64,000 nucleotides of DNA from Hyalella azteca (Eukaryota > Arthropoda > Malacostraca > Amphipoda > Hyalellidae). Below, piece by piece: positions 1 through 64,000 of the stretch (positions are counted from its first letter, which is position 1; every line of letters starts with the position of its first letter). The notes beneath the pieces were generated by a model, which had not been told where the DNA came from, did no database searches, and worked only from the letters and a program-made list of their open reading frames with translations. Location: positions 1 through 64,000 of the forward strand of contig NW_025940870.1 in assembly GCF_000764305.2 (NCBI RefSeq), written 5' to 3'. The translations under genes and the position numbers were made by a program.

Positions 1-94
1 GCCGATTCTTTTTCTTTTCGTGCCTTGTTCACAGAAGATCTAAAATCGTGTCATTTGACCGGATCTTTTCATGACTGGCGATAGTTTGAAGTAG

Positions 95-175
95 CCAGAG
101 GTGGGCAGTAGCGCGCTACATGTAGCGGCCGCTACTGGATCTTTTCATGACTGACGATAGTTTGAAGTAGCTACT
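95..175. repeat. Back-to-back palindromes inside a 60-bp direct duplication
   Basis: gtagcgcgctac and gtagcggccgctac are two perfect palindromes almost touching, placed between two copies of ggatcttttcatgactg plus the following cgatagtttgaagtag. They look like an insertion or fold-back scar. Confidence 0.6.
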
Positions 176-681
176 AGACTTCCACCGAGTTCGATAAGGT
201 GCTAGGCATTGGTAGCAATTGGTATGGGAGTTTCATACTCTGCTGTCTACACTCATAAATACTCTCCATTCAATGTGGAAACGATCCCAGTAGATGAAAT
301 GAATCCTTGGACTCGAAGATTGTTTTTATTGGTTTAATTCATATTATTTTCCGACGTCGCTGTTTTCGATGTAGTCGAGAGCTAGCGGCGGCTCAATCCC
401 TGCAAATAAGATGCAATTTACGTAATATAAGACTAGTGAAATAAGATGTAATTTTCGTACAAAGATTTGGCAAAATATTACTTGGTACCTAACTGAAATT
501 TCATTAAAGTTTCGTTGTGCCGGACGTTAACCTATTCCGTGCAACGAATGTCGTAAATGTCGGAGAAACCGAGCAGCCATTCGAATATTTTCGTGAAGAA
601 TAACTAATAAATCATTTATGATTAACAAAGTGTTCGCGCACATGTGATTAGCGTACTACACTACGGGAAAGCCGGCTTTAA

Positions 682-1276
682 CCCTTTCGTAACGGCAATG
701 TGTTCTACAACTTTTTATTCGTATTTTTCTACAGAATCATCATGAACTTGGACCGAATATTGCATCTCCGTAAAAATAATTAAATATATGTTAATGGTAA
801 AAATTATATAATCGGGACTAGAAAATCCCGGTAGCATATGGTTCCAACTGAGGTGACACAATTTGCGACATCACTGATTTTGATAAAAAAAACATTTTCG
901 TATTACTTTTTGGTTAGTAGTTGAATAATATCACAAACTTCTTTTGGCAAACGCGTGTAATAGCTTATATAATAACATATCCCAAAAAGAACATATATTA
1001 ATATTCCTTTAGATTGGACATATGTAGGCGCAGGAGTGTTTCTAATATGTCCCTGTAGTTAGCTATGCCTTGAATTTAGAGCTACATGCAAGTTATAGAG
1101 TAAATCGTTGGGCGGGACGTCACAGTCCCGTCAGTCAATTACTTTTGAGTTGACATAGGCGTAGGAGTGTTACTCATGTGTCCCTGTAGTTAGCTATGCC
1201 TCGAATGGTATGCTGTATGCAAGTTATGGAGTAAAACATTGAGTGGGACGTCACAGTCCCGTCAGCCACGAAAGGG
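682..1276. mobile_element. Non-autonomous piggyBac-type element (595 bp, TTAA target duplication)
   Basis: The element starts ccctttcgt at 682 and ends acgaaaggg at 1276, a perfect 9-base terminal inverted repeat, and lies between TTAA (678-681) and TTAA (1277-1280). The paralogous copy near 10040 reads ggctttaacagtcg with a single TTAA, so the empty site is in the same window. CCC-starting ends and TTAA targets define the piggyBac superfamily. No transposase is present. Inside are two tandem ~130-bp copies, each with the near-palindrome gggacgtcacagtccc. Confidence 0.85.
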
Positions 1277-1715
1277 TTAACAGTCGTTGATATCTGAACG
1301 TAATTCACAATACTCTTGTCGTATGAGAACAAATTGATTGAATTGATAATTTTTATGCAAATTTAATGAGAAATTATGCATTTGGGATGACATACATTTT
1401 ACGTATTGTGTGATAATTCATCGGAGACTCGGCTCAACGATTCCTTCCATGAAGGGATTGAACATTGAGTTTTCTACTGATAGCATAAAATGCTAGAGTT
1501 GTTCGTAGGTAANAAAATAAAATCAGAACGTCTAAAAATTTTATAGCTGAGTCGTGCAGTGCTAGGGGGCTCGCTTTGTTTAGCCTCTTCATGTTTTGTT
1601 GCTGCAAATTACAACCGAGTTGCGGGGCGGAGTTGATCAGTTGCTTGCGTGGAACTTCATTTTGCCTCTAGATGTACCAGCTTCCCGTAGGGTTTGTCAG
1701 TGTTATTATAAGAGG

Positions 1716-1915
1716 TGTTATTACGTTGTTTACTTATTGAAAGTTTGCAATGGTCATCGCAGAAATTTTGAAAGTTTTCATCTTCGAATTTTACTATTAT
1801 TTGAATTTTGAAATATTATTACATTGTTTACTTGTTGCAAATTTGCAATGGTCATCGCAGAAATTTTGAAAGTTTTCATCTTCGAATTATACTATTATTT
1901 GAATTTTGAAAGATT
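1716..1915. repeat. Tandem pair of ~100 bp units
   Basis: The stretch from ttgcaatggtcatcgcagaa to tattatttgaattttgaaa occurs twice in a row with few differences. No gene signal. Confidence 0.7.
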
Positions 1916-2084
1916 TTTCAACTAAGGAATCGATAATTAATTGTAAATAGTTGATCATGTCAAAAGTGCGTTTATTCCTTTTTTGCAATTTTTTTGAAAC
2001 ATTTTTATTTATTGTGTTAGAAAATGCTTTTTTCTTCGATTGATGGTCTGACAAGAAAAAAAATAAATAAAAAATAATAATTTT

Positions 2085-2275
2085 AGGTGCGAATATTGCA
2101 CGCCGATATCAGAGTGATGTCGGCGCTGAAGAAATGGCCTAATGTGGCCTGTCGCCTATTTTTCTCATTTTTCGTGACTAGTTCACGAAAAAATTTCACA
2201 GGTTCATTGACCGGATCTTTTCAAAACTGACGTTAGTTTGAAATTGCTACTAGACTTCCACCAGGCCCGTATGAA
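2085..2275. mobile_element. Dispersed repeat fragment
   Basis: It contains gtcggcgctgaagaaatggcct and ccggatcttttc...tgacg, matching the 3' part of the family at 51744 and 54445, but diverged. Confidence 0.55.
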
Positions 2276-4262
2276 GCTTGCAGAATGTTTGTTGTTCATT
2301 TATTATGGCAAAAATTTGACAGAATACATCTTGTGCACTCAGTATGGTGACATTGCGTAGAATGCACATTGTGCACTCGGTATAGAGCATAAATGAGAGG
2401 CGGCGATCCATCGTGACCTGGGACTGCTATGTCCCAAACAAATACTAAGGATACTAAGGATAGCACCAAAATGCCACTTTTTAGTTTTTTTCGCCTCGCT
2501 GCTCTCAGAACCATAACCTTCAATACGCAGTGAGTGTTCTTCAACGTGCCGGTCACCCCCTAAAATATTTATTCATTACGTGCCGGCCACCCCCTAAAAT
2601 ATTTATTCATTTCTCTTTCTGCGTATAATTTATTTTCTCATAAACGACGTTTGGCCGGATGCTCGCAGTGATAAAAAGTGCCTGGTCTCACCCGACCAGT
2701 CGCCTCGCTCCCTCCATTGCTGCCTTGACCCGCGCGGCTAGACTTTGCCTCGCGTCCTGTGCTGGCATTGCATTGCTATAAAGTTTTCGTTGACCATTTA
2801 TGTAATATGTAACATTTCAGTGTAACCAAAGCGTGCGGAAATGATAGCAGGGTCTGTGAGTTGATGTTTCATTTAATAAAGGTTTTCAGTTCTACATTTA
2901 AGTGCATTTAAAGTTCTGCATTTAAGTGCATTTAATAAAGGTTTTCAGTTCTACATGCATATTTCTCGATCCGACCTCGCGGTACTTCATATCCCACGGC
3001 TCTCTTTATATCCAAGGATCATTGAGATTCTATAAAGCTCAGTGTAATTGAGATTTTAGAATCCCTCAGTATTAGGGACATAACTTAAATTGATAAGTTG
3101 TTTTGGTGTTGCAATTTGTCTAACTCCTTCAATGTTAGTCCTATTTTCCATTAACGTAACAGCTCTCGCAAAGCACTCCTTCATTTAATGGTGCGAAGGT
3201 ACATAAGTCTCATGAATATTGTATCAAAATTAGCATCAAGATGTTAAAATATTGCCTACTAAACCCATGTTTTCGAATATATTTGACGGGAAGAATTGAA
3301 GGAAAAGCGATGTGTCGTTAGTAAGAAGTTTACAATGAAACGATTTCCCGTCAGTAAGAAGTTTGTGGGAAGAAGCGATGTTGTGTCTTGGAAATTTGGA
3401 AATATTTTAATATTCAATAGTTTATAAAATAAATTTCGTCTGGAGAAATGATGGTAAATTTATTAATAATCGTAGCGCTGTCTTCATAACCTCAATAACC
3501 ACGGGGCGAACGTGATTATTGACTCGTTATTATATTGTATTAGCTCTACAAATTCAGAATCATAGATTCTGTCATGCCTGGTGGAGGTGCGAGTTGTTCT
3601 CAAGTGTTTATTTCTAAAAACTTTTGTAACTTGTGTCATTAAATAATGCTATCATGACCAAGCTTTATACTAAAAATTTCTTGATATAAATGTTGACTCC
3701 TGCAATTTATTAAGATAATTTGCCTCTTGATCTGGTGCTCAATCTTGAATTTCTATGCAGGATCTACTCGATCTCAGTTCGCAATCCGGGTGTTCACAAC
3801 AAGTTAAACTCTTCTGCTCGATCTTACTCCAAAAGATCTTGATATAATAATTAGTCATTCGTCAAGCATACAAAACATTCACTAATTATTTCCTTTTATT
3901 TCGCTCAAATGTTCAAGGTCCCCAAAAACTGACCATCGAATTATTTATCGTCGATTCCAATGTTACATTTTGCCATCGTGAAAATTTATTTCGATTCGAA
4001 AAAAGAGCTACTGGTGGTAGAGCTACGAAAACGTGTTGCACTAAAAAATGTAGAGCTCACAAATAAATATTGGACTACCAAAATATCTAACACGAATTAG
4101 ACTCTACAACTATCTCATATCCAGTCTTTTCTAATTACGGCGAAAAATCTAGTCATAATTTAATTTAAATAATAGGTAATGCAATCACTTATCACGTCCT
4201 TCATTAACTTTAAAAACTTTATTTTCTTAAAAAAAAATAAAATAATTGTTTGCAGGAAAGGG
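2276..4262. other. Gene-free stretch, possible upstream region of the first gene
   Basis: No convincing coding frame. A short GC-richer patch (about 2640-2790, cgcctcgctccctccattgc) stands out from the AT-rich surroundings and could be a non-coding first exon or promoter of the gene at 4961, but nothing proves it. A small tandem repeat (aaggttttcagttctacat) lies near 2880-2955. Confidence 0.4.
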
Positions 4263-4979
4263 TTCTTACTTAAAAATGTGGCTTGAGAATATTTACGAAT
4301 CTCAAAAGCGTTATTTTCGTTTACACTTTTTATTGATGAACTAGATTTGAAGTTTGAATTTGCGTGTTGTTACAGATGGCGTCCGCGTGGCGGGTTGAGA
4401 ATATTTACGAATCTCAAGCGTTATTTTCGTTTATTACACTTTTTATTGATGAACTAGATTCGAAGTTTGAATATGCGTGTTGTTACAGATGGCGTCAGCA
4501 TGGCGGGTTGAGAATATTTACGAATCTCAAGCGTTATTTTCGTTTGTTACACTTTTTATTGATGAACTAGATTCGAAGTTTGAATATGCGTGTTGTTACA
4601 GATGGCCTCAGCGTGACGGGTTGAGAATATTTACGAATCTCAAGCGTTATTTTCGTTTCGTTTTTTTTTTTACTTTTTATTGATGAAAAAGATGTGAAGT
4701 TTGAATATGAGTGTTGTTACAGATGGCGTCAGCATGGCGGGTTGATAATATTTACGAATCTCAAAAGTGTGATTTTCGTTTAGTTTTTTTTTTTACTTTT
4801 TTTTTTGATGAACTAGATGTGAAATTTGAATATGCGTGTTGTTACAGATGGCGTCAGCATGGCGGGTTGAGAATATTTACGAATCTCAAGCGTTATTTTC
4901 GTTTGTTACACTTTTTATTGATGAACAAGATTTGAAGTTTGAATATGCGTGTTGTTACAGATGGCGTCCGCATGGCGGG
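4263..4979 (+). repeat. 113-125 bp tandem array carrying splice acceptor plus start codon
   Basis: Six copies of ttgttacagATGGC put ATG at 4376, 4489, 4602, 4723, 4848 and 4961, spaced 113, 113, 121, 125 and 113 bp. Each earlier copy goes on with the first ~18 coding bases and then tgagaatatttacgaatctc; only the last continues into the real exon. Three units include extra T runs. The array is thus a repeated exon 5' boundary. Confidence 0.92.
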
Positions 4980-5134
4980 TGGTGGCTTTCTTCGTGGTCG
5001 TGTTCCTAGTGCCAGCGCTGCTCATCACGCTGCCTCTGTACGCGCGCTACACGCTCTACCCAACACGCTACCTCGCCCTGTCTCCCTCCGATACTTTAGA
5101 CCTGCACTACATGGCCTCTACCTTCTGGTGCCAG
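4961..5134 (+). CDS. First gene, coding exon 1 (start codon, membrane anchor)
   Basis: The exon follows acceptor gttgttacag at 4951-4960, with ATG as its first codon, and encodes residues 1-58, MASAWRVVAFF to STFWCQ. It ends with CAG before gcaagt, so the donor is GC rather than GT (5135-5136). It is phase 0, and exon 2 opens in phase 0. The acceptor, ATG and next ~17 bases are the last unit of a six-copy tandem array to the left. Confidence 0.8.
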
Positions 5135-8100
5135 GCAAGTTAAAGCAGCGCGCCGCCCATTAATTAGAAACCATTAATTAGAAACCCATGTGGTAAAATA
5201 ACTTGGAATTTTCTCGTGCTGGTGAACACTATCCTCAGGTAATGCAGTTATCGGTGCTTGCGTCGTCGGCAGCCAATCCGCCGACTTCTTAATTTGAAAC
5301 GCATGTGGTAAGAAAAATTTAAATCAGTACCGGTACTCACTGCAGTGAGTGACAGAGAGCGCATTTTTCGCTCGTCGACGAAAACGTGAATTCACGGACA
5401 GACGAACAGACAGACAGACGGACGGACATGACGAGCACAATAGGGCCTTTTTTCCATAAATGAGAAAATGCACTAAAAACTTGGAATTTTCTCGTACTGG
5501 TGCACACCATCTTAGGTAATGCAACCAATACCTGTCTCTTCTGTACCAGCAATGTGTACGACCGTTTTGTCAGGGTATAGGTAACATTTGCAATGAATTT
5601 GATCAGCAGATTAGCGTGGCAAATGTAAATCTAGATTTCGCAATGTACTATTAATGATGAATGTTCCACTGTTTCCAAAACTAAAAATTGCAAGTAAATA
5701 TGTAGTATCTTTGCACGAACTAATAGTCATATATTGATAGAAAACGATGAATGGGCTCATGGATGCTCAGGAGCAAAAAGTTGCCGAGAGTGTTGAGCCT
5801 TTCAAAACACTTTAATAGCGCTGAAAAAATTTTTCAAGCTAAGTCTTCTAAGGAAACACATATGAAGCAATTTTTCAACATTATCCTTTCACTTTAAAAA
5901 ACGAAAACTAAAAAATATCCTTTGGATGGGAATACAGTTTATTTTTTCTTACGGAAATCTTAAAGTTACGGAAATGTACATTTTCCTATTAATAATAATC
6001 ACTTGCATATAAATATAATAATCATTTGAATATAAAGATTTGTTTGGTGCGCAGGGTCAGTGGCTGAGCTGTTCTTCATTCATTCATTGTCGTCATAATT
6101 CTCACTAAAGAAGATAATCGATGTTATAAGTTAGTTTGAAGACAACAATGAATTAAATTGATCATGAATGATGATGAATAAACGCAATCTTGAATTAATA
6201 AAGAACAGACTAGACGAAGCTAGAACAGACTAGACGAAGCTATGCAGGAGCATATGTTCTGTCTTAAAATGCCTAGCAAATTACGGACCAGGCAATAAGC
6301 CCAGCAGCTATCTCAATCAATCGTCAGTTATGGAAAGATCGGGTTCCAAAGGCCGGATCCCTTGTGAATCAAGTCACGAAAAATTCAAGAATCGGCAACA
6401 GGCCATGGGCCTATTTCTTCAGTGCCGACACTTCTATTCTATTCTAATATATAACTTAGATTAAACAATTTATTATATTTCACCTTTTAATGTGCAGGGT
6501 CAGAGGCTGAGCGGCAACGGGACGTTTGACGCCTACCTTCTGGACGAGGCGCCCAAGCCTGACAAGCGCAGGGTGCGCGTGACGCAAGAGTCGCCGGTGC
6601 TCGAGATCAGCGAAGAACTGCCCTCTCTCAGGACGCTGCATCTCGTCAAGGGCTCCACTTTCGCCCTCGACGTGTGTGCCAAGTGAGGAAAATGACGATA
6701 AATTTCGACGTTTTGTGAGGGAAAAAATGATGAATTCAAGTGAGGGAAAAACAAATTTATGAGGGAAAACAAGTGAGGGAAAAAATGATAAATTTCGACG
6801 TGTGTGCCAAGTGAGGGAAAAAACGATAAATTTATTTTATCTAGGTGAATGCATTTGTATAATATATGATTTAACTTGTTTGAATTTGTGAGAATCTTGG
6901 TACTTAATGAAATTTTTTTGCGCCACATGGGTATTTGTTAATTCATTCGTAGGTTTGTAGGTTTGAATGAAATTTTTGAAGTCATCGTGTCAAATTATTA
7001 TTCTAAAAGTGATGATTTCAACAGATGGGATGGAGGTGTTATCATTGTCGTCCGGGGTGAGAAAAATCTCAAAAAATGTTTCTATGAAGAAGTTAAAGAC
7101 TGGGATGACTTGCTACCTGACAAGACTCAGCACGGCAAGCCTGCCAAAGTTACCCCTGAACAAGCAGTCAACGGAGATGACCACGTGAAAGTAAACCCCA
7201 AGTTCCCTCCTTCGGACACGTCAAAGGCGAAGCCACCAGTTGAGCCCGCGCTTCCTATAGGAATCTCGGACGTTGTCAGCGACGATGATGACGAGGCCGA
7301 TGCGAGAGAAATTTTTGATGAAGAGAAACTTGGTGGCACGCTCTATGATAACGATGAAACATGGGTGCTGGATCACAGTGGCCGCAAGGTAGAAGCTACT
7401 ACAATACGACTTCTGGATGTTTCTCCACCTTATACTTTCTCGACTAGAAGAACCACGAGCGTTGAGAAAATATCCTCAGTGAGAGCGGATGAACCTGAAG
7501 TTGCTTCACCGAGTGAGTCCAGCACCACGAGACAATCTACGCCGGTAGCGCAAACTGATATTCGTTCGTCTACAGTATCAGTTTCATTCAACTCAAGCAA
7601 TTCTGAAAAACACGAACAATCGATGCCGCTAAATATATCGAATAAGAAAGTTGAAGAAGAAGAGCACATAATTGACGATTTCGATGATGGAGACGCAACA
7701 GTCCGGCTCTTGAGATCAGTGAGAGCAGTTACGTCTTCCGGGGAACACTCAAGAACGTCAGACGCCATAGACGAATTGGACGAGAAGGCAAAACTTGAGC
7801 TGTTACACAGCGTTGTCGATACTGTCGATGTGACTGCAGGGAATTCTTCGCACTCCAGCAGTGAAGAGTTCATGGCAAAATGCACAGACACTATCATTTA
7901 CGCTGACATTCAAAGAACATTTAACTGTTCTTCCAAAGATTTAAGCGTTAATCCTAAATGGAGATTCAAGATAAATTCCACAGATGATTACTACTTCATA
8001 TTCTTATCCGACAACAGTATAGAAATGAACTTGATGAAATATTACTTACAAGTGAGTAGAGTAATGTACAAAGTTTCGGACTATGAAGACTTTTGTAATA

Positions 8101-8309
8101 GTACATCTGAGTGTGCGTTTCCATTGTCTTTTCTCGGATCCGAAGCTGTTGTAATCGAGATGGCAGAGCCAGACTATTCAAGCAGTGAAGAAGTTTTTAG
8201 TTCCGTTAAAAAATTTGAAGTGCAGGCCGTATGTCAGCCAAGAGTTGCAGTTTATTTAATTTTTATTTTGATGGTTCCATTCATAATCCTACTTTTCGCC
8301 TTCCAGTGA
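4961..8309 (+). CDS. Double-membrane-anchored protein, three coding exons (571 aa), function unknown
   Basis: Coding exons 4961-5134, 6498-6682 and 6953-8309 join in frame: 174+185+1357 = 1716 nt, 571 residues plus stop. Residues about 6-27 form a hydrophobic signal anchor (FFVVVFLVPALLITLPLY). The next stretch is conserved-looking (YPTRYLALSPSDTLDLHYMA, then FWCQ) and runs across the first intron into GQRLSGNGTF. The middle of exon 3 is acidic and serine-rich with several N-glycosylation sequons. The last ~20 residues are a second membrane segment (VYLIFILMVPFIILLF) ending in a short tail, so most of the chain probably lies outside the cytosol. The N-terminal half reminds me of arthropod proteins with the DUF4792/DUF4793 domains (named after plant APD1-4 E3 ligases), but there is no RING finger here and I recognise this only weakly. 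The start is the first ATG after acceptor ttgttacag; non-coding 5' exons are presumably upstream. Confidence 0.82.
5328..5478. mobile_element. Palindrome-bearing short repeat, copy 1 of 5
   Basis: It contains the 14-base palindrome ctcactgcagtgag, then gagcgcattt, cgtcgacgaaaa, a run of gaca/gacg units and ccataaatgagaaaatgc. Other copies: 22209-22385, 24824-24955, 31888-32048, 47643-47795. It has no coding capacity. Confidence 0.75.
6053..6080 (+). pseudogene. Partial copy of exon 2 start of the first gene
   Basis: gcagggtcagtggctgagc differs by one base in 19 from the real acceptor and exon start at 6494-6512, then diverges. It offers a decoy acceptor inside the intron, 440 bp before the true one. 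Confidence 0.6.
6205..6450. mobile_element. Dispersed repeat fragment with (attct)n tail
   Basis: It runs from cagactagacgaagctatg through gatcgggttccaaaggccgg, aatcggcaacaggccatggg to ctattctattct. It matches 51744-51935 and 54445-54602 in the opposite orientation. A short-period tail at one end is typical of non-LTR retroelement 3' ends. Confidence 0.7.
6498..6682 (+). CDS. First gene, coding exon 2
   Basis: Acceptor tgtgcag ends at 6497. The exon reads GQRLSGNGTFDAYLLDEAP and ends DVCA plus two bases (AA) before donor gtgagg at 6683. It contributes phase 2, and exon 3 supplies the third base of the lysine codon. A 22-base copy of its start lies at 6053-6080 and a copy of its end with donor at about 6798-6820. 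Confidence 0.8.
6683..6840 (+). repeat. Duplicated exon 2 end and donor of the first gene, with gtgagggaaaaa repeats
   Basis: tcgacgtgtgtgccaagtga, the last exon bases plus donor (6668-6687), recurs at 6797-6816. Between them gtgaggga donor-like repeats are scattered (6716, 6741, 6760, 6774). Confidence 0.75.
6953..8309 (+). CDS. First gene, coding exon 3 (C-terminal exon)
   Basis: The acceptor is ttcattcgtag, ending at 6952. The next acceptor-like tag at 6960 would break the frame. The exon opens (K)FVGLNEIFEVIVSNYYSK, contains a long Asp/Glu/Ser-rich region (codons for DDDDEAD near 7280) and ends with a membrane segment and FAFQ before TGA. One open frame of about 450 codons with no internal stop makes this exon secure. 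Confidence 0.88.
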
Positions 8310-9377
8310 ACAATTAAAAGAAAGCCTTCTTGGAAAACAAAGGCTTCTTACCTGAGGCATTCTATCATCATAGGGATGAAATATTTAAATATTTGATTTT
8401 ATTTCTATATTTATTATTTGAAACGTCCTGAAAAAACATCTACGGAGAAATTTGGGGTCTCGAATCTTTAGTCACCTTATCTATTTATTCCCAGACGACA
8501 TTTCATCAGATTTTTATCAAAACTCCTGTTTCTCTCTCTGACTCACTTAAGTTCTAAAAATGAATTATTTAAGGATTGGAAAGTGGAAGGGGTTATAGTT
8601 TCATCACATTTTTAAAGCATGAAAATACATCCAACCAGACTTCGTGGTTGGCTTCGATAATAATTGTGATCAACGGTAATTAATATTATGTTGTAGTTGT
8701 TGAAGGCTCATGTGAAGAACAATGTTTAGATTCGTATAATGTTTCTAGTCTCGTGTTTATATTGCCGATATGATATAAAAACCTGAATACATTGATAATA
8801 TTTATATGATAATTCTGACTTTCGAAAATCAATACGGTATATTTCATTTAGCATTGATGATCATCAATGTCACATTTCTGAATTTTCCGTTACAAGATAT
8901 TTCTTCCTCTACCCAAATGGATCATCACTAAAGCTATAAATTTATGAATAAGTTGACTTGCGTTGTGTTACAGGAAAATTATTATGGCAATATACTCCCT
9001 AGGAATATGGTAGGGAACTCTTTATTGCATGCCAACAATTATGGAATCAAATTCTTTTTTAGAGACTTTATTAAAATTGTTTATAAAAATTTAGTTCTAC
9101 AAGAGATGTGTCTATTAGTACCTATATTGATAATTACATTATATTATGCGTGCAATTTAGACAGATAATTAGGTTTAATATTAGTTCACTAAGTTATCAA
9201 ACACTGGCCTTTATCATTAATACCTGATGTAAAGTTCATCCGTATCTGTAAATACTGGCTGTGAATATATCATGTTTGTAGGCGCCCATACAGCGTTATG
9301 AACGCACGATTACAGGACTCGCCTCTAAGGTGGGCGTGGCTTAAACTATGTGGTTGGTGGCTTGTGGCGCCTTGTTT
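8310..9377. other. No gene seen; 3' flank of the first gene
   Basis: The sequence is AT-rich with short frames only. An attaaa hexamer sits just after the stop (8313) but is too close to be a confident polyadenylation signal. Confidence 0.4.
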
Positions 9378-10290
9378 AGAATAGAATAGAATAGAAGGCC
9401 TTTGGAACCCGATCTTTCCATAGCTAACGATTGATTGAGATAGCTGCTGGACTTATTGCCTGGTCCGTAATTTTCTAGGCATTTTAAGACTGAACATATG
9501 CTCCTGCATAGCTTCGTCTGGACTTATTGCCTGGTCCGTAATTTGCTGGGCATTTTAAGACCCCTTGTTTGGCAATCATCATGGCAGCAGTTGGTACGGG
9601 AGTTTCATGCTCTGCTGTCTACACTCATAAATACTCTCCATTTAATGTGGAAACGATCCCTGTAGATGAAATGAATCCTTGGACTCGACGATTGTAATTA
9701 TAGTTTAATTCATATTAATTTCCAACGTCGCTGTTTTGGATGTGGAGTCGAGAGCTAGCGGCGGCTCAATCCCTGCAAATAAGACTAGTGAAATAAGATG
9801 CAATTTACGTAAAAAGATTTGGCAAAATATTACTTGGTACTCAACTGACATTTCACAAAAAGTTTCGTTGTGCCGGATGTTAACCTATCCCGTGCAACGA
9901 ATGTCGTAAATGTCAGAGAAACCGAGCAGCCAGTCGAATTTTTTCGTGAAGAATAACTGATCGTTTAAGAATAACTGATCGTTTATGATCCCCAAAGTGT
10001 TCGCGTACATATGATTAGCGTACTACACTACGGGAAAGCCGGCTTTAACAGTCGTTGATATCTGAACGTAATTCACAATACTCTTGTCCGTATGAGAACA
10101 AATTGAATTGATAATTTTAATGCAAATTTAATGATAAATTGTGCATTTAGGATGACCTACATTTTACGTATCGTTGTGTGATAATGCATCGGAGACTCTG
10201 ATCAACGATTCCTTCCATGAAGGGATTGAACATTGAGTTTTCTACTGATAGCATAAAATGCTAGAGTTGTTCGTAGGTAATTTGATACAT
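9378..10290. mobile_element. Dispersed repeat, copy 2 (uninterrupted)
   Basis: It begins with tagaatagaatagaagg, contains a ~60 bp internal duplication (tggacttattgcctggtcc, twice), then the gggagtttcatgctctgctg block and ends near gcataaaatgctagagttg. It is the longest intact copy here and defines the empty site of the piggyBac-type element in copy 1. Confidence 0.7.
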
Positions 10291-12502
10291 GTCGCCTCAA
10301 CTTGCCTAATAAATAAGATGTTGATGAAGTCTTTTGACAATTTCCCTAACCTGGAACATTTATGCCGTAGAGGTGAAAACTAATCGATGAGCGAAATTAT
10401 ACCTTATAGAATATCAAGTATAGCCATCATTTCCGTTTCGTTGTCCATTAATAAAGCGGTGATGCAATCACAGATCGGAACAATGACACACGAATGCGAC
10501 GCATCGCTAAGCAAGGTTCATCTTGATGATCCAGGGAACCGAGGGCATTGCTTCAAAATTATAGATTTGAAAAAGAAAGGCGTCCATGTAATAGTTTGGT
10601 TTTATTTTACACTTCGGAACGCGTTATCAATGGTATGTACAAAACGCTTAAATATAATCTATCACTAATACGACACATCCTTCTCTCACGCTCCCATCTA
10701 ACTCTTAAAAAAGAAGCAAGCGGACAAGATTCAGAACATGATAAATGCCTAAGAGATCTGCCTGGAAATTTAATATCTTGCGGGAGGTTTTTTTTTCACG
10801 TCTTGTGGCAGTTCACTCAGCTGACGACGCGCGTGCGGAGGCAGGACGAGTGATGAATTTAGTGAGCGATGGCTCACGAGTGACGTGACATCAAAGTACT
10901 TTCTTTTACCCAGAACACAACATGAAAAGCCCAAACCCAATAAGGTGTACGTTAAAAATATTGAATACGATTCAAGTTGGATGCATAGTACACACGAGAA
11001 AGTTCAAATATCATCTGAACTTTCTACTGATCGTACAAGTTTATCGGTGGAACATTTTTTTCAAGCACGATGCCAAAAAAACGCATAAACATAACACACA
11101 CAATGTCTTCAATTATTCTATTCTCATGGAGAACAATGAGAACAATTCAGAGAAGCACAGCCTTTCTTTGTGACTGGGAGCAGACCTCGCTTGAGATAAG
11201 AGTGACACATGACGTTGCAGCATGAAAACCATCTATAAACATGCGTAAACTCAAAATATTTTATATAAATATGCATAAAATCAATATTATAGACGCCTAT
11301 AAATAATTAATAGATACGAGAAATTCAAATAACAGAATATATGCACGTAAAACATTTCAAAGAATGTTGCTTCTCGGTCGCATAGAAGATTCTAGTCGAT
11401 AAAATGGCAAGTTGAAGATAAAAATTTCAAAATACTAATTTGCTGCCAGATGGTGCAGGACTAACTTTCGTACTTCAAAAATGACCATAAGTATAAAGTT
11501 ACTAAATCAAAATATTTAATAAAACATCTAGGAAAATTTCAAAATCATCCTCGTAAATCATCTTCTTATCGAAAAATCTGCAAAAGAAAGAACATTAGAG
11601 ACCATATTTTAGAGTCTGGGAAATGAAACGCCTCTCATCGCAAGAATTAAAACGAAATCGCCCAAATTCCGTAATATTTGTTCGTTAAAACCTCAAAACC
11701 GTGGGCCACAAAAGAACTACTTCGAAACCAGGGAAGTGAACGAAAGTCTTCGCACAGTTCTGCGTCAACTAATTAATACAGGAAAAACCACACGTAAAAT
11801 TCAAATGATTACACGGTACCGCTTCTTTACGACACGAAAAATATGCGATTCCTCATTTCTATTGAGGGAAAAGTAGGAAAATGCCTAAATTTTGAGAAGA
11901 ACATAGTTGCATAAATGGTCCCTTGGGTTCCTGCCATTTGGTATTAAACGGAAATGCAATTAAAACTAACAATTCTATCAGAGATTGAATAATTGTAACA
12001 ATATGACACCAGACAAGACAAAATCTAAAAATTATGAGTATATGTGAACGGTAGAGCATTAAGCCAGACCGGCAGCGAGGAAAGCGGAACCGGTATTAAA
12101 AATGACCTCCGCCTTGAGTACATTTAAGATCAATTAACTTATGGTTGAATTAATTATTATTAATTCAACCATGAATTAACTCCTCTATGCACTGCAAAGA
12201 GCACAGAAAAATGTGTCAAAAGTAGGAAATAATAGCAATAGAACCAGGACATGGATTCTTTTCTTTCAAGAAAAAGACAATTTAAAAAATGCATCTTAAA
12301 AATCACGTTCAAAATCTAAATTAAGCTTAGATTGTTTAAAAAATCAAACGTGGCTTATGCGTCACAAGTAAGCGTATTAATGCTGGTAAAATATAGTAGA
12401 ACCTTTCAGCTAAGTAATTGCTATGGCAAGATACAGAAGTATACATAAGATTAAATAAAACATGAATCGTACAGCGAATTTCACAAGCATCGTATTGCCC
12501 CA
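10291..12502. other. No gene seen
   Basis: Open frames of up to about 100 codons occur but lack family resemblance, splice context or unusual composition. A perfect 14-bp-stem hairpin is at 12141-12172. Confidence 0.4.
12141..12172. repeat. Perfect hairpin, 14-bp stem and 4-base loop
   Basis: atggttgaattaat, loop tatt, attaattcaaccat. It is isolated in non-coding DNA with no run of T after it. Function unknown. Confidence 0.75.
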
Positions 12503-12714
12503 CACTGTTAGAAAAATGACCGTTACCGGTAATACCGGCGTTTCAGTGGTCGGGCGGCATGTGAAAAGAAACACCGTTTCACCGTTTTTATTCCAATTTA
12601 ACACCAGAAATCCGTAAAACATCTGATAAAAACGGCGAAACAGTTTATTTTAACGGGGCGACCGGCCACTAGGATGCCGGTGGGACCGTTTTTTCACCGT
12701 TTTTTCTAACAGTG
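12503..12714. mobile_element. 212-bp MITE with CACTGTTAG ends, copy 1 of 3
   Basis: It starts cactgttagaaaaatgaccg and ends accgttttttctaacagtg, giving terminal inverted repeats of at least 14 bases. The interior has ggccactaggatgccgg and the matching left-hand tttcagtggtcggg. Copies at 46002-46213 (212 bp) and 48290-48500. CACTG ends recall CACTA/Chapaev-type elements, but I find no convincing target duplication. Confidence 0.85.
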
Positions 12715-13157
12715 TACCATAAGCACGACTTCGTTTACCAAGAGCTCAATAATGGCTTGACCGCATCTAACGCTAAACGTTACAGCTACCACGGATTTGC
12801 TCACAATTTTAACGAGAAAGAATGAGACGACATAATTTCTAATCAGAAAATATAAAAAATATCATCATCGACACTTGATTGAGATTGAGAGGTATGAGAA
12901 TGAATCGTCTTGATGTTTCTTCATCTCACGCACGAGGATCCAAACAGAAAGAAAGATACACAGAAGGGACCTTGATTAATAAATGGAAAACGAAACACGC
13001 TTTCGAACGTCCACAAGAAAGAAATACTCCAATACAACGTTCCAAGTATTAGCAACTAATCAACAAACATTTTTAGCGTCTGTACAAAGGAAAAATAGGA
13101 AACAACTCTGGCAAGAAAACGTACAGAGAATAACCAGCACCATCCCCCAAATTGCGT

Positions 13158-13426
13158 TTCAGGGGCCATACTTTCAAAACTCGGTAAGTGAACGTAAGTA
13201 CTTATGCTCTATTTTCTTATCTATGATTGGTGGATTTTGCTTGAAAATCCGTCAATGATTGGCTGATGAACTTACGATCTCTTAACTTTTTTTGAAAGTA
13301 TAGTGCACGTAAATACTTACGCTCTATTTTCTTGTCTGTGATTGGAGGATTTTGCTTGAAAGGCCGTCAATGATTGGCTGATGAACTTACGATCTCTTGA
13401 CTTTTTTTGAAAGTATAGGCCCTGCT
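13158..13426. mobile_element. GGGGCCATACTTTC MITE, internally duplicated copy
   Basis: It starts ggggccatactttcaaaact and ends tttttgaaagtataggccc. The interior (gtaagtacttatgctctatt, gattggtggattttgcttg, gatgaacttacgatctc) is present twice. Other copies: 27410-27556, 33433-33582, 44405-44565, 45485-45730. Confidence 0.85.
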
Positions 13427-13429
13427 GAA

Positions 13430-15318
13430 AACGAAACTACAACTACGAATACTAACGACTGAGATAAGTAGAGGACCTCCAGATGTAGCCGCCCAAGACT
13501 AGACGATCTTAAATTAATAACTATGGAGCTGCTCGCAACACTCGTGTACGTTGAGTAGCAACGTGCGAGTGCTGAACTAAATCAAAATACTTATTCTATT
13601 CTCATGGAAAACAATGAGAACAATTCAGAGAATTGTTCTCAATTTTGTTTGACATAAATATTAGTAAATAAATACTACATCTTAATTAGCAGCCATTGGT
13701 CAATGAGACTTCAATATTTTTAAGAACCTCGACTTTTTCAACAAAATATCCTTTGGCTTTCCTTTCAATATTAAGACGATACGAGTACCAAGAAACGACA
13801 AGTCCAAGTACGTTTAAATTTATGCGCCTGAAGCTCGTGCTATTTGGTTTTGATCCAACACAGAACGAATGAATAACAGAGTCCATTATTACATTAAGAA
13901 GAGTACAGTCCATTATTTCATCAAGTTCAACTATTGCCTTAATTGGCGTATAGTCGCCCACCAGTGACGACACTCGAAAGTTATTTCCTTAAGCTAAAAT
14001 GGTTAAATTAAAAGCATTGATAACGCAAGATAACGTCAAGTCAGAAAAAAACTTATACATAAGTTAAAGTTTATTTATCAACTTTTGTCAGCTAAGAAAA
14101 GTAAATTTAGCATGCAGCATTCGCCTATTTTTTGCAAGAATTTAGATTGGGTTTTCATAATCGAACTTCATTTGCGGACATTAATGTTCATTGAACCACG
14201 AAGGAACTACACCTAGCGAACCTAACTACACCTAGAGAGCCTAACTACATCTGGCTGCACAAATAAAATTAGCATTTATGTCTAATAAAAGCTTGACAGG
14301 TTGAAAGCATAATAATAAATTTGTAGGCAGAAGTGCCTTGCATTTGAGCAGTTGCAAACACTATGGGGGTAAATATAATAAATAACTCTCAGAAATGGTC
14401 TGAATTTGAATAAACAATCGGAAAATACGGATTTGAAATAGTGATTTGATGGATCGTTAAACTACTGATCAGGCGAGCACTTTTTGTAGCAGCGGAAAAA
14501 TTTGATTCCGTTCAATTAAAGACATGAAACAGAACGCAACCGCGCAATAGCATGGTTTATTTTACAAATATTAGCGTGGTTCCCGTATATGCAATCAACT
14601 ACTGGGAATAAAATACGTCTTCGAAACCTGATATAAAAACGGGATAGGGAAAGCCTAAAAAAAGTAAGGGAACACCTCAACTCAAACGAAGCTTATAAAA
14701 GAAGCTCAGATAAGTTCGTTGTTCAGTTATCAACATCTCATAAGATATGAAGTAAATGCTTTAATGTTAGTAATATACTTTTGGATAGAGATGAAAAAGC
14801 GAAACGGTCGTGAAACATCATGCAAACTATACACGATTGCTTTCAATTGAATTGAGCAATTGAACAAAATCTAATGATAAGCGGAACGGTCGTGAAACAT
14901 CATGCAATTCTTTCTTTGACTCAACTATACACGATTGCTTTCAATTGAACAATATCTAATGGTAACTCTTCCTTAAACCTGGAGTTTGACAGGATGAACT
15001 TCCGCGTGTAATCTGAACTTTTGAAATCGTAATACAAACCAAAATTGACGATGGAACCAAATTTTACGTTTTACACGAATGAAAGAGAAAAATTTTAAAA
15101 CAACGAATAAAATTCGTCTGGAGAAAGGTCAGGTCAAGATTAAGATAAATCTGAGGGGAGCAAGAAAAAACATTGGAGCAAATTGAAGGATTGCCACCGT
15201 GAGGTGTAAGAGTTTAGAGAACCATTAGACAAATCTTTAAGGTGACAAGACAAATCTATAAGGAACGTGCCAATGAAAACAACATTAGTGCAGGGCAGTC
15301 GAGACTAATTTACGCCTG
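13430..15318. other. No gene seen; possible orphan core promoter
   Basis: Non-coding. A TATA box and initiator pair lie at 14694-14728. A ~60 bp stretch containing ggtcgtgaaacatcatgcaa occurs twice (14806, 14888). Confidence 0.4.
14694..14728 (+). promoter_or_regulatory. TATA box and initiator at canonical spacing
   Basis: tataaaag at 14694-14701 and tcagtt at 14723-14728 place the initiator A 31 bases after the first T of the TATA box, the usual arthropod arrangement. No long frame follows, so the transcript, if any, would be non-coding or spliced. Confidence 0.35.
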
Positions 15319-15557
15319 GGGCCGGATTATCAAAACTTCGTAACTTTTTGTACTTACGACAAAAAAGTTCTGTGGTACGTAAATACACCCTAATTTTGGC
15401 ATTATCAAAACTTTCGTACGCAAGTCTTAGCTAAAAGCCTAAATTTTTTTCCCGCGCAAATGTTTTTATAATACCACTGTTAGTATTACGTTGTCATAGC
15501 AACGCCACTCTTAAGTCGATTTTGCGTACTTACGAAGTTTTGATAATACGGCCCCTG
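15319..15557. mobile_element. Inverted-repeat MITE, GGGGCCGGATTATCAAAACTT ends
   Basis: The left end ggggccggattatcaaaact and right end gttttgataatacggcccc are imperfect ~30-base inverted repeats, continued inward by tcgtaac / cttacgaa. The ends resemble the GGGGCCATACTTTC family, suggesting a related family. Confidence 0.75.
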
Positions 15558-15559
15558 GG

Positions 15560-18006
15560 CAATAACGGAGACAGTGTGAAGGATAGAAAAAAGAAAACAG
15601 TTGGATAAGCAGGAACAAGAAACATGACAAGTTAATGATCTGCCTGTTGGAAATTACTAGGACGAGGGCGATGAAAAGTTAATACTTTTACGGCTTGTAA
15701 TGCAAGACGCGATGAGGCGAAGTAAGAATCTCTCGCATGAAATAAGAATAAAAATTTTATTTTTTATTGGCATTTGACTCCTTAGTGAAAAAATTACTGT
15801 TGAAAGAAACAAACATTATTCTACCAATCACTTAGACCATCAGGAGGATCGACGTGGAACACAATGGAATAGCGAAAGACGACTGGCGTCAAGAAGCGAC
15901 CTGAGAAGAGCAAGAATTAAAAATTTTTGCTCTTCTAAAAATAAAACTTCAAAACAAAATTATTCACCGAAAGATAGATTCGTTGTGGGGGCTACAAGAG
16001 CTGACAGCGCAGTAATATAAAGAGTACGATACAAGTGAAGGTAAAAAGAGACGTTATTTCTATACTAAGCAACGGCACAGAAGACGATGTCATCAAACAA
16101 CAACAATGATAATAATACTGTTGGCACAACGCTTTCGTCAATCAAAAGCACTGAAAGAAATGAATGTATGTAAAAAATTGCGCCTAATGAAAGACGGAAC
16201 AAGAATGTAATATTCATAAACAAGTGAAGAGAATAGTCTAAAATGTCTTCATCACACCAGCACTGGCTCAAATTTTTACTGAATAGCCATTTTTTGAATA
16301 AATTCTGAAGTAGGACCGCGTATTTTGCAGGCTTGAACATCAAAACCAACATGCATTATTGACCACCATGGATTATTCTCTATTTTCATTGTTGCCAAGA
16401 GCATTTATTTGACAAAATTTATCCTTCCCGTGACAGCTGCTGACATGGGCCATCGAGACGCTTCCTAAAAAACAATATTAAAATAATAATTTTTGACTCC
16501 TTCTGAAATCCAAACAAAATGCGACTCTTAACGCACGTGCACAGCAATGAGCAAAATTTCAAATTTATCCGTTAATTAATAATATAGTGAACCGACCGTG
16601 TATATTTTTATTCTCGAAAATAGAGCAGATAACGGCCGAACACAACTTGGTTACAAGAAAATTCTTAGTTTTCCTAATATTAAAATGACTAACAAATGAA
16701 CTAAAAAATTCGATTGATTCATAATAGCATATATTGCAGACAGGGTCAAACTTGTATGAACATTCGTGATCAATTTATTGCCCCGGCGCGTAACAAATGC
16801 CTAGAAAGCATGCAATATAGCAAAGACTAGAACTTAATTTTATAACTATTATTCAGTTCAATTTAGTAATTTTCATAAATAATATTCATCTTGGAACCTG
16901 AGAAAATATCAGGATTAGATACTGAAAATCGCAGGAAACAAAAATGGCTAAAGACAACTGACGCGCGATCCAATCACAGAACTTTCGGCCCAATCTTTTG
17001 TGTGCGAACAAAAAAAATCACCGAAAACTATTCAGGCACAGGAAATCCCTGGCTTTTTAATCGCTCATAGAAAACCTTTTCTCAAATAACAGATCAGATA
17101 TTAAAACTCCTGTAGTGACCTCCCGAGATCTCACGAAACAAAGAGTTGGCAGGAATCCACAGCAGATTACAACTGTGGTTTATCTCTAGGTTATCTTTTA
17201 ATAAGTTTCGTTTCGTTTGCAGTCGCGGGACATCACGACGGCGTCTGCTTGGTAAGTCAATGACACTCCAGCGATCCATTAAGCATGATGGCCTTCGTAC
17301 GTTTAAAGATAAAAACGATGACCAGACGGACTATGTTGCTACAGCTGAGTAGAGACGGAAACTGTACACGAGAAAGCCAGTGCGAGCATTTACACCGAAA
17401 CAGTTAATACATGCAACCATCTAAACCTTGCACGGAAGCTATAAAAATGTAATAAAAAGAGAGCACCCACACTAACGCAAGCAGACAAGTTTTCATAAAA
17501 TAACAAATGCATTAGAGCTTCGTGAGGAATGAATTTAGTGAGAATATCACAGAAACTCCTACTAAATTCACTATATCAAGTAACTAGCTAGTACCATTGC
17601 ACCTGAACTCAATAAGTTACTACAGGCCTAAAAATACCTCGAACTTCAACAAAACCATCATCTCAATAGCGCCTTACGAGCATACAATGAACACTTTCTT
17701 TGCTTACTTAAATACCATAGATAAAATGATGAAAAAATCCATTCCAGCCACACTGAACTTCTTGGCCTAAAAATTAGCAGCTAAAGGTCGATATCGAAAC
17801 GTATTGGCGCTTGTCTCAAAAAGCAGACGTGCAATACGTTCTCTTACTAGAAGAACTGGAACACGTGACGTATGTTGCGACGTACACTTAATAGCTGTAG
17901 ATAACCGTAAAATTCACACATATGCCACAAAATAAATAGCAAAAGCCACTAATATATAAGGCTGAAAATCCAAAAGACGGCAGCACTTAAAACCATACCA
18001 AAGACT
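15560..18006. other. No gene seen; includes the Abl 3' untranslated region
   Basis: The part nearest 18006 must be Abl 3' UTR on the minus strand, but I could not place its end. tttatt (a minus-strand AATAAA) occurs near 16610 and 16405. Confidence 0.4.
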
Positions 18007-20692
18007 TTATCGTCTAAGAGTGGCACAAATATCTTTGACGGTGGCGACAAGTTGAGGGAACTGCGAGCTCGAGCCGTTGGCGCCTTTAGAAGACGCGTAT
18101 ACTTGACCCGCGGACGCGGCATGATCCGGGGAACGACTGCCACCTTTAACTCTCATCTGTCGCACTTCATTGTCAAGTCTACCCAGCATTTCTAAAAGCT
18201 GAAATCTGTTCTGAGGAGGCATGTGGTCCACATAGCTGCTGCACCACATCTGGAATTGTTCCAGCTGCAGCACTAATTGAATGCAGGCGCTTGACGAAAG
18301 AGGTGCACCCGGGCAGAGGGTTTTCGTGACGGCGTCTTCCACTTTACGAGTTTCTTCCATCATTTTAGTGCGGTCCGTGGAGCTGCCATCGCCATTGCTG
18401 TCCGACCCATTGCCGTTACTTTCATAGCTATCAGTTCGGTGGGTCAACTTTGAAATTTTTGTAGACGAATGCTTAGATTTACCACCATAGGAATCCTTTG
18501 ATGGATCTGCGTTCTTCTGGCTTTTAGGCTTATTAAATTCAATGCATGATCTGGACATTTTTGTTCCATCCTTGTCCTTTTTAGACGAGGCTGAAGACTG
18601 CTTCACGAAGGACGGGGTGGCATAAATACCACCTGGCTTAGGGGGTGGCAATTTTATACCACCGCCGGAAGGTGGCGGCGGCCGTAGATTTTTTACGCTG
18701 GGTTTAGTAGGGACAGTAGGTTTGCCATCCATAGGAGGCGGCCAAACTCGTCTTTCAAGTTTACCAACCTTTTCTCCATCAGGGCTTACCTTCAAGGAAG
18801 TTGCTTGGTCTTTTTCTTTGGGGAATTCAGGCTTCTGATAGAAGCTGGGCGCATACTTAGGACTAGTTTGATTGGCATCTTGTTTGGTTGAGGAGGTACC
18901 CTCCTTCTCTTCTTCTTGCTTCTCCCACAGCTTCTTTAGGTTACTTATGCTACTAGAGCTGAAACGCTTGGGATCGTCGTCAGCTTTAAGCGAGTCGGAA
19001 TTACCGCTGTCGCGTTTGTCTGAAGAGCCATCAATGCTGTTTCGGTGAACATTGTCTTCGTAGCAGTTTTTCTTGTTCATCTCATCCTCGTGAACTTGAC
19101 TAGAATAGTTGACGTTGTTCGTATGGCAAAGTGGTTGTTGCGGATCTTCGTCAATGGCATTGGAATCCTTGCAGTCGCCATTCTCCTCTTTGGTTACGTG
19201 GGTTCGACGAAGTTGAGACCGAAAATCAACGATGTGCGAGTCTCCCTCAGCTGCTGCTGTTGGTTCAGGCCCTGACTTGCTCACTTCAGTTTTTCTAAGT
19301 TTCGACTTGAAATCGATACTTGGTTGATTAGCAGCATTTTCAGTTCTCTCAGGACAAGCCTGCTTACTCTTTTTAAGATTAGATGCAAAGGGTGCAGGCG
19401 GATCAGAGGCCGCTTTATCTTTGACCGAATTAAGATTGCCGTCAGTAACTGAAGAAATTGGCTTCACATTACCGTTATCCGGTGGAGGAGGTCCAGTTTT
19501 TTGCCGCAAGCTCTCAAAAAGTTCTGAAACGAGCTGGCCAGCCTGAGTCGTATCAGGCGCTGACTCGTCTGTGTCCAAGTTTTCCCGGGAAGATACTGAC
19601 TGAGAAGCAGTTGTGGCGTTCTTATTCTTACCATTCGATGCAGAATGGTGTTGTGTTCCCGTGACTGTGGAGGGAGTTTCTGCACTATTCCCAACATAGC
19701 CAGAAGGAGACGGGGGAGTGTCGATTGTTTCGGCGGAAGAGGAACCCGGACTTCGAGTCAAAGACCAATTAGATTTAGAACCTTGTAGGGCAGATCTAGG
19801 AGACAAATTTTCGCACGACTTGATGCTGTCACAAGAATCTGAACTCTGATCTCGGTGTCGGAGATTAACACCAAACCTCAACGCTGGGCTACCGTCACTA
19901 GTATCGGTCCCGTCCGGTGCAGCATCTATTTGGGGCTTAGCTTTTACCGGAGGCCGTTTGCCTTCGGAGTCTTTCAACCTGCGACGCGTGACTGAGAAGG
20001 GCGCACGTTCCGGCTGTGGAGATGGTACTGTGTCATCCACTTTCCATGTTGTGACGTCATATTCAGATCGGTCAGTGCGATTTGATGAGCGGTGTGCAGA
20101 CGCAGGGGGATCCTTGCGTCGAGACCGCGGCGACGGCAAAGGTCTGCCTGAGTGGAATTTTCGACGATGTTCTGGCGAAGCCGGAAGCAAATCTGATGAA
20201 GGTGGCGGAGGAAACTCCAATGAATACCCTGAAGCGTTGATGTCTTCCAAGAAATCATCAGGAGGGGGAGGCAAATCACTGGGAGGTGGAGGGAACTCTA
20301 AATGAGTGATGGGTGTGTGGTGGTTGACAGCAATGGAAGAGAAGTCTTTGATGTGACCTCTGCGGTCTCGATCACTCCTTTGTTGCACGCTACCACGAGG
20401 ACTAAGTCTACTGAGCAGAGGACTCTGCGGGACAAAACTGCCTTGCGTTGAGTTACTGCGAATCATGGCTACAGAAAATGGGTCCTTCTTGGAGTCGTGG
20501 CCTGGAGCAGAATACTGTTGGTAGTGCAGCATGGGTTCTGGCATGGCACTAGGGTGGGCCTCATACTCGTAGGTGGGGTGGTCGGGGAGCATAGAGTCGT
20601 CGTTCGAAGGAACCACCCCGTGCTGCAGGCCGCTCTTGCGCAGGCTCTCCAAGTAAGCGCCAATACGAGCATTTTTTGGCAGGGTGCCGTAC
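18007..20692 (-). CDS. Abl: Abl coding exon 16 (large last exon: Ena-binding motifs, F-actin-binding domain)
   Basis: The 895-codon last exon starts (R)[20 protein letters not shown]. Two LEFPPPP motifs (in [18 protein letters not shown] and [12 protein letters not shown]) are ligands for the EVH1 domain of Ena/VASP, the classic genetic partner of Abl. Repeated short modules around Phe-Lys/Arg-Ser-x-Leu-Arg ([22 protein letters not shown]) and NLKKLWEKQ recur in fly Abl as DFKAHLRR and SLKKLWEQ. PxxP stretches ([20 protein letters not shown]) lie further on. The final ~105 residues ([34 protein letters not shown], ending [10 protein letters not shown]) are the F-actin-binding four-helix domain. 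The stop is TAA at 18007-18009. Confidence 0.97.
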
Positions 20693-23600
20693 CTTGAATG
20701 CAATAAAATCTTTTACTGAAAAATTTTCAACAATTTTAAAACTTACTAATTTATATAGGTGCAATGACGAAATAAAAATAAACACTTGAAAAAAAGAAAC
20801 GAAAAAGAGAAAAGTTCTGCTATATCAAAGGAAAAACTTGCGTGGGTGGCAGAAATAATCCAGGAGCTGGAAATAGGACACCGATGAGCCTGAGACAACA
20901 ATTGACGTGCGTCATATTAAATAAGCAGTCTGAGAAGGCTATAACATGGACCGCGCTCCAAAAAGACGCATTCGAATAGAAAAAACAAACGTTAGTTGAG
21001 AATAAGTGGACTACAAACCTGGTAATAGCACGACGCACGTTGTGCACCTCGAGCGTCGCTACGGTGACGGTACGGCCGCTGCCGTGAGGGTCTGCCTTGT
21101 CTTGCTTGCTGCGTCTGCCGCTGCCGCCGCTGCTCGTGCGTACAACACCGCGACTGCACACATGTAAGTAGTTTAATCTTCAGCCATCTCAGCAGTGGAA
21201 TAACAATTATTAAAAATATATGGCACCACAGGCGAGGCCGTCTTTGCGAAGTGTTAAATATTTTTCATTTGATAGTTTGCCATTAAAAATATATAACAGG
21301 AACCACAGAGAATCCTGGTTATCCGTACACATACAAAGTACCTCTTAGCAGAACCTAGAATTGTTTGGAATGCTTCAGAGAAATGAAAAATGCTGTCTAA
21401 TATTGCAGTAAACAGGAAATGTGTAGCGAAATTTTAAGTCTGAAATATATGAGCGAGTAGACTTGAGTACACGTAGCGGTCGATCTCTCGTCTGTGATTG
21501 GCGGTCGAACTTATGATCTCTACGCTATTCTAGATAGTATGGCTCATGAGGCATAAGATATTACAGGTCAGTAGGCAGGTTTATCTCTGTCATGGAAAAA
21601 TGCCATGATGAGGAGACCTTGTCAACACCTGACTACTGCTATTAGTTAGTTAGAGACCTAATAAATATAACGCATCAATTCTTTTCACAATTTGACTACG
21701 AAAGTATCATTAATTGAAATGTGCAGTTCTCGAGATTGCATACTTGGAGGGCTGAACATCTGTACTGAAGCAATTGAAACGACGAGCTTATTGGATGAAA
21801 TTCACCAAAACCGTCTTTTCAGCTACATTGTTAACTGCTGTCATAATAAATGTCGAGTTACTTGAAGGATGAATGAGCAGTGTCGCCCCTACGAGGGAAC
21901 TGTAGACCCCCTCTGGAGTCGTCAGTGTCAGGGGTGTTGTTTATTGGATGAAATTCACCAAAAACGTCACTTCAGCACTATTGTTAACTGCTGTCATAAT
22001 AAATGGAGTTACTTGAAGGATGAATGAGCAGTGTCGCCCCTACGAGGGAACTGTAGACCCCCTCTGGAGTCGTCGGTGTCAGGAGTGTTGTTGTCGGCCA
22101 CACCCCCGCCACCTCCTTCGCTCTCAGCGTCATTGCTCGACGCCAGGTCTACCCCGTCGCGCTGCACTCCTGTCAACGATCAACCCATTACTTGCATGAA
22201 CAAAAAGATATAACTCAGTACTCACTGCAGTGAGTGATAAAGTGCGTATTTTCTCGTCGACGAAAACTTGAGGGAGCGCATTTTCTCGTCGACGAAAATT
22301 TGAGGTCACGGATGGACAGACAGACAGACGGACATGGCGAGCACAATAGTGCATTTTTCCATAAATGAGAAAATACGCTAAAAATACAGGAATCGAACAA
22401 TACAATGAGATGCTTGAGAGGTCCTCATAACGCTTCAGATCAAGCTACCTCATGTAAAGTGATTGTTAATAATAAAAATAAGAACAGGACCTTGCTAATA
22501 AAAGATATTATATAAGTAGAAGATTGTAACGTAAACACAAAAGATTTAAACCTAGTGTCGAGGGATTGTTAATAATAAAAAAAGAACAAGACCTTGCTAA
22601 TAAAAGATACTTAACAAGTAAAAGATTGTAACGTTAACAAAAAATTTAAAACGCAATGATAGCTATCAAACCTTTACCGGGAGACCGGCCTAACAAGCAA
22701 CACGTTCTCATGCGGTATAATGTTCTTGATATGAATCAGTTACCATAGGATAATAACTCGTCTCGAGAATCGCAGTCAACACGAACCAGGCTCTACCGCT
22801 TTGTTGGACATACTTGCTTACCCATCAGCTTCATCACGGTAAACTATTCCACTGACTCGGAAACGCATGGGTCGGTAGGCACTGCGTCTTGGTGCATAGG
22901 CGCTCAGCTCTGAGAGGATGCCTCGCAATTATCAAATCTCTGGGCTACAGTAAGCCCCTTATTTTGCAGCTCAAAATATAAGGTACGGTTATTGTATACC
23001 TCGTCTCAGGTTATATATTCATCATTCTCCAGCACAGAGAGATAGCATAAAAGCAACTTTTGCCATTTTCCGCTAGAATAGAAGCAATAAGGTTTCTTGA
23101 GAAGGCTTGCTATATGAGCAATTTCATGAGTGTGCCTAATGCGACACACAGCAGAATTTGAATATCACGATCTCTTCCCAGACAGTAGGAATTTTCAGAG
23201 CACTTGGGATATAGGGCGATTGCTTGCAATTTGTGCCCTTGTGGAGAAACCTAAGAATTTATAGCAGCAGCTGGGCAGAAATATTTGTATATTCTCAGCA
23301 TCGGTGATCAAATCTACACCTCAGCGGAAAGCTTGAAAGTGAAGAATTTGAGATCATCGAGTGGGCCATACACTTGAGTCTCATGCATTTTTAATATGCT
23401 GGATGGGTGTTATTCTGAAGTTACTGAGATGGTATGGCAGTTCTAAGACGATATATTGTTTAGTTTAGTTGGTGTATGGCTCTTAAATTTTTTCACTTAC
23501 GAGGACAAAAAGCGGCACAGCATTTACTGTGAGAAGCAAATCATCGGCACAGCCACATGCAGAACTCTGCCGAGCTCCAACTTGCTCGCCATAAAAAAAT

Positions 23601-26600
23601 CCAGATCACTTGGACCTCCTGATTTGGTAAAATCTGTGATGCTAATATCTTTGTGAGTTCTACGCACCATTAACAAAAACTTTAATTTCCTCTGTCAACT
23701 ACGCACCATTAACTATTGATAACCACTTGAATTTCCTGTCAAAACAAGAAGCATCAGAAGATAACACCATCGAGTTCAAAGAGGTTGTTTTGCTTGCTAC
23801 CGGGATCCTCACAGAAAGTTCACTGATCGTTCAGGTATACAGAGCATACAAAGCATAGTTAAGCGGGAAAGCGTCCATCCTGAGGTATCCGTTTAACCCT
23901 ATTCTTGTCACGGGTGTGAGCTGTGCGAAGTTTAATCTAGTCGCTTGCTTATCGAAGTCAATTAAGCAGGAAATCGGACGCGTTTTTAAACTTCTTACAC
24001 TGCGATAATTAAACTAACTATTAAGAGCCTTCTATAAAAAACGTTGATCGCACGATTCATCACTGAGAGCACATAAAACAAATTAAATACACGAGTTCTG
24101 TTTATTCACTCGTGCATCGCTATTTAACAACTTCATAGAAGCATCGGCGGCAAATGACAGAGGCACGAAACCAATCAGAGGCTGCACTGCAGGTCGCATG
24201 GAGCCAACGCCAACATGTTTGAGCGATTTTAATGAACATTTCTAAATTATTGATCTGATACTGAAAGAGCTCAGTTGAGGAATAGTTCATCTACATTCTA
24301 CTAGAACTTCTTTATAGTTGGTTATTTTCGATTAGGAAGATATTTTTACTCAAAATTTCGATGTAGGAACTAACCGTAATAAATATCGTGCTACAACATT
24401 GTAATCTATGATAAAGAAGAGTTAATACGCCAATAGATTGATGGTTTTTAATCGCTGCTACTCGCGCCGGTTTGTTTCCCTGTAAGGTAAGCTTGCTGGC
24501 CTTCAGCAGCTACAACTAATACGAACTGCCTTAGGTTAGGTTAGGTTTATTTCCTGCTAAAATTAGGTTAAGTTTATTTATAACAGGGAATCCATCTTTA
24601 TACAACATGCATTAAAAATAGGTAACATGTCATTTTAAATGCCATCATGACATTCAAAATGATAATAAGATGAAAGTTAGCAGTTGTTTTTATTATTGGT
24701 ACTCTAAGATAGTAATAATTTGTTCACTAATACATAACTAGACAGTAGTTACCATGAATAACATCAACGAAAAATTAATTTAAATCGTCCAAAATTGATG
24801 TCAATACAATATATAAAATATAACTCAGTATTCACTGCAGTGAGTGACAGAGAGCGCATTTTCTCGTCGACGAAAACGTGAAGTCACGGACGGACGGACA
24901 GACGGACATGGCGAGCACAATAGTGCATTTTTCCATAAATGAGAAAATGCGCTAAAAATAAGAAATAAATCCATGATGCATCAAAATGGCATATCAGTAC
25001 CATTAAATTCTGGGGAGTCTTCATGCAAGAGGTGAGAATGCTGCTGCAGGTGGTGTTGCTGCTGCAGATGATGTTGCAGATGGTGTGGTGGCATGTGCAT
25101 TATCTGGCTACCTGGCGACATCTCAGGGGTGCCGTCGCTTCCGCCGCCGCTCTCTCGAAACGAACTGAAGCAAACCCCGAAACTGCGCGACAATATACCG
25201 ACGTTATCTTATTGAAAAAACTAGCCTAACTAAACTGATATGTAACATATATTTTACAAAATAGTCGATGTTCACGAGGGTTATTTAATTGAAAAAACTA
25301 GCCTAACTTAACCGATATGTCACATATATTTTACAAAATAGTCTAGGGAGACACAAATAGAGGTTATGTATAGCCCCAGATATAAAGATAATTGTAAAAG
25401 ATAGAGAAGAATTTTTCAAAGAAGAATTGAGTTAGCGAGACAACTGTAACTGATGTAACAACTTCAGGTTTTCAGCCTGAGTGATGGAGAGTTGGACGAA
25501 CCTGGTGCGTTTAGGTGGGGCGGGTGCCTGCTTGCCCCGCTTGTTGGTGGGTCGCGTCCTGAGCTGCACCACCGAACTCTTGCCCACCATGGTGTGGTGG
25601 CATGTGCATCATCTGGCCACCTGGCGACATCTCAGGGGTGCCGTCGCTGCCGCCGCCGCTCTCTCGAAACGAACTGAAGCAAACCCCGAAACTGCGCGAC
25701 ATAATAACGACGTATTACAAGGGTTATCTTATTGAAAAGACTACACAAGGGTTATCTTATTGAAGAGACTAGCCTAACAAAACTGATATTAACATATCAG
25801 GAAAACATATTGATATTCCAAAATTGTCAAAAACTAGCCTAACTAACCGATATGTAACATATATTTTACAAAATAGTCTAGGGTTAAACACAAATAGAAG
25901 TTATTTATAGCCCCAGAGATATTAAGATCTCTAAGAAGATAATTGTACAAGATAGAGAGAAGAATTTTTTAATGAAGAATTGAGTTTGCGAGACTAACAC
26001 CTCTAGGTTGTCGCCCCGAAACTGCGCGACATTATAACGACGTTATCTTATTGAAAAAACTAGCCTAACTAAACTGATATATAACGTATATTTTAAACAG
26101 TCTAGGGAGAAACACAATAAGAAGTTATTTATAGCCCCAGATATAAAGATCTCTAAGAAGATGATTGTACAAGATACAGAGAGAAGAATTTCTCAATGAA
26201 CAATTAAGTTAGCGAGACTAACACCTCAAGGTTTTCAGCCTCAGTCATGGAGAGTAGGACGAACCTGGTGCGTTTAGGTGGGGCGGGTGCCTGCTTGCCC
26301 CGCTTGTTGGTGGGTCGCGTCCTGAGCTGCACCACCGAACTCTTGCCCACCTCACCACCCCCACCTGAGGGCGTCACCACACCCGACCCTCCACTGCGCT
26401 CACCACTGCGCCCCAGCGTGGGGCTCTCGTCGCCACCTTTACTGTTGCTGCGGCTGCGCAATAATGTATTATAATAATAATAATAATGAAATAATAATAA
26501 CAATTTCATTATACAATACGTTGCAAGATAATATTCTCAGATGTACTCTTACCTTTCATTCTTAGTTTTACACGAAAATATTACATCCTACTGATGTAAA

Positions 26601-29600
26601 CGATGCTATATAATATTCTCAAATGTACTCTTACCTTTCATTCTTAGTTTTACACGAAAATATTATATTCTACTGATGTAAACTATGCAAGATAATATTC
26701 TCAGATGTACTTTTAACCTTTCATTCTTAGTTTTACACGAAAATATTACATCCTACTGATCTAAAAGGTAGAGAGACGCAATGAGCGGAGTTATTGAATG
26801 CCATGTTTGAAAATGTTCAAGCTGATTCGGGCAAAGCAAGTAATAATTGATTATCTCAGGTTACATTTTAAATGTAACTTCTCAAAACGAACTGAACGGA
26901 AATGCATTTAAAAGTTTATAGCTGATGAGAGTTATTTTAATNCATACGGCACAGGCTGCTTCCTGCTGTACAACACCGGTGCACAGGTGCTGTACTCCTG
27001 CCATTACTTAATAACTATATTACACGCGGCATCAAGAACAAGAGGCTAAAACTAGCTAGATAATTGCTTGTGTTAAACATCATATTACAATTAATATTAA
27101 CTATATTATCTTTAACCATACTAAAGATGATAGGAGTACCAGAGGCTAAAACTACCTAGATAATTGCTTATGTTAAGCAATAAATTAGAATTATTAATAA
27201 CTATATTACACGCGGCATCAAGAACCAGAGGGTAAAACTACCTAGATAATCCTCATGTTAAACAACAAATTACAATTAATAATAACTATATTACCTTAAA
27301 CCATACTAATGATAATAGTACAGCACAGCTGCACTAATTACCCATCACTTGCGTCTTAACCTTAAGGTATTCCCCGTAATTTTCCTGTAATAAAACAAAG
27401 TAGGAGGCCTGGGCCTATACTTTCAAAAAAAAAGTTAAGAGATCGACAGTTCATCAGCCAATCATTGACGGCCTTTCAAGCAAAATGCACCAATCATAGA
27501 CAAGAAAATAGAGCGTAAGTACTTACGTTCACTTAGCGAGTTTTGAAAGTATGGCCCCAGACTAAGACCTAAGGCTGGGAGACCTCACCGTCCGTGATGG
27601 AAGTCTCCTGAAACATGGTCTCGAGTGCGTGGTGGATGTGGCTGAAGGAAGGACGGTCGGCAGGACTCCACATCCAGCACTGCTTCATGAGCTCGTATAT
27701 GGTGGGAGGGCAGCCTTGGGGGCAGTCCATGCGGTACCTGGGGCATCGGATATCGGATCACATAGTGCAACATCTGGGGCACATAGTGCAACATCTGGGG
27801 CACATAGTGCAACATCTGGGGCACATAGTGCAACATCTGGGGCACATAGTGCAATATATGGAGCACATAGTGCAACATCTGGGGCACATAGTGCAACATC
27901 TGGGGCACATAGTGCAATATCTAGGGGCACATAGCGCAACATCGGATCAACCTCGCATTCAAGCAACAATATGGAATCATCCATTGCATCGAACTTCAGC
28001 AAGCATTTTCCATATTCAATTTGTTTGGCAGAAGAAATACTTGCTTTCACAAGGAAAATACTGTTGGAAAGATTCATTTGGGTATCACTAACATAGAGTT
28101 CTCTGGACAAAATTATTATACAGATAGCGAGTATTATTGAAAACACGCTAGTCCTACATTTAAAAAACTCTCTAATGCATTTAATTGGAAGACCTAGGCT
28201 TGACACAACAGTAATTATAGTTGGTGCAATGAGCAAGCAATGTCATACTTGAATGTAATGACAGCCCCAGCCACTGGGACACTGCTGAACCAAGCCAAGT
28301 CCAAGCAGCGAGGAGAGCGAAAACTAATAAAAAAATGATCACAAACAACGTACTAACTATTGCTCACCCTGACTCGAGTAGATGGTACACATTAGTGAGG
28401 TCCACGCCAGGGTACGGAGACACGCCGTAAGTGGCTATCTCCCACAGCAACACTCCGAATGCCCAAACGTCCGACTGAACACAAAGAGGAACGTCATCAG
28501 CAAGCAAATTATTTAGCCTTTATTTCCAAGTAGAAACCTATGATGAATTGTGAAACAATCTATTAATTAATGCTTTGAATAATTATGAATCCATTATTTC
28601 CTCCAGCTTTGAATGCCTCATAATTGAACGTTATCCAAATTATTCAGAACAAATGTTTTGAAGAGCGGGAAGCAAATGCATCTTCATGTTAAATCAATAG
28701 AATTTGGCCATGTTAGAGGCTGAAGGACTTTCTAAAAATAAAACCCAGAACAAACGGTTTCATCGTCGGTCTATAAGTGCAAAAAACGCACCTGTCACCA
28801 AGTTTGACCTACGATGAAATTCTAGTTTAAAAATGGCTGCCTTGAAGCGGTTTCTGACCACAGCAATTTTTTGCAGTTCAACCCAACAATATGTCTCGAA
28901 GCACTAAATAAACTTTCCAAGTAAATACGAGAGACTAAAATTCAATAAAAAAACGAAGCATAAATAAAAGAGCCTTAAGTCAAATAATTAATGTGAGTAA
29001 ACTTGGAAACAATTTTTTTTGTGGTCCACAATATTATGGAATATTGTAGCTCAAGTGTCAAGCCCACCTTGGTGGAGAATTTGTTATAAGCAAGGCCCTC
29101 TGGAGCCGTCCATTTGATGGGGAACTTTGCCCCGGCGTGCGCAGTGTACGTGTCGTCACGCATGAGGCGCGCCAGGCCGAAGTCTGCCACCTTCACCAGG
29201 TGGTTCTCCCCCACCAAACAGTTACGTGCAGCCAGGTCCCTGAAACAAGAGGCACAAACTGAAACATGAGGCACAAACTGAAGCACGAGGCACAAACTGA
29301 AGCACGAGGCACAAACTGAAGCACGAGGCACAAACTGAAACACGAGGCACAAACTGAAGCACGAGGCACAAAGTGAAGCACGAGGCACAAACTGAAACAC
29401 GAGGCACAAACTGAAACACGAGGAACAAACTGAAACACGAGGCACAAACTGAAACATGAGGCACAAACTGAAACACGAGACACAAACTGAAACGAGACAC
29501 AAACAGAAACACGAGGCACAAACTGAAGCACGAGGCACAAACTGAAACACAAGGCACAAACTGAAACACAAGGCACAAACTGAAACACAAGGCACCAACT

Positions 29601-32600
29601 GACACACGAGGCACAAACAGAAACACGAGGCACAAACAAGGCACAAACAGAAACACGAGGCATAAACTGAAGCACGAGGCACAAACTGAAACACGAGACA
29701 CAAACTGAAACATGAGGCACAAACAAACACGAGGCACAAACTGAAACATGAGGCACAAACTGAAACACGAGGCACAAACTGAAACATGAGGCACAAACTG
29801 AAACACGAGCCACAAATAGAAACATCAGGCACAAACAGAAAGACGAGGCATAAACTGAAACACGAGGCACAAACTGAAACATGAGGCACAAACTGAAACA
29901 CGAGACACAAATCAATACAACTACAAGAAAATTAAGAGGAAATACGATGTATGAGCTCCTTTCATTAGGAAAGACGGGTGCAGTAAGTACACGACATTTC
30001 TCAGCCGTAGAAGTTGCCGAAATCTGACAAACATAAACGAGTGATTCTAAGAATATTAACACACACAAATACTATATATACTGCATATGAACGTAAGCTG
30101 ACAAACATAAATGAGTGATTACAAGAATAACATACACAAATACAAAATGTACCTACTGCAAATGAATGAAATTCGTACCTATGAATAAAAGAATGAGCCT
30201 CAAGAAACTTCATGCCGGCAGCTATCTGCGTGGCCATGTAGAGGAGAACGACCTCGTTGACGTCCGTGTGGCAGCAAGACCTGAGGTAGTCTAGGAGGTT
30301 GCCGCGCGACATGAACTCCGTCACGATGTAGAAGGGAGGCTCGCGCGTACACACACCCAGCAACTGCACCAGGTTAGGGTGCTTCATTTCCTTCATTATT
30401 CGCGCTTCCTCCAGGAAATCTTTCAGAGCCATTGTGTCTTCCTACAATAGGGAAGATTGTCAAATGAATTTAATTAACAACACACTTGGAAAAAATAGCC
30501 ATGAAAGGACCACTGATAATAGTTGAAGTAATTACAGGATAAATCTGCAAAAAAAACGAGGTCTAAGCGGCTCTGGAAATCATCACGTGAAATTATTGAC
30601 TTTCTCCAGTGGCTAGCATTATTAAAAGAAAAATACGCTGCTAATGTCTGTAGTAGAACTTAAGGGCATTTTATTTGACAATACTAAATTAATATAACGT
30701 GCCTTTAGTGTTTTGACGGCAACCGTGACATTGTAGCGCTTCCAGAGCGCCTCATAGGGCATTTTATTTGTGAATAGGTACTCAAATTAATATTACGTGC
30801 CTTCAGTGTTTTGACGGCAACCGTGACATTGTAGCGCTTCCATAGCGCCTCGTAGACGTCGCCGTACTGCCCGCCTCCAAGCTTCTGCTTCATGGCGATG
30901 TCGGTGCGCATTATCTCCCACTGATCAGGCTCTGCAATCCAGCAATGCATCACTGCCTTATCAAATATATTACAATTAACATATATTTATATATATTAAT
31001 ATGATATTAATTATTAATTATATTAATAATCATATAATATATATTTAATTACAATTATATTAATATATTACAACAAAGCAATCCAAAATTATTCAAGGGA
31101 CTTAATTAGTGTATAAAAAGACCAAAAACTCGTTCATTTAAAATGTGATTCAAAGGAGTTAAAATACAAATGTACTGTCATGAACAAGGCTATCGGTAGT
31201 TCAGATCAAGTTAGTAAACTAGTGTATAAAAAGACCAAAAGCTCATTCATTTGAAAGTAGTTCAAAGGAGTTAAAATACAAATGTATTGTCATGAAAAAG
31301 GCTATCGGTAGTTCAGATCAAAATCGTAGCAGTAAATGAACGTTCCACCTCAAGGCCCGTGAAGACAGAGGTATGCTCACCAGGGGTCAGGCCGAAGACG
31401 GTTGGCTTGTTGCGTTTAGGGGCGGGATAGAGCAGCTGAGTGATGAGTCCGTCTGAGTGCTGTGAGTGATGGTGCACCAACTCAGCCAGTGTTGGGAATC
31501 TAAACTCGCTTGATACGTACAGCTGCAGAGAGGAAATGTCAAGTCTTATTCAAAGAAAATGTAAACTCACAAAAAACAATTCGTGAAAGAAGTGCATGAA
31601 ATAGTTAGTTAATTAGTTAGTTTAGTGGTCACATGTTTACTAGCGCTTCAGCTATTTAGCTATCTCGCACCGAAAGTCAAGATGAACATCACCATAGAGG
31701 TGGAAGGGCTCAATTGTCACAAAAGTTTCTCAAATCAAAAATTGTTCATCACCCACAAGGGGCGGAAGGTCTCAGATGTCCAGCCCGGTGAAGCTGGCTC
31801 GAAAGAAGCAGCGTTCGCATCTCAAAGAGACGAAGTGACAAGGAGGGACAGGTGCATGAAATAATACATGTATATTAGGACTAGCTTCTTTAAGGGCCTT
31901 TTTAGCGTATTTTCTTATTTATGGAAAAAATGCACTATTGTGCTCGCCATGTCCGTCTGTCTGTCCGTCCGTCCGTCCGTGACTTCACGTTTTCGACGAC
32001 GAGAAAATGCGCTCTCTGTTACTCACTGCAGTGAGTACTGAGGTATATTTTTTGAAGCTAGGCACAAGATACACATGATTGCTACGCAAGCTCGTGTCGA
32101 AGATATATATTGTAGCAGGATATTCTCCGGTAATGGAACTTTAATGCTAGCGAATTAATCTGTAGGCAGTAAAAAATGAGGGAATGGAGGCTGGCATAAA
32201 TAGAATTTTTTTATTGGTCTGAGTTAGTAGATTTAATCCTTGTTTAGTCCACATAATTTTTTTTAATTGGGTAATAGATTCAATTAAGAAAACGCTTCTA
32301 ACTTCGGAAAATGTTGAAAAGTACCTAAATTTAAGTTAAATGTGGGTTTGAACATATCTATCTTATTCGTTACAGCTTTAATTTTAAAATTTGGGTGTGA
32401 ACCTATCTCATTCGTTGTAGCATTAATTCAGATAAAAACACGTAACAGTATTTTCATGCAATAGTATTTGCAAAATCAGGGTATTTCTATCCCGGGCAAC
32501 GCCTGGTAAGGTTACCAGTTACTATACCATAGTGAAATAATACAAGTTAATTGATGAATGGACCCAGCAACAACAAGATCAATTTTGTCAGAAAACTAAT

Positions 32601-35600
32601 TATAGATGCAGGTTAAAGCACGAGAGCAAAAAATAAGCAGAAATGAGCAGGAACATACAGAGCATAAGCAAGCTAATCGATGAATAGGCCCAGCAACAAC
32701 ATAATCAATTTTGTTTGAAAATTAATTACGAATGCAGGTTAAAGCACGAGAGCAAAAAATAAGCAGGAACATACAGAGCAAGCAAGCAATGCCAGTACGA
32801 CAACTTGGGCCCAGTTTTTTTCTTGCTTGGATGAGGTATGATGTGAGAGCGACGCACTAGCTTCGCCGTGGCCAAAGTCGTTCAGATATCATAAGACTAT
32901 GAGCTCAAATTCATTATCAGTCATTACCATCAATATGGTAATGTAAACGTTTGAACTATTTTCACATTATTAAAATAGTACTTTTTGGCTTTTCATCATA
33001 AAACTGGAGATATAACATGCGGGATCTTTATCAAGAATTGGATCATTAGGAGCATACATTACATGATGTAGAATACAGTAATCTCACACAAATCGCGGGA
33101 GTTACGTTCCTTACCTTGGCCGCGATAAGGAATTGAGTGACAGATTGCAAATTTTCAAGTATTTATATTGCAATTATTTTTTAAGTTTCATAGTTGAATA
33201 AAAGGACGGCTTCTACCGAACTATATCAATAGTTCGCCCTATATCTTACTGCCGATCGAGTTCCGCGGGCTGTGTAAATATGCCAATATACTTTTTAAGA
33301 AATCCACGCGCACCGGCAAAGATCCACAAATGATTCTTCACATTAATATTTCTTGGAAGCATGCAATGAATTGAAGCCGCGGTAGGTGAAGCGCGATATA
33401 GCGCGAGGGACTACTACAGTAGCTTAGTACACCAGGGGCCATACTTTCAAAACTCGCAAAGTGAACGTAAATACTTACGCTCTATTTTCTTGTCTATGAT
33501 TGGTGGATTTTGCCTGAAAGGCCGCCAATGATTGGTTGATGAACTTACGATCTCTTAACTTTTTTTGAAAGTATAGGCCCAGCAGTACAGCACAGCACAC
33601 TGACTTTGTTCATGTCATCTTCGTTTATCCTGTAGTGATAAACACGGCCGTCCCAGCGCAGGGAGATGCTGCGCTGGCCAGGACTGCTCTCACTCTCGCG
33701 CACCAGGAAGGATCCGTTGATGCCTGATGACAGCAAATATTCGGCCGTGTTGCGGGAGATGGGGCCGTGATACCTGCGACATAACATGAGGTGAATGTTG
33801 GATACAGGAGACAGGCTGGCGTTATTGTATCCTAGGTATGTAGGATACAAGGGACAGGCTGTCGCAATTATATCCTAGGGATGTAGGACACAAGAGATGG
33901 GCTGTCGTAATTGTATCCTACACATGTAGGATACAAGAGACAGGCTGTCGTAATTGTATCCTACACATGTAGGATACAAGAGACAGGCTGTCGTAATTAC
34001 CGTGAAAGCTTGACAGGTTACCATGACTAAAGTTGACTTAAGAAATCTGTAAGTTAGCATTGAAATTAAAATTTATTATTATAAATTACCGTAGCTATTT
34101 CAAAGGGAACAGGGTTGTTTGCCAATTCATGGGGCACTAACATTCAATAAAAAAAATTCCTAGTAGGAAATAGTTCAGTTGAATGTAAACAGCAAAGTAA
34201 AATGTTTATCTGACGCTGCACAATGAAAGAAACCTCACCAACTATGCTTCTCTAAGCTGTTGACGGGTGTGATGTAGTTGAAGGGAACCCACCCCACCTC
34301 GCCTGCGCTGGAGTGAGCCTCACACCACTCGCCTGTCTTGTTGTAGGACAACACGCGCACCTGCTCGCCTGAGGCATACAAACACAGTGTCAGTAAGCAT
34401 GTTTGGTTAAAAATAACGCCAGTTTTATTGAGGACTTCTAATGCCAGTTTTATTGAGGACTTCTAATGCCAGTTTTATTGAGGACTTCTAATGCCAGTTT
34501 TATTGAGGACTTCTAATGCCAGTTTTATTGAGGACTTCGCCTGAGGCATACAAACACCATGTCAGTAAACATGTTTGGTTAAAAATAATGCCAGTTTTAT
34601 TGAGGACTTCTAATGCCAGTTTTATTGAGGACTTCGCCTGAGGCATACAAACACCGTGTCAGTAAGCATGTGTGGTTAAAAATAATGCCAGTTTTATTGA
34701 GGATTTCTTTTGAGTTTAATCTCTCAAGCTTTCCGATAAGAGGTACAGTAATAGGGTCAATGTGTCTTGAAATTTGCACAAAATTTTAATCAAACATGTT
34801 CAAATGAAAGGCTCTACCCTAAATATACAAATGTCAGTAAGCATGTTTGGTTAAAAATAATGCCAGTTTTATTGAAGACTTCTTTTGAGTTTAATCTCTC
34901 AGGCTTTCTGATAAGAGGTACAGTAATAGGGTCAATGTGTCTTCAAATTTGCACAAAATTTTAACCAAACATGTTCAAATGAAAGGCTCTACCCTAAATA
35001 TACAAATGTCAGTAATCTATTCTTATACCACGTCAGGTTTTCATACTCTATTGGTTGCAGTAGTCTGTTGAATGTTAATTACATTGCATGGAATTAAGAT
35101 TCAACATACTTCTTCTGTCATATAAGATGTTATTACAAAGAAAAAATGAGTAAAATGTATTGAATTATTTGATGTTGTAAATTGTTGCTTGGCTAATTTT
35201 CTAATTTTAATAAACTTTGAAGATATTTTCTTGAAGAAAAGTGGCTTGAGGAAAAGGCTCGAGAAAAGTGGCTCGCTCGAGGAAAAGGTTACCCATCATA
35301 TATTTTTTTTAGTTGATACAGATGAGCCACATAAGAAAGATTTCATACAGCTATATAAACTTGTCAGCGTACATTGTGAGTTAAAATGAATATGGATGTG
35401 ACAATGTGTCAGTGTGGGTGAATGTCTGTACAAGTACAATTATGTATCTTAACCTTTCCTAAGAGACAGTTGATTTTCTCCCTGTGCTCTATAAGTACAA
35501 TTATGTATCTTAACCTTTCCTAAGAGACAGTTGATTTTCTCCCTGCGCTCTGAACTCGTATAGAGCTACAAAAAGCTGGGGGTCGCCAGCCTCCTCCTCC

Positions 35601-38600
35601 TGCGCCAGCAAGTCTTCCCTTGAGTGCCATCGCACAGCTGAGCTCGAGGAAGATGAATCCAACCCTGTGCCTGTACATGAGAAGTCATGTCATGAGTGGC
35701 ATAACACTTGACACAATTTAAATATCTGCTGGGAGATAATCTTACAAATGATACAAATAGCAGGAGAAACTAATCATATTTCACGAAAAATATCTTATAA
35801 GTAATTATCAACACAGTTATTTATAATGCAATAAAAAGAAAATTTTCTTCACAAGCAATAATCCAAAAAAATACATATATACATAAAGATTCAGCAACGG
35901 TTAATTAATTTGTTGTGTATTACATTTTACATCATTTGACAGGAAACAGAACCTGGTGTGGTGACAACTGAAGAAGCTGGAGTCATTGGGGTGCTGTGTA
36001 GTGAAGAAGTATGAGAAATGACATGGGCGTTGACTTGTTGCTGAGTGTGGTGCTGGGCCTGCCCCATGCCGTGTGGCATTGTGTGAGCCAGAGAAGCGGG
36101 GGGATGCTGAGCATGTTGAAGAGCAGAGTTAAAACAAGGACCAGCAACACCTCCAGTCATAGCATCCAGATGTTGCTGAGTCAAGCCTGGAGGGCCAGGA
36201 CCGCCTTGTGGGGTCAACATGCTTGGTAGCTCAGGGAGAGGACGAGCTGCCATCAAAGCTTCTGGTGAAAAAAACACTAAGATTAGTAACCAAATGTATA
36301 TTTTTGGAACTTAAATGCTGCAATGTATTATTTCAGGCTCAATAATGTTGCAACTGTAAATCTTAATTCAGGGATAAAAACATGGAAATCCATGCAATGA
36401 ATTGCAGAGACAAATTTTCATAATTATTCTACTTTGAAACAGATTAGACTGTTCTTTATGGATCAACTGCAATATTAATTGGCATATTTTATTCCAAACT
36501 TAAGAAATTTTGATATACAGTCCACCACTTGTAAAGATTTGATAAATTAAAATGCTCAATGCCAGAAACTAGGATATGGCATAGTGGCAAATAAGAGACT
36601 ATTAGAAACCTATTGATTCTTCTTTACCCTATCTACTTAAACTTTTCATTCAATATATCAATATATGTGGTAATATGGCCACAAAATATAGTAAATATAT
36701 AACATTGTACTAAAATTTGGTTAGCTCCAAAGAGACATATTGTAAATAAATTTGAAATTTTGTGGCTTGAGTGTGCACTTTTATTAATAGTTTGATAGAA
36801 AGTAATTCATCTAGTGAGTATTTTGCAGCTCAGAAAATGGCAGGAAAGCTCTGGTCATAACACGGAACATAGATTCCATGCACAATGAAACGTGCTGCGC
36901 TCATAACACGGAACATAGATTCCATGCACAATGAAACGTGCTGCAATAACTCAGAAATGATAGAATTCTATGAAAAAAAAGTTTACTTCTGCCAGAGACT
37001 TCACCATTTATGGACTATACCAACCAATTACCAGCCAATGGCCAGTTAGGGTATTATTGGTTTTTATTTGGTAGCTCTTTTCTAAGTGAGTATATACTAC
37101 AGTTCTAATCATTTTCGAAGTTACATAGGGTAACAGACTACATAATTTAAGCTTACAAGCCATGCCTTCCAAAAATGGATGTTTCATGCTTTCCAAAAAT
37201 TAAGTTGTTGGGGGTCTGCCCTGTCTACAGGTCTGCAGTCTGACTGGTATTGTTCCAGCTCATGAATCAGAAATACAATTGAACAGAATTCAGGAAAAGC
37301 AAAAAATTAAGCAAAATATAAATGGAATAAAATTGGTGGTATACAAAGATGAATGGTAAAAGTTAGTAGGTTAGTAATGGGACAGCCAAGGGCTGTAAAA
37401 GATGGTGTGAACCTTGCATGCCGCATGGAAACAAAAATAACACATAGCCTCACTGGGGACAATAAAAATAAAGATAAGATTAATGAGGGAAATTAGGACC
37501 TTCATAATAACCAATTCATTTGCCAACAGGCAGTCACTAACATTATTTGAGAAAAGGTAATTCTTCCAGGACCCAGGCATGGAAAATTCCCTTTTCAAGT
37601 TGAAACTAGAGCTTTTCCACCATTTAAAGATTAAACTACCACTTCAGTAACCAACTCTGCTGCTTGCTGTGACAGTAAAAAATCTTCAATACTTCCACAG
37701 GATGTGGAAAATTAAAATTAAATGATAATTGAATCCCATGCATGATCATTGCCAATAAAAAATCTGCATTAAGTTCAAGCTTAAATGCAGAATGCAAGGA
37801 GCCAAAATCAAATTGCATCAATTGAATGTCAAATGCACAAAGCAAGCAGCTATCTACAGTACCAGGAGAGCCATTCATGCTAGAAAAACAAATGTGAAAT
37901 CCCACAAGACATCTGGCATTGAATTAAACTTGTTGTGTTTAATAGATATTGATATGTCAAGTCAATGGCATTTGCCTAGGGAGATTTTCCTTGAATGACA
38001 AATTTGATGGAGTACACAAGTGATGCAGGTCTTTTTATGTCTATGTTAATGAGTAATATTAAATTTTTTCAAGAAATCATATGCCAAGAAATTGTGCAGT
38101 TGTGCTTGACAACACAAAAAAAACTTAGTATGTTTTTTATGGTAAATCCAAACGTTTCTGATGTGCTTTTGAAAATGTTAGTTTAAAATGTGAAGATATT
38201 TTCTCATTAAGAAGTACGGTATTGTAAATATAATATCCAAAATATCGCTGAAGCCTAACTCTGCTAAAATCATGGGTAAAGCAGCTGCTCTCACATCCGC
38301 ATTAGAGGAGAAGGAGAGAGCAACTGCTGTGTGCATGTTGTCTGTGGGAGCAGCTAGGAGACTAGGACAGATACAGTACACTATCAATTACAGGTTCCTC
38401 ATTTTATAGGCTTTGTGATTTTGGCAATGATAGGAGGAATTTATAGACTCCATTGAGATGTTATTTCATTCCATGGTATGCATAGATACCTTGAATAGCA
38501 AAAATTGGGTGACTCCATAAGAATGGTCAAGAACTCCTACGGGTCCTACCAGATCCCTTATTTGGAATATTGTGCAGAAGATTCCTGAAATCATGGGTAA

Positions 38601-39829
38601 AAACTATCCTTACACAGGAGATTCATACATATGCCAGTGGCAGGTAAAAATAGGCCATTCCTAAATTTATATATGAGTCTTTAGGAGAAATCAAGAAAAG
38701 TCATAAAAACAGGTAAAATTGGCCATAGCCCATATTCATTGCTTCTTGCCAATTCACAGGTGGATTCTCCCCAGTTTTCCAATTTGGCCAGATCTGCGTG
38801 AATCATTTCTAGCACAATTATGTACAAATCTTTAGCAATCCTGTTAAGAACTGTAAATTTCCAAATAGCCTAAGTAAATTATATTAAACAATAAAGTTGA
38901 ATAATTTTTAAAGTTCCCACTTCCCAGTCTGTAATAACACAAAATTCTTAAAAATCATGGATAAAAACTTATTTTTTTAAGGCAATCTCTGAAATTTGCA
39001 GGTAGAAATGTGCCTTTCCTTATTTATAATAAAAAAATATAAGCAAAGTCTGTAAAAATTGTTAAATTGACTATAATTCTATAAACACAGGCATTATTGT
39101 CACCCTTTTTTATAGGATTTGGCAACTTGGCAATGGCATCAAATATCAATGCAGTTTTCCATAATTGGCAGATTGGTTAAGGGCAGTTATAGTTACACAT
39201 TCCAGTTCCAGTGAAGTGAGTGAACATATAATAAAGTTTTTCCCACATACCTAGTAACCAATGACCACCTATAATAAATTTATCAACAGTAATTAGCATA
39301 ACAAAAAAGCCTAAAAAATCTATTTCTTAAAAGACCCAAGCACTAAGCAGCAAACAAAATAGAAACTTCATCAACAGACCCAGAAACTATAGTAAAATTC
39401 TAACTTTAAAGTACTTATAAAATATAAAACTTTAGTCTATAGTATAGTAGGTAGTATACTTATAATAGAATTTTCACGGCAGCCTGCTTGACAGGCTGCC
39501 AGTGTGCTAAGAAAATAGTTTGAAATTAGGATTGATTGGCATGATAAATTTCATGCAATACGGCCAATACCTAACGATGCCTCACCAGCTGGGAAATATT
39601 CAACAATGCAGATTGCTTCGATTGGTTATGCCAAATAATTAGCTCTATAAATTATGCATAAACGTCCATATAAATACACGCATAAACTGCATCACCTACC
39701 GTTATGTTCAGTGAAGATATTGGCAGAACGAACGTCTTTCCCCGAGCGGTATTTTGCTCTACTTGCTCTTGTCAATGTGCCGCCGCCACTTATAGTACAG
39801 TGACGCTCTTTCCCTTGCTGGCCCCCCAT
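18007..39829 (-). CDS. Abl: Abl non-receptor tyrosine kinase, complete coding region in 16 exons (1729 aa)
   Basis: Exons (right to left): 39829-39700, 36261-35953, 35670-35515, 34368-34239, 33773-33605, 31522-31381, 30931-30801, 30441-30179, 29239-29068, 28474-28368, 27737-27589, 26436-26265, 25182-25001, 22169-22013, 21153-21019, 20692-18007. All phases agree and the sum is 5190 nt. Order: MGGQQGKER myristoylation start; SH3 (~178-235); SH2 (~242-335, phosphotyrosine Arg267 in FLVRES); kinase with LGGGQYG loop (363-369), Lys386, helix-C Glu401, gatekeeper Thr430, HRDLAARN (476-483), DFG (496-498), activation-loop Tyr508 in DDTYTAHAG; proline-rich tail; F-actin-binding domain ending CATLRR. 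It phosphorylates cytoskeletal regulators and couples receptors to actin remodelling. Family order and motifs match Drosophila Abl, including NIFTEHNEAL near the N terminus and RYGTLPK in the tail. All catalytic residues are present. The exon 7 donor is GC, and intron 13 plus exons 12-14 carry duplicated junctions. Confidence 0.97.
21019..21153 (-). CDS. Abl: Abl coding exon 15 (basic linker, [12 protein letters not shown])
   Basis: It reads [45 protein letters not shown], phase 2 before gtttgt. LEVxNVxxxxxRYGTLPK is conserved with the fly protein. Its basic clusters could act in nuclear import. Confidence 0.9.
21787..22085 (-). repeat. Abl: Tandem duplication covering the end of Abl exon 14 and its donor
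   Basis: A ~151-bp unit occurs twice (about 21787-21939 and 21940-22085). The part gtgtcgcccctacgagggaa through ctctggagtcgtc is exonic in the right-hand copy and pseudo-exonic in the left-hand one, which keeps its own gtaact donor motif. Confidence 0.85.
22013..22169 (-). CDS. Abl: Abl coding exon 14 (acidic linker)
   Basis: It reads [51 protein letters not shown], phase 2 before gtaact. HSSF followed by a basic stretch parallels HSSFKRP in fly Abl. Only this frame is open. The last ~70 exon bases and the donor are repeated 151 bp further (21860-21942). Confidence 0.85.
22209..22385. mobile_element. Palindrome-bearing short repeat, copy 2 of 5
   Basis: It contains ctcactgcagtgag, two copies of ttctcgtcgacgaaaa, gacagacagacggac and ccataaatgagaaaat. 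It lies 40 bases from the acceptor of Abl exon 14. Confidence 0.75.
22386..24820. other. Abl intron 13, no gene seen
   Basis: AT-rich intron. It holds a short duplication (gataaaagatattatataag type, 22485-22640) and cttaggttaggttaggttt at 24531, three TTAGG units like the arthropod telomere motif but too few to call. Confidence 0.45.
24824..24955. mobile_element. Palindrome-bearing short repeat, copy 3 of 5
   Basis: It is the cleanest copy: ttcactgcagtgagtgacag, ttctcgtcgacgaaaacgtg, tcacggacggacggacagac, then ccataaatgagaaaatgcgc. It ends 45 bases before the end of Abl exon 13. Confidence 0.78.
25001..25182 (-). CDS. Abl: Abl coding exon 13 (His/Gln-rich)
   Basis: It reads (S)[40 protein letters not shown], ... 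[11 protein letters not shown], phase 1 before gtactg. The opening follows KRT as in fly KRTSLLSSS. A His/Gln run follows. Acceptor gtcgcgcag occurs in three copies (about 25183, 25692, 26032). Length is uncertain only at the donor. Confidence 0.82.
25484..25700 (-). pseudogene. Abl: Chimeric copy: Abl exon 13 start fused to Abl exon 12 end
   Basis: Reading the minus strand, acceptor gtcgcgcag and exon 13-like [34 protein letters not shown] are followed without intron by exon 12-like sequence in another frame, ending at a stop near 25511. It lies in intron 12 between the true exons. If spliced in, it would end Abl before the actin-binding domain. Confidence 0.8.
25690..26045 (-). repeat. Abl: Repeated intron 12 blocks with a third exon 13 acceptor
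   Basis: Blocks from acgttatcttattgaaaaaa to ggttatttatagccccag occur at 25196-25450, 25705-26000 and 26038-26230. At about 26024-26036 a third gccccgaaactgcgcgac (acceptor plus first 8 exon bases of exon 13) adjoins intron sequence. Confidence 0.8.
26265..26436 (-). CDS. Abl: Abl coding exon 12 (post-kinase linker, basic PKR motif)
   Basis: It reads (G)[19 protein letters not shown], later [20 protein letters not shown] and PPKRT. [14 protein letters not shown] is the conserved basic and proline-rich segment just after the kinase in fly Abl, likely an SH3-binding and nuclear-localisation region. Acceptor acagtaaag has a poor polypyrimidine tract but is the only one giving the right phase. 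Phase 2 before gttcgt. Confidence 0.9.
26462..26505. repeat. AT-rich (taa/ataa)n microsatellite
   Basis: tattataataataataataa continues as similar units, just upstream of Abl exon 12 on its strand. Confidence 0.8.
26525..26770. repeat. Three ~85-bp tandem units in Abl intron 11
   Basis: atattctcagatgtactctt ... cattcttagttttacacgaa ... tactgatgtaaac occurs three times. Non-coding. Confidence 0.8.
27000..27330. repeat. Diverged ~75-170 bp repeats in Abl intron 11
   Basis: ggcatcaagaacaagaggct and ctacctagataattgctt-like segments recur three times. Non-coding. Confidence 0.6.
27410..27556. mobile_element. GGGGCCATACTTTC MITE in Abl intron 11
   Basis: Reads cctatactttcaaaaaaaaa to gagttttgaaagtatggcccc, the reverse orientation of the copy at 13158. 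Its right end is 33 bases from the end of exon 11. Confidence 0.85.
27589..27737 (-). CDS. Abl: Abl coding exon 11 (end of kinase domain)
   Basis: It reads [49 protein letters not shown]. It includes the conserved CW and DRPSF of subdomain XI. Acceptor atgccccag adjoins a 21-bp minisatellite whose unit contains gtgccccag. Phase 1 before gtgagg. Confidence 0.96.
27757..27945 (-). repeat. Abl: 21-bp minisatellite abutting the Abl exon 11 acceptor
   Basis: About eight units of gcacatagtgcaacatctggg. On the gene strand each unit contains gtgccccag, and the real acceptor is gatgccccag. Because 21 is a multiple of three, long meaningless frames result on both strands. Confidence 0.9.
28368..28474 (-). 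CDS. Abl: Abl coding exon 10 (kinase C-lobe)
   Basis: It reads [20 protein letters not shown], then [15 protein letters not shown] and GG split with the next exon. [12 protein letters not shown] is the conserved subdomain IX. Phase 2 before gtgagc, fixed by the next exon needing one base. Confidence 0.96.
29068..29239 (-). CDS. Abl: Abl coding exon 9 (catalytic loop, DFG, activation loop, APE)
   Basis: It reads (R)[40 protein letters not shown], then [17 protein letters not shown]. Catalytic Asp478, Asn483, DFG 496-498, activation Tyr508 and APE are all intact. Acceptor cttgtttcag directly adjoins a 19-bp minisatellite that carries the same motif. Phase 0 before gtgggc. Confidence 0.97.
29240..29912 (-). 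repeat. Abl: 19-bp minisatellite abutting the Abl exon 9 acceptor
   Basis: About 35 units of gaggcacaaactgaaacac. On the gene strand each unit reads like gtgcctcgtgtttcag, almost the real acceptor gtgcctcttgtttcag that opens exon 9. A period of 19 gives a 57-base triple period, and the lack of stops makes all three minus frames open for ~600 bases. Confidence 0.93.
30179..30441 (-). CDS. Abl: Abl coding exon 8 (kinase N-lobe to HR of HRD)
   Basis: It reads [60 protein letters not shown] and on to LEAHSFIHR. It contains helix-C Glu401 and gatekeeper Thr430, and ends within the Arg codon of HRD (phase 2) before gtacga. Confidence 0.97.
30665..30757 (-). pseudogene. Abl: Partial copy of Abl exon 7 with its GC donor
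   Basis: The copy encodes [18 protein letters not shown], identical in protein to the real exon 7 end, with three synonymous changes in 54 bases, followed by gcacgt. It lies 98 bp downstream of the true donor. No acceptor immediately precedes it, so it is probably silent. Confidence 0.88.
30801..30931 (-). CDS. Abl: Abl coding exon 7 (kinase P-loop and catalytic lysine)
   Basis: It reads (E)[20 protein letters not shown], then [20 protein letters not shown] and TLK, with the glycine loop and Lys386. The exon stops after AAG in phase 0 and is followed by gcacgt, a GC donor; no in-frame GT fits, and the next exon starts with GAA of EDTMALKDF. Fifty-four bases of its 3' end are copied 98 bp further (30700-30757) with only synonymous changes. 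Confidence 0.94.
30965..31075. repeat. AT-only palindromic tract in Abl intron 6
   Basis: Over 100 bases with almost no G or C, with repeated tattaat/attaata inverted motifs able to form a cruciform. Confidence 0.75.
31381..31522 (-). CDS. Abl: Abl coding exon 6 (end of SH2, SH2-kinase linker)
   Basis: It reads [20 protein letters not shown], then [20 protein letters not shown] and TVFGLTP, the SH2 C terminus and the PxxP-type linker that contacts the SH3 domain in autoinhibited Abl. Phase 1 before gtgagc. Acceptor ctctctgcag. Confidence 0.96.
31888..32048. mobile_element. Palindrome-bearing short repeat, copy 4 of 5 (reverse)
   Basis: ttttagcgtattttcttatt, ccatgtccgtctgtctgtcc and ctcactgcagtgagtactga give the reverse complement of the 24824 copy. 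Confidence 0.78.
32560..32800. repeat. Tandem pair of ~115-bp units in Abl intron 5
   Basis: aggttaaagcacgagagcaa and aggaacatacagagc occur twice (32610, 32733). Non-coding. Confidence 0.7.
33073..33423. mobile_element. Possible pogo/Tigger-like non-autonomous element
   Basis: The right end read inward is ctgtagtagtccctcgcgct then atatcgcg; the left end is tacagtaatctcacacaaat then cgcggg. CAGTAnTCCCTCG...ATCGCGG-like ends are typical of pogo/Tigger families. The inner part has ccgcgataaggaattgag. The match between ends is imperfect. Confidence 0.45.
33433..33582. mobile_element. GGGGCCATACTTTC MITE beside Abl exon 5
   Basis: ggggccatactttcaaaact to tttttgaaagtataggccc, about 150 bp, intact, 22 bases from the exon 5 donor. 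Confidence 0.88.
33605..33773 (-). CDS. Abl: Abl coding exon 5 (SH2 domain)
   Basis: It reads (W)[35 protein letters not shown], then [14 protein letters not shown]. This is the N-terminal two thirds of SH2 with the phosphotyrosine-binding Arg of FLVRES. It ends in phase 0 before gtcagt. A MITE (33433-33582) ends only 22 bases beyond the donor in the intron. Confidence 0.96.
33780..34000. repeat. ~42-bp tandem repeat next to the Abl exon 5 acceptor
   Basis: Four or five units of tgtaggatacaagagacagg and ctgtcgtaattgtatcctac. The unit is partly palindromic (gtatcctacacatgtaggatac). Confidence 0.85.
34239..34368 (-). CDS. Abl: Abl coding exon 4 (second half of SH3, SH3-SH2 linker)
   Basis: It reads (G)[20 protein letters not shown], then [20 protein letters not shown] and HSW. 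It carries the SH3 ligand-groove residues W (GEW), the WVP motif and Tyr of NYITP. Phase 2 before donor gtgagg. The acceptor is atgcctcag, and copies of it with the first exon bases recur near 34540 and 34637. Confidence 0.96.
34365..34990 (-). repeat. Abl: Repeats carrying the Abl exon 4 acceptor, plus 26-bp array
   Basis: cgcctgaggcatacaaacac (acceptor and first exon bases on the minus strand) occurs at about 34366, 34539 and 34635. Between them taatgccagttttattgagg plus acttc is repeated about eight times. A ~160-bp unit with ggtacagtaatagggtcaat repeats at 34735 and 34915. Confidence 0.88.
35432..35550 (-). repeat. Abl: 61-bp tandem duplication of the Abl exon 3 end and donor
   Basis: agtacaattatgtatcttaa to gattttctccctg occurs twice, offset 61 bp. 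Both copies keep ggaaag/gttaag on the gene strand. The left copy could act as an alternative donor adding 61 bases, which would shift the frame. Confidence 0.88.
35515..35670 (-). CDS. Abl: Abl coding exon 3 (first half of SH3)
   Basis: After acceptor catgtacag it reads GTGLDSS..., [14 protein letters not shown], then the SH3 start [20 protein letters not shown] and LRK. The ALYDF-type motif is ALYEF. It is phase 1 before gttaag. The last ~36 exon bases plus donor are repeated 61 bp further on (35432-35489). Confidence 0.96.
35953..36261 (-). CDS. Abl: Abl coding exon 2 (low-complexity N-terminal linker)
   Basis: It opens (E)[14 protein letters not shown], matching the RPLP motif after NIFTEHNEA in fly Abl. 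It continues as a His/Gln/Met/Pro-rich stretch ([17 protein letters not shown]) with no clear fly counterpart, ends VVTTP and is phase 1. The donor is gttctg, a weaker than usual match, so the exact end is slightly uncertain although the frame is fixed by both neighbours. Confidence 0.88.
36290..39693. other. Abl intron 1, no gene seen
   Basis: About 3.4 kb of AT-rich sequence with fewer repeats than the rest of the window; one ~53-bp duplication (cataacacggaacatagatt, 36858 and 36904). Short open frames have no recognisable content. Confidence 0.5.
39700..39829 (-). CDS. Abl: Abl coding exon 1 (myristoylation signal)
   Basis: It encodes [17 protein letters not shown] through NIFTEHN, 43 codons plus one base (phase 1), before donor gtaggt. 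Gly2 and the MGxxxGK context fit N-myristoylation, which anchors and autoinhibits Abl. A probable acceptor (ttttacttcag) lies 26 bases upstream. Between them is a six-codon upstream ORF (39851-39831) whose stop ends one base before the Abl ATG. Confidence 0.93.
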
Positions 39830-39830
39830 T

Positions 39831-39854
39831 TCAGTGGTAAAATATCGCCATGAA
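39831..39854 (-). promoter_or_regulatory. Abl: Abl 5' leader fragment with upstream mini-ORF
   Basis: An acceptor-like ttttacttcag ends at 39855, so a short leader probably precedes the Abl ATG in a separate non-coding exon structure. The leader holds ATG GCG ... CAC TGA (39851-39831), a six-codon ORF whose stop lies one base before the Abl start. Such an arrangement could lower or time translation by reinitiation. Whether the mRNA really begins or is spliced here is not shown by sequence alone. Confidence 0.45.
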
Positions 39855-39859
39855 CTGAA

Positions 39860-40975
39860 GTAAAAAGTATTTACACATCAGTTATCACCATTAAAACTGT
39901 TTTTAAATACCTACATTTAACAATCTAAACGAGCTTAGGCAAACACTACACGTACGGACAGGCCATAGTCTGCTTCTAAGTGCGGGTGCGGCCTGTAGAG
40001 GGCGATGGTGTAAACAATAAAACAAAGGAATGTTAAATTGCGCATGTGTCAAATAGCAGCTGATCAAATTAATGAACAACCCCAAATGATTGTTAATGCA
40101 GATCAACGTTTTTACCGGCATTTCTGCGAACTAATGCCTAATATCTGATATGAAGAACACTGTAGCATACGATAAATAATCGTTTGCAATATGAAAGCGT
40201 TCACTTGTCTATAAGAACATGTAATTACATTATGCATAAAATGTAATGATTCCTTTGAGAATTGTCCTGAGTGGACACGGGTTACTATTTTCATTTGTAC
40301 GAACTATTAATATGCTAGGCATTTTTTTACATAAATCTGCCTCGAGAACTTACCAGATGTCAATGTTGTAGATATCAGTTTTAATTGTTTTTGAAACGCG
40401 GGATTTGAAATAGATATTTTGATTTTTATGTTCAGTCTTAAAATTTGTCTTTGATGAAAAGCCTTCAGCCGGGATTTGATTGATAGTTTTGATGTTACCA
40501 GCGCCGAACTAAGATTCATCGGAGTAGATAACAATTTTATTGATAGATTCCATCGAATTCTCCAGTTGGTGTATACAAAAACATGTAGTTTGAAGTCACG
40601 TTGTCAAAAACTGCTTTGATCCGCGCGGCCAGAAGCGTTATGGACGAATCATTAGATACGTTTACTGGATGAGCACTTGGGGAAAGAAGCCAATAAATCT
40701 ATGCTTGACAAATCGTTCCAAAAAGCCATATCAACCGTGCAAAATCGTTCCAGAAGCCATACGCGGAGTAATGGCTTCTGTTGCGAGAAGAAACATTGTC
40801 ACGAGCAGCTTAGCTTTTTTCCCTTCCTTAGCTGCGAGAATTTCTAGAAAATATTGCGCGTGAGTTATTATTTATTCAGAGATAATTATTTTTTTTTGTC
40901 GGCTGGAAGGACAAGAAATGGAACGATTTTGGACATCAGAGTTCCAATAAATGGAACGATCTCAGAGCGAATCGT
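39860..40975. other. Upstream region of Abl, no coding gene seen
   Basis: Abl's promoter and non-coding first exon probably lie here or further right. I could not identify TATA or initiator elements with confidence. Confidence 0.4.
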
Positions 40976-40984
40976 TGTCGTTGC

Positions 40985-41176
40985 GATAGGGTGGATCGTT
41001 GTCGTTGCGATAGAGCGGATCGTTGTCGTTGCGATAGAGCGGATCGTTGTCGTTGCGATAGAGCGGATCGTTGTGGTTGCGATAGAGTGGATCGTTGTCG
41101 TTGCGATAGAGCAGATCGTTGTCGTTGCGATAGAGTGGATCGTTGTCGTTGCCATAGAGCGGATCGTTGTCACAAT
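40985..41176. repeat. 24-bp minisatellite
   Basis: Eight units of ggatcgttgtcgttgcgata plus gagc. A period divisible by three keeps frames open on both strands (IVVVAIER or RSIATTTI), so the ORFs here are artefacts. Adjacent ~170-bp duplication at 41265-41575. Confidence 0.92.
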
Positions 41177-41660
41177 CAGAAAATGTGTCATCAGGGCCTA
41201 CTGCTATATAGACTTACGAATCAATTTTCAACTCTCATAACGATAAAGACGATCAATTACTTAATTCTATACAAGATATTATCTCGCTTCATGGAGGTAA
41301 ATAATTTTCTCTCTATTCAATTGAGAAAATACTTGAAATTTTCAAATCTTTTTCTGAAATTAGAATTCCAAATACCCGAGATCATTAAAGTTTTGCGTGA
41401 ACTGGAAGGATAGAGAACATATTCGTGAACAAGATATTATCTCCCTTATGGAGGTAAGTAATTTTCTCTCTATTCAATTGTGAAAATACTTGAAATTTTC
41501 AAATCTCTTTCTGAAATTAGAATTCCAACTAACCGAGATCATGAAAGTTTTGCGTGAACTGGAAGGATAGAGAATATTTTCGTGAACAACAATCAGCATT
41601 TAATTCAATCACAGGCACAACCTTCGACATTGAGAGAAGATAACAGGATAACATGTGTGG

Positions 41661-43216
41661 CTGTATACTGTATAGGCTGAATTAGTATAGGTTGTATACT
41701 GTATAGGCTGAATTAGTATAGGTTGTATACTGTATAGGCTGAATTAGTATAGGTTGTATACTGTATAGGCTGAATTAGTATAGGTTGTATACTGTATAGG
41801 CTGAATTAGTATAGGTTGTATACTGTATAGGCTGAATTAGTATAGGTTGTATACTGTATAGGCTGAATTAGTATAGGTTGTATACTGTATAGGCTGAATT
41901 AGTATAGGTTGTATACTGTATAGGCTGAATTAGTATAGGTTGTATACTGTATAGGCTGAATTAGTATAGGTTGTATACTGTATAGGCTGAATTAGTATAG
42001 GTTGTATACTGTATAGGCTGAATTAGTATAGGTTGTATACTGTATAGGCTGAATTAGTATAGGTTGTATACTGTATAGGCTGAATTAGTATAGGTTGTAT
42101 ACTGTATAGGCTGAATTAGTATAGGTTGTATACTGTATAGGCTGAATTAGTATAGGTTGTATACTGTATAGGCTGAATTAGTATAGGTTGTATACTGTAT
42201 AGGCTGAATTAGTATAGGTTGTATACTGTATAGGCTGAATTAGTATAGGTTGTATACTGTATAGGCTGAATTAGTATAGGTTGTATACTGTATAGGCTGA
42301 ATTAGTATAGGTTGTATACTGTATAGGCTGAATTAGTATAGGTTGTATACTGTATAGGCTGAATTAGTATAGGTTGTATACTGTATAGGCTGAATTAGTA
42401 TAGGTTGTATACTGTATAGGCTGAATTAGTATAGGTTGTATACTGTATAGGCTGAATTAGTATAGGTTGTATACTGTATAGGCTGAATTAGTATAGGTTG
42501 TATACTGTATAGGCTGAATTAGTATAGGTTGTATACTGTATAGGCTGAATTAGTATAGGTTGTATACTGTATAGGCTGAATTAGTATAGGTTGTATACTG
42601 TATAGGCTGAATTAGTATAGGTTGTATACTGTATAGGCTGAATTAGTATAGGTTGTATACTGTATAGGCTGAATTAGTATAGGTTGTATACTGTATAGGC
42701 TGAATTAGTATAGGTTGTATACTGTATAGGCTGAATTAGTATAGGTTGTATACTGTATAGGCTGAATTAGTATAGGTTGTATACTGTATAGGCTGAATTA
42801 GTATAGGTTGTATACTGTATAGGCTGAATTAGTATAGGTTGTATACTGTATAGGCTGAATTAGTATAGGTTGTATACTGTATAGGCTGAATTAGTATAGG
42901 TTGTATACTGTATAGGCTGAATTAGTATAGGTTGTATACTGTATAGGCTGAATTAGTATAGGTTTAATACTGTATAGGCTGAATTAGTATAGCTGTATAC
43001 TGTATAGGCTGAATTAGTATAGGCTGTATACTGTATGGGCTGTATACTGTATAGGCTGTATAATGTATAGGCTGTATACTGTATAGGCTGTGTACTGTAT
43101 AGGCTGTATTCTGTATAGGCTGTATACTGTATAGACTGTATACTGTATAGGCTGTATAATGTATAGGCTGTATACTGTATAGGCTGTATACTGTATAGGC
43201 TGTATTCTATATAGGC
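41661..43216. repeat. 31-bp satellite-like array, about 42 near-identical units
   Basis: Unit gtataggctgaattagtata plus ggttgtatact, period 31, almost without change from 41670 to 42960. The right flank (42990-43216) decays into a ~15-bp form (gtatactgtataggct), of which the 31-mer looks like a dimer. There are no spacers and the units are contiguous. Confidence 0.96.
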
Positions 43217-43227
43217 TGTATTAGCAT

Positions 43228-43350
43228 ATGCTTATGTTGGAGGGGTTATGTTGGAGGGGTTATGTAGGAGGGGTTATGTTGGAGGGGTTATGTTGGAGGG
43301 GTTATGTTGCAGGGGTTATGTTGCAGGGGTTATGTTGGAGGGGGTTATGT
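43228..43350. repeat. 14-bp minisatellite
   Basis: About nine units of ttatgttggagggg directly after the 31-bp array. Confidence 0.9.
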
Positions 43351-44404
43351 CTTGCTTCTTCCATAAAGTAGAAACGCTCTGAAAATGGACCATAAACCAC
43401 AATAATCCTACATAATTTTCAAGAGGTAATGCATGCATGCAGAAAAACATTTAAAGAGGAGAAAAATTAATTATTTGTCTACGTTATTTGGCCCTTCCAT
43501 TCAAAATTTGTTGCGCCAGATTTTTTTTTGTTTTTCCTTACACCGGTTCTAATTTTTGAAAGGTTCTAGTACATAGAATCGGTTTTTCACACTATAGAAT
43601 CGTTTTTTTTTCGGAAATCACAATCGTTTTTTTTTTCGAAAAAAAATTTTGTGATCAAAATGTAAGAATTTTTTCTGATTAAAATTTAAGACATCTTACA
43701 CAGTGATATGCAAGTTCAATAAAATAAGGCAGAATAGTACATTGATTTGAGGTGAGAAGCATTACTAGTCCTGGAATCTTATTGGAGCCTCAACATAAAT
43801 ATAAATGAATCCAATTTAGAGTTGAGATTTTGATGCAACAAAAAATAATTTCAGCGCTATTTTCATCATTTATCGTGTGTTGGCGCCATCTCGGTTATTC
43901 AACATAGATGGGTTTACGATGTTTGAGTTGAATGCAGAGGTCTATATTTCTGTAAAGTTTCTTGTTAGAACTTTCCTAATATTGTGACTTAATTACTTGA
44001 AAGTATAAAATGCGGAATAAATAATGGAGTAGTTACACTCAATATACTAGCATTAATATAACTGTCATCCTACCACTCACCACGTACACTGTCACACGGA
44101 AGCAAAACACGCACTATAAGTAATAAAAAGAAGCTATCACTAGGCATGAATATAAGTTCAACAAGACCATTATAACAGAACCTAATGTTATTTAAACCTA
44201 TTCCCACATAAGTTGTACACTTATTAAAATCACACGATGAACCAAAGTTCTCCGCGCATGCACTCCTCGCTTTGATATCCATCATGGATAGTGAAAAGCG
44301 AAATTGTATTTAATTTCAGAACAACTGAACCTCGCTTTCCAGCACGGGCTAAGACTGGAGGTTCTTTTAAAATAGAGTCAATAACTACGAGTATGGCAGC
44401 ACAA
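43351..44404. other. No gene seen
   Basis: AT-rich with poly-T runs (43520-43640) only. Confidence 0.4.
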
Positions 44405-44565
44405 CAACGGATCTGGACCTATACTTTCAAAAAAAGTTAAGAGATCGTGAGTTCATCAGCCAATCATTGACGGCCTTTCAAGCAAAATCCACCAATCATA
44501 GACAAGCAAATAGAGCGTAAGTACTTACGTTCACTTAGCGAGTTTTGAAAGTACGGCCCCAGGAC
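44405..44565. mobile_element. GGGGCCATACTTTC MITE
   Basis: cctatactttcaaaaaaagt to gagttttgaaagtacggcccc, reverse orientation. Confidence 0.85.
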
Positions 44566-45484
44566 ATTTGGTAATACGCTTTCACATTCTATTACTAAGA
44601 CATTTAAAAAGGGCACAACGTATAGAAGTTGTTCATCGCAGTCTCACAAGTTCAAAGTCTAGGTTTAAGTAACATCACTACTGATGAATATACAGTGAGA
44701 TATTAGGTACGTCAAACTTCCACACTCTCTGACATTAAAATTAGTTGAATGTTTCCACCACGTTTTAGGTTATCGACGAGGTTCATTAAACGGACAGTGG
44801 TTAATTAAAACGATAAATTTGAGCGATTTTAACGATCATTTATGATGCACACACTTGAATCGCTTGGTATTGATTTACGCAGATAAATGTGTACTCGTCA
44901 CGTTATATTTCATGATTTGAATTCTACAAGTAGTATGTGTGGAAAAGATTATAATTAATCCAGATAGAATTTAATTATGAAGAATTTAGTTCTATCTGTT
45001 GTAAGTTGTAAGCATGAATGCATGCACTTACTGGTACTACACACCGTCCACAGTTTGATAATTGATTAATATTTTTTAATTTTAATACAGTCCGTTTTTC
45101 TCATGTTTCTATTTTGCAGGAAAATTGATAGTTCCTAGTCAAATATAGCAAGAATGTATGAGCTGGATTCATTAAATAATAAGTGAAAAGATCCAGCACT
45201 AGATAGGGTAAGGTTGGAATTGTGTCATGATAAAGAATTGGGTAGATGAAGTATGTTAAAAATGATCAGAAAGTTGCTATCTGATTAATGGAAAAGGCTC
45301 GTTAACTTCAACGTAAACTGAAAGCACGTTTAACTAAAAAAAACGAGGTTTAAACCATAAAAACATTAGTGAAACACACAAATGTACACGGTAAACACAA
45401 TTGTACACACAATCTACATCACTACGTCGTCGCAATGAACGTTACAATCTACACACAGCTAGACAAGCCACTTTGTGCAGTGAT

Positions 45485-45730
45485 CAGAGTCTATACTTTC
45501 AAAACAGTTAAGAGATCGTAAGTTCATCAGCCAATCATTGACGGCCTTTCAAGCCACACTTTAAAAAACAGTTAAGAGATCGTAAGTTCATCAGCCAATC
45601 ATTGACGGCCTTTCAAGCAAAATCCACCAATCATAGACAAGAAAATAGAGCGTAAGTACTTACGTTCACTTAATCATAGACAAGAAAATAGAGCGTAAGT
45701 ACTTACGTTCACTTAGCGAGTTTTGAAAGA
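45485..45730. mobile_element. GGGGCCATACTTTC MITE, rearranged copy
   Basis: Both halves are partly duplicated: aagagatcgtaagttcatca twice and gagcgtaagtacttacgttc twice. The terminal ggcccc is lost. Confidence 0.75.
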
Positions 45731-46001
45731 GTGCGCGGGATATACGGGCAAGAAAAGACTGGCTTTAAACACGAGTAATGCTTAAACAATCTTACGTTAA
45801 TTTTATGAATAAAACATTACCTGTTCGTTAATTAAAATCATATAAATGTCTAACTTATTTATGTTATTTATTATGTCACAACGTTATTAACATAATAAGA
45901 TTACATAGCTTTACAACGAAGTTAATATGTAATTGAAGGAATGGAAGTTGATAAACTAGTATACAACCTTCCATTTAATCCATACAAGTCACTGGCTTCT
46001 A

Positions 46002-46213
46002 CACTGTTAGAAAAATTACCGTTAACGGTATTACCGGCGTTTCAGTGGCCGGTCGGCACGTGAAAAGAAACACCGTGTCGCCGTTTTTATTCTAATTTAA
46101 CACTAGAAATCCGTGAAACATCTGATAAAAACGGCGAAACAGTTTATTTTCACGGGGCGACCGGCCACTAGAATGCCAGTGGGACCGTATTTTCACAGTT
46201 TTCTCTAACAGTG
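46002..46213. mobile_element. 212-bp MITE with CACTGTTAG ends, copy 2 of 3
   Basis: cactgttagaaaaattaccg to tttctctaacagtg. Same length as copy 1. Confidence 0.85.
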
Positions 46214-46761
46214 TACCATTCAGATAAAGTTTAAAATAATCGTGGTCGTTGTAATCGGTTTTCGTTCAAACAATAATTTAAACTACGAAGTCCGTAAACT
46301 AAATGGACCCTTGCACGAAAAATTCCATATGTTATCGTGAAGAACAAAAGATGCATCTGGAGGAATAATTTGACTAAATTTGGAGAAATAATAACTTTAG
46401 AACACAGTTCTGAAGTTATATTTTTGTGGCTGAAAACTATAGAACTACTATTACAGTCAGGAAATACTTAGTAACAAGAAAAAAAATGAAGAGAAAACCA
46501 CTTCAGGTTCTGAAAAATCCCATCTCAGAAACGCTCTACTGGCAAAATATTTGTTGACAAGGCATTATATCTTTTATGAAGTTCCATATTATATCACGTT
46601 TCTAGCTCTTCTAATATACACAGATGACAGAAGGCGAGTGTAAGACCTACGTTAGGGAGAAAGATAACATATAGGCAAGCATCTTATATACGCATAGCGA
46701 CATGTTTCCTTCTGTCCAATTTATCCAAGTGAAATGCTAGGAGACTTACGGACGCTGCTCC

Positions 46762-46811
<50 letters not shown>
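46762..46811. repeat. (aat)n microsatellite
   Basis: About 16 pure trinucleotide units. Confidence 0.95.
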
Positions 46812-47642
46812 GTTACACTAGTACATTTACATTGTTCTAACACTGAACCTTAACCCGTTGCATGAAGCATTTTCTCGCGTATCTTTAGCCTCATTATAGA
46901 CGAAGAGTTTTGTGCTAATGTAACAGCGTAAGCCTACACTCAAAACAATGGTTGGGTCATATTGTCCAAATAATGACACTCTTTCTTACCTTCAGGACAA
47001 GCAGAGAGCGAACGTAGCACTGATACGCCATTTCGTCAGGCCAAACTGGGTCAGGATGACCCACACAAGTGTAAAAAGCGCATCGCTATTTGGACAAAAC
47101 CCCACTCCTGTTCCTGAGTGTAATATACACGGAGCGCTGCTATTTCTTACCAAATTTCAACTTTAAATAATTTCGATTTATGAGCTTCATAATTTAGTAT
47201 AAATAAATAATGAATAATGAAAACAAGTTTTCCCTGAAAAGTACATGCACTGTATTCCATATACAGGACAGCATTATTCCATTCATGTATTCCAAGTACA
47301 TGCACTGTATTCCATATACAGGACAGCATTATTCAAATACACCACCACGTTCATACAATTTTTTTAAATTGCACTTCATGTTGATATTCTGACATTATGT
47401 TAATTTTTACATTCTGAAAGCAATCTATATCTAGGCTATACATGTATATGGCAAAAATTTGAATTTAATATTAAAAAGAATGAAATGAATCAATATTTGT
47501 TGATGCTCAAAATTGTATTTGTAACTAGCCGTCATCACAATGACCTCTTGGCCATGTAAACATTACAAACTCTTGAATTCTTCGAGGCCAGGTTACAGAT
47601 TTTTCCACATGATTACAATGGACACAACATCGCTGCCATGTT
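46812..47642. other. No gene seen; short tandem pair
   Basis: aagtacatgcactgtattcc plus atatacaggacagcattattc occurs twice (47240, 47294). No coding signal. Confidence 0.5.
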
Positions 47643-47795
47643 TTAAGCGAATTTTCTCATTAATGGAAAAATAATGCACTATTGTGCTCGCCATGTCCGT
47701 CCGTCCGTCTGTCCGTCCGTGACCTCAAGTTTTCGTCGACGAGAAAATGCGCTCTCTGTCACTCACTGCAGTGAGTACTGAGTTATATTTTTTTA
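47643..47795. mobile_element. Palindrome-bearing short repeat, copy 5 of 5 (reverse)
   Basis: aagcgaattttctcattaat, ccgtccgtccgtctgtccgt, tcgtcgacgagaaaatgcgc, ctcactgcagtgagtactga. Confidence 0.78.
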
Positions 47796-48289
47796 CCAGC
47801 GTCACGGAAGTTGATTCGTTGAATGAAAATCAACTACTGCGTTGTATTTTAAACAAATTCAACGATGTAAATTTTTTATCAAAGTAAACTAATTACGTAG
47901 ACACTCTACACTACATACAAGTGCCTGCGGAAAATGACGTAGTTATCCTTATTTTAGAAACACAATTTAAAACCTAGGGTATGTTAAATGCCCTTGAATA
48001 TTTCCTATGTTTTTATCATGAAAATTCCGTCATTCAGTTGTAACTTGTGGGCTGCTACCCATGCCTTTGGTAGAACATATTCTTCAATCAGAAATTTAAT
48101 GACTTAATAAAATGATTGCAATAAGAACTGGTAACAGAGAGGCTGAGTTGGACGAAGTAATTTACTGTTAAGATCGAATTTCACCGAATAATTGAAAATA
48201 TCGCGGACGTGCATTCTCGTAAATAAATAATTTCGTGGCACTCGTATATTGTGAAGCAATCTTTGTGTATCAAATAGTTAAATCTTATT

Positions 48290-48500
48290 CACTGTTAGAA
48301 AAATTACCGTTAACGGTATTACCGGCGTTGCAGTGGCCGGTCGACACGTGAAAAGAAACGCCATGTTGCCGTTTTTATTCTAATTTAACACTAGAAATCC
48401 GTAAAACATCTTATAAAACGACGAAACAGTTTATTTTCACGGGGCGACCGGCCACTAGAACGCCAGTGGGACCGTTTTTACACCGTTTTTTCTAACAGTG
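48290..48500. mobile_element. 212-bp MITE with CACTGTTAG ends, copy 3 of 3
   Basis: cactgttagaaaaattaccg to ccgttttttctaacagtg, one or two bases shorter than the others. Confidence 0.85.
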
Positions 48501-48734
48501 TTGAAACAACGTGAAAAAAAAAACATTAAAGAAACATGGAGAGCATCTGATGACATTAATACTGCTGCCAGACATTTTCATCAGTAAATGATGAAACAGA
48601 TACGTAATACATTACTCATACATTGTATTACAGACACGTACCTAATACATTACTGGGAGGGAATGTGAAGATATGGTGCAGCTATGGTGACGAGCCCAGG
48701 TGAGTGACACACTATTGTGGCCTGAACTAGTGTG

Positions 48735-49172
48735 AACGATGATCTCTTCGCTCTCTTCGTTGCTGCTCTCCTCGCCCTCTTTGTTGCTGCTCTTTTTGGT
48801 CTCTTGGTTGCTGCTCTCATTGCTTTCTTTGTTGCTGCTCTCCTCGCTCTCTTCGTTGCTACTCTTTTTTGTCTCTTCGTTGCTGCTCTCCTCGCTCTCT
48901 TCGTTGCTGCTCTCTTCGGTCTCTTCGTTGCTGCTCTCTTCGGTCTCTTCGTTGCTGCTCTTTTCGGTCTCTTCGTTGCTGCTCTCTTCGGTCTCTTCGT
49001 TGCTGCTATTTTTGGTCTCTTCGTTGCTGCTCTCATTGCTCTCATCGTTGCTGCTCTCTTCGCTCTCTTCGTTGCTGCTCTCTTTGGTCTCTTCGTTGCT
49101 GCTCTCTTTGGTCTCACCGTTGCTGCTCTCTTCGGTCTATTCGTTGCTGCTCTCTTCGCTCTCTTTGTTGCT
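48735..49172. repeat. 24-bp minisatellite, about 18 units, open on both strands
   Basis: Unit ctcttcggtctcttcgttgc plus tgct. Plus-strand frames read LFGLFVAA repeats, minus-strand reads TKRPKRAA repeats inside a 196-codon frame (49240-48650). The minus frame starts and ends in non-repetitive sequence and its unit is strongly basic. I treat it as a repeat, not a gene. Confidence 0.9.
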
Positions 49173-49249
49173 GCGAGCTGAACGCGCTCACATTCATTAG
49201 CTCGTGTGAATGTGGCCTCTCCATTAAATGATGTCTTCACTACAACTGA

Positions 49250-51740
49250 TTTAGTCAGATTGAATAACAGTAATTAACAACAATGCTCTACGTATGAAGC
49301 ATTAGGCTGAAAATATGGAGAACCCTTTTAAAAGCTGAAGACGCCCAGAAGCATTAGATTTAATGACATTATCAGCATTCCAAGCACTACTGACAATAAA
49401 GCGACATGAAATACGGAAATAAAAAAATGTTAACAACTATACGACGGCTTGTGAGACAACACTGATAACAATAAATAAAATCTATACTTTCACCTGATGA
49501 TATCCTCTACATTGTTGGAAGAAAAACTCACCGGCGCTCTAACTTAAACGGCCCAAAAAGTAGACAAAATATTTCAAAGGATTTTTCAGCGTAACAAATG
49601 TTCGTAAGATGAGAGAATTAGGCTACTTATCAGTCATGACATTCGCGGGGGCTCTGAGAAAGTGGAGTTATAGTGAGGCAAGTAAGTACAAATCAGTAAA
49701 AATCAGTAAAAATAAAAAATCAGTAAAAAAATGTTAGTAAAAATCAGTACAAGTGAGTTTTGAGTATGGAGACAGGTTCTCAACCGCGACCTGCAACTGC
49801 AATGCAATCTACATCGATGCAAGTGACAATCATGATCACGAAGGCGGTAAATAACATGTAGGGTGGTTGACGCAATATCTATAAAGTCATGGAAATAATT
49901 CGCTTATTTCTAAAATGTATAGTATTCACTCCCTTTCGATCTATATATATTACTAGTGGACATACATGTATATAGTCCCGTTCCCACGGTTCAGTGATTT
50001 TTCAAACAAAGTAATAAATAAAACAAACATTTTTCATTCATGGGGAGAAGAACTATTTACAAACTGGCGTAAGGTTATCCACATAATGATTTGTTAATAA
50101 TAAACTAAATGCACAACGAAGACCCTGTTTGCAAGAACGGATGAATGATGCTTAAATTTAATGTTACTTATAAACTAAATTAGATCTTTGTTACTATGCG
50201 AGCGAATGGTATATTGGTATCGAAAATTATTTTCAATATAAGTTAGGTGAAGGGCAATACTCGAGTACATTTAGAGTAAACATTTGAGTAAACGTACATT
50301 TAGAGTACATTTGAGTAAACGAGTACATTTAGTACTCGTTTTACACGAGTACTAAATGGAAATTTGAAATATTCACAAAACAGTTCATTTGGACTTCCTA
50401 ATGCCGAGTTTTAACTTTTATGTGTGAAATAAGTTCTAAACAACAACTTCACTTTTAGGAAGTCATCTTATTGTTGCTAGAAGATTTAAGCATGAGTGTA
50501 TGTTATTAAAAAAACCAAATTTAGTAAATTACTAAGGATATACTTTCCACTAGTACAGTAATCAAGGGAGTGTGTGTTAAAATAACCAAATTAAATGAAA
50601 TACTTATGGTAGTTTGTTTCAACTAGTACATGTAATCGTTAACGTAAAATCATGCATCCCATTACCGGAATTCGGGATTCGTCGTATGGATAAAAACGGG
50701 TAGAAATGTAACCCAACGGGAATATACGAAGTGAAAAATATCATATATAAACATAGTTACTTCAATTTCATCGTTGATGGAGATATGAAATCGTGATATG
50801 AGACAGGGGAGTGACGGTGATATGAAGTAGGCAACTACAACACTATTAATATAAAAAGATCATATCACGCCTACATAATATTTAATATATGTATGATGCG
50901 CACAAATTAGATGATTCTACGAGGTAACTTGTATCCTAATAATTGCTCGGCTTGACTTTCCGAGAAAATTTTTATTTCTTTCATTATTTCTTAAGCATTT
51001 AGCTTTCTTGGATCATACAACACTCAAAATTTCTTTAATAAAAACTATTCCAGTAACAATTTCTAAGGCTATGTGCAAGATTAATCAACATATTAATAAT
51101 CTCATATTTTATGAACTAATAACCTACGTTAATTTTTCATGCACGTGAAATAAACAATAGTGTATTTGGACCTCAGTCGTGTAGACTAAATACGACTAAC
51201 TTTATTAGCTAACTTTTTAATGGTTATTTTCAAGAGGGATATAAGAAGTGTTTTGTAACATATTAACTAAGTTAAAAATATGGAAAATTATCTGGAAGTA
51301 AAAGGTTAAATGCTTATTTAAATGCAAGTTTTTAACTTGAAATTCATGTTATTTCCCTCTATTTAGGTCATTAACGTCTATAAAACGACTTCTAGCATTT
51401 CTACGAGCGGCCCGTTTGACAACTTAACTTCAGAAACCATACATTTTTCAAGTATAAACAAAATTAAACAGAACAAACAGCTTATTGGACACTTCATCGA
51501 TTGCCTTTTTTTTTTGCTGCTGCGTGAACATTAGCATCACAGAACTGGTCTCATCGAAGTCCGTACAACAGCGCGTTGAGACGAATCATTTCGTTTCGCT
51601 TGAAATATTTCTGTTATAAATACTTATATGCTTAGCCTGCTTAAATGCAAGTTGGCAAGGAATTTAAAAGCAAAGAGAACGACAAGTAAATTGACAATAT
51701 CTATATTGAAAACGTTTCGGAGTCCAGTTTCGGAGAACTG
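49250..51740. other. No gene seen; one perfect hairpin
   Basis: Non-coding. catttagtactcg (50326-50338), 7-base loop, cgagtactaaatg (50346-50358) is a perfect 13-bp stem next to gagtacatttagagtaaac repeats. Confidence 0.45.
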
Positions 51741-51743
51741 ACA

Positions 51744-51935
51744 GAATAGAATAGAAGTGTCGGCATTGAAGAAATAGGCCCATGGCCTGTTGCCGATTCT
51801 TGAACTTTTCGTGACTTGATTCACAAGGGATCCGGCCTTTGGAACCCGATCTTTCCATAGCTGACGATTGATTGAGATAGCTGCTGGACTTATTGCCTGG
51901 TCCGTAATTTGCTAGGCATTTTAAGACTGAATGGA
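51744..51935. mobile_element. Dispersed repeat fragment
   Basis: agaatagaagtgtcggcatt, ggcccatggcctgttgccga, ggatccggcctttggaaccc to aggcattttaagactgaa; matches 6205-6450 (reverse). Confidence 0.75.
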
Positions 51936-52581
51936 GCTGGACTCCGTTTTCGATATTTATATTTGGTAATTTACTTGGCGTTCTCTGTGCTTTTAAATTA
52001 CTTATTATATTTCTGTTTCTGATAAGTTAACTCGCTTTGATAAATCCTGGGCATTAATTATGCCATGTTACTAGGCAACTTTCAATCATTTGTGAAATGA
52101 TCAGAAATATAATCTTTTATTCACTCGTTTAAATTTCATGATATATTTTTATATTCAACAATGTACGGTTTTAAATAGAGTCAGATTGATAAGCAAGAAA
52201 TCAGTATGACACAATTATCAAATTTAGTAAAAAATGAGTGCATGTAATTTTCAACTGCTGCATATTCAGGCATACCTAAATTACTATGTCCAGTTCGTAA
52301 GACATCAGAAGGCCTTTTTTCTAATTAGAGGAATCGTAAAAAGTTGTTTTTCGTATTCCTCTAGCTGGAAATTGAGCCATTAGCTCAATATCAAAATCAA
52401 AAAATAATCATTAAAATAATCCTTGAAAATGTTTGTATTGTAGGTTATTAACAAAATGTTAAGCATACAAAGAAATCGAATTCAGGCTCAAACAACCAAG
52501 TGAACACAATCATCATCCAAAATATCCTTATACATTATCATAACTTGGAGAACAAAGTAATACTATAATCTGTGGTCCGGT
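51936..52581. other. Downstream flank of the transporter gene, no gene seen
   Basis: It should contain the transporter 3' UTR on the minus strand. No feature I can support. Confidence 0.4.
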
Positions 52582-52934
52582 TTAGCGGAAGGGGTTTTTG
52601 TTCGATATTTCATATTTATCTCCACTAGCAGTTCGTGGAGGCGGGGGTTTAGGAGGTTTGGGCTTGTAGGACCCTGGCAGGGTTTGGGGTTGAATATTTA
52701 CCGAAGCGTGGTTCATTTTAGCTACACGAGGTTCTTGTAGTTCGTGCTTGACATCTAATTTTTGGTTGTTGATGAGGTTATGATCGTTTGTGAGGGTGGT
52801 GGTGATGTTGTTGCCACTGATGCTGGTGGTTGTGGTGTGTTTGTGACCTGGTGAGGTCACCTTAAGACAGATGTCACCGGACTCTCTGTCTACTGTGCTC
52901 TCGCGGATGCCGTAGTAGAAGTATATGGCCAGAC
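52582..52934 (-). CDS. Transporter exon H (last helix and cytoplasmic tail)
   Basis: It reads (G)LAIYFYYGIRESTVDRESGD, ICLKVTSPGHKHTTTT and a hydrophilic tail with a PKPPKPPPPRT stretch, ending EISNKNPFR before TGA. The YFYYGIRES motif closes CAT-type transporters. Poly-proline may bind SH3 or WW domains. Confidence 0.9.
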
Positions 52935-55900
52935 CTGTTGGAGTAAAGAAAGATTCTGTGATGTGCTAAAAGGCAGGTTAAATAAATCTAAAGTAGATAT
53001 TAGAAATGCGTGCCGTTATGCAGATAAATTGTTATACTTGCTTGGATAAAGCGTTCAGACTACGCATCCTTGTGGCACGCCACTGCGCACTGTTGCCCAG
53101 TCTGATACGGTTCCGTTAATACTGACACTTTTTCGTCTCCCTATTTGAAAATCTTTGATCCGTTGTGTTAATTACATTTCCCTTTATTCCATGTGACTAC
53201 ACTTTACGCAACAGCCGCTCATGCCAAAGCATTTGACTTTGTCAAATGCTTTGGTAAAATCGAGGTACACCGCAACCACTAGCTCCCTTTCGTCTATGCA
53301 GGCGAGTCCAATCGTTCAAAGTTGACAAACGACTGGGCGCTCCTCAATAGCTGGAATAGTGTTCAAGTCCTCAACAGGCTATATAAAAATGTATTTATGT
53401 ATATGTTTTAATTAGAAGTGACCCCCACCTCAGAAATTGATGAACCTCAGCTACTTAAAATAAGAAAAGAAGCAGGTATACTAAGATCAGAAAGCAGGTA
53501 CCTAAAGTAAAGGTGAGGCCTATTGTGGATATGACGTATTTCGACGTTGCAAAAATTTTTGGTAAGCTTGACAATGGAGTGCTCCTCGGAAAACTAAGAC
53601 CACAGGGGTCGAAGGAGATTTATTTTCGTGCTGAAACCAATTTATTACAAATCACTAACCAATATATTGCAAGGGGGAGCTGCGTGGGGGTTACGATATT
53701 TAGGATTCCGCAGATAACTGTGTTCGGAGTGATTTGAGTTGGATCTCTCTTGGAATGATCCTATTCTGTGGCGGGATGCAGGCTGTCGTTGGAGCTGAGA
53801 GGAGAAGTTCATCCTCTTACAAGAGTCGACTGACCGTACTCCTGAACCCAATACCTATCGTCTTCCTCTGCACCACGACAATCGGCATGAAGCAAGCTAT
53901 AGAATCGTGCATCAGCTGTGTCAAACTGAGGATACTCCTGAACCCAATACATATCGTCTTCCTCTGCACCACGACAATCGGCATGAAGCAAGCTATAGAA
54001 TCGTGCATCAGCTGTGTCAAACTGAGGTACAGATAGTTATGTTCCATTAGTAATGGGACCTCTGCGCCACGACAATCGGCATGAAGCAAGCTATAGAATC
54101 GTGCATCAGCTGTGACTGAGGCACAGATAGTTATGTTCCATTAGTAATGGGACCTCTGCACCACGACAATCGGCATGAAGCAAGCAATAGAATCGTGCAT
54201 CAGCTGTGTCAAACTGAGGTACATATAGTATGTTCCATTAGTAATGGGACCTCTGCACCACGACAATCGGCATGAAGGAAGCAATAGAATCGTGTGTCAA
54301 ACGTGCCAAACTGAGGTACAGATAGTATGTTCCTTTAGCAATGGGATTCGGAGTGGCGGCTCTTAGGCGGCCCCCCGACGTATCTGCGTCCCGAACTCTT
54401 ACCAAGGTTACGTATCACAGGTTGGAAACTACTGTCTGAAGAGTATATAGAATAGAATAGAATAGAAGTGTCGGCACTGAAGAAATAGGCCCATGGCCTG
54501 TTGCCGATTCTTGAACTTTTCGTGACTCTATTCACAAGGGATCCGGCCTTTGGAAAACGATCTTTCTAAAGCTGACGATTGATTGAGATAGCTGCTGGAC
54601 TTAAAAATATTATAAATATAATATATATTACGAGGCATAATAATCCGCAGGCATCACACATACCTATGGACATCCAGACGATGAAGCGGATGAGTGTGAG
54701 GAGGTTGAGTTTGAGGATAAGGTAGATGTTGACCAGGATGGCGGTAGATGGCACCCACGGCAGACAAGGCGCCAGGAACGGCAATGCAGTTCTGCCCAAA
54801 AAATTATTCTATAAGCACAATTTATCATCAAGATGCTAATTTAGTTTCACCTCATCTAGATAAAAATTGCCAACACTACTTCGAAGTAAAATCACTTGAC
54901 TACTTAGATCGCATAAAAGGATAAAGATAGTTTTCTACTTATAATCTATTTAAAGCATAAAGATATCTGCTTAGATAAAACTACTTGAATGCTTTGATCG
55001 CAAGTTAAAAAATCCTTTATACGAGAAAACATTTCGGAGTCCAGCTCCATTGTCGGTTCAAAATTATTTAAGACAAGCAGAATCAATTGTAAGACTAAAA
55101 TTCACATTGAAGATAAAAACCAAATTTTTCTAAAGGAAAAAACAAATAAACATAACGTGACAGGCCTATCTATTTACAATTTTAAGGGGATAGGAGCTGA
55201 ATGCGGCACTTGAACTAGGTTTTTCTTTAAAAATATACAAGGATTCTAAAACACTACTGCGACTTGTGGCACTGGAAATGTGCAAATTGTCAACGCGACT
55301 CTGAACTTCTACACTCCGCGAAATAATCGCTCTAGGTTGCATGCCGCTGTATCATTAAGACAATGACGAGGACGCCGATGAAGAGAACGATGACGAAGAA
55401 CCACATGAGCAGAGAGAGGTCCTCTAGCGCCTCTATCCCTTGCACCAGCGCCACGTCCAGCGCAATAATGTTAAGGTACAACAAACCTAAGAAACAAGAT
55501 CAAAATATTCATGTTATTTTGGATATCAGTTGGTCATGTTATTCATGTCATTCATGTTGGGCAATCAGTTGGTCAATATGTGTCATCATATAATACATGT
55601 ACAATAGGTATACACGCATACAGCCTTTACCCTAACGTTTTAGTTCAGACGTTTAATTCGTGAGCTTAGACTATGCCGCAAAGCAGTAGCACAAATTACG
55701 ACTGTGCCGCCTAATTGGGTACAAAATTAAGCCTACATTGCATGGGAGTCTCATAAATTAAGACTACACAGCCTAGACCCTAGAGTCTCACAACTCTAGA
55801 CTGCACAGCTCAGATAAATTCCGCGCTGTAAACTAAGCTATACTCAACCTCACAAATTAAGATTATACAGCCAAGAGTCTCATAACTCTAGACTGCACAG

Positions 55901-58900
55901 CGCAGGTGCTGGTGCAGTCCAGAGTCTCCTAACTCTAGACTGCACCAGCGCAGACGCTGGTGCAGTAGCACAAACTAAGCCTGTGCCACCTAATTGAGTA
56001 AAAAATTAAGCCTACATCTACATTGCAGGCGCCGGTGCAGTGGTCACCTACCAACAAGTCGGGCGGCTGAGCGCCCCGTCTCCTCAGTGCACGCAGCGTC
56101 CACATCGATGGGCAGGAACTGTGGCAGTGTTTGCCAGAACACGTCGATCACGCTGTAGCGGAGTATAACATTCACTAAAGCTTACTTCACATTAACTATT
56201 TGGTTTCAATTTTGTTATAGTTGAAGTTATTATTCTACCGTGTAGTGTTCGTTTTATACACGGAGCAGTGGCATTTAGAATGCTCGGAATGTTTCTAGAG
56301 TAGGTACCGGTTTAGCAGCGGAACTTACTCGCAGCGGCCGCTGTTTAGCGCACGGGCATCAAGACGTCACGTAACCATGTGTATACGTGAATTTTAAATG
56401 TCTCTACCTATAGAATCCAGCCGACTGTAAAGTGTGTTAGGTAATACGGTTTTTTTCTGCGCTCAAGGCTTCAAATCAGTTAACATTCATCGTCAAATCG
56501 GTGATGTGTATTTCAAAAACATTATGAGTGATGGAATGGTGCAGGAATGGGTTAGGGCCTTCAAAGATATCCGCGCAAACATTCATGACGAGGAACGAAG
56601 TGGGAGACATTAAGGCATTACCGATGATCTAATTCAAAAAGTAGAATGTTAAGTGAAAGAGAACACACTTTTACCGATTTCATCCTTGGCTGAAAAGTTT
56701 CCTGCTATCCAAGGAAGCGCTCTTAACGAAATTGTCTTATCATGTTATTTAAATAGGACGGGAAGCTTCGATGACGATGGCATACAAACTTTGGTCCCAA
56801 GATACCTTAAATGACTCGATTTTAATGGGAATGATGCAGAAAAGTTGAGTAAAATATGAAATTTCAAGTGGGTAAATTATTTATTGTTTTTTACTTAATT
56901 AAAACACACGCCTCAGATAAAATGTTTCAGGACGTGTCTTCCCTGGAAGCGAATCCTTGAGGACCAAGATCACGAATAAATTGAACAATTACTAAAACTG
57001 GAGCCAAAAAATTAATTGGAGAAATAACCACAACAAATGATATTTAATTGCTTTATAGCTAGGATAACAAATAATAATTTTTACTTATTAAAGCATAATA
57101 CAATTGGAAGCTGAAAGGATATAGTTATAGCAGTTTTATTTGAATCTAAAATAATACTCACCGTCTGTGCAGAGGCTGTGGCTTCTGAGTAGCCGAGGGA
57201 ACCGCTCCGTAGTACCTGGCGTACACGAATTGTTAACAGACTTTTAATTCGCTTTATTATGATAGAGCGAGCCTACATGTGACAAATTGCAAGCAATAAA
57301 TAATTTAAATAAACATACTAACGCATTAGAGTATGCAAAATTATTCCGTCATTAAAATGATATTCAGATTTCTCGGAAGGGACCAGCAAAAAAAAATCTG
57401 CCAGAAACATTACCCACTCATAAATGGACTGAAAACATAATAAATTTTATTGAAAATTTTTGAAAACAAGCAATATCCAGCCCAATATAAGGTTCATACT
57501 GCATGTCACATGTAATAATTTAACTTGGTAGCCCTTTCAGGAATTTTCAGCTTAGTTGCAGCTCCACTCATTTTTAATTAAGTAGCACCCTTGCTAATTT
57601 TCAGCTCTGTTGCGCCTACATCCATCAGAACGGTTTTGTAAGCATGTTGTGAGTAAGGAGGAGTAGCTTTAAGTTGGGGAGATGAACTGAAGCTACGATG
57701 ATAGGTCACGGGTTTGATCTGAAATCGAGATACCATAGCAGATTGCATGGGTAAGCATACTGGGCGACGATTGGATTCTTCAAGGGCGCCGCGTCAACCC
57801 TAACTTGTGAATTAGCTGACTAAACTACATGTCCTTCTTATGCAAATATTCTCGGATCTAAAAGTCACTCCCTGCCGTGTCCTGTCTTCAAAGGCCACGT
57901 CCTGTCTTCAAAAGCCACGTCCTGTCTTCAAAAGCCATGTCCTGTCTTTTAAAGCCACGTCCTGTCAACAAAAGCCACGTCCTGTCCCCAAAAGCCACGT
58001 CCTGTCTTTTAAAGCCACATCCTGTCCCCAAAAGCCACGTCCTGTCCTTTAAAGCCACGTCCTGTCCCCAAAAGCCACGTCCTGTCTTTTAAAGCCACAA
58101 TGCAAAGAAGACCCCATCGTAGAGTAACACTTATCATGCAAAGAATACATCATCGTAAAGGGCAGCAGTAGCGCACCTGTGCTGGGGCGCGGCGTCGCTC
58201 CCCACCATGAACTCGTCCTCTTTGCGCGAGTCCACGGAGCCTTCCTCCTCATCGTCGTCTGAATCCGACGGCGCTCGCGTCACGCGCTGACAACGTGCAT
58301 GTACTTAATTAAGTAATGTGTGATTATAATAGGGGGATGCTTTAATGATCAATAAAAGAATGATTATCATTAGAAGGATACTTCGATAATCAAGTGATGG
58401 GTGATTATTATCACAGGGATACTTCATTGATCAAGTGACGAGTGACTATCATCAGAGGAGTACTTCATCGTGAACTTAATTCTTGCCCAACAGGCGCCTG
58501 ACATTCACTATATAGGCAAACTTTTCATCAACTTTTATAATAGAATATAATGGTCTTCATAGATTTTATCATACACTATGAACGTAACGCAATAAAGCTT
58601 ATATGAATCAAATCAATTCTAAAGCTTGCGTTCGGACAAGCATGAAACAAGCGGTCACGCCTGAATGTCGTGAAACTTATAACATGGACGCATTTACAGC
58701 CAAATTTTTGTGTTAATTGCGATAAACAATAAGATGTGATTCTAAGAACGACTTATTGTTTGAAATCTTCAATAATCCGCAAGATTACATCTGAGCTCAT
58801 TGCACATTCATTTTTGAACTTTATTTTATTGGTTATCATTAATTTGAGCTGACGATTCTTAAAACATCTGCTCTGACGAACGTTTTCCTTGTCGCAGACT

Positions 58901-61900
58901 CCGTTAACAAAATGTGAGCGTTAACAAATATTTTTCATATCTAATCAATGACTCGTGAAGATTAGCTAGTTTTATTTTACTTATCACTTAATATTTGCAC
59001 TCTTTTATAATTAACCAAAGAATTGTGATGATTAACTAGTTTTATTTAACTGTTTAGTTAATATTTGCGCGTTAACAAATATTTTTTATGTCTAATCAAT
59101 GACTCGTAATGATTAGTTTTATTTAACCCTTCAGTTAATATTTGCACTCTTTTATAATTAACCTAAGACTTGTGATGATTAGTTTTAGTTAACTTATCAC
59201 TTAATATTTGCACTCTTATATATCTAACCAAAGACTCGTAATGATTAGTTTTATTTTACTTATCACTTAATATTTGCACTCTTTTATATCTAACCAAAGA
59301 CTCGTAATGATTAGTTTTATTTACGGAGCCTTCCTCCTCATCGTCGTCTGAATCCGACGGCGCCCGCGTCACGCGCTGACAACGTGCATGTACTTAATTA
59401 AGTAATGTGTGATTATAACAGGGGGATGCTTAAATGATCAACTGAAGAGTGATTATCATAAGAAGGATACTCCGATAATCAAGTGACGGGTGATTATTAT
59501 CACATGGATACATCCTTGATCAAGTTGTTACGGGAGAGCGGGTAACTATTAATAATTACGACAGAGCTGCCTAAACGCTCAATGTCCCCGGGCAGGAGAC
59601 CCTACTGGTACCAGGGAGGACGCATACAATAAAACCTACTAAGGGCGCAAGAATAAAATTCAACCCGAATTTTTATTCAATCGCGACAAGAAACCTAGAC
59701 ACAAATATCAATACTAGCTACCTACTTCATTGGCTACTTGAAGCTAAAAACATATTTATTCAAATAGTCGACTCGCGACAATTCTAAAAACTGATGACCT
59801 TTGCCAAAACGGAACACGAGACGCACCAACTTCACGAGAGCCGCGTATATCTTTCAGGGGAAGCCCTAATACATTAACGGACGACCCCAAGCGGCACGGA
59901 CACCGGGCCTGGAACACGATGGCTCGGCCCAGGCAAGCCTAGGGGGGTCACGCCTCCACGAGGAACTTCAAGACTCTAGTTAAACTCGTCATTAGGCGCT
60001 CCAATAAGGTACGACGGTAGACGCCCAACGCGGCTTGGCTATGCAAAGCGCACGGGAAACCAAGGGGCAGACTGGTCAAGTCGGCTCCCACGTCAGGTAA
60101 ACACTGGGGGCGGTCAGCTCCTTCCAACGGTGCACGTTCACGGTTCACAACCTTGAACAGCCGTCCGAGAGGAACACGGTCGGATCCCAGAAGCTGACGC
60201 CACATCAGAAAAGGTCCCTCCCACCTCATCCACGGAAGCCAACGAACAAAAAATCCAGCCTAGAACCGCTCAGCCCGCTCGTGACCTCGCGGCAGATTCG
60301 TTCAGAGAACACCTGCGTGTCAAACCTCTACAAAGTGACGAGTGACTATCATTAGGGGACTACTTCAACGTGAACACAATTCTCGCCGAATATGCCCCCG
60401 AAATTCACTATGAACTGGGACAGGGCAGGGTGAACTAGACAGAACTGGTCAGGGTAGCCCAGTGGTTACAGTTCAGAGTACCAAGATTGGCGCAGAGAGG
60501 CGCGGGTTCGATCCCAGCTCTGTGCGCCAGTTTCTGGTCAGAATCGGCAAGGAAGCCGGGCGGTTAAGCACAGCAGAATTGTAGCAGTGAGTTGCGAGTT
60601 TGAGACCGCAAAATACTGTGAATGTTCTGCGATGTTAAGAATCGGCGACAGGCCTACGGCCTAATAAACGCTGAAACCGCTATTATTATTATATTATTAT
60701 TATGGCAAATTTCTTATCAACTAATATTATGAAATATAAGTTATTCATAGATATTATCATACACTATGAACGTACAGCAACAAAACTTATATGAATCAAA
60801 TAAATGATAAAGCTTGCGTTCAGACAAGCATGAAACAAGCGGTCACACCTGAACATTGTTAAGCTTATACATGGACGCATTTACAGCTACATTTTTGTAT
60901 TAATTGTGATAAGCAATAATATGTGATTCTAAGAACGAATTTTTGTTTGAAATCTTTAATAATCCTCAAGATTACATCTGAGCTCATTGCACCTTCGTTT
61001 TTTGAACTTTATTTTAGTTTTCATCAAGCTAAGCTGACGATTCTTAAAACATCTGCTCTGGCGAACGTTTTCCTTGCCGCAGACTCCGTTAACAAAATAT
61101 GAGCGTTAACAAATATCTTTGATATCTAATCAATTACTCGTGAAGATTAGTTTTATTTTACTCTTCACTTAATATTTACACGCCACCGTGTTAAACAATA
61201 TATGAGCGTTAACAAATATCGTTCATATCTAATCAATGACTAGTGATGATTAACTAGTTTTAATGTCACTAGATTGCTTTAATCGCAGATTCAATAGAAA
61301 TTCAAAAGCGAACAAAACACCACAAAAATTCAGCATATCTCTATTGAAAACGTTTCGGAGACCAGCTCCATCGTCAGTTCCATAAATCTAGAACACAAAG
61401 TCAGAAAAATAATAAAATTTGCAGTAAAAAAACTGGTTTTGTTTTACTCTTCACTTAATATTTGCACGCCTCCGCGTTAAACAAAATTTGAGCGTTAACA
61501 CATATCTTTCATATCTAATCAATGACGTAATAATTATGATTAGTTAATGACTAGTTTTATTTTACCTATCACTTAATACAAAGACTCGTAATGATTAGTT
61601 TTATTTAACTCTTCACTTAATATTTGCGCTTTAACAAATATCTTTCATATCTAATCAATGACTCGTAATGATTAGTTTTATTTAACTTATCACTTAATAT
61701 TTGCACTCTTTTATAATTAACCAAAGACTCGTAATGATTAATTTTAGTTAACTCTTCACTTAATATTTGCACTCTTTTATAATTATTCAAAGACTCGTAA
61801 TGATTAACTAGTTTGACTCGTAATGATTATTTTAGTTATCCCTTCACTTAATATTTGCGCGTTAACAAATATCTTTCACATCTAATCAAAGACTCGTAAT

Positions 61901-64000
61901 GATTAATTTTATTTTACGTATCACTTAATACAAAGACTCGTGATGATTAACTAGTTTTAGTTAACTATTCAGTTAATATTTGCACGCCGCCGTGTTAAAC
62001 AAAATATGAGCGTTAACAAATATCTTTCATATCTAATCAATGACTCGTAATGATTAGTTTTAGTTAACCCTTCACTTAATATTTTGCGCGGCTACCTTCA
62101 TGACGACTCGCTGGTCCTGCGGCAGCCCCGTGGGCGTGAGGCGGTCGGCGCTCTGCTGCAGCGCTGCCGTCAGGTGCTGGGGCTCCACGCCCCCCGCTGC
62201 CTCCACCCCCATCTGGGGGCCCATTATAACGTCAAAAATAAACAAACACGAAGTAATAACTAGGCTAGGTTTAAAGCACCAATAACATGAATTGCGATAT
62301 TTTAATTACAGTACCTATAAGGTAATATATGGTAGAGGATCGTTTTCTTAGTCTTTAACTCAAATTTATTTAAAATTGCTAACCGTTATTTGGTAATATA
62401 TAAGTCAATAAGTTTTCTATTCTACGGGTTTTACGCCCGTCTGCCCTTGCGCGCGTGTGAGTTATTTTACATTACTCCTGCTTTCTATACTCCGAAATAT
62501 TCCTAATGTTGTTTATTTTTTGTAACAAATGCATCGCTGCAAAATTTTTGTTCACTACAATAAAAAAATTGGCCCTTTTGCCAAAACAACGCTGTAATTT
62601 TCCATTTCTAGAACTTTTCATCGGCATAAATGATTTCTCTGGAGCGCCAAAAGCGTAATTTACTAGAAGCGTAATTTACTAGAAGCGCAATTTACCAATT
62701 TACTAGAAGCGTAATTTACTAGAAGCGTAACTTACTAGAAGCGTAATTTACTAGAAGCGTAATTTACTAGAAGCGTAATTTCCTAGAAGCGTAATTTACT
62801 AGAAGCGTAACTTACTAGAAGCGTAATTTACTAGAAGCGTAATTTACTAGAAGCGTAATTTACTAGAAGCGTAATTTACTAGAAGCGTAATTTACTAGAA
62901 TTTCTCTGGAGCGCTAGAATCTAGCTAAAAAACCCTGGAGTTTTCCATTTATATGACTTTTCACCAACATAAATTATTTCTCTGGAGCGCCAGAATCTGG
63001 CTAAAAAAACCCTCGAGTTTTCCATTTATATGACTTTTCACCTACATAAGTGATTTCTCTGGAGCGCCAAAAGCGCAATTTACTAGAAGCGTAATTCACT
63101 AGTCTTCAGAGAACAAGCGAGTCTCGCCATATCAACAGTCGCCAGGTGGTGGCACGGACGTCGTTTGTAGTAATGTTCTTGATCTTTTGAGTCATTTGTT
63201 GCTGCCCTGGCCAGCTCTTTATAGAAGGCACTCTACTAGCTAGTAGTCCTAGCGCTAATTTACAGCAATACTTCTCAATAATTTAGCAAAATTTGAAATT
63301 AATTCAACACGAAAATAAGTGGTGTGTTTGACCAAACGGCAAATTAAGAAAAAAACACTAATGAACAGAAGAAACAAATTAATTTAGTGGAAACCATTGT
63401 TTGAGAAATATTTTATTGCTGCCATCAAATGTTATTTTTTTTAAACTATCGAATAGATCTATGCTGGTGGAGTTGTGTGAACCAAATTGCCAGATTTTTA
63501 TTATAATAGATCAAAGGGATGTTTTATCAACGCGCTTTTTTCAATAATTTGAGTGCTAATCATTTAAAGTAGGTTCACACAAAATTTAGATTTTCTCACA
63601 TATAAGTTCGAATAATTGAGAATTGTACTCACACCTGATTTGCGTTACCTAATATTCAGCACTCATCCATTTAACCGCATTATGAATAACAGATGACCGA
63701 ATGTTTATGTCCTCAAAATTCTAAACATCACACTCTCAAAACCCCTTTTTCATCGCCCCGATTGCAACAGTGACTCAGAATGTAATCATTTGATTGTAGC
63801 AGTGCCTCAAAATGTAATTATTCAAGACCCTCACATCATAATATCAATATTTACGCACCTTGCGACGTGTAGGGGAACCGCCTGTAGGTGAACCCACCAC
63901 CGGGGTTCCGGCCATAGGTGTCCTGATGCTCTCTGGTAGCAGCTCTACCAGCGTACTGGAGTGGGGCTGGTATCTCAATATCAACACACATGTCGAGACC
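52582..64000 (-). CDS. Cationic amino acid transporter (SLC7 CAT / SLC7A14-like), 3' part, 8 exons
   Basis: Exons: 64000(off edge)-63859, 62212-62096, 58286-58177, 57215-57162, 56152-56052, 55486-~55345, 54791-54664, 52934-52582. From the first full codon they give 1146 nt, 381 residues plus stop. The start reads VSTCVLILRYQPHSSTLVEL, a transmembrane end followed by the RYQP motif of CAT-type transporters. A long hydrophilic loop follows (acidic SDSDDDEEEGS), then three hydrophobic segments (LLYLNIIALDVALV; LLMWFFVIVLFIGVLVIVLM; ILVNIYLILKLNLLTLIRFI) and GLAIYFYYGIREST, the typical CAT C-terminal signature. CATs carry arginine or lysine across plasma or lysosomal membranes; SLC7A14 members may be lysosomal and some may not transport. 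Substrate cannot be told from this part. The N-terminal half is outside the window. Confidence 0.9.
53055..53335 (-). pseudogene. Non-LTR retrotransposon reverse-transcriptase remnant
   Basis: On the minus strand one frame reads ERELVVAVYLDFTKAFDKVK, the catalytic-palm start of LINE reverse transcriptases, and after a frame break another reads IKDFQIGRRKSVSINGTVSD and WATVRSGVPQGCVV, the following RT motif. Stops and shifts show decay. It lies in the last intron of the transporter gene, same strand. Confidence 0.8.
53835..54340. repeat. ~95-bp tandem repeat, five units
   Basis: cgacaatcggcatgaagcaa, agaatcgtgcatcagctgtg and gttccattagtaatgggacc recur five times with small differences, in the last intron of the transporter gene. 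Confidence 0.88.
54445..54602. mobile_element. Dispersed repeat fragment with (tagaa)n start
   Basis: tagaatagaatagaatagaa, gtgtcggcactgaagaaata, ttgccgattcttgaactttt, to attgagatagctgctggact. It ends about 60 bases from transporter exon G. Confidence 0.75.
54664..54791 (-). CDS. Transporter exon G (membrane segment)
   Basis: It reads (R)TALPFLAPCLPWVPSTAILV, NIYLILKLNLLTLIRFIVWM, SI, phase 1 before gtatgt. PxxPxxxILVNIYL is a CAT-family signature for the second-last membrane segments. Confidence 0.9.
55345..55486 (-). CDS. Transporter exon F (two membrane segments), 3' end uncertain
   Basis: It reads (G)LLYLNIIALDVALVQGIEAL, EDLSLLMWFFVIVLFIGVLV, IVLMIQ, and then in-frame RHAT and a stop. 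To join exon G in frame the exon must end in phase 2, and the only dinucleotide that fits is GC in CAGCG/gcatgc. It is a weak GC donor, so the true end could differ or an assembly error may exist. Confidence 0.72.
55660..56040. repeat. Inverted and direct repeats near transporter exon E
   Basis: gtctcataactctagactgc and ctggtgcagt/actgcaccag segments recur, able to fold (gcaccagcgcagacgctggtgc). Confidence 0.7.
56052..56152 (-). CDS. Transporter exon E (loop before last helices)
   Basis: It reads (R)VIDVFWQTLPQFLPIDVDAA, CTEETGRSAARLV, phase 1 before gtaggt. It leads directly into a hydrophobic segment in exon F. Confidence 0.84.
56460..56750 (+). pseudogene. mariner-type transposase remnant (N-terminal part)
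   Basis: The plus strand reads NIHRQIGDVYFKNIMSDGMV, QEWVRAFKDIRANIHDEERS, GITDDLIQKVEC, NTLLPISSLAEKFPAIQGSA, with at least two stops. MSDGMVxxWVRxFKDxRxNxHDEERSGR is the helix-turn-helix region of mariner transposases. The catalytic part is not recognisable. It sits in the intron between transporter exons D and E, opposite strand. Confidence 0.85.
57162..57215 (-). CDS. Transporter micro-exon D
   Basis: It is a 54-base exon reading (R)YYGAVPSATQKPQPLHR and CG of the next Arg. Acceptor gtgtacgccag, donor gtgagt. Phases 2/2 match exons C and E. Confidence 0.82.
57878..58098. repeat. 20-bp minisatellite
   Basis: Eleven units of ccacgtcctgtcttcaaaag with ttttaa or ccccaa variants alternating. 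It lies in intron C-D, 80 bases from exon C. Confidence 0.92.
58177..58286 (-). CDS. Transporter exon C (acidic loop)
   Basis: It reads RVTRAPSDSDDDEEEGSVDS, RKEDEFMVGSDAAPQH and AG of Arg, phase 2 before gtgcgc. Its first 53 bases with the acceptor are present a second time at 59375-59323, created by a 1089-bp tandem duplication. Confidence 0.85.
59323..59375 (-). pseudogene. Truncated copy of transporter exon C
   Basis: Acceptor cgttgtcag and 53 exon bases encode RVTRAPSDSDDDEEEGSV as in exon C, with one synonymous change, then run into intron sequence without a donor. Confidence 0.85.
59526..60332. mobile_element. Solo LTR (807 bp) with AAGT target duplication
   Basis: It begins TGTTACGGGAG and ends CCTCTACA, the TG...CA ends of LTR elements, flanked by aagt at 59522-59525 and 60333-60336. 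The paralogous empty site near 58438 reads gatcaagtgacgag with a single aagt. It is GC-richer than its surroundings and contains aataaa (59629). The 93-codon minus-strand frame inside it is not a known protein. Confidence 0.9.
60410..60704 (+). mobile_element. tRNA-derived SINE
   Basis: The tRNA-like head has an A box (tagcccagtggtta, from 60455) and a B box (ggttcgatcc, 60504-60513). The body follows with aagaatcggcgacaggccta and a (att)n tail. Boundaries come from comparison with the uninserted copy near 58511. The 3' body resembles aagaatcggcaacaggccat in the dispersed repeat family. Confidence 0.82.
61080..62090. repeat. ~66-bp degenerate tandem repeats in transporter intron B-C
   Basis: Many copies of gactcgtaatgattagtttt and cttcacttaatatttgc, also at 58890-59320. 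A separate segment with gaaaacgtttcggagaccag at 61345 resembles aacgtttcggagtccagttt at 51711 and acatttcggagtccagctcc at 55027. Confidence 0.85.
62096..62212 (-). CDS. Transporter exon B (cytoplasmic loop)
   Basis: It reads MGVEAAGGVEPQHLTAALQQ, SADRLTPTGLPQDQRVVMK, 39 codons, phase 0 on both sides. It is GC-rich in a very AT-rich intron, with clean acceptor tgggcccccag and donor gtagcc. Confidence 0.82.
62640..62905. repeat. 16-bp minisatellite
   Basis: About 15 units of gcgtaatttactagaa. It is flanked by a ~120-bp unit with tgatttctctggagcgccaa, present three times (62630, 62975, 63055). Confidence 0.92.
62906..63858. other. Transporter intron A-B, no gene seen
   Basis: Apart from the end of the tctctggagcgcc repeats, nothing recognisable. 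Confidence 0.45.
63859..64000 (-). CDS. Transporter exon A (partial; membrane segment end and RYQP)
   Basis: The exon runs off the window. It reads VSTCVLILRYQPHSSTLVEL, LPESIRTPMAGTPVVGSPTG, GSPTRRK and ends in phase 0 before gtgcgt. The RYQP motif marks the cytoplasmic side after a membrane helix in CAT proteins. The Thr/Gly/Pro-rich stretch begins the big loop. Confidence 0.88.

Follow-up and report, generated by a model that had tools for sequence, protein, structure and literature searches.

Copied exon-intron junctions at chance frequency in a duplication-rich locus of the amphipod Hyalella azteca

Background

Splice junctions of three neighbouring genes of the amphipod Hyalella azteca are present in additional local copies that include adjoining exon bases, the number of junctions copied in this way is at chance level, and the exons are depleted of duplications. 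Local duplications placed by chance and surviving where they are silent probably explain the junction copies. The original junction is presumably the one normally used, and selection presumably lies behind the depletion of exons.

The window, by which we mean the whole analysed stretch of 64,000 nucleotides, corresponds to bases 1-64000 of contig C2939 (76,144 bases) and carries genes for a DUF4793/APD1-4_M protein (gene 1), the kinase Abl and a cationic amino acid transporter of the SLC7 type. Gene 1 (4961..8309, + strand) comprises coding exons 1-3 and corresponds to the RefSeq protein P0001 of LOC108667700, on which its exon model is based; the open reading frame at 6942-8309 is 100% identical to RefSeq LOC108667700 (Hyalella azteca) across 94% of the ORF. 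The Abl gene (18007..39829, - strand) has 16 exons in the model used here, of which exons 2-11 form a single open frame once spliced. Alignment with the shrimp Abl protein (P0043) covers 14 of the 16 exons and leaves exons 2 and 13 unaligned, exon 13 being based on splice phase and on a resemblance to the shrimp protein judged by eye. The exon 11 donor and the exon 12 acceptor are out of phase in the model, and a small exon may be missing between them. The transporter gene (52591..64000, - strand) is represented by exons A-H in the window with further exons lying past it, and its protein, assembled exon by exon, matches decapod SLC7 proteins. Second copies of exons A and B lie outside the window on the same contig (C2939:64436-64624 and 74960-75076); that of exon B, roughly 1 kb short of where the contig ends, may have been produced by the assembly.

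Altogether 27 exons with 49 junctions (25 acceptors and 24 donors) made up the junction set of the window. GC rather than GT is found at two or three of the 24 donors, namely gene 1 exon 1 (CAG/gcaagt, 5134), Abl exon 7 (AAG/gcacgt, 30801) and, with some uncertainty, SLC7 exon F (CAGCG/gcatgc, 55345), a share above the 0.9% given for human GC-AG introns (PMC4202315).

Methods

Duplications were detected with a purpose-written seed-and-extend scan for ungapped direct repeats at spacings of 8-1200 bp; spacings of 5-7 bp lay outside the counts, the change being from 881 to 879 pairs. Control sequences were obtained by shuffling the bases within 400-bp blocks. Self-blastn was dropped as the repeat detector because short duplications close to the diagonal, the 61-bp copy at the Abl exon 3 donor among them, escape it; the 4, 7 and 7 junctions of 49 that it counted under three limits on spacing, with 6.0, 7.6 and 9.2 expected, were also not above chance. 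A junction was counted as spanned when it lay inside a copy with a margin of 4 bases on each side, and the null distribution was produced by rotating the junction set round the window.

Background density was taken from 10-kb stretches sampled by contig number; 11 of 20 could be used, nine contigs being too short, so that this background leans to longer contigs, and two of the stretches contain 337 and 1689 Ns. Further junctions were collected by a PF07714 profile search of the genome, which gave 146 kinase-exon matches. From these, 62 in 23 stretches were used, mostly at loci with at least two neighbouring exons, and one match reading across an intron (L037) was left out. The exon edges in this sample are the best local splice sites near the profile match and not full gene models. 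A PF00083 profile search yielded 9 matches, which stand outside all counts.

Results

Copies of exon-intron junctions

All ten junction copies named in the sequence-only reading were recovered, where it had placed them, by the independent scan for ungapped direct repeats, and in all ten the duplication crosses the exon-intron boundary, with 4 to 87 exon bases copied per case. Their description as lying beside the original is apt for spacings of 61, 98, 113, 128, 151 and 172 bp and loose for those of 443, 509, 763 and 1089 bp.

In gene 1 (+ strand) the acceptor of exon 1 belongs to an array of six units of about 113 bp (4280..4980), each consisting of an intron tail, TTACAG and about 20 exon bases beginning ATGGCGTC.., and the sixth boundary (4960/4961) runs into exon 1. 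The five spare acceptors at 4375, 4488, 4601, 4722 and 4847 have all kept the AG. RefSeq P0001 starts at the ATG following the sixth acceptor copy, which is the annotated start and no proof that this acceptor is spliced. The exon 2 acceptor (6014..6512) has its original at 6497/6498 and a spare at 6054, 443 bp upstream, with 15 exon bases copied and a poorly matching intron part (17 of 41 positions differ), while the exon 2 donor (6667..6833; original 6682, spare 6810) was copied with 16 exon bases. At exon 2 P0001 uses the original junctions.

The Abl copies are all on the - strand. At the exon 3 donor a 61-bp tandem duplication (35426..35551) includes 37 exon bases, the last exon base being 35515 and the copy boundary 35453. 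The exon 4 acceptor (34365..35015; original 34368, copies at 34540 and 34637) was copied with only 4 exon bases, and its copies sit within a complex 25/97/172-bp array. The exon 7 donor (30686..30855; original 30801, spare boundary 30702), of the GC type, was copied with 55 exon bases, and at the exon 14 donor a 151-bp tandem duplication (21788..22092) takes in 80 exon bases, with the last exon base at 22013 and the copy boundary at 21861. The remaining Abl duplication (25080..26351) has as its unit the 3' part of exon 12, the intron and the 5' part of exon 13, and leaves between exon 12 (26453-26265) and exon 13 (25164-25001) a chimeric exon-like stretch of 172 nt (25673-25502), in which the 5' part of exon 13 is fused to the 3' part of exon 12 and which, besides copies of the exon 13 acceptor and the exon 12 donor, contains an in-frame TAA. 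A genome search with this stretch returned 3 matches at one locus, which are the stretch itself and its two parent exons.

In the SLC7 gene (- strand) the acceptor of exon C (58234..59525; original 58286) has a spare at 59375, 1089 bp off. Of the exon, 53 bases were copied, and from the copy an in-frame cassette of 51 nt ending GGCTCC/GTAAAT could arise. Introners, mobile elements that generate introns, would leave related sequences at many unrelated junctions; genome-wide searches with two stretches found 1 place and 3 places at one locus, and the other units were compared within 1200 bp.

Density of duplications in the locus

The scan detected 881 repeat pairs, as against 0, 0 and 1 in the three shuffled controls, which shows that the duplications do not stem from chance matching. 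Local duplications amount to 47 events in the window and take up 21% of it, as compared with 26% of the whole contig, with a coverage in the window of 28.5% in introns, 18.5% in intergenic DNA and 5.7% in coding sequence. Elsewhere in the genome coverage averaged 10.6% over the 11 background stretches of 10 kb; in the kinase sample it came to 13% of non-anchor bases in one batch and 18% in the other. The locus is thus about twice as rich in duplications as the 11-stretch mean, which makes the junction copies look striking by eye.

Two other kinds of repeat were noticed in the window. A minisatellite of 50 units of 31 bp with 97% matches occupies 41662-43221, between the second and third genes. 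A recurring palindrome-like element (AGTGAACGTAAGTACTTACGCTCTATTTTC..) is present in both orientations at 13187-13418, about 27440-27560, about 33450-33590 and 45629-45715, is tandemly doubled at two of these places and has a MITE-like look.

Junctions are copied as often as expected from local density

The copies had been thought to outnumber those expected from random tandem duplication, and this was not borne out in the window, where 10 of the 49 junctions are spanned and the rotation mean is 9.9 +/- 3.4 (P=0.53). Varying the margin and the limit on spacing, in nine combinations, left P at 0.53-0.93 under window rotation, and rotation within the gene spans alone led to an expectation of 10.9 (P=0.69). 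When events were counted instead of junctions, 9 of 47 touched a junction, with 6.7 expected under uniform placement (P=0.21), 7.4 when coding sequence could be overlapped at junctions only (P=0.30) and 5.9 with mostly-coding events barred (P=0.10). On the full 76-kb contig 12 of 61 junctions are spanned and 15.2 were expected. The pattern is apparent because the 49 junctions sit in sequence about one-fifth of which is duplicated.

No peak of coverage at junctions was seen in the occupancy profile of the window, which is flat to falling toward them: acceptors are covered in 6 of 25 cases at -10 and in 10 of 25 at -300, donors in 5 of 24 and 7 of 24, respectively. An enrichment specific to acceptors, considered as long arrays abut Abl exons 5, 9 and 11, was rejected on the strength of this peakless profile. 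The array of 36 units of 19 bp at 29240-29911 stops exactly at the acceptor of Abl exon 9, and that of 9 units of 21 bp at 27759-27943 is situated some 20 bp upstream of the exon 11 acceptor. In both arrays a TTTCAG-like or CCCCAG-like site is found in most units, so that many acceptor-like sites precede the real one.

Beyond the window, 7 of 70 junctions were spanned in the first kinase batch (8.0 expected) and 15 of 44 in the second (9.6 expected), the latter being the only batch above expectation and containing a whole-exon duplication. Both batches together gave 22 of 114 with 17.5 expected (P=0.11). Whole-exon tandem duplications, recognised by the same profile segment occurring twice within 1 kb, were observed at two kinase loci, L022 (C750) and L031 (C2285), and with these two loci set aside the sample gave 12 of 100 with 9.9 expected (P=0.27). 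The window and the kinase sample combined had 32 of 163 junctions spanned, as compared with 27.5 expected (P=0.19; 95% limits of the ratio 0.80-1.64). Junctions are accordingly not hit significantly more often than expected from other positions, the finding named beforehand as speaking against a junction excess, in a set of 163 junctions that falls short of genome-wide. A strong enrichment is excluded by these limits, and a mild one, up to about 1.6-fold, is possible.

Duplications are depleted in exons

None of the 47 events lies wholly within coding sequence, as opposed to 3.0 expected under uniform placement (P=0.037; with an expectation of only 3.0 the test is a weak one), and coding bases in copies number 452 where 1721 were expected (P=0.009). 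This depletion fits the removal of duplications that change the protein. Together with the difference in coverage between coding sequence and introns and the lack of a junction peak, it supports the other possibility raised in the sequence-only reading, namely that junction copies survive as silent changes and exon-internal ones are removed.

Read-through from the exon to the spare copy meets a stop in every case translated, which comprises gene 1 exon 1 (all five copies) and both copied junctions of exon 2, Abl exons 3, 4 (two copies), 7 and 14 and the chimeric stretch, and transporter exon C. A unit that contains a single junction leaves one complete working junction in place, so splicing can restore the old message. 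In the sequence of events that we propose, small tandem or local duplications, some of them amplified in a minisatellite-like manner, would arise across the locus regardless of splice sites. Those in introns or across one junction would be close to neutral, as one complete working junction remains, those internal to exons would alter the protein and be removed, and junction copies would consequently build up in proportion to the coverage of introns.

Divergence of the copied pieces

The splice dinucleotides (AG, GT or GC) are kept in all 15 copies, and exon pieces have diverged by 2.5-2.7% as compared with 8.6-11.3% for intron pieces. As a neutral yardstick, drift confined to the spare copy should leave the exon part with roughly half as much divergence as the intron part. 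Over the ten cases, 12 of 452 exon positions and 58 of 515 intron positions differ, so that the exon rate is below half the intron rate (P=0.002). Without one poorly aligned case the counts were 11/437 and 41/474 (P=0.036), within 60 bp of the boundary 9/380 and 46/382 (P=0.001), and within 10 bp 3/94 and 6/97 (P=0.67). Ungapped alignment extending into introns with small indels may inflate intron divergence and account for part of the gap between exon and intron. A simple decay of unused copies would not predict exon divergence this low, which, with the 15 retained dinucleotides, hints at some constraint on the copies.

Discussion

The retained dinucleotides and the unusually conserved exon pieces can be counted in favour of the idea that junctions are preferred for duplication, or that the copies are kept for giving new introns or exons, so that the genome would be remodelling its gene structure. 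A potato duplication across an intron-exon border did make an intron (PMC4974935), and the slightly high combined count (32 for 27.5) and the second kinase batch by itself (15 of 44 for 9.6) point the same way. The excess, however, is significant neither in the window nor in the combined sample, no peak of coverage marks the junctions, and the read-through alternatives reach stops. The idea of active remodelling, put forward from the sequence alone, thus went unsupported, since the number of copied junctions matches the one given by local duplication density, both in the window and, to within the error, for the 23 stretches sampled elsewhere, and we regard it as decidedly improbable. It is likewise unlikely, in our judgement, that duplications of random origin have left spare junctions some of which are now used under regulation, such as the upstream acceptors or microexons of gene 1 and a poison exon of Abl. 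The Abl chimeric stretch, with an exon 13 acceptor, an exon 12 donor and an in-frame stop, is a candidate poison exon, and the SLC7 copy could serve as the in-frame cassette of 51 nt. Of the five spare units of gene 1, four contain an AG, 18 in-frame bases encoding MASAWR and GTTGA, the fifth having a stop. Only one MASAWR, however, is present in RefSeq P0001, and the donors GTTGAG and GTAAAT appear weak against the consensus.

Diverged haplotypes or repeats set in tandem by the assembly would also give the appearance of copied junctions, and the fragmentation of the assembly (518,993,365 bases in 4890 contigs) and the second copy of SLC7 exon B so near a contig end agree with such an artefact. 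The copies, on the other hand, differ from their originals by at least 2%, and one case is made up of six diverged units. The only Ns of the window are two, near 1513 and 26940, and none falls at the ten cases, and the search of the whole assembly with the Abl chimeric stretch disclosed no unduplicated allele elsewhere. An assembly origin is therefore very improbable. We return to duplications placed by chance and surviving where silent as the reading that suits the counts in the window and in the kinase sample.

A striking pattern of copied junctions can hence come from the local density of duplications alone. Junction-spanning duplications persist and wholly exonic ones were not found, which would provide a raw supply for intron gain by duplication across a boundary. 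Two places where the use of such raw material can be put to a concrete test are the gene 1 array and the chimeric stretch of Abl. It is doubtful that the spliceosome reads the spare junctions, splicing the gene 1 array into a series of 18-nt microexons that keep the frame and repeat MASAWR, or using it for alternative starts further upstream, and treating the exon 13/exon 12 chimera of Abl as a poison exon that limits Abl output. Were it so, random junction-spanning duplications would have been caught turning into new exons and introns in an amphipod, and such use would have left its mark in how little the copied exon pieces have diverged.

Internal gene duplications with the creation of introns were reportedly described by Gao and Lynch in 2009 (cited in PMC3443670 and PMC4974935), exon and intron pieces being partly duplicated inside the gene there as they are here. 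No title on copied splice junctions in Hyalella was present among the literature matches listed, which does not prove that such work is absent.

Tandem repeats offer a parallel for the depletion of exons: of the sequence classes of Daphnia pulex, Drosophila and Apis, coding sequence has the fewest of them for its length, and in D. pulex introns have the most (PMC3152781). The window follows the same direction with coding sequence lowest, although repeat sizes and method were different in that study and repeats with units above 8 bp are, unlike the duplications of the window, sparser in D. pulex introns than elsewhere (PMC3152781).

Tandem duplication is recognised as one way in which introns arise (PMC3443670). 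In a comparable case, the potato RdRp gene (Ma et al. 2016), a boundary-crossing tandem duplication gave rise to a new spliced intron, as shown by RNA-seq and phylogeny (PMC4974935). The copied segment in potato, like the acceptor units here, is composed of the 3' end of an intron and the start of the next exon, so that branch site, tract and AG are all carried along in the copy; the new intron is spliced there, whereas the present copies are known from DNA alone and show no significant junction excess. The AGGT duplication of the Rogers model (PMC4974935) also provides extra splice sites by tandem duplication, but from an AGGT segment internal to an exon, while the units described here span existing junctions and none of the 47 events is wholly coding. 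Judged by their anatomy, which is of the potato type, the present cases may be classed as ordinary examples of an established type of mutation.
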